Assembly (NCBI GenBank): GCA_947650365.1
Contig: CANTAL010000002.1
Coordinates: 2,239,501-2,303,500 of the forward strand
Direction of reading: 5' to 3'
Length of the DNA: 64,000 bases
Origin: Chamaelirium japonicum
Lineage: Eukaryota; Streptophyta; Magnoliopsida; Liliales; Melanthiaceae
The notes beneath the pieces were generated by a model. The model worked only from the letters and a program-made list of their open reading frames with translations. It had not been told where the DNA came from and made no database searches. The position numbers and the translations under genes were made by a program. Shown piece by piece: positions 1 through 64,000 of the stretch (the stretch's first letter is position 1; every line of letters begins with the position of its first letter).

Positions 1-772
1 CGCACAATCTATTCTAATTCATTCGTACGAATGTATCCACTCTAATTCATTCATACGATCCATCCTAATTCATTTGTACGAATGTATCCACTCTAATTCA
101 TTCATACGATCCATTCTAATTTATTCGCACGAATGTATCCATTCTAATTCATTCGTACGATCCATTCTATCTCATTCGTACAATCCATTCTATTTCATTC
201 GTACGATCCATTCTTATTCATTCGCACGATCCATTCTAATTCATTCATACGATCTATTCTAATTCGTTCGCACGAATGTATCCATTCTAATTCATTCGTA
301 CGATCCATTCTAATTCATTCATACGATCCATTCTAATTCATTCGTACGATCTATTCTATTTCATTCGTACAATCCATTCTTATACAATCGTATGATCCAT
401 TCTAATTCATTCGCATGATCCATTCTAATTCATTTGTATGATCGATTCTAATTCATTCATACGAATATATCCATTCTAATTCATTCGTACGATCCATTCT
501 ATCTCATTCGTACAATCCATTCTATTTCATTCGTACGATCCATTCTAATTCATTCGCACGATCCATTCTACTCATTCGTACCATCCATTCTAATTCATTC
601 GCACGAATGAATCCATTCTAATTCATTCGTATGATCCATTCTAATTTATTCGTACAATCCATTCTATTTCATTCGTACGATCCATTCTTACTCATTCGTA
701 CGATCCATTCGTATCCATTCTAATTCATTCGTATGATATGTTCTAATTCATTCGTACGATCCTACGAATGAA
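1..772 (+). repeat. Forward block, left window edge
   Basis: The window opens inside this block. It is rich in 28-bp long units (GAATGTATCC near 32, 86, 135, 274) and contains twice the linked trio TCTATCTCATTCGTACAATCC then TCTATTTCATTCG (about 168-205 and 500-535), seen again near 913 and 53,387. It ends at GATCCTACGAATG. Confidence 0.9.
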
Positions 773-813
773 TTAGAATCGATTGTGCGAATGAATTAGA
801 ATGGATCTGGATC
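773..813 (-). repeat. Short reverse block leading into module B
   Basis: About two reverse units, including the linked variant GATTGTGCGAATG, between a CCTACGAATG switch and the module B core at 803-821. Confidence 0.85.
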
Positions 814-821
814 GTGTATCC
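803..821 (-). repeat. Junction module B, inverted orientation (copy 1)
   Basis: Core GGATCTGGATCGTGTATCC is the reverse complement of the copy at 3655. The left flank (GATCCTACG, then GATTGTGCG) and right flank (a CGTACGACCC unit) are the reverse complement of the flanks there. Reverse units lie to the left and forward units to the right. Confidence 0.9.
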
Positions 822-1442
822 ATTTTAATTCATTCGTACGACCCATTCTAATTCATTCGTACGATCCATTCTAATTGATTCGCACAATCGATTCTAATTC
901 ATTCGTACGATCCATTCTATCTCATTCGTACAATCCATTCTATTTCATTCGTACGATCCATTCTAATTCATTCGTACGATCCATTCTAATTCATTCGCAC
1001 GATCCATTCTAATTCATTCGTACGATCCATTCGCACGACCAATTCTATTTCATTTGTACGATCCATTCTAATTCATTCGCACGATCCATTATAGTTCATT
1101 CATACGATCCATTCTAATTCATTCCTACGATCTATATTCTAATTCATTCGCACGATCCATTCTATCTCATTCGTACAATCCATTCTAATTTATTCGTACG
1201 ATCCATTCTAATTCATTCATACGATCCATTCTAATTCATTCGTACGATCCATTCTAATTCATTCGCACGATCCATTCTAATTCATTCGTACGATCCATTC
1301 TAATTCATTCATACGATCCATTCTAATTCATTCGTACGATCCATTCTAATTCATGGGCACAATCTATTCTAATTCATTCGCACAATCTATTCTAATTCAT
1401 TCGTACGATCCATTCTAATTCATTCGTACGATCCATTCTAAT
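814..1442 (+). repeat. Forward block
   Basis: Starts with the CGTACGACCC unit that accompanies module B. It includes a repeat of the TCTATCTCATTCGTACAATCC variant (about 917 and 1165) and a 25-bp CTATATTCTA unit near 1132. It ends at CCATTCTAATTAGAATGG, a fold-back at the TCTAATTAGA palindrome. Confidence 0.9.
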
Positions 1443-1800
1443 TAGAATGGATACATTCGTACGATCGAATTAGAATGGATCGTACGAATGAATTAGAATG
1501 GATCGTGCGAATGAATTAGAATGGATCGTACGAATGAAATAGAATGGATTCGTACGAATGAATTAGAATGGATCGTACAAAGGAATTAGAATGGATCGTA
1601 CGAATGAATTAGAATGGATCGTACGAATGAATTAGAATGGATTGAATTAGAATGAATCGTACGAATGAATTAGAATGAATCATACCGTACGAATGAATTA
1701 GAATGGATCATACAAATGAAATAGAATGGATCGTATGAATGAATTAGAATGGATCGTGCGAATGAATTAGAATAGATCGTACGAATGAATTAGAATGGAT
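1443..1800 (-). repeat. Reverse block
   Basis: Contains the marker ATACCGTACG near 1683, which recurs at about 4314, 7323, 11116, 11297 and 48,103 and, inverted, near 11,731, 23,117, 38,234 and 41,971. It ends in module A (inverted) at 1797. Confidence 0.9.
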
Positions 1801-1905
1801 TCGCACGAATGTATCCATTCTAATTCATTCGTACGATCCATTCTAATTCATTCGCACGATCCATTCCAATTCATTCGCACGAATGTATCCATTCTAATTC
1901 ATTCG
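1801..1905 (+). repeat. Short forward block
   Basis: Four to five units, two of them 28-bp long units. It ends with GTTTGAGTGAATGCGAATGG, a switch word that recurs in either orientation about 19 times in the window. Confidence 0.88.
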
Positions 1906-3667
1906 TTTGAGTGAATGCGAATGGATCGTGCGAATGAATTAGAATGGAATGAATTAGAATGGATTGAATTAGAATGGATCGTACAAATAAATTAGAATGG
2001 ATCATATGAATGAATTAGAATGGATCGTACGAATGAGTAAGAATGGATCATGCGAATGAATTAGAATGGATTGTACGAATGAATTAGAATGGATCGTACG
2101 AAGGAATTAGAATGGATCGTACGAATAAATTAGAATGGATCGTGCGAATAAATTAGAATGGATCGTATGAATGAATTAGAATGGATCGTGCGAATGAATT
2201 AGAATATGGATCGTACGAAGGAATTAGAATGAATCGTACGAATAAATTAGAATGGATCGTGCGAATGAATTAGAATGGATCGTACGAATGAAATAGAATG
2301 GATTCGCATGAATGGATCGTATAAATGAATTAGAATGGATCGTTTGAGTGAATGCGAATGGATCGTGCGAATGAATTAGAATGGAATGAATTAGAATGGA
2401 TTGAATTAGAATGAATCGTACGAATGAATTAGAATGGATCGTACAAATGAATTAGATGGATCGTACGAATGAATTAGAATAGATTGTGCGAATGAATTAG
2501 AATGGATCGTATGAATGAATTAGAATGGATCGTACGAATGAATTAGAATGGATCGTATGAATGAATTAGAATGGATCGTACGAATGAATTAGAATGGATC
2601 GTACGAATGAATTAGAAAGGATAGATTCGTACAAATGAATTAGAATGGATCGTACGAATGAATTAGAGTGGATACGTTCGTGCAAAAGAATTAGAATGGA
2701 TTGTATGAATGAATTAGAATGGATCATACGAATGAATTAGAATGGATCGTATGAATGAAATAGAATGGATTAGAATGAATTAGAATGGATCGTATGAATG
2801 AATTAGAATAGATCATACGAATGAAATAGAATGGATTCGCACGAATGTATCCATTCTAATTCAATGGATCGTGCGAATGAATTAGAATGGATCGTACGAA
2901 TGAATTAGAATGGCTCGTACGAAGGAAATAGAATGGATCGTACGAATGAATTAGAATGGATCGTACTAATGAATTAGAATAGATTGTGCGAATGAATTAG
3001 AATGGATCGTACGAATGAATTAGAATGGATCGTACGAATGAATTAGAATGAATTAGAATGGATCGTACGAATGAATTAGAATGGATCGTACGAATGAAAT
3101 AGAATGGATCGTATAAATGAATTAGAATGGATCGTGCGAATGAATTAGAATGGTTCGTACGAATGAAATAGAATGGATTCGCACGAATGTATCCATTCTA
3201 ATTCAATGGATCGTGCGAATGAATTAGAATGGATCGTACGAATGAATTTGAATGGATCGTACGAAGGAATTAGAATGGATCGTACGAATGAATTAGAATG
3301 GATCGTACGAATGAATTAGCATGGATCGTACGAAGGAATTAGAATGGATCGTACGAATGAATTAGAGTTGATACATTCGTGTGAATGAATTAAAATGGAT
3401 AATACGAATGAATTAGAATGGATTGTATGAATGAATTAGAATGGATCGTGCGAATGAATTAGAGTTGATACATTCGTGTGAATGAATTAAAATGGATAAT
3501 ACGAATGAATTAGAATGGATTGTATGCATGAATTAGAATGGATCGTACGAATGAAATAGAATGGATCGTACGAATGTATTGGAATGGATCGTACGAATGA
3601 ATTAGAATGGATCGTGCGAATGAATTAGAATGGGTCGTACGAATGAATTAGAATGGATACACGATCC
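1906..3667 (-). repeat. Reverse block with two forward islands
   Basis: Mostly reverse units. Forward islands of about 30 bp at roughly 2833-2864 and 3175-3207 begin with inverted module A and return through CTAATTCAATGGATCGTGCG. A segment with GAGTTGATACATTCGTGTG and AAAATGGATAATACG occurs twice within 120 bp (about 3364 and 3472), a local duplication of about 108 bp. GAATATGGATCG (25-bp unit) is near 2202. Confidence 0.9.
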
Positions 3668-3673
3668 AGATCC
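3655..3673 (+). repeat. Junction module B (copy 2)
   Basis: Core GGATACACGATCCAGATCC. The left flank carries a GGGTCGTACG unit. The right flank carries GCACAATCTATT, then CGTAGGATCC. Confidence 0.92.
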
Positions 3674-3868
3674 ATTCTAATTCATTCGCACAATCTATTC
3701 TAATTCATTCGTAGGATCCATTCTAATTCATTACTACAATCCATTCTAATTCATTCGCACGATCCATTCTAATTCATTCGTACGATCCATTCTAATTCAT
3801 TCGCACGATCCATTCTAATTCATTCATACGATCCATTCTAATTCATTCGCACGAATGTATCCATTCTA
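3668..3868 (+). repeat. Forward block after module B
   Basis: About nine units beginning with GCACAATCTATT and CGTAGGATCC, then ATTACTACAATCC. A similar order follows the module B copy at 57,935 (ATTACTACGATCC). It ends at a 28-bp unit joined to AAATGAATTAG. Confidence 0.88.
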
Positions 3869-4922
3869 AATGAATTAGAATGGATCGTACGAATAAGTAA
3901 GAATGGATCGTGCGAATGAATTAGAATAGATCATATGAATGAATTAGAATGGATCGTATGAATGAATTAGAATGGATCGTGTGAATAAATTAGAATGGAT
4001 CGTATCAATGAATTAGAATCGATCGTACGAATGAATTAGAATGGATCATGCGAATGAATTAGAATGGATTGTGCGAATGAATTAGAATGGATCATACGAA
4101 TGAATTAGGATGGATTCATTCGTGCGAATGAATTAGAATGGATCGTACGAATGAGTAAGAATGGATCGTACGAATGAATTAGAATGGATTGAATTAGAAT
4201 GAATCGTACGAATGAATTAGAATGGATCGTACGAATGACTTAGAATGGATCGTACGAATGAATTAGAATGGATTGAATTAGAATGAATCGTACGAATGAA
4301 TTAGAATGAATCATACCGTACGAATGAATTAGAATGGATCATACGAAGGAATTAGAATGGATCGTGCGAATAAATTAGAATGGATCGTATGAATGAATTA
4401 GAATAGATCGTACGAATGAATTAGAATGGATCGTACGAATGAATTAGAATGGATACATTCGTGCGAATGAATTAGAATGGATCGTATGAATGAATTAGAT
4501 TGGATTGTATGCATGAATTAGAATGGATCGTGCGAATGAATTAGAATGGATCGTACGAATGAATTAGAATGGATCGAAAGAATGAATTAGAATGGATACA
4601 TTCGTGCAAAAGAATTAGAATGGATTGTATGAATGAATTAGAATGGATCGTGCGAATGAATTAGAATGGATCGTACGAATGAATTAGAATGGATACATTC
4701 GTGCGAATGAATTAGAATGGATCGTATGAATGAATTAGATTGGACCGTATGCATGAATTAGAATGGATCGTGCGAATGAATTAGATTGGATCGTACGAAT
4801 GAATTAGAATGGATTGAACGAATATATTAGAATGGATCGTACGAATGAGTAAGAATGGATCGTACGAATGAATTAGAATGGATCGTACGAATGAATTAGA
4901 ATGGATCATACGAATGAATTCG
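3869..4922 (-). repeat. Reverse block
   Basis: Contains GGATTGAATTAGAATGAATCG (15-bp unit) at about 4190 and 4270 and ATACCGTACG near 4314. A segment including GGATACATTCGTGCGAATG and a GTATGCATGAATTAG unit is present twice (about 4450-4540 and 4690-4780), a local duplication of about 240 bp. It ends at GAATGAATTCGAATGTATCC (4914-4933). Confidence 0.9.
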
Positions 4923-5180
4923 AATGTATCCATTCTAATTCATTCATACGATCCATTCTATCTCATTCGTATAATCCATTCTAATTCATTCGTACGATCC
5001 ATTCTAATTCATTCGCACGATCCATTCTATCTCATTTGTACAATCCATTCTAATTCAATCCATTCTAATTCATTCGTACGATCCATTCTAATTCATTCGT
5101 ACGATCCATTCTAATTAATTCGTACGATTCATTCTAATTCCTTCGTACGATCCATATTCTAATTCATTCGCACGATCCAT
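4878..5180 (+). repeat. Inverted duplication, arm 1
   Basis: Runs across the reverse-to-forward switch at GAATTCGAATGTATCC and matches the reverse complement of roughly 18,600-18,904, unit for unit and variant for variant. The arms are about 13.7 kb apart. Part of the order is also present, direct and without the switch, near 16,440-16,620. Confidence 0.85.
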
Positions 5181-6108
5181 TCTAATTCATTCATACGATC
5201 CATTCTAATTTATTCGCACGATCCATTCCAATTCATTCGTACGATCCATTCTAATTCCTTCGTACGATCCATTCTAATTCATTCGTACGATCCAATCTAA
5301 TTCATTCGTATGATCCATTCTAATTCATTTGTACGATCCATTCTAATTCACTCGCACGATCCATTGAATTAGAATGGATACATTCGTGCGAATCCATTCT
5401 ATTTCATTCGTACGATCCATTCTAATTCATTTGCACGATCCATTCTAATTCATTCATACGATCCATTCTATTTCATTCGTACGATCCATTCTAATTCATT
5501 CGTACGATCCATTCTAATTCATTCTAATTCATTCGTACGATCCATTCTAATTCATTCATACGATCCATTCTAATTCATTCGCACAATCTATTCTAATTCA
5601 TTAGTACGATCAATTCTAATTCATTCGTACGATCCATTCTAATTCATTCGTACGATCCATTCTAATTCATTCGTACGATCCATTCTAATTCATTCGCACG
5701 ATCCATTCTAATTCATTCATACGATCCATTCTAATTCCTTCGTACGATCCATTCTAATTCAATCGTACGATCCATTCTAATTCATTCGCACGATCCATTC
5801 TAATTCATTCATACGATCCATTCTAATTCATTCGTACGAATGTATCAACTCTAATTCATTCGTACGATCGATTCTAATTCATTCGCACGATCCATTCTAA
5901 TTCATTCGTACAATCCATTCTAATTCCTTTGTACGATCTATTTTAATTCATTCATACGATCCATTCTAATTCATTCGTACGATCCATTCTAATTCCTTCG
6001 TACGATCCATTCTAATTTATTCGTACGATCCATTTTTACTCATTCGTACGATCCATTCTAATTCATTCATACAGTCTATTCTAATTCTTTTGCACGAATG
6101 TATCCATT
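4923..6108 (+). repeat. Forward block
   Basis: Its left part (to about 5180) matches the reverse complement of about 18,600-18,860, including variants GTATAATCC, TCTATCTCATTTGTACAATCC, CTAATTCAATCC and CCATATTCTA. A reverse island with module A lies at 5364-5394. It ends near 6108 in a 28-bp unit joined to TAGAATGAATTAG. Confidence 0.9.
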
Positions 6109-7597
6109 AGAATGAATTAGAATGGATCGTACGAATGAATTAGAATGGATCGTGCGAATGATTTAGAATGGATCATATGAATCAATTAGAATGGATCGTA
6201 TGAATGAATTAGAATGGATCGTGCGAATAAATTAGAATGGATCGTATGAATTAATTAGAATAGATTGTGCGAATGAATTAGAATGGATCATACGAATGAA
6301 ATAGAATGGATCGTGCGAATGAATTAGAATTGATCGTACGAATGTATTAGAATGGATCGTATGCATGAATTAGAATGGATCGTGCGAATAAATTAGAATG
6401 GATCGTACGAATGAATTAGAATGGATCGTATGAATGAATTAGAATGGATCGTGCGAATGAATTAGAATGGATCGTACGAATGAATTAGAATGGATCGTAC
6501 GAATGAAATAGAATGGATCGTACGAATGCATTAGAATGGATCGTACTAATGAATGAGAATAGATTGTGCGAATGAATTAGAATGGATCGTACGAATGAAT
6601 TAGAATGGATCGTACGAATGAATTAGATTGGATCGTATTAATGAATTAGAATGGAACGTACGAATGAATTAGAAAGGATCATACGAAGGAATTAGAATGG
6701 ATCGTACGAATAAATTAGAATAGATCGTACGAATGAATTAGAATGGATCATATGAATGAATTAGAATGGATCGTATGAATGAATTAGAATGGATCGTACG
6801 AATGAATTAGAATGGATCGTACGAATGAATTAGAATAGATTGTGCGAATAAATTAGAATGGATCGTGCAAATGAATTAGAATGGATCGTACGAATGAATT
6901 AGAATGGATCATGCTAATGAATGAATTAGAATGGATCGTGCGAATGAATTAGAATGGATTGTACGAATGAGTAAGAATGGATCGTGCGAATGAATTAGAA
7001 TGGATCGTACGAATGAAATAGAATGGATTGTACGAATGAGATAGAATGGATCGTACGAATGAATTAGAATGGATACATTCATGCGAATGAATTAGAATGG
7101 ATCATACGAATGAATTAGAATGGATTCATTCGTGCGAATGAATTAGAATGGATCGTACGAATGAGTAAGAATTGACCGTACGAATGAATTAGAATGGATT
7201 GAATTAGAATGAATCGTACGAATGAATTAGAATGGATCGTACGAATGAATTAGAATGGATCGTACGAATAAATTAGAATGGATTGAATTAGAATGAATCG
7301 TTCGAATGAATTAGAATGAATCATACCGTACGAATGAATTATAATGGATCATACGAAGGAATTAGAATGGATCGTATGAATGAATTAGAATGGATCGTAC
7401 GAATGAATTAGAAAGGATCGTACGAAGGAATTAGAATGGATAGTATGAATGAATTAGAATGGATACCTTCGTGCAAATGAATTAGAATGGATCGTACGAA
7501 TGAGTAAGAATGGCTCGTACGAATGAAATAGAATGGATCGTATGAATGAATTAGAATGGATCGTATGAATGAATTAGAATGGATACATTCGTGCGAA
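6109..7597 (-). repeat. Reverse block
   Basis: Its 6,790-7,375 part is directly duplicated at 10,583-11,168. Markers are CATGCTAATGAATGAATTAG (6910) and ATACCGTACG followed by ATTATAATGG (7323). The end at 7581-7600 is a module A copy. Confidence 0.9.
6790..7375 (-). repeat. Direct duplication, 3,793-bp spacing, copy 1
   Basis: CATGCTAATG lies at 6910 here and at 10,703 in copy 2. TCATACCGTACG lies at 7321 here and at 11,114 there. Both spacings are exactly 3,793 bp, so no unit was gained or lost between the markers. Confidence 0.85.
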
Positions 7598-8674
7598 TCC
7601 ATTCTATTTCATTCGTACGATCCATTCTAATTCATTCGCACGATCCATTCTAATTCATTCATACGATCCATTCTAATTCCTTCGTACGATCCATTCTAAT
7701 TCATTCGTACGTTCCAATCTAATTCTTTCATACGATCCATTCTAATTCATTCGTACGATCCATTCTAATTCATTCGTACGATCCATTCTAATTCGTGCGA
7801 ATGTATCCATTCTAATTCATTCGTACGATCCATTATAATTCATTCGTACGAAAGTATCCATTCTAATTCATTTGTACGAATGTATCCACTCTAATTCATT
7901 CGTACGATCCATTCTAATTCATTAGCACGATCCATTCTAATTCATTCGTACGATCCATTCTAATTCATTTATACGATCCAATCTAATTCATTCGCACGAT
8001 CCATTCGCATTCACTCAAACGATCCATTCTAATTCATTCATATGATCCATTATAATTCATTCGCACGATCCATTCTAATTTATTTGCACGATCCATTCTA
8101 ATTCATTCATACGATCCATTCTATTTCATTCGTACGATCCATTCTAATTCATTTGTACGATCCATTCTAATTCATTCGTACGATCCATTCTAATTCATTC
8201 GCACAATCTATTCTAATTCATTCGTACGATCCATTCTAATTCATTCGCACGATCCATTCTAATTCATTCATACGATCCATTCTATTTCATTCGTACGATC
8301 CATTCTTACTCATTCGTACGATCCATTCTAATTCATTTGCACGAAGGTATCCATTCTAATTCATTCGTACTATCCAATCTTATTCATTTGTACGATCCAT
8401 TCTAATCCATTCGTATCCATTCTAATTCATTCGTACGATCCATTCTAATTCATTCGCACGATTCATTCTAATTCAATCCATTCTAATTCATTCGTACGAT
8501 CCATTCTTACTCATTCGTACGATCCATTCTAATTCATTCGCACAATCCATTCTAATTCAATCCATTCTAATTCATTCGTACGATCCATTCTTACTCATTC
8601 GTACGATCCATTCTAATTCATTCACACAATCCATTTTAATTCATTTGCACGAAGGTATCCATTCTAATTCATTC
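7598..8674 (+). repeat. Forward block
   Basis: Its segment 7,794-8,050 (GTGCGAATGTATCC, ATTTGTACGAATGTATCCAC, ATTAGCACG, TTATACGATCCAATC, then CATTCGCATTCACTCAAACG) is a higher-order segment found again near 22,017, 40,145 and 43,880 and, shortened, near 51,533. The 15-bp unit TCTAATTCAATCC recurs at about 8470 and 8550, followed each time by TTCTTACTCATT. Confidence 0.9.
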
Positions 8675-9051
8675 GTGTGAATGAATTAGAATGGATCGTG
8701 CGAATGAATTTGAATGGATCGTGCGAATGAATTAGAATGGATCGTACGAATGAAATAGAATGGATTGTACGAATGAGATAGAATGGATCGTACGAATGAA
8801 TTAGAATCGATTGTGCGAATGAATTAGAATGGATCGTACGAAGGAATTAGAATGGATCGTACGAATGAATTAGAATGGATCGTACGAAGGAATTAGAATG
8901 GATCGTACGAATGAATAATAATGGATCGTATGAATGAATTAGATTGGATCGTATTAATGAATTAGAATGGATCATACGAATGAATTAGAATAGATCGTAC
9001 GAATGAATTAGAATGGATACGAATGGATCGTACGAATGAGTAAAAATGGAT
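8675..9051 (-). repeat. Reverse block
   Basis: Joined to the previous block at ATTCGTGTGAATGAATTAG. Contains a TTAGATTGGATCGTATTAATG pair of variants (about 8940) shared with 9626 and 9866. It ends at AAAAATGGATCTATTCTAATTC. Confidence 0.88.
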
Positions 9052-9602
9052 CTATTCTAATTCATTCATACGATCCATTCTAATTCATTCGTACGATCCA
9101 TTCTAATTCATTCGCACGCTATTCTAATTCATTCGTAGGATCCATTCTAATTCATTCGTACGATCCAATCTAATTCATAAGTACGATCCATTCTAAATCA
9201 TTCGCACGATCCATTCTAACTCATTCATACGAATCCATTCTATTTCATTCGTACGATCTATTCTATTTCATTCGTACAATCTATTCTAATTCATTCATAC
9301 GATCCATTCTTATTCATTCGTACGATCCATTCTAATTCATTCGCACGCTATTCTAATTTATTCGTAGGATCCATTCTAATTCATTACTACGATCCATTCT
9401 AATTCATTCATACGATCCATTCTAATTCATTCCTACGATCCATTCTAATTCATTCGTACGATCCATGCTAATTCATTCGTACGATCCATTCTAATTCATG
9501 CGCACAATCTATTCTAATTAATTCGCACAATCTTTTCTAATTCATTCGTACGATCCATTCTAAATCATTCGTACGATCCATTCTAATTAATTCGCACGCT
9601 AT
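9052..9602 (+). repeat. Forward block
   Basis: A truncated unit GCACGCTATTCTAATTC occurs twice (about 9113 and 9346), each followed by CGTAGGATCC: an internal duplication of about 230 bp. The same truncated word forms the exit switch at 9594-9606. Confidence 0.88.
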
Positions 9603-10083
9603 TAGAATGAATTAGAATGGATCGTATGAATGAATTAGATTGGATCGTATTAATAAATTAGAATGGATCGTACGAATGAATTAGAATAGATCATACGAAT
9701 GAATTAGAATAGATTGTGCGAATGAATTAGAATGGATCGTGATAATGAATTAGAATGGATTGTATGAATGAATTAGAATGGATCGTGCGAATGAATTAGA
9801 ATGGATCGTACGAATGAATTAGAATGGATCATGCGAATGAATTAGAATAGATCGTATGAATGAATTAGATTGGATCGTATTAATGAATTGGAATGGATCG
9901 TACGAATGAATTAGAATAGATCGTACGAATGAATTAGAATGGATCGTACGAATGAATTAGAATGGATTGTACGAATGAATTAGAATAGATCGTATGAATG
10001 AATTAGAATGGATCGTATGAATGAATTAGAATGGATCGTGCGAATGAATTAGAATGGATCATACGAATAAAATAGAATGGATT
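9603..10083 (-). repeat. Reverse block
   Basis: The TTAGATTGGATCGTATTAAT variant pair occurs at about 9626 and 9866, with similar units between, suggesting a duplication of about 240 bp. It exits through inverted module A at 10,079 (with GAATGCATCC). Confidence 0.88.
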
Positions 10084-10518
10084 CGCACGAATGCATCCAT
10101 TCTAATTCATTCGTACGATCCATTCTAATTCATTCGTACAATCCATTCTAATTCATTCGCACGATCCATTTTTACTCATTCGTACGATCCATTCTAATTC
10201 ATTCGTACGATCCATTCTAATTCATTAATACGATCCAATCTAATTCATTCATATGATCTATTCTAATTCATTCGCACGATCCATTCTAATTCATTCGTAC
10301 GATCCATTCTAATTCATTCGCACGATCCATTCTAATTCATTTATACAATCCATTCTAATTCATTCGCACGATCCATTCTAATTCATTCACACAATCTATT
10401 CTTATTTATTCGTACGATCTATTCTAATTCATTCGTACGATCCATTCTAATTCATTAATACGATCCAATCTAATTCATTCATACGATCCATTCTAATTCA
10501 TTCTAATTCATTCGCACG
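10084..10518 (+). repeat. Forward block
   Basis: About 19 units. ATTAATACGATCCAATC appears at about 10,224 and 10,455. It ends at TTCGCACGAATTAGAATGG, a switch at a shared CGAATTAG/CTAATTCG word. Confidence 0.88.
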
Positions 10519-11475
10519 AATTAGAATGGATTAGGATGGATCGTACGAATGAGTAAGAATGGATCGTACGAATGAAATCGAATGGATCGTATGAATGAAT
10601 TAGAATGGATCGTACGAATGAATTAGAATAGATTGTGCGAATGAATTAGAATGGATCGTGCAAATGAATTAGAATGGATCATACGAATGAATTAGAATGG
10701 ATCATGCTAATGAATGAATTAGAATGGATCGTGTGAATGAATTAGAATGGATCGTATGAATGAGTAAGAATGGATCGTGCGAATGAATTAGAATGGATCG
10801 TACGAATGAAATAGAATGGATTGTACGAATGAGATAGAATGGATCGTACGAATAAATTAGAATGGATACATTCATGCGAATGAATTAGAATGGATCATAC
10901 GAATGAATTAGAATGGATTCATTCGTGCGAATGAATTAGAATGGATCGTACGAATGAGTAAGAATGGATCGTACGAATGAATTAGAATGGATTGAATTAG
11001 AATGAATCGTACGAATGAATTAGAATGGATCGTACGAATGAATTAGAATGGATCGTACGAATGAATTAGAATGGATTGAATTAGAATGAATCGTATGAAT
11101 GAATTAGAATGAATCATACCGTACGAATGAATTATAATGGATCATACGAAGGAATTAGAATGGATCGTACGAATGAATTAGAATGGATCGTACGAATGAA
11201 TTAGAATGGATCGTACGAATGAATTAGAATGGATCATACGAATGAATTAGAATGGATTGAATTAGAATGAATCGTACGAATGAATTAGAATGAATCATAC
11301 CGTACGAATGAATTAGAATGGATCATACGAAGGAATTAGAATGGATCGTGCAAATAAATTAGAATGGATCGTATGAATGAATTAGAATTGATCGTACGAA
11401 TGAATTAGAATGGATCATACGAATGAAATAGAATGGATACATTCGTACGAATAAATTAGAATAGATTGTGCGAAT
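10519..11475 (-). repeat. Reverse block
   Basis: Holds copy 2 of the 3,793-bp-spaced duplication. The GGATTGAATTAGAATGAATCG plus ATACCGTACG segment is present twice in a row (about 11,080-11,130 and 11,250-11,305), a local duplication of about 182 bp. Confidence 0.9.
10583..11168 (-). repeat. Direct duplication, 3,793-bp spacing, copy 2
   Basis: Markers CATGCTAATG at 10,703 and TCATACCGTACG at 11,114 pair with 6,910 and 7,321. A few substitutions separate the copies, for example AATAAATTAG here against AATGAATTAG there. Confidence 0.85.
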
Positions 11476-12656
11476 GATCCATTCTAATTCATTCGCACGA
11501 TCCATTCTAATTCATTCGTACGATCCATTCTAATTCATTCGTACGATCCATTCTAATTCATTCGTACGATCCATTCTAATTCATTCGCACGAATGTATCC
11601 ATTCTAATTCATTCGTACGATCCATTCTAATTCATTCGTACGATCTATTCTAATTCATTCATACGATCCATTCTGATTTATTCGCACGATCCACTCTAAT
11701 TCCTTCGTATGATCCATTGTAATTTATTCGTACGGTATGATTCATTCTAATTCATTCGTACGATTCATTCTAATTCAATCCATTCTAATTCATTCATACG
11801 ATCCATTCTAATTCATTCGTACGATCCATTCTATTTCATTCGTACGATCCATTCTTACTCATTCGTACGATCCATTCTAATTCATTCGTACGATCCATTC
11901 TAATTCATTAGTACGATCCATTCTAATTTATTCGCACGATCCATTCTAATTCATTCATACGATCCATTCTAATTCATTCGTATGAATACATTCGAATTCA
12001 TTCGTACGATCCATTGTAATTCATTCATACGATCCATCCTAATTCATTCGCACGAATGTATCCATTCTAATTCATTTGTACAATCCATTCTATTTCATTC
12101 GTACGATCCATTCTTACTCATTCGTACGATCCATTCGTATCCATTCTAATTCATTCATACGATCTATTCTAATTCATTCGTACGATCCATTCTAATTCAT
12201 TAATACGGATTCATACGATCCATTCTAATTCATTCGTACAATCCATTCTAATTCATTCGTACGATCCATTCTAATTCATTCATACGATCCATTCTATTTC
12301 ATTCGTACGATCCATTCTTACTCATTCGTATGATCCATCCTAATTCATTTGCACGAAGGTATCCATTCTAATTCATTCGCACGATCCATTCTAATTCATT
12401 CATACGATCCATTCTAATTCATTCGTACGATCCATTCTATTTCATTCGTACGACCCATTCTAATTCATTCGCACAATCTATTCTAAATCATTCTTACGAT
12501 CCATTCTAATTCATTCGTACGATCCATTCTAATTCATTCGTACGATCTATTCTAATTCATTCGCACGAATGAATCCATTCTAATTCATTCGTACGATCCA
12601 TTCTAATTCATATGATCTATTCTAATTCATTCGCACGATCCATTCTAAATCATTCA
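11476..12656 (+). repeat. Forward block
   Basis: Contains CGTACGGTATGATTCATTC near 11,731, the inverse of the ATACCGTACG marker. The 15-bp unit TCTAATTCAATCC follows near 11,771. It ends at CATTCATAATGGATCG. Confidence 0.9.
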
Positions 12657-12900
12657 TAATGGATCGTACGAAGGAATTAGAATGGATCGTACGAATGAAT
12701 TAGAATGGATCGTACGAATGAATTAGAATGAATTAGAATGGATCGTACGAATGAATTAGAATGGATCGTACGAATGAAATGGAATGGATCGTATGAATGA
12801 ATTAGAATGGATCGGCGAATGAATTAGAATGGATTGTACGAATGAAATAGAATGGATTCGCATGAATGTATCCATTCTAATTCAATGGATCGTGCGAATG
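12653..12900 (-). repeat. Direct duplication, about 7.1-kb spacing, copy 1
   Basis: Starts at the unusual switch TTCATAATGGATC (12,653; partner 19,761). It passes GAATGAATTAGAATGAATTAG and ends in a forward island with inverted module A (12,854; partner 19,963). Spacing is 7,108-7,109 bp, the 1-bp difference being a deletion in ATCGGCGAATG near 12,813. Confidence 0.85.
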
Positions 12901-13348
12901 AATTAGAATGGATCGTACGAAGGAATTAGAATGGATCGTATGAATGAATTAGAATGGATCGTGCGAATGAATTAGAATGGATCGTACAAATGAAATAGAA
13001 TGGATCGTACGAATGAATTAGAATAGATTGTGCGAATGGATTAGAATGGATCATACGATTGAGTAAGAATGGATTGTACGAATGAAATAGAATAGATCGT
13101 ACGAATGAATTAGAATGGATCGTATGAATGAATTAGAATGGATCGTGCGAATGAATTAGAATGGATCGTACGAATGAATTAGAATGCATCGTACGAAGGA
13201 ATTAGTATGGATCGTACGAATGAATTAGAATGGATCGTACGAATGAATTAGAATGGATACGAATGGATCGTATGAATGAATTAGAATGGATCGTATGAAT
13301 GAATTAGAATGAATCGTACGAATGAGTAATAATGGATCGTATGAATGA
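12657..13348 (-). repeat. Reverse block with a forward island
   Basis: The forward island is at about 12,856-12,887. The GCGAATGGATTAGAATGG plus CATACGATTGAGTAAG pair near 13,033 is copied at 13,883, and similar pairs occur near 34,393 and 47,873; near 31,090 only the CATACGATTGAGTAAG part is present. Confidence 0.9.
13021..13265 (-). repeat. Direct duplication, 850-bp spacing, copy 1
   Basis: From GAATAGATTGTGCGAATGG (13,021) to GAATGGATACGAATGGATC (13,251). Partner positions are 13,871 and 14,101, both exactly 850 bp away. Confidence 0.9.
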
Positions 13349-13490
13349 TTTCTAATTCGTACGATCCATTCTAATCCATTCTATTTCATTCGTACGATCC
13401 ATTCTTACGAATGAATTAGAATGGATCGTATGAATGAAATAGATTGGATCATTCTAATCCATTCGCACGAATGTATCCATTCTAATTCAA
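13349..13490. repeat. Cluster of very short alternating blocks
   Basis: Forward 13,349-13,407, reverse 13,408-13,449 and forward 13,450-13,490: three to four orientation changes within 142 bp. The words ATTCTTACGAATG and GATTGGATCATTCTAATCC at the edges are also seen near 19,398 and 19,438. Confidence 0.82.
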
Positions 13491-14499
13491 TGGATCGTGC
13501 GAATGAATTAGAATGGATCGAACGAATGAATTACAATGGATCGTACGAAGGAATTAGAATAGATCGTACGAATGAATTAGAATGGATCGTATGAATGAAT
13601 TAGAATGGATTGAATTAGAATGAATCGTACAAATGAATTAGAATGGATCATACGAATGAATTAGAATGGATCCTACGAATGAAATAGAATGGATCGTATG
13701 AATGAATTAGAATGGATCGTGCGAATGAATTAGAATGGATCGTACGAATGAATTAGAATGGATCGTACGAATGAATTAGAATGGATCGTATAAATGAATT
13801 AGAATGGATCGTGCGAATGAATTAGAATGGATCGTACGAATGAAATAGAATGGATCGTATGAATGAATTAGAATAGATTGTGCGAATGGATTAGAATGGA
13901 TCATACGATTGAGTAAGAATGGATTGTACGAATGAAATAGAATAGATCGTACGAATGAATTAGAATGGATCGTATGAATGAATTAGAATGGATCGTGCGA
14001 ATGAATTAGAATGGATCGTACGAATGATTTAGAATGGATCGTACGAAGGAATTAGAATGGATCTTACGAATGAATTAGAATGGATCGTACGAATGAATTA
14101 GAATGGATACGAATGGATCTTATGAATGAATTATAATGGATCGTATGAATGAATTAGAATGGATCGTGCGAATGAATTAGAATGGATCGTACGAATGAAA
14201 TAGAATGGATTCGCACGAATGTATCCATTCTAATTCAATGGATCGTGCGAATGAATTGGAATGGATCGTACGAATGAATTAGAATGGATCGTACGAATGA
14301 ATTAGAATGGATTGAATTAGAATGAACCGTACGAATGAAATTGAATGGATCGTGCGAATAAATTAGAAAGGATCGTACAAATGAATTAGAATGGATCGTA
14401 CGAATGACTTAGAATGGATCGTTCGAATGAATTAGAATAGATTGTGCGAATGAATTAGAATGGATCGTACGAATGAATTAGAATGGATACATTCGTGCG
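13491..14499 (-). repeat. Reverse block with a forward island
   Basis: Entered through CTAATTCAATGGATCGTGCG. The forward island at about 14,207-14,240 starts with inverted module A. The block exits through direct module A at 14,485. Confidence 0.9.
13871..14115 (-). repeat. Direct duplication, 850-bp spacing, copy 2
   Basis: Matches 13,021-13,265 with few substitutions, for example ATCTTACG here for ATCGTACG. 850 bp is one base short of 37 units. Confidence 0.9.
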
Positions 14500-14835
14500 A
14501 ATCCATTCTATTTCATTCGTACGATCCATTCTAATTCATTCGTACGATCTATTCTAATTCATTCATACGATCCATTCTAATTCATTCGTACGATCCATTC
14601 TAATTCATTCGTACGATCCATTCGTACGATCAATTCTATTTCATTCGTACGATCCATTCTAATTCATTCACACGATCCATTCTAGTTCATTCATACGATC
14701 CATTCTAATTCATTCGTACGATCTATATTCTAATTCATTCGCACGATCCATTCTAATTCATTCATACGATCCACTCTAATTTATTCGCACGATCCATTCT
14801 AATTCATTCGTATGATCTATTCTATTTCATTCGTA
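14500..14835 (+). repeat. Forward block
   Basis: About 15 units, with a 25-bp CTATATTCTA unit near 14,731. It ends in TTCGTAAATGAATTTGGATCG, a switch whose ATGAATTTGGATCG part recurs near 29,367 and 54,593. Confidence 0.88.
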
Positions 14836-15970
14836 AATGAATTTGGATCGTGCTAATGAATTAGAATGGATCGTGCTAATGAATTAGAATGGATACATTC
14901 GTGCGAATGAATTAGAATGGATCATATGAATGAATTAGAATGGATCGTTTGAGTGAATGCGAATGGATCGTGCGAATGAATTAGATTGGATCGTATAAAT
15001 GAATTAGAATGGATCATACGAATGAATTAGAATGGATCGTGCTAATGAATTAGAATGGATCGTACGAATGAATTAGAGTGGATACATTCGTACAAATGAA
15101 TTAGAATGGATACATTCGTACGAATGAATTAGAATGGATCGTACGAATGAATTAGAATGGATACATTCGCACGAATTAGAATGGATCGTACGAATGAATT
15201 AGAATGGATCATACGAATGAATTAGAATGGATCGTATAAATGAATTAGATTGGATCGTATAAATGAATTAGAATGGATCGAACGAATGAATTAGAATGGA
15301 TCGTGCTAATGAATTAGAATGGATCGTACGAATGAATTAGAGTGGATACATTCGTACAAATGAATTAGAATGGATACATTCGTGCGAATGAATTAGAATG
15401 GATCGTGCGAATGAATTAGAATGGATCGTACGAATGAATTAGAATAGATTGTGCTAATGAATTAGAATGGATCGTATGAATGAATTAGAATGGATCGTAC
15501 GAATGAATTAGAATGGATACGTGCGAATGAATTAGAATTGTGAATTAGAATGGATCATACGAAGGAATTAGAATGGATCGTGCTAATGAATTAGAATGGA
15601 TTCTGCGAATGAATTAGAATGGATCGTGCGAATGAATTAGAATGGATCGTACGAATGACTTAGAATGGATTGTTCGAATGAATTAGAATAGATTGTGCGA
15701 ATGAATTAGAATGGATCGTACGAATGAATTAGATAGGATACATTCGTGTGAATGAATTAGAATGAATCGTATGAGTGTGAATGAATTAGAATGGATCGTG
15801 CGAATGAATTAGAATGGATCGTATTAATGAATTAGAATGGATCGTGCGAATGAATTAGAATGGATCGTACGAATGAGTAAGAATGGATCGTGCGAATGAA
15901 TTAGAATGGATTGTACGAATGAATTAGAATGGATCGTACGAATGAATTAGAATGGATACATTCGTGCGAA
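14836..15970 (-). repeat. Reverse block
   Basis: The left part (14,880-15,400) shares a long variant order with 46,020-46,500: GTTTGAGTGAATGCG, TTAGATTGGATCGTATAAATG, GAGTGGATACATTCGTAC, then ATTCGCACGAATTAGAATGG. The right part holds the first 400-bp cassette copy. Confidence 0.9.
15535..15958 (-). repeat. 400-bp cassette, copy 1 (one extra unit)
   Basis: Measured from GAATTGTGAATTAG to the ACATTCG of module A. Length here is 423 bp, against 400 bp in the other four copies, so it carries one additional 23-bp unit. Internal markers: GTGCTAATG, GACTTAGAATGG, TTCGAATGAATTAG, GTATGAGTGTGAATG. Confidence 0.9.
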
Positions 15971-17450
15971 TCCATTCTATTTCATTCGTACGATCCATTC
16001 TAATTCATTCGCACGATCCATTCTAATTCATTCATACGATCCATTCTAATTCATTCGTACAATCCATTCTAATTCATTCGTACAATCCATTCTAATTCAT
16101 TCGTACGATCCATTCTAATTCATTCAAATGATCCATTCGAATTCATTAGCACAATCTATTCTAACTCATTCGTACGATCCATTCTAATTCATTCGCACGA
16201 ATGTATCCATTCTAATTCATTTGTACAAATGTATCCACTCTAATTCATTCGTACGATCCATTCTAATTCATTAGCACGATCCATTCTAATCCATTCGTAC
16301 GATCCATTCTAATTCATTTATACGATCCAATCTAATTCATTCATACGATCTATTCTAATTCATTCGTACGATCCATTCTAATTCATTCGTACAATCTATT
16401 CTAATTCATTCGTACGATCCATTCTAATTCATTCGCACGATCCATTCTATCTCATTCGTACAATCCATTCTAATTCAATCCATTCTAATTCATTCGTACG
16501 ATCCATTCTAATTCATTCGTACGATCCATTCTAATTCATTCGTACGATTCATTCTAATTTCTTTCGTACAATCCATATTCCAATTCATTCGCACGATCCA
16601 TTCTAATTCATTCATACGCTCCATTCTAATTTATTCGCACAATCTATTCTAATTCATTTGTACGATCCATTCTAATTCATTCGTACGATCCATTCTAATT
16701 CATTCGTACGATCCATTCTAATTCATTCGTACGATCCATTCTAATTCATTTGCACGATCCATTCTAATTCATTCATACGATCCATTCTAATTCCTTCGTA
16801 CGATCCATTCTAATTCATTCGTACGATCCATTCTAATTCATGCATACGATCCATTCTAATTCATTCGTACGATCCATTCTAATTCATTTGCACGATCCAT
16901 TCTATTTCTTTCGTATGATCCATTCTAATTCATTCGCACAATCTATTCTAATTCATACATACGATCCATTCTAATTCATTCGTACGATCCATTCTAATTC
17001 ATTCGTACGATCCATTCTAATTCATTCGTACGATCCATTCTAATTCATTAATACGATCCAATCTAATTAATTCATACGATCCATTCTATTTCATTCGTAC
17101 AATCCATTCTAATTCATTCGCACGATCTATTCTAATTCATTCATACAATCCATTCTAATTCATTTGTACGATCCATTCTAATTCATTCACACGAATGTAT
17201 CAACTCTATTTCATTCGTACGATCCATTCTAATTCATTCGTACGATCCATTCTAATTCATTCGTACGATCCATTCTAATTCATTCGTACGATCCATTCTA
17301 ATTCATTCGCACGATCCATTCTAATTCATTCGCACAATCTATTCTAATTCATTCGTACGATCCATTCTATTTCATTCGTATGATCCATTCTAATTCATTC
17401 GCACAATCTATTCTAATTCATTCATACGATCCATTCTAATTCATTCGCGC
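15971..17450 (+). repeat. Forward block
   Basis: Begins TCTATTTCATTCG after module A. Its 16,440-16,620 part repeats the variant order of 5,030-5,180 in direct orientation. A clean run of consensus units lies at about 17,215-17,310. It ends at ATTCGCGCGAATGAGTAAG. Confidence 0.9.
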
Positions 17451-18862
17451 GAATGAGTAAGAATGGATCGTATGAATGAGTAAGAATGGATCGTACGAAT
17501 GAAATAGAATGGATCGTGCGAATGAATTAGAATGGATCGTACGAATGAATTAGAATAGATTGTGTGAATGAATTAGAATGGATCGTATGAATGAATTAGA
17601 ATGGATCGTACGAATGAATTAGAATGGATCGTACGAATGAATTAGAATGGATCGTACGAATAAGTAAGAATGGATCGTACGAATGAATTAGAATGGATAC
17701 GTGCGAATGAATTAGAATGGATCGTGCGAATGAATTAGAATGGATCGTACGAATGAATTAGAATCGATCGTACGAATGAATTAGAGTTGATACATTCGTA
17801 CGAATGAATTAGAATGGATCGTATGAATGAATTAGAATAGATTGTGCGAATGAATTAGAATGGATCGTACGTAGGAATTAGAATGGATAGTACGAATGAG
17901 ATAGAATGGATCGTACGAATGAATTAGAATGGATCATATGAATGAATTAGAATGGATCGTACGAATGAAATAGAATGGATCGTATGAATGAATTAGAATA
18001 GATCGTACGAATGAATTAGAATGGATCGTACGAATGAATTAGAAAGGATACATTCGTACAAATGAATTAGAATGGATCATACGAATGAATTAGAGTGGAT
18101 ACATTCGTACAAATGAATTAGAATGGATCATACAAATGAATTAGAATGGATATATTCGTGCGAATGAATTAGAATGGATCATATGAATGAATTAGAATGG
18201 ATCGTGCGAATGAATTCATGCGTACGAAGGAATTAGAATGGATCGTACGAAGGAATTAGAATGGATAGTACGAATGAATTAGAATGGATACCTTCGTGCA
18301 AATGAATTAGAATGGATCGTACGAATGAGTAAGAATGGATCGTACGAATGAAATAGAATGGATGGATACCTTCGTGCAAATGAATTAGAATGGATCGTAC
18401 GAATGAGTAAGAATGGATCGTACGAATGAAATAGAATGGATCGTACGAATGAATTAGAATGGATACATTCGTGCGAATGAATTAGAATGGATTGTATGAA
18501 TGAATTAGAATGGATTGTGCGAATGAATTAGAATGAATCGTACGAAGGAATTAGAATGGATCGTACGAATGAATTAGAATGGATCGTATGAATGAATTAG
18601 AATAGATCGTGCGAATGAATTAGAATATGGATCGTACGAAGGAATTAGAATGAATCGTATGAATGAATTAGAATGGATCGTACGAATGAATTAGAATGGA
18701 TCGTACGAATGAATTAGAATGGATTGAATTAGAATGGATTGTACGAATGAGATAGAATGGATCGTGCGAATGAATTAGAATGGATCGTACGAATGAATTA
18801 GAATGGATTATACGAATGAGATAGAATGGATCGTATGAATGAATTAGAATGGATACATTCGA
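17451..18862 (-). repeat. Reverse block
   Basis: A segment with GGATACCTTCGTGCAAATG and GAGTAAGAATGG occurs twice in a row (about 18,285 and 18,363), a 78-bp local duplication, and again near 7465, 58,509 and 62,773. The right end forms arm 2 of the inverted duplication. Confidence 0.9.
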
Positions 18863-18904
18863 ATTCATTCGTACGATCCATTCTAATTCATTCGTACGAT
18901 CCAT
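18600..18904 (-). repeat. Inverted duplication, arm 2
   Basis: Read on the minus strand it reproduces 4,878-5,180, including the orientation switch (GGATACATTCGAATTCATTCG, 18,850-18,870). One substitution pattern differs: GTGCAAATGAGAT-type variants here are partly restored to GTACGAATGAGATAG. Confidence 0.85.
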
Positions 18905-19236
18905 TCTAATTCATTCGTACGATCCATTCTTACTCATTCGCACTATCCATTCTAATTCATTCGTTCGATCCATTCTAATTCCTTCGTACGATCCATTCTA
19001 ATTCATTCGTACGATCCATTCTAATTCATTCGTACGATCCATTCTAATTCCTTCGTATGATCCTTTCTAATTCATTCGTACGATCCATTCTAATTCATTA
19101 ATACGATCCAATCTAATTCATTCATACGATCCATTCTAATTCATTCGTACGATCCATTCTAATTCATTCGTACGATCCATTCTAATTCCTTCGTACGATC
19201 CATTCTGTACGATCCATTCTAATTCATTCGTACTAT
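18863..19236 (+). repeat. Forward block
   Basis: About 16 units, including ATTAATACGATCCAATC (19,097) and a truncated unit ATTCTGTACGATCC (19,203). It ends at TACTATTCGTGCGAATG. Confidence 0.88.
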
Positions 19237-19447
19237 TCGTGCGAATGAATTAGAATAGATTGTGCCAATGAATTAGAATGAATTAGAATGGGTCGTACGA
19301 ATGAATTAGAATGGATCGTATGAATGAATTAGAATGAATTGTATGAAAGAATTAGAATGGATCGTTTGAGTGAATGCGAATGGATCGTACGATCCATTCT
19401 TACGAATGAATTAGAATTGATCGTACGAATGAAATAGATTGGATCGT
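19237..19447 (-). repeat. Reverse block with a fold-back inside
   Basis: Mostly reverse units, interrupted by a 22-bp perfect palindrome at 19,378-19,399 and a short forward stub to 19,401 (ATTCTTACGAATG). Confidence 0.82.
19378..19399. repeat. 22-bp perfect palindrome at a reverse-to-forward switch
   Basis: GAATGGATCGT followed by its own reverse complement. It joins a reverse and a forward unit exactly at the TCGTACGA core, the simplest possible head-to-head join. Confidence 0.95.
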
Positions 19448-19766
19448 TCTAATTCATTCGTATGAATGTATTCATTCTAATTCATTCGTTCGCACGATCG
19501 TGCGAATGTATCCATTCTAATTCATTCGTACGATCCATTCTAATTCATTCATACGATCCATTCTAATTCATTAGCACAATCTATTCTAATTCATTCGTAC
19601 GATCCATTCTAATTCATTCGCACGATCCATTCTAATTCATTCGCACGAATGTATCCATTCTAATTCATTTGTACGAATGTATCCACTCTAATTCATTCGT
19701 ACGATCCATTCTAATTCATATGATCCATTCTAATTCATTCGCACGATCCATTCTAATTCATTCATA
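19448..19766 (+). repeat. Forward block
   Basis: About 14 units including two 28-bp long units (19,640 and 19,675). The order ATTAGCACAATCTATTC ... ATTTGTACGAATGTATCCAC matches 21,742-21,860, 39,863-39,975 and 43,600-43,715. Confidence 0.88.
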
Positions 19767-20010
19767 ATGGATCATACGAAGGAATTAGAATGGATCGTAC
19801 GAATGAATTAGAATGGATCGTACGAATGAATTAGAATGAATTAGAATGGATCGTACGAATGAATTAGAATGGATCGTACGAATGAAATAGAATGGATCGT
19901 ATGAATGAATTAGAATGGATCGTGCGAATGAATTAGAATGGATCGTACGAATGAAATAGAATGGATTCGCACGAATGTATCCATTCTAATTCAATGGATC
20001 GTGCGAATGA
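19761..20010 (-). repeat. Direct duplication, about 7.1-kb spacing, copy 2
   Basis: Partner of 12,653-12,900. It starts at TTCATAATGGATC and ends in a forward island with inverted module A (19,963). The reverse block around it runs from 19,767 to 20,103. Confidence 0.85.
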
Positions 20011-20103
20011 ATTAGAATGGATCGTACGAATGAATTAGAATGGATCGTACGAATGATTAAGAATGGATCGTGCGAATGAATTAGAATGGATCATATGAAT
20101 GAA

Positions 20104-20657
20104 TCCATTCTAATTCCTTTGTACGATCCATTCTAATTCCTTCGTACGATCCATTCTAATTCATTCGTACGATCCATTCTAATTCATTCGTACGATCCAT
20201 TCTAATTCATTCGCACAATCTATTCTAATTCATTCGTACGATCCATTCTAATTCATTCGCACGATCCATTCTAATTCATTCATACGATCCATTCTATTTC
20301 ATTCGTACGATCCATTCTAATTCATTCGTACGATCCATTCTAATTCATTCGTACGATTCATTCTAATTCAATCCATTCTAATTCATTCGTACGATCCATT
20401 CTTACTCATTCGTACGATCCATTCTAATTCATTCGCACGATCCATTGAATTAGAATGGATACATTCGTGCGAATCCATTCTATTTTATTCGTACGATCCA
20501 TTCTAATTCATTCGCACGATCCATTCTAATTCATTCATACGATCCATTCTATTTCATTCGTACGATCCATTCTAATTCATTCGTACGATCCATTCTAATC
20601 CATTCTAATTCATTCGTACGATCCATTCTAATTCATTCATACGATCCATTCTAATTC
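20104..20657 (+). repeat. Forward block with a reverse island
   Basis: The reverse island with module A is at 20,446-20,476 (CCATTGAATTAGAATGG, then GATACATTCGTGCG). It exits at TCGTTTGAGTGAATGCG. Confidence 0.9.
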
Positions 20658-21250
20658 GTTTGAGTGAATGCGAATGAATTAGAATGGATCGTTTGAGTGA
20701 ATGCGAATGGATCGTGCGAATGAATTAGATTGGATCGTATAAATGAATTAGAATGGATTGTACGAATGAATTAGAATGGATACATTCGCACGAATTAGAA
20801 TGGATCGTACGAATGAATTAGAATGGATCGTACGAATGAATTAGAATGGATCGTATGAATGAATTAGATTGGATCGTATAAATGAATTAGAATGGATCGT
20901 ACGAATGACTTAGAATGGATCGTGCTAATGAATTAGAATGGATCGTACGAATGAATTAGAGTGGATACATTCGTACAAATGAATTATAATGGATACATTC
21001 GTGCGAATGAATTAGAATGGATCGTGCGAATGAATTAGAATGGATCGTACGAATGAATTAGAATAGATTGTGCTAATGAATTAGAATGGATCGTACGAAT
21101 GAATTAGAATGGATCGTACGAATGAATTAGAATGGATCGTACGAATGAATTAGAATGGATCGTACGAATGAATTAGAATTGATCGTATGAATGAATTAGA
21201 ATGGATCGTGCGAATGAATTAGAATGGATCGTACGAATGAAATAGAATGG
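20658..21250 (-). repeat. Reverse block
   Basis: Two GTTTGAGTGAATGCG words lie close together (20,648 and 20,691). The rest matches 46,076-46,692 in order. It exits through inverted module A at 21,249. Confidence 0.9.
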
Positions 21251-21690
21251 ATTCGCACGAATGTATCCATTCTAATTCATTCGTACGATCCATTCTAATT
21301 CATTCGAACAATCCATTCTAATTCATTCGCACGATCCATTCTTACTCATTCGTACGATCCATTCTAATTCATTCGCACGATCCATTCTAATTCATTAATA
21401 CGATCCATTCTAATTCATTCGCACGATCCATTCTAATTCATTCACACTCATACGATCCATTCTAATTCATTCGCACGAATGTATCCTTTCTAATTCATTC
21501 GTACGATCCATTATAATTCATTCGCACAATCTATTCTGATTCATTCGAACGATCCATTCTAAGTCATTCGTACGATCCATTCTAATTCATTCGCACAATC
21601 CATTCTAATTCATTAGCACGATCCATTCTAATTCTTTCGTATGATCCATTCTAATTCACAATTCTAATTCATTCGCACGTATCCATTCTA
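20740..21690. repeat. Direct duplication, about 25.4-kb spacing, copy 1
   Basis: Spans a reverse-to-forward switch. TTCACACTCA at 21,441 pairs with 46,882. CACAATTC at 21,657 pairs with 47,098. Both spacings are 25,441 bp. Upstream the spacing falls to 25,385 (GTTTGAGTGA), showing length changes nearer the left edge. Confidence 0.88.
21249..21268 (-). repeat. Junction module A, representative and list of inverted copies
   Basis: Core GGATTCGCACGAATGTATCC is the reverse complement of the direct core, and the flank GAATGAAATAGAAT on its left is the reverse complement of the direct right flank. Inverted copies begin at about 1797, 2833, 3175, 10079, 12854, 14207, 19963, 21249, 22685, 25029, 25363, 26187, 31261 (variant), 32995, 33212, 35615, 46690, 57127, 59420, 61391 and 63684. 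Those at 2833, 3175, 12854, 14207, 19963, 25029, 32995, 33212, 59420 and 63684 return to reverse units through TTCAATGGATCGTGCG. Confidence 0.92.
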
Positions 21691-22353
21691 ATTCATTCGT
21701 ACGATCCATTCTAATTCATTCATACGATCCATTCTAATTCATTAGCACAATCTATTCTAATTCATTCGTACGATCCATTCTAATTCATTCGCACGATCCA
21801 TTCTAATTCATTCGCACGAATGTATCCATTCTAATTCATTTGTACGAATGTATCCACTCTAATTCATTCGTACGATCCATTCTAATTCATTAGCACGATC
21901 CATTCTAATTCATTCGTACGATCCATTCTAATTCATTTATACGATCCAATCTAATTCATTCATACGATCCATTCTAATTCATTCGTACGATCCATTCTAA
22001 TTCATTCGTACGATTCGTGCGAATGTATCCATTCTAATTCATTCGTACGATCCATTCTAATTCATTCGTACGAATGTATCCATTCTAATTCATTTGTATG
22101 AATGTATCCACTCTAATTCATTCGTACGATCCATTCTAATTCATTAGCACGATCCATTCTAATTCATTCGTACGATCCATTCTAATTCATTTATACGATC
22201 CAATCTAATTCATTCGCACGATCCATTCGCATTCACTCAAACGATCCATTCTAATTCATTCATATGATCCATTCTAATTCATTCGCACGAATGTATCCAT
22301 TCTAATTCATTAGCACGATCCATTCTAATTCATTAGCACGATCCAAATTCATT
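21251..22353 (+). repeat. Forward block
   Basis: Joins two higher-order segments: the right half of the 25.4-kb-spaced duplication, then the ATTAGCACAATC to CATTCGCATTCACTCAAACG segment (about 21,742-22,270) shared with 39.86-40.39 and 43.6-44.1 kb. It ends at ATCCAAATTCATTTACGAATG. Confidence 0.9.
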
Positions 22354-22688
22354 TACGAATGAAATAGAATAGATCGTACGAATGAATTAGAATAGATCGT
22401 GCGAATAAATTAGAATAGATCGTATGAATGAATTAGAATGTATCGTGCGAATGAATTAGAATATAGATCGTACGAATGAATTAGAATGGATCGTATGAAT
22501 GAACTAGAATGGATCGTGCGAATGAATTAGAATGGATCGTACGAATGAAATAGAATTGATCGTACGAATGGATCGTACGAATGAATTAGAATGGATCGTA
22601 CGAATGAATTAGAATGGATCGTACGAATGAATTAGAATAGATCGTACGAATGAATTAGAATGGATCGTACGAATGAAATAGAATGGAT
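22354..22688 (-). repeat. Reverse block
   Basis: About 14 units. GAATATAGATCG (25-bp unit) followed by GAACTAGAATGG, near 22,461 and 22,502, recurs near 34,540-34,590. It exits through inverted module A at 22,685 with GAATGAATCC. Confidence 0.88.
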
Positions 22689-24315
22689 TCGCACGAATGA
22701 ATCCATTCTAATTCATTCGTACGATCCATTCTAATTCATTCGCACAATCTATTCTAATTCATTCGAACGATCCATTCTAACTCATTCGTACGATCCATTC
22801 TAATTCCTTCGTATGATCTATTCTAATTCATTCACACGATCCATTCTAATTCATTCGTACGATCCATTCTAATTCGTGCGAATGTATCCATTCTAATTCA
22901 TTCGTACGATCCATTCTAATTCATTCATACGATCCATTCTATTTCATTCGTACGATCCATTCTTACTCATTCGTACGATCCATTCTAATTCATTTGCACG
23001 AAGGTATCCATTCTAATTCCTTCGTACGATCCATTCTAATTCATTCGTACGATCCATTCAAATTCATTCGTGCGATCCATTCTAATTCCTTCGTATGATC
23101 CATTATAACTCATTCATACGGTATGATTCATTCTAATTCATTCGTACGATTCATTCTAATTCAATCCATTCTAATTCATTCGTACGATCCATTCTAATTC
23201 ATTTGTACGATCCATTCTAATTCATTCGTACGATTCATTCTAATTCAATCCATTCTAATTCATTTGCACGATCCATTCTTACTCATTCGTACGATCCATT
23301 CTAATTCATTCGCACGAATGAATCCATTCTAATTCATTCGTATGATCCATTCTAATTCATTCGTATGATCCATTCTAATTCATTCGCATGAATGTATCCA
23401 TTCTAATTCATTCGTACGATCCATTCTATTTCATTCGTACGATCCATTCTAATTCATTCGCAAGATCCATTCTTACTCATTCGTACGATCCATTCTAATT
23501 CATTCGCACAATCCATTCTAATTCATTCATTAGCATGATCCATTCTAATTCATTCGTACGATCCATTCTAATTCATTCGCACGATCCATTCTAATTCATT
23601 CGCACAATCTATTCTAATTCATTCGTACGATCCATTCTAATTCATTCGTACGATCCATTCTAATTCATTCATACGATCCATTCTAATTCATTCGTACGAT
23701 CCATTCTAATTCATTCGTACGATCCATTCTAATTCATTCGTACGATCCATTCTAATTCCTTCGTATGATCCTTTCTAATTAATTCGTATGATCCATTCTA
23801 ATTCATTAATACGATCCAATCTAATTCATTCGTACGATCCATTCTAATTCATTCGTACGATCCATTCTAATTCATTCGCACAATATATTCTAATTCATTA
23901 GTACGATCCATTCTAATTCATTCGTACGATTCATTCTAATTCATTCGTACGATCCATTCTAATTCATTCGCACGATCCATTCTAATTCATTCATACGATC
24001 GATTCTAATTCCTTCGTACGATCCATTCTAATTCATTCGCACGATCCATTCTAATTCATGCATACGATCCATTCTAATTCATTCGTACGATCCATTCTAA
24101 TGCATTCGCACGATCCATTCTATTTCATTCGTATGATCCATTCTAATTCATTCGCACAATCTATTCTAATTCGTTCATACGATCCATTCAAATTTATTCG
24201 CACGATCCATTCTAATTCATTCATACGATCCATTCTAATTCATTCATATGATCCATTCTAATTCATTCGCACGATCCATTCTAATTCATTCGTACGATCC
24301 ATTCTAATTCATTCT
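22689..24315 (+). repeat. Forward block
   Basis: Contains GGTATGATTCATTC (23,120), the inverse of the ATACCGTACG marker, then repeated TCTAATTCAATCC units (23,158 and 23,243). ATTAATACGATCCAATC is near 23,808. It ends at TTCTAATGGATACATTCG. Confidence 0.9.
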
Positions 24316-25366
24316 AATGGATACATTCGTGCAAAAGAATTAGAATGGATTGTATGAATGAATTAGAATGGATCGTACGAATGAGTAAGAATGGATCGTA
24401 CGAATGAATTAGAATGGATCGTACGAAGGAATTAGAATGGATCGTACGAATGAATTAGAATGGATCGTATGAATGAATTAGAATGGATCGTGCGAATGAA
24501 TTAAAATGGATCGTACGAAGGAATTAGAATGGATCGTACGAATGAATTAGAATGGATCGTGCGAATGAATTAGAATCGATCGTACGAATGAATTAGAGTT
24601 GATACATTCGTACGAATGAATTAGAATGGATCGTATGAATGAATTAGAATAGATTGTGCGAATGAATTAGAATGGATCGTACGAATGAATTAGAATGGAT
24701 CGTATGAATGAATTAGAATGGATCGTGCGAATGAATTAGAATGGATCGTACGAATGAATTAGAATGGATCGTACGAATGAATTAGAATGGATCGTACGAA
24801 TGAATGAGAATGGATCGTACTAATGAATTAGAACAGATTGTGCGAATGAATTAGAATGGATCGTACGAATGAATTAGAATGGATCGTACGAAAGAATTAG
24901 AATGAATTAGAATGGATCGTACGAATGAATTAGAATGGATCGTACGAATGAAATAGAATGGATCGTATGAATGAATTAGAATGGATCATGCGAATGAATT
25001 AGAATGGATCGTACAAATGAAATAGAATGGATTCGCACGAATGTATCCATTCTAATTCAATGGATCGTGCGACTGAATTAGAATGGATCGTATGAATGAA
25101 TTAGAATGGATCGTACGAAGGAATTAGAATGGATCGGACGAAGGAATTAGAATGGATCGTACGAATGAATTAGAATGGATCGTGCGAATAAATTGGAATG
25201 GATCGTATGAATGAATTAGAATGGATCGTGCGAATGAATTAGAATATGGATCGTACGAAGGAATTAGAATGAATCGTACGTACGAATTAGAATGGATCGT
25301 ACGAATGAGTAAGAATGGATCGTGCGAATGAATTAGAATGGATCGTACGGATGAAATAGAATGGAT
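24316..25366 (-). repeat. Reverse block with a forward island
   Basis: Starts with GTGCAAAAGAATTAGAATGG, a variant shared with about 2690, 4608, 33,421, 48,313, 54,633, 57,793, 59,909 and 62,057. The forward island with inverted module A is at about 25,029-25,060. CGTACGTACGAATTAG near 25,276 is a local 4-bp repeat. Confidence 0.9.
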
Positions 25367-26054
25367 TTGCACGAATGTATCTATTCTAATTCATTCATAC
25401 GATCCATTCTAATTCATTCGTACGATTCATTCTAATTTCTTCGTATGATCTATTCTTATTCATTCGCACAATCTATTCTAATTCATTCGTACGATCCATT
25501 CTAATTCATTCGCACGATCCATTCAAATTCATTCATACGATCCATTCTAATTCATTCGTACGATCCATTCTAATTCATTCGTACGATCCATTCTAATTCA
25601 TTCGCACAATCTATTCTAATTCATTCGTACGATCCATTCTAATTCATTCGCACGATCCATTCTAATTCATTCGCACAATCTATTCTAATTCATTCGTACG
25701 ATACATTCTAATTCATTCGCACGATCCATTCTAATTCATTCATACGATCCATTCTATTTCATTCGTACGATCCATTCTAATTCATTCGTACGATCCATTC
25801 TAATTCATTCGTACGATTCATTCTAATTCAATCCATTCTAATTCATTCGTACGATCCATTCTTACTCATTCTTACGATCCATTCTAATTCATTCGCACGA
25901 ATGAATCCATTCTAATTCATTCGTATGATCCATTCTAATTCATTCGCATGAATGTATCCATTCTAATTCATTCGTACGATCCATTCTAATTCATTAATAC
26001 GATCCAATCTAATTCATTCGTACGATCCATTCTAATCCATTCGTATTCATTCGC
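25367..26054 (+). repeat. Forward block
   Basis: Begins with TCTAATTTCTTCGTATGATC (25,431), paired with 35,683 (spacing 10,252 bp). The order after it largely matches 35,620-36,180. It ends at ATTCGCATGGATTGAATTAG, a switch used again at 32,882 and 35,479. Confidence 0.9.
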
Positions 26055-26190
26055 ATGGATTGAATTAGAATGGATCGTACAAATGAATTAGAATGGATCG
26101 TACGAATGAATTAGAATGGATCATACGAAAGAGTAAGAATGGATCGTGCGAATGAATTAGAATGGATCGTACGAATGAAATAGAATGGAT
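26055..26190 (-). repeat. Short reverse block
   Basis: Six units between the GCATGGATTGAATTAG switch and inverted module A (26,187). A closely matching block is 35,485-35,619. Confidence 0.88.
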
Positions 26191-27065
26191 TCGCACGAAT
26201 GTATCCATTCTAATTCATTCATACGATCCATTCTAATTCATTCGTACGATCCATTCTTACTCATTCGTACGATCCATTCTAATTCATTCGCACGAATGAA
26301 TCCATTCTAATTCATTCGTATGATCCATTCTAATTCATTCGCATGAATGTATCCATTCTAATTCATTCGTACGATCCATTCTAATTCATTTGCACGAATG
26401 TATCCATTCTAATTCATTCATACGATCCATTCTAATTCATTCTTATAATCTATTCTAATTCATTCGTACGATCCATTCTACGATCCATTCTAATTCATTC
26501 GTACGTTCCATTCTAATTCATTCATACGATCCATTCTAATTCATTCGCACGATCCATTCTAATTCATTCGCATGATCCATTCTAATTCAATCATACGATC
26601 CATTCTAATTCATTCGTATGAATCCATTCTTACTCATTCGTACGATCCATTCTAATTCATTCGCACGATCCATTGAATTAGAATGGATACATTCGTGCGA
26701 ATCCATTCTATTTCATTCGTACGATCCATTCTAATTCATTCGCACGATCCATTCTAATTCATTCATATGATCCATTCTAATTCATTCGTACGATCCATTC
26801 TAATTCATTCGTACGTTCCATTCTAATTCATTCGCACAATCTATTCTAATTCATTCGTACGATCCATTCTAATTCATTTGTACGATCCATTCTAATTCAT
26901 TCATACGATTCATTCTAATTCAATCCATTCTAATTCATTCCATTCTAATTCATTCGCACGATCCATTCGCATTCACTCAAACGATCCATTCTAATTCATT
27001 CATACAATCCATTCTAATTCTTTTGCACGAATGTATCCATTCTAATTCATTCATACGATCCATTC
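26191..27065 (+). repeat. Forward block with a reverse island
   Basis: The reverse island with module A is at about 26,673-26,704. CATTCGCATTCACTCAAACG is near 26,965. A unit pair GAATGAATCC ... CGCATGAATGTATCC (26,293-26,350) duplicates 25,896-25,960. Confidence 0.9.
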
Positions 27066-27515
27066 GTGCGAATGAATTAGAATTGATACGTGCGAATGAA
27101 TTAGAATTGTGAATAAGAATGGATCATACGAAGGAATTAGAATGGATCGTGCTAATGAATTAGAATGGATTGTGCGAATGAATTAGAATGGATCGTACGA
27201 ATGACTTAGAATGGATCGTTCGAATGAATTAGAATAGATTGTGCGAATGAATTAGAATGGTTCGTACGAATGAATTTGAAAGGATACATTAGTGCGAATG
27301 AATTAGAATGGATCGTATGAGTGTGAATGAATTAGAATGGATCGTGCGAATGAATTAGAATGGATCGTATTAATGAATTAGAATGGATCGTGCGAATGAA
27401 TTAGAATGGATCGTACGAATGAGTAAGAATGGATCGTGCGAATGAATTAGAATGGATTGTACGAATGAATTAGAATGGATCGTACGAATGAATTAGAATG
27501 GATATATTCGTGCGA
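27066..27515 (-). repeat. Reverse block holding a 400-bp cassette
   Basis: Consists almost only of the cassette at 27,104-27,504. The exit is a diverged module A (GGATATATTCGTGCGAATGC, 27,500). Confidence 0.9.
27104..27504 (-). repeat. 400-bp cassette, copy 2
   Basis: From GAATTGTGAA(T) to the module A core, exactly 400 bp. It carries GTGCTAATG, GACTTAGAATGG and GTATGAGTGTGAATG in the shared order. Private changes include GTGAATAAG and ACATTAGTGCG. Confidence 0.9.
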
Positions 27516-28753
27516 ATGCATTCTATTTCATTCGTACGATCCATTCTAATTCATTCGCACGATCCATTCTAATTCATTCATACGATCCATTCTAATTCAT
27601 TCGTACGATCCATTCTAATTCATTCGTACAATCCATTCTAATTCATTCGTATGATCCATTCTAATTCATTCATACGATCCATTCTAATTCATTAGCACAA
27701 TCTATTCTAATTCATTCGTACGATCCATTCTAATTCATTCGCACGATCCATTCTAATTCATTCGCACGAATGTATCCATTCTAATTCATTTGCATGAATG
27801 TATCCACTCTAATTCATTTGTACGATCCATTCTAATTCATTAGCATGATCCATTCTAATTCATTCGTACGATCCATTCTAATTCATTTATACGATCCAAT
27901 CTAATTCATTCATACGATCCATTCTAATTCATTCGTACGATCCATTCTAATTCATTCGTACGATCCATTCTAATTCGTGCGAATGTATCCATTCTAATTC
28001 ATTCGTACGATCCATACAAATGAATCCATTCTAATTCATTCGTATGATCCATTCTAATTCATTCGTATGATCCATTGTAATTCATTCGTACGATCCATTC
28101 TAATTCATTCTAATTCATTCGCACGATCCATTCTTTCATTCGTACGATCCATTGTAATTCATTCGTACGATCCATTCTAATTCATTCGCACAATCTATTC
28201 TAATTCATTCGTACGATCCATTCTAATTCATTCGCACGACCCATTCTAATTCATTCGTACGATCCATTCTAATTCATTCGTACGATCCATTCTAATTCAT
28301 TCGTACGATCCATTCTAATTCATTCGCACGATCCATTCTAATTCATTCATACGATCCATTCTATTTCATTCGTATGATCCATTCTAATTCATTCGTACGA
28401 TTCATTCTAATTCAATCCATTCTAATTCATTCGAACGATCCATTCATACTCATTCGCACAATCTATTCTTATTCATTCGTACGATCCATTCTAATTCATT
28501 CGCACGATCCATTCTAATTCATTTATACGATCCATTCTATTTCATTTGTACGATCCATTCTTACTCATTCGTACGATCCATTCTAATTCATTTGCACGAA
28601 GGTATCCATTCTAATTCATTCGTACTATCCATTCTAATTTCTTCGTACGATCCATTCTAATTCCTTCGTACGATCCATTCGGATACATTCGTGCGAATCC
28701 ATTCCATTTCATTCGTACGATCCATTCTAATTCATTCGCACGATCCATTCTAA
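27516..28753 (+). repeat. Forward block
   Basis: First half follows the cassette in the same order as after the copies at 39.7 and 43.4 kb. Second half (28,105-28,700) matches 36,262-36,740: TTCTTTCATT at 28,131 pairs with 36,287 and GGATACATTC at 28,681 with 36,722. Those spacings, 8,156 and 8,041 bp, differ by 115 bp, exactly five units. Confidence 0.9.
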
Positions 28754-29360
28754 TTAGAATGGATCGGACGAATGAATTAGACTGGATCTGGATCGTATGA
28801 ATGATTCATTCTAAGAATGGATCATACGAATGAATTAGAATGGATCTGGATCGTTTATCCATTCTAATTCCTTCGTACGATCCATTCTAATTCATTCGTA
28901 CGATCCATTCTAATTCATTTGCACGATCCATTCTAATTCATTCGCACGAATGTATCCATTCTAATTCATACGTACGATCTATTCTAATTCATTCGTACGA
29001 TCCAATCTAATTCATTCGCACAATCCATTCTAATTCATTTGCACGATCCATTCTAATTCATTCATACAATCCATTCTAATTCTTTTGCACGAAGGTATCC
29101 ATTCTAATTCATTCGTACTATCCATTCTAATTATCCGTACGATCTATTCTATTTCATTCGTACGATCTATTCTTATCGTACGAATGAATTAGAATGGATC
29201 GTACGAATGAATTAGAATGGATAGTACGAATGAATTAGAATGGATATATTCATGCGAATGGATCATACGATCCATTCTAATTCATTCGCACGATCCATTC
29301 TAATTCATTTGCACGATCCATTCTAATTCATTCATACGATCCATTCTAATTTATTCGTAC
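28754..29360. repeat. Cluster of short alternating blocks
   Basis: Reverse 28,754-28,850, forward 28,851-29,175, reverse 29,176-29,267 and forward 29,268-29,360. The segment GGATCTGGATCGTATGAATG then ATTCATTCTAAGAATGG (28,784-28,820), followed by module B, is repeated at 53,846-53,921. Confidence 0.85.
28842..28860 (-). repeat. Junction module B, inverted orientation (copy 3)
   Basis: Core GGATCTGGATCGTTTATCC, one change (GTTTATCC for GTGTATCC). The right flank is CCTTCGTACGATCC rather than CGTACGACCC, as in copy 14 at 53,903. Confidence 0.85.
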
Positions 29361-29812
29361 AGATAAATGAATTTGGATCGTGCTAATGAATTAGAATGGA
29401 TCGTACGAATGAATTAGAATGGATGGTGCGAATGAATTAGAATGGATCATACGAATGAATTAGAATGGATCGTACGAATGAATTAGAATAGATCGTACGA
29501 ATGAATTAGAATGGATCGTACGAAGGAATTAGAATGGATCGTACGAAGGAATTAGAATGGATAGTACGAATGAAGTAGAATGGATACCTTCATGCAAATG
29601 AATTAGAATGGATCGTACAAATGAGTAAGAATGGATCGTACAAATGAATTAGAATGGATCGTACGAATGAATTAGAATGGATCTTACGAATGAATTAGAA
29701 TGGAACGTATAGATTGTGCGAATGAATTAGAATGGATCGTACGAATGAATTAGAATGGATCGTACGAATGAATTAGAATGGATCGTGCGAATGAATTAGA
29801 ATGGATCGAACT
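29361..29812 (-). repeat. Reverse block
   Basis: Entered through AGATAAATGAATTTGGATCG. Contains GGATACCTTCATGCAAATG with GAGTAAGAATGG near 29,584 and a merged unit GGAACGTATAGATTGTGCG (29,702). Confidence 0.88.
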
Positions 29813-30302
29813 AATGTATCCATTCTAATTCATTTGTACGAATGTATCCACTCTAAGTCATTCGTACGATCCATTCTAATTCATTCGTACGATCCATTCT
29901 AATTCATTCGTACGATCCGTTCTAATTCATTCGCACAATCTATACGTTCCATTCTAATTCATTCGTAAGATCCATTCTAATTCATTCGTACGATCCATTC
30001 TAATTCATTTGTATGATCCATTCTTACTCATTCGTACGATCCATTCTAATTCATTTGCACGAAGGTATCCATTCTACTTCATTCGTACTATCCATTCTAA
30101 TTCCTTCGTACGATCCATTCTAATTCCTTCGTACGATCCATTCTAATTCATTCGTACGATCTATTCTAATTCATTCGTACGATCCATTCTAATTCATTCA
30201 TATTCATTCGTACGATCCATTCTAATTCATTCGCACGATCCATTCTAATTCATTCGCATGATCCATTCTAATTCATTCGCACGATCCATTCTAATTCATT
30301 CG
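29813..30302 (+). repeat. Forward block
   Basis: Includes a truncated unit CAATCTATACGTTCC (29,936) and a GAAGGTATCC long unit (30,061). It ends at ATTCGTGCGAATTGATC. Confidence 0.88.
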
Positions 30303-31264
30303 TGCGAATTGATCATACGAATGGATCGTACGAATGAATTAGAATGGATCGTTCGAATGAATTAGAATGGATCGTATGAATGATTTAGAGTGGATCGTAG
30401 TAATGAATTAGAATGGATCGTGCGAATGAATTAGAATGGATCGTACGAATGAAATAGAATTGATCGTACGAATGGATCGTACGAATGAATTAGAATGGAT
30501 CGTTCGAATGAATTAGAATGGATCGTATGAATGAATTAGAATGGATCGTAGTAATGAATTAGAATGGATCGTGCGAATGAATTAGAATGGATCGTGCGAA
30601 TGAATTAGAATGGATCGTACGAATGAATTAGAATGGGTCGTACGAATGAATTAGAATGGATACACGATCCAGATCCATTCTAATTCATTCGCACAATCTA
30701 TTCTAATTCATTCGTAGGATCGTACGAATGAATTAGAATAGATCGTACGAATGAATTAGAATGGATACGAATGGATCGTACGAATGAGTAAGAATGGATC
30801 GTACGAATGAAATAGAATGAATTGTACGAATGAATTAGAATGGATCATACGAATGAATTAGAATGGATTCATTCGTGCGAATGAATTAGAATGGATCGTA
30901 CGAATGAGTAGAATGGATCATGTGAATGAATTAGAATAGATCGTACGAATGAAATAGAATGGATTGTACGAATGAGATAGAATGGATCGTACGAATGAAT
31001 TAGAATGCATACATTCATGCGAATGAATTAGAATGGATCATACGAATGAATTAGAATGGATTCATTCGTGTGAATGAATTAGAATGGATCATACGATTGA
31101 GTAAGAATGGATTGTACGAATGAAATAGAATCGATCGTACGAATGAATTAGAATGGATCGTACGAATGAATTAGAATGGATCGTATGAATGAATTAGAAT
31201 GGATCGTTTGAGTGAATGCGAATGGATCGTGCGAATGAATTAGAATGGATTGAATTAGAATAGA
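30303..31264 (-). repeat. Reverse block carrying a short forward insert
   Basis: A segment with AATTGATCGTACGAATGG and GTAGTAATG is duplicated locally (about 30,380-30,480 and 30,500-30,560). Forward units occupy only 30,669-30,717, after module B; reverse units then resume through CGTAGGATCGTACGAATG. Exit at 31,261 is a variant module A (GATTCGCACGAATGAATCC). Confidence 0.88.
30658..30676 (+). repeat. Junction module B (copy 4)
   Basis: Core GGATACACGATCCAGATCC, with GGGTCGTACG on the left and GCACAATCTATT then CGTAGGATC on the right. Confidence 0.92.
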
Positions 31265-31672
31265 TTCGCACGAATGAATCCATTCTAATTCATTCGTACG
31301 ATCCATTCTAATTCATTCGTATGATCCATTCGTACGATCAATTCTATTTCATTCGTACGATCCATTCTAAGTTATTCGCACGATCCATTCTAGTTCATTC
31401 ATACGATCCATTCTAATTCATTCGTACGATCTATATTCTAATTCATTCGCACGATCCATTCTAATTCATTCATACGATCCATTCTAATTTATTCACACGA
31501 TCCATTCTAATTCATTCGTACGATCTATTCTATTTCATTCGTACAATCCATTCTTACTCAATCGTATGATCCATTCTAATCCATTCGTAAAATCTATTCT
31601 AATTCATTTATACGATCTATTCTAATTTATTCGCACGATCCATTCTAATTCCTTCGTATGATCCATTCTAAT
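31265..31672 (+). repeat. Forward block
   Basis: About 17 units. CATTCGTACGATCAATTC followed by a GTTCATTCATACG unit and CTATATTCTA repeats the order of 14,623-14,740. It ends at ATTCTAATTTGGATCGTGCG. Confidence 0.88.
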
Positions 31673-32131
31673 TTGGATCGTGCGAATGAATTAGAATGGA
31701 TCGTATGAATGAATTAGAATGGATACATTCGTGCAAATGAATTAGAATGGATCGTACGAATGAGTAAGAATGGATCGTGCGAATGAATTAGAATGGATTG
31801 TACGAATGAAATAGAATAGATCGTACGAATGAATTAGAATGGATCGTATGAATGAATTAGAATGGATCGTGCGAATGAATTAGAATGGATCGTATGAATG
31901 AATTAGAATGGATTCATACGAATGAATTAGAATGGATCGTATGAATGAATTAGAATGGATCGTGCGAATGAATTAGAATGGATCGTACGAATGAATTAGA
32001 ATGGATCGTATGAATGAATTAGAATGGATCGTAGTAATGAATTAGAATGGATCGTATGAATGAATTAGAATGGATACACGATCCAGATCCATTCTAATTC
32101 ATTCGCACAATCTATTCTAATTCATTCGTAG
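31673..32131 (-). repeat. Reverse block plus a short forward insert
   Basis: Reverse units to 32,082, then module B and about two forward units (32,083-32,131) ending CGTAGGATGGTGCG. This repeats the arrangement at 30,658-30,730. Confidence 0.88.
32072..32090 (+). repeat. Junction module B (copy 5)
   Basis: Core GGATACACGATCCAGATCC. The GGGTCGTACG flank unit is absent here (GGATCGTATG instead); the right flank is standard. Confidence 0.92.
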
Positions 32132-32268
32132 GATGGTGCGAATGAATTAGAATGGATACATTCGTGTGAATGAATTAAAATGGATAATACGAATGAGTAA
32201 GAATGGATCGTAGAATTAGAATGGATCGTATGAATGAATTATAATAGATTGTGCGAATGAATTAGAAT

Positions 32269-32287
32269 GGATCTGGATCGTGTATCC
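32269..32287 (-). repeat. Junction module B, inverted orientation (copy 6)
   Basis: Core GGATCTGGATCGTGTATCC with a CGTACGACCC unit on the right. It lies only 179 bp from copy 5, which is in the opposite orientation. Confidence 0.92.
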
Positions 32288-32886
32288 ATTCTAATTCATT
32301 CGTACGACCCATTCTAATTCATTCGTACGATCCATTCTAATTCATTCGCACGATCCATTCTAATTCATTCGCACGATCCATTCTAATTCATTCATACGAT
32401 CCATTCTAATTCATTCATATGATCCACTCTAATTCATTCGGACGATCCATTCTAATTCATTTGTAGTATCCATTCTATTTCATTCGTACTATCCATTCTA
32501 ATTCCTTCGTACGATCCATTCTAATTCATTCATACAATCCATTCTAATTCTTTTGCACGAACGTATCCACTCTAATTCATTCGTACAATCCATTCTAATT
32601 CATTTGTACGAATGTATCCTTTCTAATTCATTCGTACGATCCATTCTAATTCATTCATACGATCCATTCTAATTCATTCGTACGATCCATTCTAATTCAT
32701 TCGCACGATCCATTGAATTAGAATGGATACATTCGTGCGAATCCATTCTGTTTCATTCGTACGATCCATTCTAATTCATTCGCACGATCCATTCTAATTC
32801 ATTCATACGATCCATTCTATTTCATTCGTACGATCCAATCTAATTCATTCGTACGATCCATTCTAATTCATTCGTATTTATTCGCA
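32280..32886 (+). repeat. Forward block with a reverse island
   Basis: Contains TTTGCACGAACGTATCCAC (32,552). The reverse island with module A is at about 32,713-32,744. It ends at the GCATGGATTGAATTAG switch. Confidence 0.9.
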
Positions 32887-33698
32887 TGGATTGAATTAGA
32901 ATGGATCGTACGAATGAATTAGAATGGATCGTACGAATGAGTAAGAATGGATCGTGAGAATGAATTAGAATGGATCGTACGAATGAAATAGAATGGATTC
33001 GCACGAATGTATCCATTCTAATTCAATGGATCGTGCGAATGAATTAGAATGGATCGTACGAATGAATTAGAATGGATCGTACGAATGAATTAGAATGGAT
33101 CGTACGAATGAATTAGATTGGATCGTACGAATGAAATAGAATGGATCGTATGAATGAATTAGAATGGATCGTGCGAATGAATTAGAATGGATCGTACGAA
33201 TGAAATAGAATGGATTCGCACGAATGCATCCATTCTAATTCAATGGATCGTGCGAATGAATTAGAATGGATCATACGAATGAATTAGAATGGATCGTACG
33301 AATGAATTAGAATGGATCGTACGAATGAATTAGAATGGATCGTACGAATGAATTAGAAAGGATACATTCGTACAAATGAATTAGAATGGGTCATACGAAT
33401 GAATTAGAGTGGATACGTTCGTGCAAAAGAATTAGAATGGATTGTATGAATGAATTAGAATAGATCGTACGAAGGAATTAGAATGGATAGTACGAATGAA
33501 TTAGAATGGATACTACGAATGAATTAGAATGGATCGTACGAATGAATTAGAGTGGATCATATGAATGAATTAGAATGGATCGTATGAATGAATTAGAATG
33601 GATCGTGCGAATGAATTAGAATGGATCGTGCGAATGAATTAGAATGGATCGTACGAATGAATTAGAATGGGTCGTACGAATGAATTAGAATGGATACA
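32887..33698 (-). repeat. Reverse block with two forward islands
   Basis: Forward islands with inverted module A at 32,995-33,027 and 33,212-33,246 are 217 bp apart and have the same entry and exit words. This mirrors the pair at 2,833 and 3,175. Confidence 0.9.
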
Positions 33699-33710
33699 CG
33701 ATCCAGATCC
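33692..33710 (+). repeat. Junction module B (copy 7)
   Basis: Core GGATACACGATCCAGATCC, with GGGTCGTACG on the left and GCACAATCTATT on the right. The CGTAGGATCC unit is replaced by CATACAATCC. Confidence 0.92.
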
Positions 33711-34304
33711 ATTCTAATTCATTCGCACAATCTATTCTAATTCATTCATACAATCCATTCTAATTCTACGATCCATTCTTACTCATTTGTATTATCCATT
33801 TTAATTCATTCACACGAATGTATCCATTCTAATTCATTCGCACGATCCTACGAATGAATTAGAATAGATTGTGCGAATGAATTAGAATGGATCTGGATCA
33901 TGTATCCATTCTAATTCATTCATACGATCTATTCTAATTCATTACTACGATCCATTCTAATTCATTCATACGATCCATTCTAATTCATTCGTACGATCCA
34001 TTCTAATTTATTCGCACGATCCATTCTAATTCATTCATACGATCCATTCTAATTCATTCGTATGAATCCATTCTAATTCATTCATACGATCCATTCTAAT
34101 TCATTCGCACGATCCATTCTAATTCATTCATACGATCCATTCTAATTCATTCGTACGATCTATTCTATTTCATTCGTACAATCCATTCTAATTCATTCGC
34201 ACGATCCATTCTTACTCATTCGTACGATCCATTCTAATTCATTTGCACGAATGTATCCATTCTAATTCATTCATACGATCCATTCTAATTCATTCGCACG
34301 ATCC
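33699..34304 (+). repeat. Forward block interrupted by a 50-bp reverse insert
   Basis: Forward 33,699-33,848 (with ATTCTACGATCC, a truncated unit also at 57,552 and 61,746), reverse 33,849-33,898, and forward again from module B. It ends at CGATCCGAATTAGAATGG. Confidence 0.88.
33889..33907 (-). repeat. Junction module B, inverted orientation (copy 8)
   Basis: Core GGATCTGGATCATGTATCC, with one CpG to CpA change. The left flank GATCCTACG ... GATTGTGCG is intact. Confidence 0.9.
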
Positions 34305-34944
34305 GAATTAGAATGGATCATACGAAGGAATTAGAATGGATCGTGCGAATAAATTAGAATGGATCGTATGAATGAATTAGAATATATTGTGCGAATGGAT
34401 TAGAATGGATCATACGATTGAGTAAGAATGGATTGTACGAATAAAATAGAATAGATCATACGAATGAATTAGAATGGATCGTGCGAATAAATTAGAATGG
34501 ATCGTATGAATGAATTAGAATGGATCGTGCGAATGAATTAGAATATAGATCGTACGAATGAATTAGAATGGATCGTATGAATGAACTAGAATGGATCGTG
34601 CAAATGAATTAGAATGGATCGTACGAATGAAATAGAATTGATCGTACGAATGAATCGTACGAATGAATTAGAATGGATCATGCGAATGAATTAGAATGGA
34701 TACATTCGTGTGAATCCATTCTAATTCAAATGGATAATACGAATGAGTTAGAATGGATTCGTGCGAATGGATACATTCGTGCGAATGAATTAGAATGGAT
34801 ACATTCGTGTGAATGAATTAAAATGGATAATACGAATGAGTAAGAATGGATCGTAGAATTAGAATGGATCGTATGAATGAATTAGAATGGATCATACGAA
34901 TGAATTAGAATAGATTGTGCGAATGAATTAGAATGGATCTGGAT
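34305..34944 (-). repeat. Reverse block
   Basis: Contains the CATACGATTGAGTAAG marker (34,411), the GAATATAGATCG plus GAACTAG order of 22,461-22,502, and a short forward stub GTGTGAATCCATTCTAATTC (34,709-34,728). Confidence 0.9.
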
Positions 34945-34953
34945 CGTGTATCC
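34935..34953 (-). repeat. Junction module B, inverted orientation (copy 9)
   Basis: Core GGATCTGGATCGTGTATCC with CGTACGACCC on the right. It is the equivalent of copy 6 in the 2.6-kb duplication. Confidence 0.92.
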
Positions 34954-35484
34954 ATTCTAATTCATTCGTACGACCCATTCTAATTCATTCGTACGATCCA
35001 TTCTAATTAATTCGCACGATCCATTCTAATTCATTCGCACGATCCATTCTAATTCATTCATACGATCCATTCTAATTCATTCGTACGATCCATTCTAATT
35101 CATTCGTAGTATCCATTCTAATTCATTCGTACTATCCATTCTAATTCCTTCGTACGATCCATTCTAATTCATTCATACAATCCATTCTAATTCTTTTGCA
35201 TGAACATATCCACTCTAATTCATTCGTACGATCCATTCTAATTCATTTGTACGAATGTATCCTGTCTAATTCATTCGTACGATCCATTCTAATTCATTCG
35301 TACGATCCATTCTAATTCATTTGCACGATCCATTGAATTAGAATGGATACATTCGTGCGAATCCATTCTATTTCATTCGCACGATCCATTCTAATTCATT
35401 CATACGATCCATTCTATTTCATTCGTATGATCCAATCTAATTCATTCGTACGATCCATTCTAATCCATTCGTATTCATTCGCAT
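34945..35484 (+). repeat. Forward block with a reverse island
   Basis: The reverse island with module A is at about 35,332-35,364. TTTGCATGAACATATCCAC (35,196) is the CpG-decayed counterpart of TTTGCACGAACGTATCCAC at 32,552. Confidence 0.9.
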
Positions 35485-35619
35485 GGATTGAATTAGAATG
35501 GATCGTACGAATGAATTAGAATGGATCGTACGAATGAATTAGAATGGATCGTACGAATGAGTAAGAATGGATCGTGCGAATGAATTAGAATGGATCGTAC
35601 GAATGAAATAGAATGGATT
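35485..35619 (-). repeat. Short reverse block
   Basis: Six units between the GCATGGATTGAATTAG switch and inverted module A at 35,615. It is one unit longer than its 32.9-kb counterpart to the same landmark. Confidence 0.88.
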
Positions 35620-38600
35620 CGCACGAATGTATCCATTCTAATTCATTCATACGATCCATTCTAATTCATTCGTATGATCCATTCTAATTTCTTCGTATAA
35701 TCTATTCTTATTCATTCGCACAATCTATTCTAATTCATTCGTACGATCCATTCTAATTCATTCGCACGATCCATTCTAATTCATTCATACGATCCATTCT
35801 AATTCATTCGTACGATCCATTCTAATTCATTCGTACGATCCATTCTAATTCATTCGTACGATCCATTCTAATTCATTCGCACAATCTATTCTAATTCATT
35901 CGTACGATCCATTCTAATTCATTCGCACGATCCATTCTAATTCATTCGCAGTATCTATTCTAATAAATTCATACGATCCATTCTAATTCATTCGCACGAT
36001 CCATTCTAATTCATTCATACGATCCATTCTATTTCATTCGTACGATCCATTCTAATTCATTCGTACGATCCATTCTAATTCATTCGTACGATTCTTTCTA
36101 ATTCAATCCATTCTAATTCATTCGTACGATCCATTCTTACTCATTCGTACGATCCATTCTAATTCATTCGCACGAATGAATCCATTCTAATTCATTTGTA
36201 TGATCCATTCTAATTCATTCGTATGATCCATTCTAATTCATTCGTACGATCCATTCTAATTCATTCTAATTCATTCGCACGATCCATTCTTTCATTCGTA
36301 CGATCCATTCTAATTCATTCGTACGATCCATTCTAATTCATTCGCACGATCCATTCTAATTCATTCATACGATCCATTCTATTTCATTCGTACGATCCAT
36401 TCTAATTCATTCGTACGATCCATTCTAATTCATTCGTACGATTCATTCTAATTCAATCCATTCTAATTCATTCGTACGATCCATTCTTACTCATTCGCAC
36501 AATCTATTCTAATTCATTCGTACGATCCATTCTAATTCATTCGCACGATCCATTCTAATTCATTCATACGATCCATTCTATTTCATTTGTACGATCCATT
36601 CTTACTCATTCGTACGATCCATTCTAATTCATTTGCACGAAGGTATCCATTCTAATTCATTCGTACTATCCATTCTAATTCCTTCGTACGATCCATTCTA
36701 ATTCCTTCGTACGATCCATTTGGATACATTCGTGCGAATCCATTCTATTTCATTCGTATGATCCATTCTAATTCATTCGCACGATCCATTCTAATTCATT
36801 CATACGATCCATTCTAATTCATTCGTACGATCCATTCTAATTCATCCGCACAATCTATTCTAATTCATTCGTACGATCCATTCTAATTCATTCGTACGAT
36901 CCATTCTAATTCATTCGCACAATCTATTCTAATTCATTCGTACGATCCATTCTAATTCATTTATACGATCCATTCTAATTCATTCGTACGATCCATTCTA
37001 ATTCATTCGTACGATCCATTCTAATTCATTCGCACAATCTATTCTAATTCACTCGTACGATCCATTCTAATTCATTCGCACGATCCATTCTAATTCATTC
37101 GTACGATCCATTCTAATTCATTCGTACGATCCATTCTAATTCATTCGCACAATCTATTCTAATTCATTCGTACGATCCATTCTAATTCATTCGCACGATC
37201 CATTCTAATTCATTCGCACAATCTATTCTAATTCATTCATACGATCCATTCTAATTCATTCGTACGATCCATTCTAATTCATTCGTACGATTCAATCTAA
37301 TTCAATCCATTCTAATTCATTCGTACGATCCATTCTTACTCATTCGTAAAATCCATTCTAATTCATTCAAACGATCCATTCTACGATCCATTCTAATTCA
37401 TTCGTACGTTCCATTCTAATTCATTCACACGAATGTATCCATTCTAATTCATTCGTACGTTCCATTCTAATTCATTCGTGCGAATCCATTCTATTTCATT
37501 CGTACGATCCATACTAATTCATTCGCACGATCCATTCTAATTCATTCATACGATCCTTTCTAATTCATTCGTACGATCCATTCTAACTCATTCGCACGAT
37601 CCATTCTAATTCATGCATACGATCCATTCTAATTCATTACTACGATCCATTCTAATTCATTCGTACGATCCATTCTAATTCCTTCGTATGATCCATTCTA
37701 TTTCATTCGTACGATCCATGCTAATTCATTCGCACGAATGTATCCATTCTAATTCATTCGTACAATCAATTCTAATTCATTTGTAGGAATGTATCCACTC
37801 TAATTCATTCATACGATCCATTTTAATTCATTCGTACGATCCATTCTAATTCATTCGCACGATCCATTTTAATTCATTCGTACGATCCTTTCTATTTCAT
37901 TCATACGATCCATTCTAATTCATTCATACGATCTATTCTAATTCTTTCGCACGAATGTATCTATTCTAATTCATTCGTACGATCCATTCTAATTCATTCA
38001 TACATCCATTCTAATTCTTTTGTACGAATGTATCCATTCTAATTCATTCGTTCGATCCATTCTAATTCATTCGTACGATCCATTCTAATTCATTCGCACG
38101 ATCCATTCTTACTCATTCGTACGATCCATTATTATTCATTCGTACGATCTATTCTAATTCATTCATACGATCCATTCTAATTTATTCGCACGATCCATTC
38201 TAATTCCTTCGTATGATCCATTCTAATTCATTCGTACGGTATGATTCATTCTAATTCATTCGTACGATTCATTCTAATTCATTCGTACGACCCATTCTAA
38301 TTCATTCGTACGATCCATTCTAATTCATTCGTACGATCCATTCTAATTCATTCGTACGATTCATTCTAATTCAATCCATTCTAATTCATTCATACGATCC
38401 ATTCTAATTCATTCGTACGATCTATTCTATTTCATTCGTACAATCCATTCTTACTCAATCGTATGATCCATTCTAATCCATTCGCACAATCTAGTCTAAT
38501 TCATTCGTACGATCCATTCTAATTCATTCGGACGATCCATTCTAATTCATTTATACAATCTATTCTAATTCATACGTACGATCCATTCTAATTCATTCGC

Positions 38601-38648
38601 ACGATCCATTCTAATTCATTCATATGATCCATTCTAATTCATTCGTAC
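35620..38648 (+). repeat. Longest forward block (about 3.0 kb)
   Basis: Contains only a short reverse stub with module A (36,722-36,741) and a TTCGTGCGAATCC word near 37,480. Its left part resembles 25.37-26.0 and 28.1-28.7 kb. Its part from about 36,950 opens the 3.7-kb tandem pair. It ends at ATTCGTACGAATGAGTAAG. Confidence 0.9.
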
Positions 38649-39682
38649 GAATGAGTAAGAATGGATCGTACGAATAAAATAGAATGGATTGTACGAATGA
38701 ATTAGCATGGATACATTCGTGCGAATGAATTAGGATGGATCATATGAATGAATTAGAATGGATCGTACGAAGGAATTAGAATGGATCGTACGAATGAATT
38801 AGAATGGATCATACGAATGAATTAGAATGGATCGTATGAATGAATTAGAATGGGTCGTGCGAATGAATTAGAATGGATCGTACGAATGAATTAGAATAGA
38901 TTGTGCGAATGAATTAGAATGGATCGTACGAATGAATTAGAATGGATCGTACGAATGAATTAGAATGGATCGTACGAAGGAATTAGAATTGATCGTACGA
39001 ATGAATTAGAATAGATTGTGCGAATGAATTAGAATGGACCGTACGAATGAATTGGAATGGATACATTCGTGCGAATGAATTAGAATGGATCGTATGAATG
39101 AATTAGAGTGGATACATTCGTACAAATGAATTAGAATGGATCGTACGAATGAATTAGAATGGATCGTACGAATGAATTAGAATGGATCGTACGAATGAGT
39201 AAGAATGGATCGTACGAATGAAATAGAATGGATCGTATGAATGAATTAGAATGGATACGTGCGAATGAATTAGAATTGTGAATTAGAATGGATCATACAA
39301 AGGAATTAGAATGGATCGTGCTAATGAATTAGAATGGATTGTGCGAATGAATTAGATTGGATCGTACGAATGACTTAGAATGGATCGTTCGAATGAATTA
39401 GAATAGATTGTGCGAATGAATTAGAATGGATCGTACGAATGAATTAGAAAGGATACATTCGTGCGAATGAATTAGAATGGATCGTATGAGTGTGAATGAA
39501 TTAGAATGGATCGTGCGAATGAATTAGAATGGATCGTATTAATGAATTAGAATGGATCGTGCGAATGAATTAGAATGGATCGTACGAATGAGTAAGAATG
39601 GATCGTGCGAATGAATTAGAATGGATTGTACGAATGAATTAGAATGGATCATACGAATGAATTAGAATGGATACATTCGTGC
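38649..39682 (-). repeat. Reverse block
   Basis: About 1,034 bp, the same length as its tandem counterpart 42,386-43,419. Starts with GAGTAAGAATGG and GAATTAGCATGG, then GAATTAGGATGG. It ends in a 400-bp cassette and module A (39,669). Confidence 0.92.
39273..39673 (-). repeat. 400-bp cassette, copy 3
   Basis: Exactly 400 bp from GAATTGTGAATTAG to the module A ACATTCG. Confidence 0.93.
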
Positions 39683-39688
39683 GAATCC
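39669..39688 (+). repeat. Junction module A, representative and list of direct copies
   Basis: Core GGATACATTCGTGCGAATCC, reverse units (GAATTAGAAT) to the left and a TCTATTTCATTCG forward unit to the right. Direct copies begin at about 5375, 7581, 14485, 15954, 20457, 26685, 27500 (variant), 28681, 32725, 35345, 36722, 39669, 43406, 44561, 50631, 51389, 52121, 58628 (shortened), 58750, 62892 (shortened) and 63014. Those at 5375, 20457, 26685, 32725, 35345, 44561, 52121, 58750 and 63014 are preceded by CCATTGAATTAG (CCTTTGAATTAG at 44561), so they sit in reverse islands of about 30 bp inside forward blocks. Confidence 0.92.
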
Positions 39689-42385
39689 ATTCTATTTCAT
39701 TCGTACGATCCATTCTAATTCATTCGCACGATCCATTCTAATTCATTCATACGATCCATTCTAATTCATTCGTACGATCCATTCTAATTCATTCGTACAA
39801 TCCATTCTAATTCATTCGTACGATCCATTCTAATTCATTCATACGATCCATTCTAATTCATTAGCACAATCTATTCTAATTCATTCGTACGATCCATTCT
39901 AATTCATTCGCACGATCCATTCTAATTCATTCGCACGAATGTATCCATTCTAATTCATTTGTACGAATGTATCCACTCTAATTCATTCGTACGATCCATT
40001 CTAATTCATTAGTACGATCCATTCTAATTCATTCGTACGATCCATTCTAATTCATTTATACGATCCAATCTAATTCATTCATACGATCCATTCTAATTCA
40101 TTCGTACGATCTATTCTAATTCATTCGTACGATCCATTCTAATTCGTGCGAATGTATCCATTCTAATTCATTCGTACGATCCATTCTAATTCATTCGTAC
40201 GAATATATCCATTCTAATTCATTTGTACGAATGTATCCACTCTAATTCATTCGTACGATCCATTCTAATTCATTAGCACGATCCATTCTAATTCATTCGT
40301 ACGATCCATTCTAATTCATTTATACGATCCAATCTAATTCATTCGCACGATCCATTCGCATTCACTCAAACGATCCATTCTAATTCATTCATATGATCCA
40401 TTCTAATTCATTCGCACAAATGTATCCATTCTAATTCATTCATACGATCCATTCTAATTCATTCGTACGATCCATTCTTACTCATTCGTACGATCCATTC
40501 TTACTCATTCGTACGATCCATTCTAATTCATTCGTACGACCCATTCGCATTCACTCAAACGATCCATTCTAATTCATTCATATGATCCATTCTAATTCAT
40601 TCGCACGAATGTATCCATTCTAATTCATTCGTACGATCCATTCTAATTCATTTATACGATCCATTCTAATTCATTCGTACGATCCATTCTAATTCATTCG
40701 TACGATCCATTCTAATTCATTCGCACAATCTATTCTAATTCATTCGTACGATCCATTCTAATTCATTCGCACGATCCATTCTAATTCATTCATACGATCC
40801 ATTCTAATTCATTCGTACGATCCATTCTAATTCATTCGTACGATCCATTCTAATTCATTCGCACAATCTATTCTAATTCATTCGTACGATCCATTCTAAT
40901 TCATTCGCACGATCCATTCTAATTCATTCGCACAATCTATTCTAATTCATTCATACGATCCATTCTAATTCATTCGTACGATCCATTCTAATTCATTCGT
41001 ATGATTCATTCTAATTCAATCCATTCTAATTCATTCGTACGATCCATTCTTACTCATTCGTACAATCCATTCTAATTCATTCAAACGATCCATTCTACGA
41101 TCCATTCTAATTCATTCGTACGTTCCATTCTAATTCATTCACACGAATGTATCCATTCTAATTCATTCGTACGTTCCATTCTAATTCATTCGTGCGAATC
41201 CATTCTATTTCATTCGTACGATCCATACTAATTCATTCGCACGATCCATTTTAATTCATTCATACGATCCATTCTAATTCATTCGTACGATCCATTCTAA
41301 TTCATTCGCACGATCCATTCTAATTCATGCATACGATCCATTCTAATTCATTACTACGATCCATTCTAATTCATTCGTACGATCCATTCTAATTCCTTCG
41401 TATGATCCATTCTATTTCATTCGTACGATCCATGCTAATTCATTCGCACGAATGTATCCATTCTAATTCATTCGTACGATCCATTCTAATTCATTTGTAC
41501 GAATGTATCCACTCTAAGTCATTCATACGATCCATTCTAATTCATTCGTATGATCCATTCTAATTCATTCGCACGATCCATTTTAATTCATTCGTACGAT
41601 CCTTTCTATTTCATTCATACGATCCATTCTAATTCATTCATACGATCTATTCTAATTCTTTCGCACGAATGTATCTATTCTAATTCATTCGTACGATCCA
41701 TTCTAATTCATTCGCACGATCCATTCTAATTCATTCATACATCCATTCTAATTCTTTTGCACGAATGTATCCATTCTAATTCATTCGTTCGATCCATTCT
41801 AATTCATTCGTACGATCCATTCTAATTCATTCGCACGATCCATTCTTACTCATTCGTACGATCCATTATAATTCATTCGTACGATCTATTCTAATTCATT
41901 CATACGATCCATTCTAATTTATTCGCACGATCCATTCTAATTCCTTCGTATGATCCATTCTAATTCATTCGTACGGTATGATTCATTCAAATTCATTTGT
42001 ACGATTCATTCTAATTCATTCGTACGACCCATTCTAATTCATTCGTACGATCCATTCTAATTCATTCGTACGATCCATTCTAATTCATTCGTACGATTCA
42101 TTCTAATTCAATCCATTCTAATTCATTCATACGATCCATTCTAATTCATTCGTACGATCTATTCTATTTCATTCGTACAATCCATTCTTACTCAATCGTA
42201 TGATCCATTCTATTCCATTCGCACAATCTAGTCTAATTCATTCGTACGATCCATTCTAATTCATTCGGATGATCCATTCTAATTCATTTGCACAATCTAT
42301 TCTAATTCAAACGTACGATCCATTCTAATTCATTCGCACGATCCATTCTAATTCATTCATACGATCCATTCTAATTCATTCGTAC
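39683..42385 (+). repeat. Forward block
   Basis: Crosses the boundary between the two 3.7-kb units. CATTCGCATTCACTCAAACG occurs twice (about 40,355 and 40,544). The inverse marker CGGTATGATTCATTC is at 41,974. A truncated pair ATTCTACGATCC at 41,091 corresponds to 37,378. Confidence 0.92.
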
Positions 42386-43419
42386 GAATGAGTAAGAATG
42401 GATCGTACGAATGAAATAGAATGGATTGTACGAATGAATTAGCATGGATACATTCGTGCGAATGAATTAGGATGGATCATATGAATGAATTAGAATGGAT
42501 CGTACGAAGGAATTAGAATGGATCGTACGAATGAATTAGAATGGATCATACGAATGAATTAGAATGGATCGTATGAATGAATTAGAATGGGTCGTGCGAA
42601 TGAATTAGAATGGATCGTACGAATGAATTAGAATGGATCGTACGAATGAATTAGAATGGATCGTACGAATGAATTAGAATGGATCGTACGAATGAATTAG
42701 AATGGATCGTACGAAGGAATTAGAATTGATCGTACGAATGAATTAGAATAGATTGTGCGAATGAATTAGAATGGACCGTACGAATGAATTGGAATGGATA
42801 CATTCGTGCGAATGAATTAGAATGGATCGTATGAATGAATTAGAGTGGATACATTCGTACAAATGAATTAGAATGGATCGTACGAATGAATTAGAATGGA
42901 TCGTACGAATGAATTAGAATGGATCGTACGAATGAGTAAGAATGGATCGTACGAATGAAATAGAATGGATCGTATGAATATATTTGAATTGATACGTGCG
43001 AATGAATTAGAATTGTGAATTAGAATGGATCATACGAAGGAATTAGAATGGATCGTGCTAATGAATTAGAATAGATTGTGCGAATGAATTAAATTGGATC
43101 GTACGAATGACTTAGAATGGATCGTTCGAATGAATTAGAATAGATTGTGCGAATGAATTAGAATGGATCGTACGAATGAATTAGAAAGGATACATTCGTG
43201 CGAATGAATTAGAATGGATCGTATGAGTGTGAATGAATTAGAATGGATCGTGCGAATGAATTAGAATGGATCGTATTAATGAATTAGAATGGATCGTGCG
43301 AATGAATTAGAATGGATCGTACGAATGAGTAAGAATGGATCGTGCGAATGAATTAGAATGGATTGTACGAATGAATTAGAATGGATCATACGAATGAATT
43401 AGAACGGATACATTCGTGC
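42386..43419 (-). repeat. Reverse block
   Basis: Counterpart of 38,649-39,682 at 3,737-bp spacing. Small differences include AATATATTTGAATTGATACG here (42,977) and AGAACGGATAC in module A (43,401). Confidence 0.92.
43010..43410 (-). repeat. 400-bp cassette, copy 4
   Basis: Exactly 400 bp between the same two landmarks. Private changes include GAATAGATTGTGCG and TTAAATTGG near 43,070-43,096. Confidence 0.93.
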
Positions 43420-45261
43420 GAATCCATTCTATTTCATTCGTACGATCCATTCTAATTCATTCGCACGATCCATTCTAATTCATTCATACGATCCATTCTA
43501 ATTCATTCGTACGATCCATTCTAATTCATTCGTACAATCCATTCTAATTCATTCGTACGATCCATTCTAATTCATTCATACGATCCATTCTAATTCATTA
43601 GCACAATCTATTCTAATTCATTCGTACGATCCATTCTAATTCATTCGCACGATCCATTCTAATTCATTCGCACGAATGTATCCATTCTAATTCATTTGTA
43701 CGAATGTATCCACTCTAATTCATTCGTACGATCCATTCTAATTCATTAGCATGATCCATTCTAATTCATTCGTACGATCCATTCTAATTCATTTATACGA
43801 TCCAATCTAATTCATTCATACGATCCATTCTAATTCATTCGTACGATCCATTCTAATTCATTCGTACGATCCATTCTAATTCGTGCGAATGTATCCATTC
43901 TAATTCATTCGTACGATCCATTCTAATTCATTCGTACGAATGTATCCATTCTAATTCATTTGTACGAATGTATCCACTCTAATTCATTCGTACGATCCAT
44001 TCTAATTCATTAGCACGATCCATTCTAATTCATTCCTACGATCCATTCTAATTCATTTATACGATCCAATCTAATTCATTCGCACGATCCATTCGCATTC
44101 ACTCAAACGATCCATTCTAATTCATTCATATGATCCATTCTAATTCATTCGCACGAATGTATCCATTCTAATTCATTCGTACGATCCATTCTAATTCATT
44201 CATACGATCCATTCTTACTCATTCGTACGATCCATTCTTACTCATTCGTACGATCCATTCTAATTCATTCGTACGACCCATTCTAATTCATTCGTACGAT
44301 CCATTCGCATTCACTCAAACGATCCATTCTAATTCATTCATATGATCCATTCTAATTCATTCGCACGAATGTATCCATTCTAATTCATTCGTACGATCCA
44401 TTCTATTTCATTCGTACGATCCATTCTTACTCATTCGTACGATCCATTCGTATCCATTCTAATTCATTCGGACGATCTATTCTAATTAATTCGTACGATC
44501 TATTCTAATTCATTCGTACGATCCATTCTAATTCATTCGCACGATCCTTTGAATTAGAATGGATACATTCGTGCGAATCCATTCTATTTCATTCGTGCGA
44601 TCCATTCTAATTCATTCGCACGATTCATTCTAATTCATTCGTACGATCCATTCTAATTCATTCATACGATCCATTCTAATTTATTCACACGATCCATTCT
44701 AATTCATTCATACGATCCATTCTAATTCATTCATATGATCCATGCTAATTCTTTCGTACGATCCATTCTATTTCATTCGTACGATCCATTCTAATTCATT
44801 CATACGATCCATTCGTATCCATTCTAATTCATTCGTACGATCCATTCTAATTCATTCGTACGATCCATTCTAATTCATTCGTACGATCCATTCTAATTCA
44901 TTCGCACGATCCATTCTAATTCATTCATACGATCCATTCTAATTCATTCGTACGATCTATTCTATTTCATTCGTACAATCCATTCTTACTCAATCGTATG
45001 ATCCATTCTAATCCATTCGCACAATCTATTCTAATTCATTCGTACGATACATTCTATTTCATTCGTACGATCCATTCTATTTCATTCGTACGATCCATTC
45101 TAATTCATTCGTACAATCCATTCTAATTCATTCGTACGATCCATTCTAATTCATTCATACGATCCATTCTATTTCATTCGTACGATCCATTCATACTCAT
45201 TCGTACGATCCATCCTAATTCATTTGCACGAAGGTATCCATTCTAATTCATACGTACGATC
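43420..45261 (+). repeat. Forward block with a reverse island
   Basis: CATTCGCATTCACTCAAACG is at about 44,089 and 44,303. The reverse island with module A is at 44,550-44,580. It ends at CGATCGAAATAGAATGG, shared only with 52,824. Confidence 0.92.
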
Positions 45262-45500
45262 GAAATAGAATGGATTAGAATGGATCTTACTTATGAATTA
45301 GAATGGATACATTCGTATGAATGAATTAGAATGGATCGTATGAATGAATTAGAATGGATCGTGCGAATGAATTAGAATGGATCGTACGAATGAATTAGAA
45401 TGGATCGTGCGAATGAATTAGAATGGATCGTAGTAATGAATTAGAATGGATCCTACGAATGAATTAGAATAGATTGTGCGAATGAATTAGAATGGATCTG
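45262..45500 (-). repeat. Reverse block
   Basis: Starts GAAATAGAATGGATTAGAATGG and ACTTATGAATTAG, then GTAGTAATG and CCTACGAATG before module B. Its counterpart is 52,828-53,046. Confidence 0.9.
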
Positions 45501-45512
45501 GATCGTGTATCC
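45494..45512 (-). repeat. Junction module B, inverted orientation (copy 10)
   Basis: Core GGATCTGGATCGTGTATCC with intact GATCCTACG left flank and CGTACGACCC right flank. Confidence 0.92.
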
Positions 45513-45983
45513 ATTCTAATTCATTCGTACGACCCATTCTAATTCATTCGCACGATCCATTCTAATTTATCCGTACGATCCATTCTAATTCCTTCGTACG
45601 ATCCATTCTAATTCATGCGCACAATCTATTCTAATTCATTCGCACAATCCATTCTAATTCATTCGCACGAAGGTATCCATTCTAATACATTCGCACAATC
45701 CATTCTAATTCATTCGCACGATCCATTCTAATTCATTCATGCGAACCATTCTATTTCATTCGTACGATCCATTCTAATTCATTCATATGATCCATTCTAA
45801 TTCATTCGCATGAATGTATCCATTCTAATTCATTCGCACGATCCATTCTAATTCATTCGCACGATCCATTCTAATTCATTCATACAATCCATTCTACTTG
45901 TTTTGCACGAATGTATCCATTCTAATTCATTCGTACGTTCCATTCTAATTCATTCATACATTCCATTCTAATTCATTCGCACG
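45501..45983 (+). repeat. Forward block
   Basis: About 20 units with a GAAGGTATCC long unit (45,670). It ends at a fold-back TCATTCGCACGAATGAATTAG, one mismatch from a perfect palindrome. Confidence 0.88.
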
Positions 45984-46692
45984 AATGAATTAGAATGGAT
46001 CGTACGAATGAATTAGAATGGATACATTCGTGCGAATGAATTAGAATGGATCATATGAATGAATTAGAATGGATCGTTTGAGTGAATGCGAATGGATCGT
46101 GCGAATGAATTAGATTGGATCGTATAAATGAATTAGAATGGATCGTACGAATGAATTATAATGGATCGTGCTAATGAATTAGAATGGATCGTACGAATGA
46201 ATTAGAGTGGATACATTCGTACAAATGAATTAGAATGGATACATTCGTACGAATGAATTAGAATGGATCGTACGAATGAATTAGAATGGATACATTCGCA
46301 CGAATTAGAATGGATCGTACGAATGAATTAGAATGGATCGTATGAATGAATTAGAATGGATCGTACGGATGAATTAGAATGGATCGTGCTAATGAATTAG
46401 AATGGATCGTATGAATGAATTAGAGTGGATACACTCGTACAAATGAATTAGAATGGATACATTCATGCGAATGAATTAGAATGGATCGTGCGAATGAATT
46501 AGAATTGATCGTACGAATGAATTAGAATAGATTGTGCTAATGAATTAGAATGGATCGTACGAATGAATTAGAATGGATCGTACGAATGAATTAGAATGGA
46601 TCGTATGAGTGAATTAGAATGGATCGTATGAATGAATTAGAATGGATCATGCGAATGAACTAGAATGGATCGTACGAATGAAATAGAATGGA
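45984..46692 (-). repeat. Reverse block
   Basis: Same variant order as 14,880-15,400 and, in its right part, as 20,740-21,250. It exits through inverted module A at 46,690 with GAATGCATCC. Confidence 0.9.
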
Positions 46693-47131
46693 TTCGCACG
46701 AATGCATCCATTCTAATTCATTCGTACGATCCATTCTAATTCATTCGTACAATCCATTCTAATTCATTCGCACGATCCATTCTTACTCATTCGTACGATC
46801 CATTCTAATTCATTCGCACGATCCATACTAATTCATTAATACGATCCATTCTAATTCATTCGCACGATCCATTCTAATTCATTCACACTCATACAATCCA
46901 TTCTAATTCATTCGCACGGATGTATCCTTTCTAATTCATTCGTACGATCCATTCTAATTCATTCGCACAATCTATTCTAATTCATTCGAACGATCCATTC
47001 TAAGTCATTCGTACGATCCATTCTAATTCATTCGCACAATCCATTCTAATTCATTAGCACGATCCATTCTAATTCCTTCGTATGATCTATTCTAATTCAC
47101 AATTCTAATTCATTCGCACGTATCCATTCTA
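46130..47131. repeat. Direct duplication, about 25.4-kb spacing, copy 2
   Basis: Partner of 20,740-21,690, with the switch in the same place. The longest-range direct duplication I could confirm with two landmarks at equal spacing (25,441 bp). Confidence 0.88.
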
Positions 47132-47708
47132 ATTCATTCATACGATCCATTCTATTTCATTCGTACGATCCATTCTTACTCATTCGTACGATCCATTCTA
47201 ATTCATTCGTACGATCCATTCTAATTCATTTGTACGAATGTATCCACTCTAATTCATTCATACAATCCATTCTAATTCATTCGCACGAATGTATCCATTC
47301 CAATTCATTCGTACGGTCCATTCTAATTCATTCGCACAATCTATTCTAATTCATTCGTACGATCAATCCTAATTCCTTCGTACGATCCATTCTAATTCAT
47401 TCGTACGATCCATTCTAATTCATTCGTACAATCCATTCTAATTCATTCGCACAATCTATTCTAATTCATTCGCACGATCCATTCTAATTCATTCGCACGA
47501 CCCATTCTATTTCATTCATACGATCCATTCTAATTCATTCGTACGATCCATTCTAAATCCTTCGTACGATCCATTCTAATTCATTCATACGATCATTCTA
47601 ATTCATTCATACGATCCATCCTAATTCATTCGCATGAATGTATTCATTCTAATTCATTCGTACAATCCATTCTATTTCATTCGTACGATACATTCTTACT
47701 CATTCGTA
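46693..47708 (+). repeat. Forward block
   Basis: Left part is duplicated from or to 21,251-21,690 (ATTCACACTCATAC and a TTCACAATTC junction unit). It ends at ATTCGTACGAATGAATTGG. Confidence 0.9.
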
Positions 47709-50647
47709 CGAATGAATTGGAATGGATCGTATGAATGAATTAGAATGGATCGTGCGAATGAATTAGAATGGATCGTACGAATGAATTAGAATAGATTGTG
47801 CGAATGAATTAGAATGGATCGTACGAATGAATTAGAATGGATTGTACGAATGAATTAGACTAGATTGTGCGAATGGATTAGAATGGATCATACGATTGAG
47901 TAAGAATGGATTGTACGAATGAAATAGAATAGATCGTACGAATGAATTAGAATGGAACGTATGAATGAATTAGAATGGACTGAATTAGAATGAATCGTAC
48001 GAATGAATTAGAATGGATCGTATGAATGAATTAGAATGGATCGTACGAATGAATTAGAATGGATTGAATTAGAATGAATCGTACGAATGAATTAGAATGA
48101 ATCATACCGTACTAATGAATTAGAATGGATCATACGAAGTAATTAGAATGGATCGTGCGAATAAATTAGAATGGATCGTATGAATGAATTAGAATAGATC
48201 GTACGAATGAATTAGAATGGATCGTACGAATGAGTAAGAATGGATCGTGCGAATGAATTGGAATGGATCGTACGAATGAATTAGAATGGATCGAACGAAT
48301 GAATTAGAATGGATACATTCGTGCAAAAGAATTAGAATGGATTGTATGAATGAATTAGAATGGATCGTGCGAATGAATTAAAATGGATCGTACGAATGAA
48401 TTAGAATGGATACATTCGTGCGAAAGAATTAGAATAGATCGTATGAATGAATTAGAATGGATCGTATGAATGAAATAGAATGGATCGTACGAATGAATTA
48501 AAATGGATCGTGCGAATATATTAGAATGGATCGTACGAATGAATTAGAATGGATCGTATGAATGAATTAGAGTGGATACATTCATACAAATGAATTAGAA
48601 TGGATCGTACGAATGAATTAGAATGGATACATTCGTGCGAATGAATTAGCATGGATTGTACGAATGAAATAGAATGGATCGTACAAATGAATTAGAATGG
48701 ATCGTGCGAATAAATTAGAATGGATCATACGAAGGAATTAGAATGGATCGTACGAATGAATTAGAATGGATCGTAGTAATGAATTAGAATAGATCGTATG
48801 CATGAATTAGAATGGATCGTGCGAATGAATTAGAATGGATCGTACGAATGAATTAGAATGGATCGTATGAATGAATTAGAATGGATCATGCGAATGAATT
48901 AGAATGGATCGTACGAATGAAAAAGAATGGATTCGCACGAATGAATTAGAATGGATCGTACGAATGAATTAGAATGGATACATTCGTGCGAATGAATTAA
49001 AATGGAACGTACGAATGAATTAGAATGGATCATAGAATGGATCGTATGAATGAATTAGATTGGATCGTACGAATGAGTAAGAATGGATCGTACGAATGAA
49101 TTAGAATGGATTGAATTAGAATGAATCGTACGAATGAATTAGAATGGATCGTACGAATGAATTAGAATAGATTGTGCGAATGAATTAGAATGGATCTTGC
49201 GAATGAATTAGAATGGATCGTACGAATGAAATAGAATAGATTGTGCGAATGAATTAGAATGGATCGTACAAATGAATTAGAATGGATTGTACGAATGAAT
49301 TAGAATGGATCGTATGAATGAATTAGAATGGATCGTGCGAATGAATTAGAATGGATCGTACGAATGAATTAGAATAGATTCTGCGAATGAATTAGAATGG
49401 ATCGTACGAATGAATTAGAATGGATCGTACGAATGAATTAAAATGGATCGTATGAATGAATTAGAATGGATCGTACGAATGAATTAGAATAGATTGTGCG
49501 AATGAATTAGAATGGATCGTACGAATGAATTAGAATGGATCGTACGAATGAATTAGAATGGATTGTGCGAATGAATTAGAATGGATCGTACGAATGAATT
49601 AGAATGGATCGTACGAATGAATTAGAATGGATCGTATGAATGAATTAGATTGGATCGTGCGAATGAATTAGAATGGATCGTACGAATGAAATAGAATGGA
49701 TGCACACGAATGTACCCGAATGGATCGTACAAAGGAATTAGAATGGATCGTACGAATGAATTAGAATGGATCGTACGAATGAATTAGAATGGATCGTATG
49801 AATAAATTAGAATGGATCGTGCGAATGAATTAGAATGGATCGTACGAATGAATTAGAATAGATTGTGCGAATGAATTAGAATGGATCGTACGAATGAATT
49901 AGAATGGATCGTACGAATGAATTAGAATGGATCGTACGAAGGAATTAGAATTGATCGTACAAATGAATTAGAATAGATTGTGCGAATGAATTAGAATGGA
50001 TTGTACGAATGAATTGGAATGGATACATTCGTGCGAATGAATTAGAATGGATCGTATGAATGAATTAGAGTGGATACATTCGTACAAATGAATTAGAATG
50101 GATCGTACGAATGAATTAGAATGGATCGTACGAATGAATTAGAATGGATCGTACGAATGAGTAAGAATGGATCGTACGAATGAAATAGAATTGATCGTAT
50201 GAATGAATTAGAATGGATACGTTCGAATGAATTAGAATTGTGAATTAGAATGGATCATACGAAGGAATTAGAATGGATCGTGCGAATGAATTAGAATGGA
50301 TTGTGCGAATGAATTAGAATGGATCGTATAAATGACTTAGAATGGATCGTTCGAATGAATTAGAATAGATTGTGCGAATGAATTAGAATGGATCGTATGA
50401 ATAAATTAGAAAGGATACATTCGTGCGAATGAATTAGAATGGATCGTATGAGTGTGAATGAATTAGAATGGATCGTGTGAATGAATTAGAATGGATCGTA
50501 TTAATGAATTAGAATGGATTGTGCGAATGAATTTGAATGGATCGTACGAATGAGTAAGAATGGATCGTGCGAATGAATTAGAATGGATTGTACGAATGAA
50601 TTAGAATGGATCGTACGAATGAATTAGAATGGATACATTCGTGCGAA
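47709..50647 (-). repeat. Longest reverse block (about 2.9 kb)
   Basis: Contains markers CATACGATTGAGTAAG (47,887), ATACCGTAC (48,103), GTGCAAAAG (48,313) and a decayed module A stub (ATGCACACGAATGTACCCG, 49,700-49,718). The right 700 bp match 38,940-39,682 and 42,680-43,419. Confidence 0.9.
50235..50635 (-). repeat. 400-bp cassette, copy 5
   Basis: Exactly 400 bp. The unit before it reads GATACGTTCGAATG instead of GATACGTGCGAATG. Followed by module A at 50,631. Confidence 0.93.
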
Positions 50648-51094
50648 TCCATTCTATTTCATTCGTACGATCCATTCTAATTCATTCGCACGATCCATTC
50701 TAATTCATTCATACGATCCATTCTAATTCATTCGTACGATCCATTCTAATTCATTCGTACGATCCATTCTAATTCATTCATACGATCCATTCTAATTTAT
50801 TAGCACAATCTATTCTAATTCATTCGTACGATCCATTCTAATCCATTCGTACAATCCATTCTAATTCATTCGCACGATCCATTCGCATTCACTCAAACGA
50901 TCCATTCTAATTCATTCGTACGATCTATTCGAATTCATTCATACGATCCATTCTAATTCATTCATACGATCCATTCTAATTCATTCATATGATCCATTCT
51001 AATTCATTCGCACGATCCATTCTTACTCATTCGTACGATCCATTCTAATTTATTCGCACGATCCATTCTAATTCATTAATACGATCCATTCTCG
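50648..51094 (+). repeat. Forward block
   Basis: Starts like the segments after the other cassettes, but is shortened before CATTCGCATTCACTCAAACG (50,880). It ends at ATCCATTCTCGAATAGGTCG, a switch seen only once. Confidence 0.88.
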
Positions 51095-51404
51095 AATAGG
51101 TCGTGCGAATGAATTAGAATTGATCGTACGAATGAATTGGAATGGATACATTCGTGCGAATGAATTAGAATGGATCGTATGAATGAATTAGAGTGGATAC
51201 ATTCGTACAAATGAATTAGAATGGATCGTACGAATGAATTAGAATGGATACATTCGTGCGAATGAATTAGAATGGATCATATGAATGAATTAGAATGGAT
51301 CGTTTGAGTGAATGCGAATGGATCGTGCGAATGAATTAGAATGGATTGTACGAATGAATTAGAATGGATCGTACGAATGAATTAGAATGGATACATTCGT
51401 GCGA
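51095..51404 (-). repeat. Reverse block
   Basis: About 13 units: GAATTGGAATGGATACATTCG, GAGTGGATACATTCGTAC, GTTTGAGTGAATGCG (51,303), then module A at 51,389. Confidence 0.9.
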
Positions 51405-52827
51405 ATCCATTCTATTTCATTTGTACGATCCATTCTAATTCATTCGCACGATCCATTCTAATTCATTCATACGATCCATTCTAATTCATTCGTACGATCC
51501 ATTCTAATTCATTCGTACGATCCATTCTAATTCGTGCGAATGTATCCATTCTAATTCATTCGTACGATCCATTCTAATTCATTCGTACGAATGTATCCAT
51601 TCTAATTCATTTGTACGAATGTATCCACTCTAATTCATTTATACGATCTAATCTAATTCATTCGCACGGATCCATTCGCATTCACTCAAACGATCCATTC
51701 TAATTCATTCTTATGATCCATTCTAATTCATTCGCTCGAATGTATCCATTCTAATTCATTCATACGATCCTTTCTAATTCATTCGTACGATCCATTCTTA
51801 CTCATTCGTACGATCCATTCTTACTCTTTCGTACGATCCATTCTAATTCATTCGTACGACCCATTCTAATTCATTCGTACGATCCATTCGCATTCACTCA
51901 AACGATCCATTCTAATTCATTCATATGATCCATTCTAATTCATTCGCACGAATGTATCTATTCTAATTCATTCGTACGATCCATTCTATTTCATTCGTAC
52001 GATCCATTCTTACTCATTCGTACGATCCATTCGTATCTATTCTAATTCATTCGTACGATCTATTCTAATTCATTCGTACGATCCATTCTAATTCATTCGC
52101 ACGATCCATTGAATTAGAATGGATACATTCGTGCGAATCCATTCTATTTCATTCGTACGATCCATTCTAATTCATTCGCACGATCCATTCTAATTCATTC
52201 GTACGATCCATTCTAATTCATTCATACGATCCATTCTAATTTATTCGCATGATCCATTCTAATTCATTCATACGATCCATTCTAATTCATTCATATGATC
52301 CATTCTAATTCCTTCATACGATCCATTCAATTTCATTCGTACGATTCATTCTAATTCATTCATACGATCCATTCGTATCCATTCTAATTCATTCGTACGA
52401 TCCATTCTAATTCATTCGTACGATCCATTCTAATTCCTTCGTACGATCCATTCTAATTTATTCGTACGATCCATTCTAATTCATTCGCACAATCCATTCT
52501 AATTCATTCATACGATCCATTCTAATTCATTCGTACGATCTATTCTATTTCATTCGTACAATCCATTCTTACTCAATCGTATGATCCATTCTAATCCATT
52601 CGCACAATCTATTCTAATTCATTCGTACGATCCATTCTATTTCATTCGTACGATCCATTCTATTTCATTCGTACGATCCATTCTAATTCATTCGTACAAT
52701 CCACTCTAATTCATTCGTACGATCCATTCTAATTCATTCGTACGATCCATTCTAATCCATTCTAATTTCATTCGTACGATCCATTCTAATTCATTCGTAC
52801 GATCCATTCTAATTCATTCGTACGATC
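51405..52827 (+). repeat. Forward block with a reverse island
   Basis: CATTCGCATTCACTCAAACG occurs at 51,672 and 51,890. The reverse island with module A is at 52,109-52,140. It ends at CGATCGAAATAGAATGG. Confidence 0.92.
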
Positions 52828-53046
52828 GAAATAGAATGGATTAGAATGGATCGTACTTATGAATTAGAATGGATACATTCGTATGAATGAATTAGAATGG
52901 ATCATATGAATGAATTAGAATGGATCGTGCGAATGAATTAGAATTGATCGTACGAATGAATTAGAATGGATCGTAGTAATGAATTAGAATGGATCCTACG
53001 AATGAATTAGAATAGATTGTGCGAATGAATTAGAATGGATCTAGAT
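52828..53046 (-). repeat. Reverse block
   Basis: Same opening as 45,262: GAAATAGAATGGATTAG and ACTTATGAATTAG. It is about 20 bp shorter, one reverse unit fewer. Confidence 0.9.
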
Positions 53047-53055
53047 CGTGTATCC
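53037..53055 (-). repeat. Junction module B, inverted orientation (copy 11)
   Basis: Core GGATCTAGATCGTGTATCC, one substitution. The left flank GATCCTACG is intact; the right flank reads CGTACTACCC for CGTACGACCC. Confidence 0.9.
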
Positions 53056-53639
53056 ATTCTAATTCATTCGTACTACCCATTCTAATTCATTCGCACGATC
53101 CATTCTAATTCATTCGTACGATCCATTCTAATTCCTTCGTACGATCCATTCTAATTCATGCGCACAATCTATTCTAATTCATTCGCACAATCCATTCTAA
53201 TTCATTCGCACGAAGGTATCTATTCTATTTCATTCGTACAATCCATTCTATTTCATTCGTACGATCCATTCTAATTCATTCGTATGATCCATTCTAATTC
53301 ATTCGCACAATCCATTCTAATTCCTTCGTACGATCCATTCTAATTCATTCGCATGAATGTATCCATTCTAATTCATTCGTACGATCCATTCTATCTCATT
53401 CGTACAATCCATTCTATTTCATTCGTATGATCCATTCTAATTCATTCGTATGATCCATTCTAATTCTAATTCATTTGTACGATCCATTCTAATTCATTCG
53501 TATGATCCTTTCGAATTCATTCGTACGATCCATTCTAATTCATTCACACAATCTATTCTAATTCATTAGTACGATCCATTCTAATTCATTCGTACGATCC
53601 ATTCTAATTCATTAGCACGATCCAAATTTATTTATCTGT
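53047..53639 (+). repeat. Forward block
   Basis: Contains TCTATCTCATTCGTACAATCC (53,387) as in the first kilobase, and a truncated ATTCTAATTCTAATTC unit (53,460). It ends at ATCCAAATTTATTTATCTG. Confidence 0.88.
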
Positions 53640-53916
53640 ACGAATGAATTAGAATGGATACATTCGTACGATCGAATTAGAATGGATCGTACGAATGAAA
53701 TAGAATGGATCGCGCGAATGAATTAGAATGGATCGTACGAATGAATTAGAATGGATCGTACGAATGACTTAGAATGGATTGTTCGAATGAATTAGAATAG
53801 ATTGTGCGAATGAATTAGAATGGATCGTACGAATGAATTAGAATGGATCTGGATCGTACGAATGATTCATTCTATGAATGGATCGTACGAATGAATTAGA
53901 ATGGATCTGGATCGTG
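53640..53916 (-). repeat. Reverse block
   Basis: ACATTCGTACGATCGAATTAG near 53,660 also occurs near 1453. The right end repeats the 28,784-28,860 arrangement of two CTGGATCG words around an ATTCATTCTATGAATGG fold-back. Confidence 0.88.
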
Positions 53917-53921
53917 TATCC
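53903..53921 (-). repeat. Junction module B, inverted orientation (copy 12)
   Basis: Core GGATCTGGATCGTGTATCC, followed by CCTTCGTACGATCC as at 28,842. Confidence 0.92.
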
Positions 53922-54484
53922 ATTCTAATTCCTTCGTACGATCCATTCTAATTCATTCGTACGATCCATTCTAATTCATTCGCACGATCCATTCTAATTC
54001 ATTCGCACGAATGTATGCATTCTAATTCATACGTACGATCTATTCTAATTCATTCGTACGATCAATTCTAATTCATGCGCACAATCCATTCTAATTCATT
54101 TGCACGATCCATTCTAATTCATTCATACAATCCATTCTAATTCTTTTGCACGAATGTATCCATTCTAATTCATTCGCACGAATGTATCCTTTCTAATTCA
54201 TTCGTACGATCCATTCTAATTCATTCGCACAATCTATTCTAATTCATTCGAACGATCCATTCTAAGTCATTCGTACGATCCATTATAATTCATTCGTACG
54301 ATCCATTCTAATTCATTCGCACGATCCATTCTATTTCATTCGTACGATCCATTCTAATTCATTCGCACGAATGTATCCATTCCGATTCATTCGTACGATC
54401 CATTCTAATTCATTCGCACAATCTATTCTAATTCATTCGTACGATCAATTCTAATTCATTCGCACGTATCCATTCTAATTCATA
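53917..54484 (+). repeat. Forward block
   Basis: Order CCTTCGTACG, CATACGTACGATCTATTC, GCACAATCC, TTTGCACG largely matches 28,863-29,100. It ends at ATTCATACGAATGAATTAG. Confidence 0.88.
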
Positions 54485-54767
54485 CGAATGAATTAGACTG
54501 GATCGTACGAATGAATTAGAATGGATTGAATTAGAATGGATCGTACGATAAGAATGGATTGTTCGAATAAAATAGAATAGATCGTACGGATAAATGAATT
54601 TGGATCGTACGAATGAATTAGAAAGGATACATTCGTGCAAAAGAATTAGAATGGATTGTATGAATGAATTAGAATGGATCGTGCGAATGAATTAGAATGC
54701 GAATGAATTAGAATGGATCGTACGAATGAATTAGAATGGGTCGTACGAATGAATTAGAATGGATACA
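54485..54767 (-). repeat. Reverse block
   Basis: Includes GTACGATAAGAATGG (54,543) and CGTACGGATAAATGAATTTGG (54,583). Its left part and the forward segment at 54,840-54,960 are reverse complements of each other, an inverted repeat flanking module B. Confidence 0.88.
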
Positions 54768-54779
54768 CGATCCAGATCC
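54761..54779 (+). repeat. Junction module B (copy 13)
   Basis: Core GGATACACGATCCAGATCC with GGGTCGTACG on the left. The right flank is a TCTATTTCATTCG unit instead of GCACAATCTATT. Confidence 0.9.
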
Positions 54780-55928
54780 ATTCTATTTCATTCGTACGAT
54801 CCATTCTAATTCATTCGCATGATCCATTCTAATTCATTCGTACGATCCAAATTCATTTATCCGTACGAACTATTCTATTTCATTCGTACGATCCATTCGT
54901 ATCGTACGATCCATTCTAATTCAATCCATTCTAATTCATTCGTACGATCCATTCTAATTCATTCGTACGATCCATTCTATTTCATTCGTACGATCCATTC
55001 TAATTCATTCGCATGATCCATTCTAATTCATTCATACAATCCATTCGTACGACCCATTCTAATTCATTCGTACGATCCATTCTAATTCATTCATACGATC
55101 CATTCTATTTCATTCGTACGACCCATTCTTACTCATTCGTACGATCAATTCTAATTCATTAGCATGATCCATTCTAATTCAGTCGTACGATCTATTCTAT
55201 TTTATTCGTACAATCCATTCTTACTCAATCGTACGATCCATTCTAATTCATACGATCCATTCTAATTCATTCGCACGAATGTATCCATTCCAATTCATTC
55301 GTACGATCCATTCTAATTCATTCGCACAATCTATTCTAATTCATTCGTACGATCAATTCTAATTCATTAGCATGATCCATTCTAATTCATTCGTACGATC
55401 TATTCTATTTCATTCGTACAATCCATTCTTACTCAATCGTATGATCCATTCTAATCCATTCGCACAATCTATTCTAATTCATTCATACGATCCATTCTAT
55501 TTCATTCGTACGATCCATTCTAATTCATACGATCCATTCTATTTCATTCATACGATCCATTTTACTTCATTCGCACGATCCATTCTAATTCATTCGTACT
55601 ATCCATTCTAATTCATTCATACTATCCATTCTAATTCCTTCGTACGATCCATTCTAATTCCTTCGTACGATCCATTCTAATTCATTCGCACGATCCATTC
55701 TAATTCATTCGTACGATCCATTCTAATTCATTCATACAATCCATTCTAATTCATTCATACGATCCATTCTAATTCATTCGTACGATCCATTCTAATTCAT
55801 TCGTACGATTCATACTAATTCAATCCATTCTAATTCATTCGTACGATCCATTCTTACTCATTCGTACGATCCATTCTAATTCATTCATACGATCCATTCT
55901 AATTCATTCGTACTATCCATTCTAATGT
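54768..55928 (+). repeat. Forward block
   Basis: TTAGCATGATCC plus TCTATTCTATTT plus CTTACTCAATCGTA is present twice (about 55,160-55,225 and 55,368-55,440), a local duplication of about 208 bp. GTATCGTACGATCC near 54,899 is a truncated unit. It ends at ATTCTAATGTATCGTACGAATG. Confidence 0.9.
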
Positions 55929-57130
55929 ATCGTACGAATGAATTAGAATAGATCGTATGAATGAATTAGAATAGATCATGCTAATGAATTAGAATGGATC
56001 GTACGAATGAATTAGAATGGATCGTACGAAGGAATTAGAATGGATCGTACGAATGAATTAGAATGGATCGTACGAATGAATTAGAATGGATCGTACGAAT
56101 GAATAAGAATGGATCGTACGAATGAATTAGAATGGATTGAATTAGAATGAATCGTACGAATGAATTAGAATGAACTATACCGTACGAATGAATTAGAATG
56201 GATCATACGAATGAAATAGAATGGATCGTATGAATGAATTACAATGGATCGTGCGAATGAATTAGAATGGATCGTACGAATGAATTAGAATAGATCGTAC
56301 GAATGAATTAGAATGGATCATGCTAATGAATTAGAATTGATCGTACGAATGAATTAGAATAGATTGTGCGAATGAATTAAAATGGATCGTACGAATGAAT
56401 TGGAATGGATACATTCGTGCGAATGAATTAGAATGGATCGTATGAATGAATTAGAGTGGATACATTCGTACAAATGAATTAGGATGGATCGTATGAATGA
56501 ATTAGAGTGGATACATTCATACGAATGAATTAGAATAGATTGTGCGAATGAATTAGAATGGATCGTACGAATGAATTAGAATGGATCGTACGAATGAATT
56601 AGAATGGATCGTACGAATGAATTAGAATGGATCGTGCGAATGAATTAGAATGGATCGTACGAATGAAATAGAATGGATCGTATGAATGAATTAGAATGGA
56701 TCGTGCGAATGAATTAGAATGGATCGTACGAATGAATTAGAATAGATCGTACGAATGAATTAGAATGGATCATGCTAATGAATTAGAATTGATCGTACGA
56801 ATGAATTAGAATAGATTGTGCGAATGAATTTGAATGGATCGTACGAATGAATTGGAATGGATACATTCGTGCGAATGAATTAGAATGGATCGTATGAATG
56901 AATTAGAGTGGATACATTCGTACAAATGAATTAGGATGGATCGTATGAATGAATTAGAGTGGATACATTTGTACGAATGAATTAGAATAGATTGTGCGAA
57001 TGAATTAGAATGGATCGTACGAATGAATTAGAATGGATCGTACGAATAAATTAAAATGGATCGTATGAATGAATTAGAATGGATCGTGCGAATGAATTAG
57101 AATGGATCGTACGAATGAAATAGAATGGAT
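55929..57130 (-). repeat. Reverse block
   Basis: Contains ATACCGTACG (56,168) and a tandem pair of about 452-bp segments. It exits through inverted module A at 57,127. Confidence 0.92.
56291..56990 (-). repeat. Local tandem duplication, 452-bp spacing
   Basis: TAGATCGTAC followed by CATGCTAATG at 56,291 recurs at 56,743. GAGTGGATACATTCATACG (56,505) recurs as GAGTGGATACATTTGTACG (56,957). The second copy is the one carried into the 4,264-bp duplication (61,007). Confidence 0.9.
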
Positions 57131-57690
57131 TCGCACGAATGTATCCATTCTAATTCATTCGTACGATCCATTCTAATTCATTCGCACGATCCATTCTAAT
57201 TCATTCGCACGAATGTATCCATTCTAATTCATTCGTATGATCCATTCTAATTCATTCATACGATCCATTATAATTCATTCGCACGATCCATTCTAATTCA
57301 TTCATACGATCCATTCTAATTCATTCGTATGATCCATTCTAATTAATTCGCACAATCTATTCTAATTCATTCATACGATCCATTCTAATTCATTCGTACG
57401 ATCCATTCTAATTCATTCGTACGATCCATTCTAATTCATTCGCACAATCTATTCTAATTCATTCATACGATCCATTCTGATTCATTCTAATTCAATCCAT
57501 TCTAATTCATTCGTACGATCCATTCTAATTCATTCGTACGATCCATTCTAATTCTACGATCCATTCTTACTCATTCGTATTATCCATTTTAATTCATTCA
57601 CACGAATGTATCAACTCTAATTCATTCGTACGATTCATTCTAATTCAATCCATTCTAATTCATTCGTACGATCCATTCTAACTCATTCGT
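57131..57690 (+). repeat. Forward block
   Basis: About 24 units. Relative to 61,395-61,955 it has three extra units near 57,350 and lacks three units near 57,675. It ends in a fold-back with one mismatch (CTAACTCATTCGTACGAATG). Confidence 0.92.
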
Positions 57691-57940
57691 ACGAATGAAT
57701 TAGAATAGTACGAATGAATTAGAATGGATTAGAATGAATTAGAATGGATCGTATGAATGAATTAGAATGGATCGAACGAATGAATTAGAATGGATACATT
57801 CGGGCAAAAGAATTAGAATGGATTGTATGAATGAATTAGAATGGATCGTATGAATGAATTAGAATGGATCGTGCGAATGAATTAGAATGGATCGTACAAA
57901 TGAATTAGAATGGGTCGTACGAATGAATTAGAATAGATAC
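57691..57940 (-). repeat. Reverse block
   Basis: Starts AGAATAGTACGAATG and GGATTAGAATGAATTAG, then GGATACATTCGGGCAAAAG (57,783), a variant shared only with 62,047. It ends in module B. Confidence 0.92.
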
Positions 57941-57953
57941 ACGATTCAGATCC
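57935..57953 (+). repeat. Junction module B (copy 14)
   Basis: Diverged core AGATACACGATTCAGATCC (two changes), with GGGTCGTACG on the left and GCACAATCTATT then CGTAGGATCC on the right. Confidence 0.92.
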
Positions 57954-58384
57954 ATTCTAATTCATTCGCACAATCTATTCTAATTCATTCGTAGGATCCA
58001 TTCTAATTCATTACTACGATCCATTCTAATTCATTCATACGATCCATTCTAATTCATTCGTACGATCCATTCTAATTCATTCGTACAATCCATTCTAATT
58101 CATTCATACGATCCATTCTAATTCATTCATACGATCCATTCTAATTTATTCGTACGATCCATTCTAATTCATTCGCACGATCTATTCTAATTCATTCGCA
58201 CGATCCATTCTAATTCATTCATACGATCCATTCTAATTCATTCATACAATCCATTCTAATTCTTTTGCACGAATGTATCCATTCTAATTCATTCGTTCGA
58301 TCCATTCTAATTCATTCATACGATCCATTCTAATTCATTCTACTCCATTCTAATTCATTCGTACTATTCTAATTCATTCGTACG
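57941..58384 (+). repeat. Forward block
   Basis: Carries the module B right flank, then TTACTACGATCC. A truncated unit TTCTACTCCATTC and TTCGTACTATTC precede the 32-bp palindrome. Confidence 0.92.
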
Positions 58385-58397
58385 AATGAATTAGAAT
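58366..58397. repeat. 32-bp perfect palindrome at a forward-to-reverse switch
   Basis: ATTCTAATTCATTCGT followed by its own reverse complement. The axis is the centre of the monomer core CGTACG. Copies occur at 60,476-60,507, 61,939-61,970 and 62,630-62,661. Confidence 0.95.
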
Positions 58398-58643
58398 GTA
58401 TCCTTAGAATGGATACATTCATGCGAATGAATTAGAATGGATCGTATGAATGAATTAGAATGGATCGTACGAAGGAATTAGAATGGATAGTACGAATGAA
58501 TTAGAATGGATACCTTCGTGCAAATGAATTAGAATGAATCGTACGAATGAGTAAGAATGGATCGTACGAATGAAATAGAATGGATCGTATGAATGAATTA
58601 GAATGGATCGTATGAATGAATTAGAATGGATACATTCGTGCGA
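58385..58643 (-). repeat. Reverse block
   Basis: Reads as the inverse of the forward block at 59,547-59,736: GGATACCTTCGTGCAAATG against CATTTGCACGAAGGTATCC, GAGTAAG against CTTACTC, in matching order. The two blocks form an inverted repeat of about 190 bp with a loop of about 0.9 kb. Confidence 0.9.
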
Positions 58644-58973
58644 CATTCTATTTCATTCGTATGATCCATTCTTACTCATTCGTACGATCCATTCTAATTC
58701 ATTCGCACGATCCATTCTAATTCATTCGCACGATCCATTGAATTAGAATGGATACATTCGTGCGAATCCATTCTATTTCATTCATACGATCCATTCTAAT
58801 TCATTCGCACGATCCATTCTAATTCATTCATACGATCCATTCTTTTTCATTCGTACGATCCATTCTAATTCATTCGTCTGATCCATTCTAATTCATTCGC
58901 ACGATCCATTCTAATTCATTCATACGATCCATTCTAATTCATTCGTACGATCCATTCTATTTCATTCGTACGA
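58644..58973 (+). repeat. Forward block with a reverse island
   Basis: Entered through a shortened module A (GTGCGACATTCTATTTC). The reverse island with full module A is at 58,738-58,769. Confidence 0.92.
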
Positions 58974-58986
58974 TCGTACGAATGAA
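58961..58986. repeat. 26-bp perfect palindrome at a forward-to-reverse switch
   Basis: TTCATTCGTACGA followed by its reverse complement, with the axis in CGATCG. Duplicated at 63,225-63,250. Confidence 0.95.
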
Positions 58987-59546
58987 TTAGAATGGATTGA
59001 ATTAGAATGAATCGTACGAATGAATTAGAATGAATCATACCATACGAATGAATTAGAATTGATCATACGAATGAAATAGAATGGATCGTACGAATGAAAT
59101 AGAATGGATCATATGAATGAATTAGAATGGATTGAATTAGAATGAATCGTACGAATGAATTAGAGTTGATACATTCGTGTGAATGTATTAAAATGGATAA
59201 TACGAATGAGTAAGAATGGATCGTAGAATTAGAATGGATCGTACGAATGAATTAGAATGGATCGTACGAATGAATTAGAATGGATCGTGCGAATGAATTA
59301 GATTGGATCGTACGAATGAATTAGAATGGATCGTACGAATGAAATAGAATGGATCGTATGAATGAATTAGAATGGATCGTGCGAATGAATTAGAATGGAT
59401 CGTACGAATGAAATAGAATGGATTCGCACGAATGTATCCATTCTAATTCAATGGATCGTGCGAATGAATTAGAATGGATCGTGCGAATGAATTAGAATGG
59501 ATCGTACGAATGAGTAAGAATGGATCGTACGAATGAAATAGAATGT
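58974..59546 (-). repeat. Reverse block with a forward island
   Basis: Contains GAATCATACCATACG (59,034), a CpG-decayed ATACCGTACG, and GATCGTAGAATTAG (59,219), shared with 32,207, 34,850, 60,687 and 63,483. The forward island is at 59,420-59,450. It exits at GAATGTCGCACGAATG, the inverse of the shortened module A. Confidence 0.92.
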
Positions 59547-59806
59547 CGCACGAATGTATCCATTCTAATTCATTCATACGATCCATTCTAATTCATTCAT
59601 ACGATCCATTCTATTTCATTCGTACGATCCATTCTTACTCATTCGTACGATCCATTCTAATTCATTTGCACGAAGGTATCCATTCTAATTCATTCGTACT
59701 ATCCATTCTAATTCCTTCGTATGATCCATTCTAATTCATTCATACGATCCATTCTAATTTATTCGCACGAATGTATCCATTCTAAGGATACATTCTAATT
59801 CATTTG
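59547..59806 (+). repeat. Forward block
   Basis: About 11 units with a GAAGGTATCC long unit. After 59,736 it leaves the part visible in copy 2. It ends with CTAAGGATACATTCTAATTC and CATTTGTACGAATGAATTAG. Confidence 0.9.
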
Positions 59807-60236
59807 TACGAATGAATTAGAATGGATTAGAATGATACGAATGAATTAGAATGGATCGTATGAATGAATTAGAATGGATCGAACAAATGAATTAGAATGG
59901 ATACATTCGTGCAAAAGAATTAGAATGGATTGTAAGAATGAATTAGAATGGATCGTATGAATGAATTAGAATGGATCGTGCGAATGAATTAGAATGGATC
60001 GTGCGAATGAATTAGAATGGATCGTATGAATGAATTAGAATGGATCGTATGAATGAATTAGAATGGATCGTATGAATGAATTAGAATGGATTGTGCGAAT
60101 GAATTAGAATGGATCGTACGAATGAATTAGAATGGATCGTATGAATGAATTAGAATGGATCGTAGTAATGAATTACAATGGATCCTACGAATGAATTAGA
60201 ATAAATTGTGCGAATGAATTAGCATGGATTTGGATC
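59807..60236 (-). repeat. Reverse block
   Basis: Begins GGATTAGAATGATACGAATG. The GTGCAAAAG unit is at 59,909. It ends with GTAGTAATG, CCTACGAATG and module B. Confidence 0.9.
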
Positions 60237-60244
60237 GTGTATCC
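60226..60244 (-). repeat. Junction module B, inverted orientation (copy 15)
   Basis: Core GGATTTGGATCGTGTATCC, one change. The left flank GATCCTACG ... ATTGTGCG and the right flank CGTACGACCC are intact. Confidence 0.9.
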
Positions 60245-60491
60245 ATTCTAATTCATTCGTACGACCCATTCTAATTCATTCGTACGATCCATTCTAATTC
60301 TTTCGCACGATCCATTCTAATTTATTCATACGGTCCATTCTAATTAATTCATACAATCCATTCTAATTCTTTTGCACGAATGTATCCATTCTAATTCATT
60401 CGTTCGATCCATTCTAATTCATTCATACGATCCATTCGAATTCATTCGTTCGATCCATTCTAATTCATTCGTACTATTCTAATTCATTCGT
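60237..60491 (+). repeat. Forward block
   Basis: About 11 units. TTTTGCACGAATGTATCC, TTCGTTCGATCC and TTCGTACTATTC resemble the order at 58,262-58,370. It ends in a 32-bp palindrome. Confidence 0.92.
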
Positions 60492-60507
60492 ACGAATGAA
60501 TTAGAAT
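60476..60507. repeat. 32-bp perfect palindrome at a forward-to-reverse switch
   Basis: Same sequence as 58,366-58,397, though outside the part shared at 4,264-bp spacing. Confidence 0.95.
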
Positions 60508-61394
60508 GGATCGTACGAATGAATTAGAATGGATCGTATGAATGAATTAGAATGGATCGTACGAATGAATTAGAATGGATCGTACGAATGAATTAGAATG
60601 GATTGAATTAGAATGAATCGTACGAATGAATTAGAGTTGATACATTCGTGTGAATGAATTAAAATGGATAATACGAATGAGTAAGAATGGATCGTAGAAT
60701 TAGAATGGATCGTACGAATGAATTAGAATGGATCGTACGAATGAATTATAATGGATTTAATTAGAATGAATCAGAATGGATCGTATGAATGAATTAGAAT
60801 AGATTGTGCGAATGAATTAGAATGGATCATACGAATGAATTAGAATGGATCGTACGAATGAATTAGAATGGATCGTATGAATGAATTAGAATGGATCGTG
60901 CGAATGAATTAGAATGGATCGTACGAATGAAATAGAATGGATCGTATGAATGAATTAGAATGGATCGTGCGAATGAATTAGAATGGATCGTACGAATGAA
61001 TTAGAATAGATCGTACGAATGAATTAGAATGGATCATGCTAATGAATTAGAATTGATCGTACGAATGAATTAGAATAGATTGTGCGAATGAATTAGAATG
61101 GATCGTACAAATGAATTGGAATGGATACATTCGTGCGAATGAATTAGAATGGATCGTATGAATGAATTAGAGTGGATACATTCACACAAATGAATTAGGA
61201 TGGATCGTATGAATGAATTAGAGTGGATACATTCGTATGAATGAATTAGAATAGATTGTACGAATGAATTAGAATGGATCGTACGAATGAATTAGAATGG
61301 ATCGTACGAATGAATTAGAATGGATCGTATGAATGAATTAGAATGGATCGTGCGAATGAATTAGAATGGATCGTACGAATGAAATAGAATGGAT
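60492..61394 (-). repeat. Reverse block
   Basis: Left 290 bp resemble 59,100-59,290 (GAGTTGATACATTCGTGTG, GATCGTAGAATTAG). From about 60,789 it matches 56,525 onward. Confidence 0.92.
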
Positions 61395-61955
61395 TCGCAC
61401 GAATGTATCCATTCTAATTCATTCGTACGATCCATTCTAATTCATTCGCACGATCCATTCTAATTCATTCGCACGAATGTATCCATTCTAATTCATTCGT
61501 ATGATCCATTCTAATTCATTCATACGATCCATTCTAATTCATTCACACGATCCATTCTAATTCATTCATACGATCCATTCTAATTCATTCGTACGATCCA
61601 TTCTAATTCATTCGTACGATCCATTCTAATTCATTCGCACAATCTATTCTAATTCATTCATACGATCCATTCTGATTCATTCTAATTCAATCCATTCTAA
61701 TTCATTCGTACGATCCATTCTAATTCATTCGTACGATCCATTCTAATTCTACGATCCATTCTTACTCATTCGTATTATCCATTTTAATTCATTCACACGA
61801 ATGTATCAACTCTAATTCATTCGTACGATTCATTCTAATTCAATCCATTCTAATTCATTCGTACGATCCATTTTAATTCATTCGTATGATCCATTCTAAT
61901 TCATTCATACGATCCATTCTAATTCATTCGTACGATCCATTCTAATTCATTCGTA
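61395..61955 (+). repeat. Forward block
   Basis: Counterpart of 57,131-57,690. It has three extra units before the palindrome (CGTATGATCC, CATACGATCC, CGTACGATCC at about 61,880-61,940). Confidence 0.92.
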
Positions 61956-61970
61956 CGAATGAATTAGAAT
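61939..61970. repeat. 32-bp perfect palindrome at a forward-to-reverse switch
   Basis: Perfect here. The corresponding position in copy 1 (about 57,675-57,706) has one mismatch (CTAACTC). Confidence 0.95.
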
Positions 61971-62648
61971 AGTACGAATGAATTAGAATGGATTAGAATG
62001 AATTAGAATGGATCGTATGAATGAATTAGAATGGATCGAACGAATGAATTAGAATGGATACATTCGGGCAAAAGAATTAGAATGGATTGTATGAATGAAT
62101 TAGAATGGATCGTATGAATGAATTAGAATGGATCGTGCGAATGAATTAGAATGGATCGTACAAATGAATTAGAATGGGTCGTACGAATGAATTAGAATAG
62201 ATACACGATTCAGATCCATTCTAATTCATTCGCACAATCTATTCTAATTCATTCGTAGGATCCATTCTAATTCATTACTACGATCCATTCTAATTCATTC
62301 ATACGATCCATTCTAATTCATTCGTACGATCCATTCTAATTCATTCGTACAATCCATTCTAATTCATTCATACGATCCATTCTAATTCATTCATACGATC
62401 CATTCTAATTTATTCGTACGATCCATTCTAATTCATTCGCACGATCTATTCTAATTCATTCGCACGATCCATTCTAATTCATTCATACGATCCATTCTAA
62501 TTCATTCATACAATCCATTCTAATTCTTTTGCACGAATGTATCCATTCTAATTCATTCGTTCGATCCATTCTAATTCATTCATACGATCCATTCTAATTC
62601 ATTCTACTCCATTCTAATTCATTCGTACTATTCTAATTCATTCGTACG
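61956..62648. repeat. Reverse block 61,956-62,204 and forward block 62,205-62,648
   Basis: Counterparts of 57,691-57,940 and 57,941-58,384 with almost no differences. Module B (AGATACACGATTCAGATCC) sits at the junction. Confidence 0.92.
62199..62217 (+). repeat. Junction module B (copy 16)
   Basis: The same two-change core as copy 14, exactly 4,264 bp away. Confidence 0.92.
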
Positions 62649-62661
62649 AATGAATTAGAAT
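62630..62661. repeat. 32-bp perfect palindrome at a forward-to-reverse switch
   Basis: Copy of 58,366-58,397 at 4,264 bp. Confidence 0.95.
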
Positions 62662-63237
62662 GTATCCTTAGAATGGATACATTCATGCGAATGAATTAGA
62701 ATGGATCGTATGAATGAATTAGAATGGATCGTACGAAGGAATTAGAATGGATAGTACGAATGAATTAGAATGGATACCTTCGTGCAAATGAATTAGAATG
62801 AATCGTACGAATGAGTAAGAATGGATCGTACGAATGAAATAGAATGGATCGTATGAATGAATTAGAATGGATCGTATGAATGAATTAGAATGGATACATT
62901 CGTGCGACATTCTATTTCATTCGTATGATCCATTCTTACTCATTCGTACGATCCATTCTAATTCATTCGCACGATCCATTCTAATTCATTCGCACGATCC
63001 ATTGAATTAGAATGGATACATTCGTGCGAATCCATTCTATTTCATTCATACGATCCATTCTAATTCATTCGCACGATCCATTCTAATTCATTCATACGAT
63101 CCATTCTTTTTCATTCGTACGATCCATTCTAATTCATTCGTCTGATCCATTCTAATTCATTCGCACGATCCATTCTAATTCATTCATACGATCCATTCTA
63201 ATTCATTCGTACGATCCATTCTATTTCATTCGTACGA
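62649..63237. repeat. Reverse block 62,649-62,907 and forward block 62,908-63,237
   Basis: Counterparts of 58,385-58,643 and 58,644-58,973, including the shortened module A (62,892) and the reverse island with full module A (63,014). Confidence 0.92.
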
Positions 63238-63250
63238 TCGTACGAATGAA
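63225..63250. repeat. 26-bp perfect palindrome at a forward-to-reverse switch
   Basis: Copy of 58,961-58,986. Confidence 0.95.
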
Positions 63251-63810
63251 TTAGAATGGATTGAATTAGAATGAATCGTACGAATGAATTAGAATGAATC
63301 ATACCATACGAATGAATTAGAACTGATCATACGAATGAAATAGAATGGATCGTACGAATGAAATAGAATGGATCATATGAATGAATTAGAATGGATTGAA
63401 TTAGAATGAATCGTACGAATGAATTAGAGTTGATACATTCGTGTGAATGTATTAAAATGGATAATACGAATGAGTAAGAATGGATCGTAGAATTAGAATG
63501 GATCGTACGAATGAATTAGAATGGATCGTACGAATGAATTAGAATGGATCGTGCGAATGAATTAGATTGGATCGTACGAATGAATTAGAATGGATCGTAC
63601 GAATGAAATAGAATGGATCGTATGAATGAATTAGAATGGATCGTGCGAATGAATTAGAATGGATCGTACGAATGAAATAGAATGGATTCGCACGAATGTA
63701 TCCATTCTAATTCAATGGATCGTGCGAATGAATTAGAATGGATCGTGCGAATGAATTAGAATGGATCGTACGAATGAGTAAGAATGGATCGTACGAATGA
63801 AATAGAATGT
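63238..63810 (-). repeat. Reverse block with a forward island
   Basis: Counterpart of 58,974-59,546. The forward island with inverted module A starts at 63,684. Confidence 0.92.
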
Positions 63811-64000
63811 CGCACGAATGTATCCATTCTAATTCATTCATACGATCCATTCTAATTCATTCATACGATCCATTCTATTTCATTCGTACGATCCATTCTT
63901 ACTCATTCGTACGATCCATTCTAATTCATTTGCACGAAGGTATCCATTCTAATTCATTCGTACTATCCATTCTAATTCCTTCGTATGATCCATTCTAATT
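63811..64000 (+). repeat. Forward block, right window edge
   Basis: Counterpart of 59,547-59,736. The array continues past the window. Confidence 0.92.

Follow-up and report, generated by a model that had tools for sequence, protein, structure and literature searches.

Results

Module B, a reverse-to-forward change of satellite direction that recurs 16 times in the window (the whole 64-kb stretch of DNA analyzed), is most probably an inversion breakpoint that arose a single time in Chio satellite DNA and has since travelled as a passenger of largely strand-blind copying of array segments. The joint and its flanks are identical by descent in the copies, and the segments shared around them vary in length.

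The satellite

The monomer of the window satellite is ATCCATTCTAATTCATTCGTACG, and a 28-bp version, resembled by 510 of the 5,385 units, has 5 additional bp and CGTGCG in place of CGTACG. Monomers of 23 and 28 bp that differ by 5 bp and one substitution are as described for Chio1/Chio2, as is TTCGTACGA, which in the window spans the unit border; the satellite appears to be Chio1/Chio2, its monomers matching the published description. In the window 138 strand switches were called, short islands counted, and the median one-direction block is about 0.4 kb (runs <100 bp omitted). Rfam and tRNA scans of the 64-kb window gave no matches, and four 14-letter satellite words had no occurrence in the literature searched.

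Chio of Chionographis japonica is reported to be a CENH3-bound holocentromere satellite (Kuo et al. 2023, PMC10264360) with 23/28-bp monomers and mixed forward and reverse arrays, as in the window, and with megabase units. The alternating direction of Chio in the C. japonica HiFi assembly has already been published by its authors, together with between-monomer hairpins (PMC10264360); neither recurrent junction sequences nor a junction genealogy were found described in the available text of that paper, and recurrent junction sequences were not found described in the literature searched.

Copies of module B

The preliminary description gave 16 positions for the core, all of which are correct (Table 1): at ≤3 mismatches the window contains 16 cores (10 exact, four with one mismatch and two with two), compared with a mean of 0.01 in shuffled sequences. 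The assembly, to which that description proposed extending the search, contains 4,516 exact cores, nearly equally divided between the two orientations (2,299 and 2,217). Among the matches listed, which are the first 100 of the 4,516, all lie on C2, and C1 seems to have no exact core if these matches follow contig order. A wider set from C2 and C14, comprising 79 copies gathered by the core itself at up to 3 mismatches, shows a mean core difference of 0.029. In 25 kb of C1, C3, C5, C6 and C7, by comparison, module B accounts for none of 15 reverse-to-forward joints and module A for 10 of them.

Table 1. Coordinates of satellite, junction and duplication features in the window
Feature	Positions	Strand	Remarks
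Chio1/Chio2-like 23/28-bp satellite	1..64000	.	whole window; monomer likeness to Chio
Module B core	803..821	-	exact
Module A example	1797..1816	+	commoner reverse-to-forward joint, GGATTCGCACGAATGTATCC
Module B core	3655..3673	+	exact
Module B core	28842..28860	-	1 mismatch; flanks divergent on both sides
Module B core	30658..30676	+	exact
Inverted duplication, arm 1	31250..32703	+	1,454 bp, 97.7%, two B cores; self-match
Module B core	32072..32090	+	exact; within 1.45-kb inverted duplicate
Module B core	32269..32287	-	exact; within 1.45-kb inverted duplicate
Inverted duplication, arm 2	33276..34729	-	partner of 31250..32703; self-match
Module B core	33692..33710	+	exact; partner of 32269 in inverted duplicate
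Module B core	33889..33907	-	1 mismatch; partner of 32072 in inverted duplicate
Module B core	34935..34953	-	exact
Module B core	45494..45512	-	exact
Module B core	53037..53055	-	1 mismatch
Module B core	53903..53921	-	exact; divergent flank lineage shared with 28842
Module B core	54761..54779	+	exact; typical left flank, differing right flank
Direct segmental repeat	57648..64000	+	4,264-bp period, 99.57%; continues past window into L019; self-match
Module B core	57935..57953	+	2 mismatches; within 4,264-bp direct repeat
Module B core	60226..60244	-	1 mismatch; within 4,264-bp direct repeat
Module B core	62199..62217	+	2 mismatches; direct duplicate of 57935

Flanks and shared segments

The proposal that diagnostic flanking units accompany the core in most copies is correct for the first two units and, in the case of the third, for its first part: GGGTCGTACG lies at offset -23 in 11 of the 16 cores (and 9 times elsewhere in the window), GCACAATCTATT at +33 in 11, and CGTAGGAT, the first part of the third unit, at +55 in 10 (3 further places). 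Set against about 2,751 units, these counts have binomial probabilities of 2e-24, 3e-13 and 2e-26, respectively. GCACAATCTATT is diagnostic only weakly because it also occurs at 94 other places in the window. The proposal does not hold for the longer GTAGGATCC of the third unit, which is found with 6 of the 16 cores only. In the 79 copies of C2 and C14 the same variants are present in 47 (GGGTCGTACG), 46 (GCACAATCTATT) and 48 (CGTAGGAT) cases. The lineages 28842/53903 and 32072/33889 do not have the diagnostic left flank, and later recombination near the core is therefore needed to explain them. Comparison of the flanks with random units, put forward earlier as the test of a common origin, agrees with one origin but is weak when taken alone, as the null overlaps: median anchored identity extends 104 bp to the left and 44 bp to the right, versus 33 bp on either side when phase-matched random anchors are used, and 18% of random pairs attain the module B median on the left and 38% on the right.

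Each of the 16 copies has, in common with some other B copy, a stretch of 356 to 4,856 bp that runs through the core and is 94.1-99.6% identical, sharing being counted only where the partner also bears B; with the linked rare flank variants, this extensive sharing upholds the earlier claim of one origin followed by spread. A fixed spreading segment of ~100-130 bp, as also claimed, is not borne out by shared stretches of this length; 100-130 bp is near the overlap remaining after many copy events with differing ends. The ends of the shared segments vary, and are not the fixed ends of a transposable or site-specific inversion element. Segments of C14 held in common with C2 are 98.0-98.4% identical, and with C3 there is one 2.3-kb segment (98.1%); since C14 is unplaced, the likeness between C2 and C14 could be partly allelic. 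The copy at 45494 has its longest core-spanning match with a partner that lacks B.

Orientation and exchange between strands

Spread by duplication and inversion had been deduced from the occurrence of the core in both orientations, which alone proves little because reverse-complementing a reverse-to-forward joint yields a joint of the same kind. The part of the claim that stands does so through the core-bearing inverted duplicates and through the trees, built on about 188 columns and with many weak forks, in which orientation is random: 17 orientation changes on C14 versus 15.8 when shuffled, and 11 versus 10.9 on C2. The orientation of B copies shows no link to their ancestry. Copies from C2 and C14 are mildly separated on the tree, with 21 changes versus 25 when shuffled; 31 of the 500 shuffles gave no more changes than this.

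Self-matches ≥500 bp long at 95-99% identity in 74 contiguous kb comprise 26 direct and 42 inverted pairs, which are non-independent, as repeats multiply them; at 93-99% identity, inverted duplicates of this length are no rarer than direct ones. Over the range of 90-99% identity, inverted and direct copies are about equally frequent in these 74 kb, which argues that exchange in these arrays is largely strand-blind, unlike simple unequal crossing-over. Between loci the same-strand and opposite-strand matches number 32 and 20 at 97-99%, 35 and 36 at 95-97%, 36 and 14 at 93-95%, and 144 and 154 at 90-93%; strand equality thus fails at some identity depths, which counts against the preferred explanation.

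Classes of junction

A sample unselected for the core was assembled from the window, L015-L021 and L031 (144 kb), omitting L001-L008 and L025-L030, which were chosen at or near known cores. Modules A and B together make up 153 of its 165 reverse-to-forward joints. When clustered by sequence, these 165 joints fall into 12 classes (effective number 2.0) and 164 forward-to-reverse joints into 22 (effective number 3.9); a far greater diversity of forward-to-reverse joints, suggested by 60 versus 30 phase types, was discarded, as the contrast shrank on clustering. Class dominance is somewhat above neutral simulation (P 0.027 and 0.018), a test that clustered sampling violates, and counts against the preferred explanation in that passive copying by itself gives no account of it.

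Chio2-derived bases are present at the joint in 117 of 141 A and 73 of 79 B copies, against a background of 296 of 2,727 positions. Both common reverse-to-forward classes have such bases and all 12 rare classes lack them; counted by class, this is 2 of 14, about the 11% background. Of 36 joints of the forward-to-reverse class F>R2, 25 are situated 26-80 bp from B, in a set that takes in loci picked for B.

None of 283 junctions has near-identical fold-back arms (≤3 edits in 92 bp). The arms of B differ by 11.9 edits in 58 bp, versus 12.2 for permuted and 11.2 for random units; being no closer than random units, they rule out B as a fresh fold-back palindrome.

Discussion

For a single origin of module B, the founding event would have joined a reverse 28-bp Chio2 unit (...GAATGGATACA) to a forward 23-bp unit, probably through about 2 bp of common sequence (CA), the forward partner carrying a 6-bp tandem duplication (CACGATCCA then GATCC). 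This duplication is found without the strand switch in 4 of 75 contexts; such a form would be the precursor, yet it may be derived, because wherever GATCCAGATCC occurs in the window, a B core is no more than 80 bp away. Array pieces containing the joint, ranging from some hundreds of bp up to about 5 kb, would then have been copied elsewhere in either orientation, the likeliest route being ectopic homologous exchange, whether by gene conversion or by break-induced copying, between both-strand arrays, and ordinary unequal crossing-over would have added the youngest direct repeats. For the spread of Chio, Kuo et al. 2023 proposed interlocus conversion, inversion or eccDNA (PMC10264360).

Retention of the joint and its long hairpin for some need of the holocentromere is possible but unlikely. 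A B-centred 139-nt strand is predicted to fold as DNA at -52 kcal/mol (60 pairs, 11-nt loop), compared with -11 for a stretch of one-direction satellite; the satellite is reported to be CENH3-bound, and the dominance of two classes above neutral simulation is also in keeping with selection. However, other inverted junctions are predicted to fold too (a module A at -55.7, a forward-to-reverse joint at -38.9), and B seems dispensable in at least some places, being missing among the 15 reverse-to-forward joints of the 25 kb sampled from five other chromosomes. Nor is constraint on the core supported, as its diversity at non-CpG sites is not significantly below that of the adjacent flank (0.019 versus 0.042, P 0.11). 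It is similarly doubtful that copying of holocentromere arrays in either direction is seeded preferentially by A and B as Chio2-derived, asymmetrically looped joints; the association of Chio2 bases with the two common classes that suggests this is post hoc and of small numbers, about background by class. Were it true, the direction-change site itself would drive the spread of centromere units along chromosomes.

Re-insertion of short B-centred cassettes by a mobile or circular vehicle, such as eccDNA or a fold-back element, is quite improbable: it would suit the short forward islands, the proximity of F>R2 to B and the inclusion of eccDNA among the proposed routes of Chio spread, but the shared segments differ in both their ends and their length, and the arms are not near-identical. 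Independent breaks recurring at a preferred word or hairpin are very improbable, and the earlier preference for common origin over such breaks as the main cause of B is sustained. Chio2 bases in both large reverse-to-forward classes, the overlap of the null in the anchored flank comparison, and the common forward-to-reverse joints at the CGTACG palindrome, which could recur, would favour such breaks; against them are the rare flank variants and long co-linear stretches common to B copies, the background frequency of Chio2 bases by class, and the requirement of B for both the 6-bp duplication and an exact join. Long satellite arrays are difficult to assemble, but chimeric inverted reads would be expected to be placed at random, whereas the same joint recurs on two contigs with diverged, genealogically structured flanks in an assembly whose authors themselves report alternating direction, making an artefact most improbable.

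A close counterpart of module B is found in Tribolium madens, in whose centromere-associated satellites a few highly similar direction-change sites (INV_1a, INV_1b and INV_2) are reported in thousands of copies with, as here, long predicted hairpins (PMC13081366); here too the direction-change sequence recurs in high copy (79 copies; 4,516 exact cores). Selection has been suggested for the Tribolium inversion sites, and in the available text of that paper macro-dyad arrays are stated to be documented only in Tribolium (PMC13081366). Most Tribolium arrays consist of two inverted subarrays whose sites are 98-99% alike (PMC13081366); the present arrays differ from this arrangement in having 138 switches in 64 kb, shorter blocks, variable flanks and a plant host. 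The Chama satellite of the sister genus (Chamaelirium luteum) is reported to have the 9-bp TTCGTACGA in common with Chio, but has 60-bp monomers in consistently oriented arrays, which are reported to differ in this from Chio with its alternating direction (PMC12722358).

These results bear on how centromere satellites reached the roughly one hundred places that they occupy on holocentric chromosomes. An asymmetric joint is a better marker of lineage than a 23-bp monomer, since every such joint records a founding event of its own and can be traced between units and chromosomes. A single joint that appears to have arisen once and been copied in both directions thus makes such joints usable as family markers of the spread of centromere DNA.

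Satellite and assembly

Decomposition into units shows that the window is satellite over its full 64 kb, built in alternating direction from the 23-bp unit ATCCATTCTAATTCATTCGTACG and a variant of 28 bp; 138 direction changes (joints) were called in this way, some of them flanking islands of 13–15 bp. The assembly (1.519 Gb in 3,253 contigs) contains 12 chromosome-size contigs totaling 1,090.67 Mb, with a calculated N50 equal to the length of C8, 81,106,678 bp. For Chionographis japonica, Kuo et al. (2023; PMC10264360) report 2n = 24, 12 scaffolds, 1,090.73 Mb and an N50 of 81.11 Mb, together with CENH3-bound Chio1 (23 bp) and Chio2 (28 bp) satellites in 100 megabase-scale units of mixed direction. 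The window satellite appears to match Chio1/Chio2, judging from these assembly figures and from the monomers, which have the 9-mer TTCGTACGA in common with Chio.

Satellite was also found at the single place sampled in each of eight unplaced contigs (C13, C15, C16, C17, C20, C30, C60 and C100) besides C14, the contig on which the window spans positions 2239501-2303500. At about position 6678 of sampled locus L024 (C2:1646679) an array starts abruptly beside non-satellite DNA that resembles the beginning of an open reading frame from a retrotransposon. COX1 is open in the standard code (532 aa); in plant mitochondria COX1 likewise reads through in the standard code. Full-length COX1 occurs on at least 59 small contigs among the candidates listed, so many organelle-derived contigs are still in the assembly.

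Module B and its flanks

A core search confirmed all 16 positions at which the preliminary description had placed the core of module B, a recurrent reverse-to-forward joint, and the diagnostic flanks do accompany most copies, as had been claimed: GGGTCGTACG lies at offset −23 in 11 of 16 cores (9 places elsewhere in the window), GCACAATCTATT at +33 in 11 of 16 (94 elsewhere) and CGTAGGAT at +55 in 10 of 16 (3 elsewhere). The copies align as a single joint with flanks in common for most. In a wider set of 79 copies from contigs C2 and C14 (39 plus, 40 minus; 76 distinct haplotypes) the three flank words are present in 47, 48 and 46. The expectation that flanks resemble each other more than random units do held for the median anchored extension (104 bp on the left side and 44 bp on the right, against 33 bp on each for the null) but not for the distributions, which overlap; 18% (left) and 38% (right) of null pairs reach the B medians, so anchored extension is insufficient as sole support. 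It is the linked flank variants and the shared segments that support shared descent of B.

B reads ...GAATGGATACA CGATCCA GATCCATTC..., and on our parse its left part would be a reverse Chio2 unit (GGATACA) and its right part a forward unit bearing tandem GATCCA, with about 2 bp (CA) apparently common to both sides of the join. GATCCAGATCC follows ATTCGTAC or ATTCATAC with no switch in 4 of 75 contexts; since no occurrence of GATCCAGATCC in the window is more than 80 bp away from a B core, this form may be derived rather than a precursor. A B-centred strand of 139 nt is predicted to fold into a hairpin (60 pairs, 11-nt loop, −52 kcal/mol), as are other joints. A recent fold-back origin of the B arms is ruled out, because they are as dissimilar as random units.

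Size of the copied segment

When each of the 16 copies was compared among 78 B cores, the longest core-spanning match to another B copy ranged from 356 bp (copy 54761) to 4,856 bp (57935, 60226 and 62199), with core-spanning identities of 94.1–99.6%. These lengths contradict the proposal that B spread as a unit of about 100–130 bp, a figure that corresponds instead to the overlap common to most copies. Among self-matches of at least 500 bp within 74 kb, none but the 4,264-bp direct higher-order repeat reaches 99% identity.

Repeats within the window
Feature	Positions	Identity
Inverted duplication, 1,454 bp	31250-32703 and 33276-34729	97.7%, self-match
Direct repeat, 4,264 bp	from 57648 to 64000, on into sampled locus L019	99.57%, self-match
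Direct repeat, offset 3,737 bp	37963-40546 and 41700-44283	98.8%

Other joint classes and selection

In 144 kb picked without regard to the B core, clustering sorted 165 reverse-to-forward joints into 12 classes (106 joints in the commoner module A, 47 in B) and 164 forward-to-reverse joints into 22 (the largest three with 62, 47 and 28); classes were formed by single linkage at 2 edits, so the big ones may lump unlike joints. One forward-to-reverse class, which sits at the GTAGGATC word in the right flank of B, is separated from B by 26–80 bp in 25 of its 36 occurrences (all loci, including those selected for B), an arrangement which suggests that it originated in a B copy and then moved along with B. 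On C1, C3, C5, C6 and C7 (25 kb) 10 of 15 reverse-to-forward joints belong to A and none to B (P ~0.007 for a B share of 47/165 everywhere, with clustering left out of account). Compared with A, B therefore seems to be either of later origin or less widespread.

Selection on joints is retained as a rival explanation: class dominance exceeds that of a neutral urn (P 0.027 and 0.018, though the test presumes independent sampling), whereas no constraint on the B core is evident among 62 copies (non-CpG diversity 0.019 in the core vs 0.042 in near flanks, P 0.11). Chio2 bases are found in both common reverse-to-forward classes; counted by class they occur in 2 of 14, about the background of 296 in 2,727 positions.

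For Tribolium madens satellites, PMC13081366 describes inversion sites that are conserved and present in thousands of copies; according to its authors, macro-dyad arrays were documented in Tribolium only. The sister genus Chamaelirium has arrays of constant orientation according to PMC12722358, unlike the alternating direction of Chio. The literature searched, which included parts of PMC10264360, PMC12722358, PMC13081366 and PMC13427858, yielded no account of recurrent joints in the Chio satellite.

Exchange and strand of copying

On the B tree, copies from C2 and from C14 intermingle but are mildly separated: the tree needs 21 changes where shuffling gives 25, and 31 of 500 shuffles yield a number that low. 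Unplaced C14 has segments in common with C2 at 98.0–98.4% identity, and a 2.3-kb segment (loci L015 and L067; 98.1%) in common with chromosome C3. This sharing fits exchange between units on different chromosomes; the likeness could also arise if C14 were an allelic or mosaic contig.

The exact B core occurs assembly-wide 2,299 times in one orientation and 2,217 in the other, and since the reverse complement of a reverse-to-forward joint is again reverse-to-forward, equal orientation requires no special event. Orientation changes on the B trees are close to shuffled values (17 vs 15.8 for C14; 11 vs 10.9 for C2). Self-matches of at least 500 bp in 74 contiguous kb, as non-independent pairs, number 71 direct and 65 inverted at 90–95% identity, 26 and 42 at 95–99%, and 1 and 0 at 99% or more; this youngest repeat resembles a product of ordinary unequal crossing-over. 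Between different loci the strand balance is less even, same-strand and opposite-strand matches (likewise non-independent) numbering 32/20 at 97–99%, 35/36 at 95–97%, 36/14 at 93–95% and 144/154 at 90–93%. The strand counts and the random orientation on the trees therefore indicate that, locally, copying is little concerned with strand, or that inversion follows soon afterwards.
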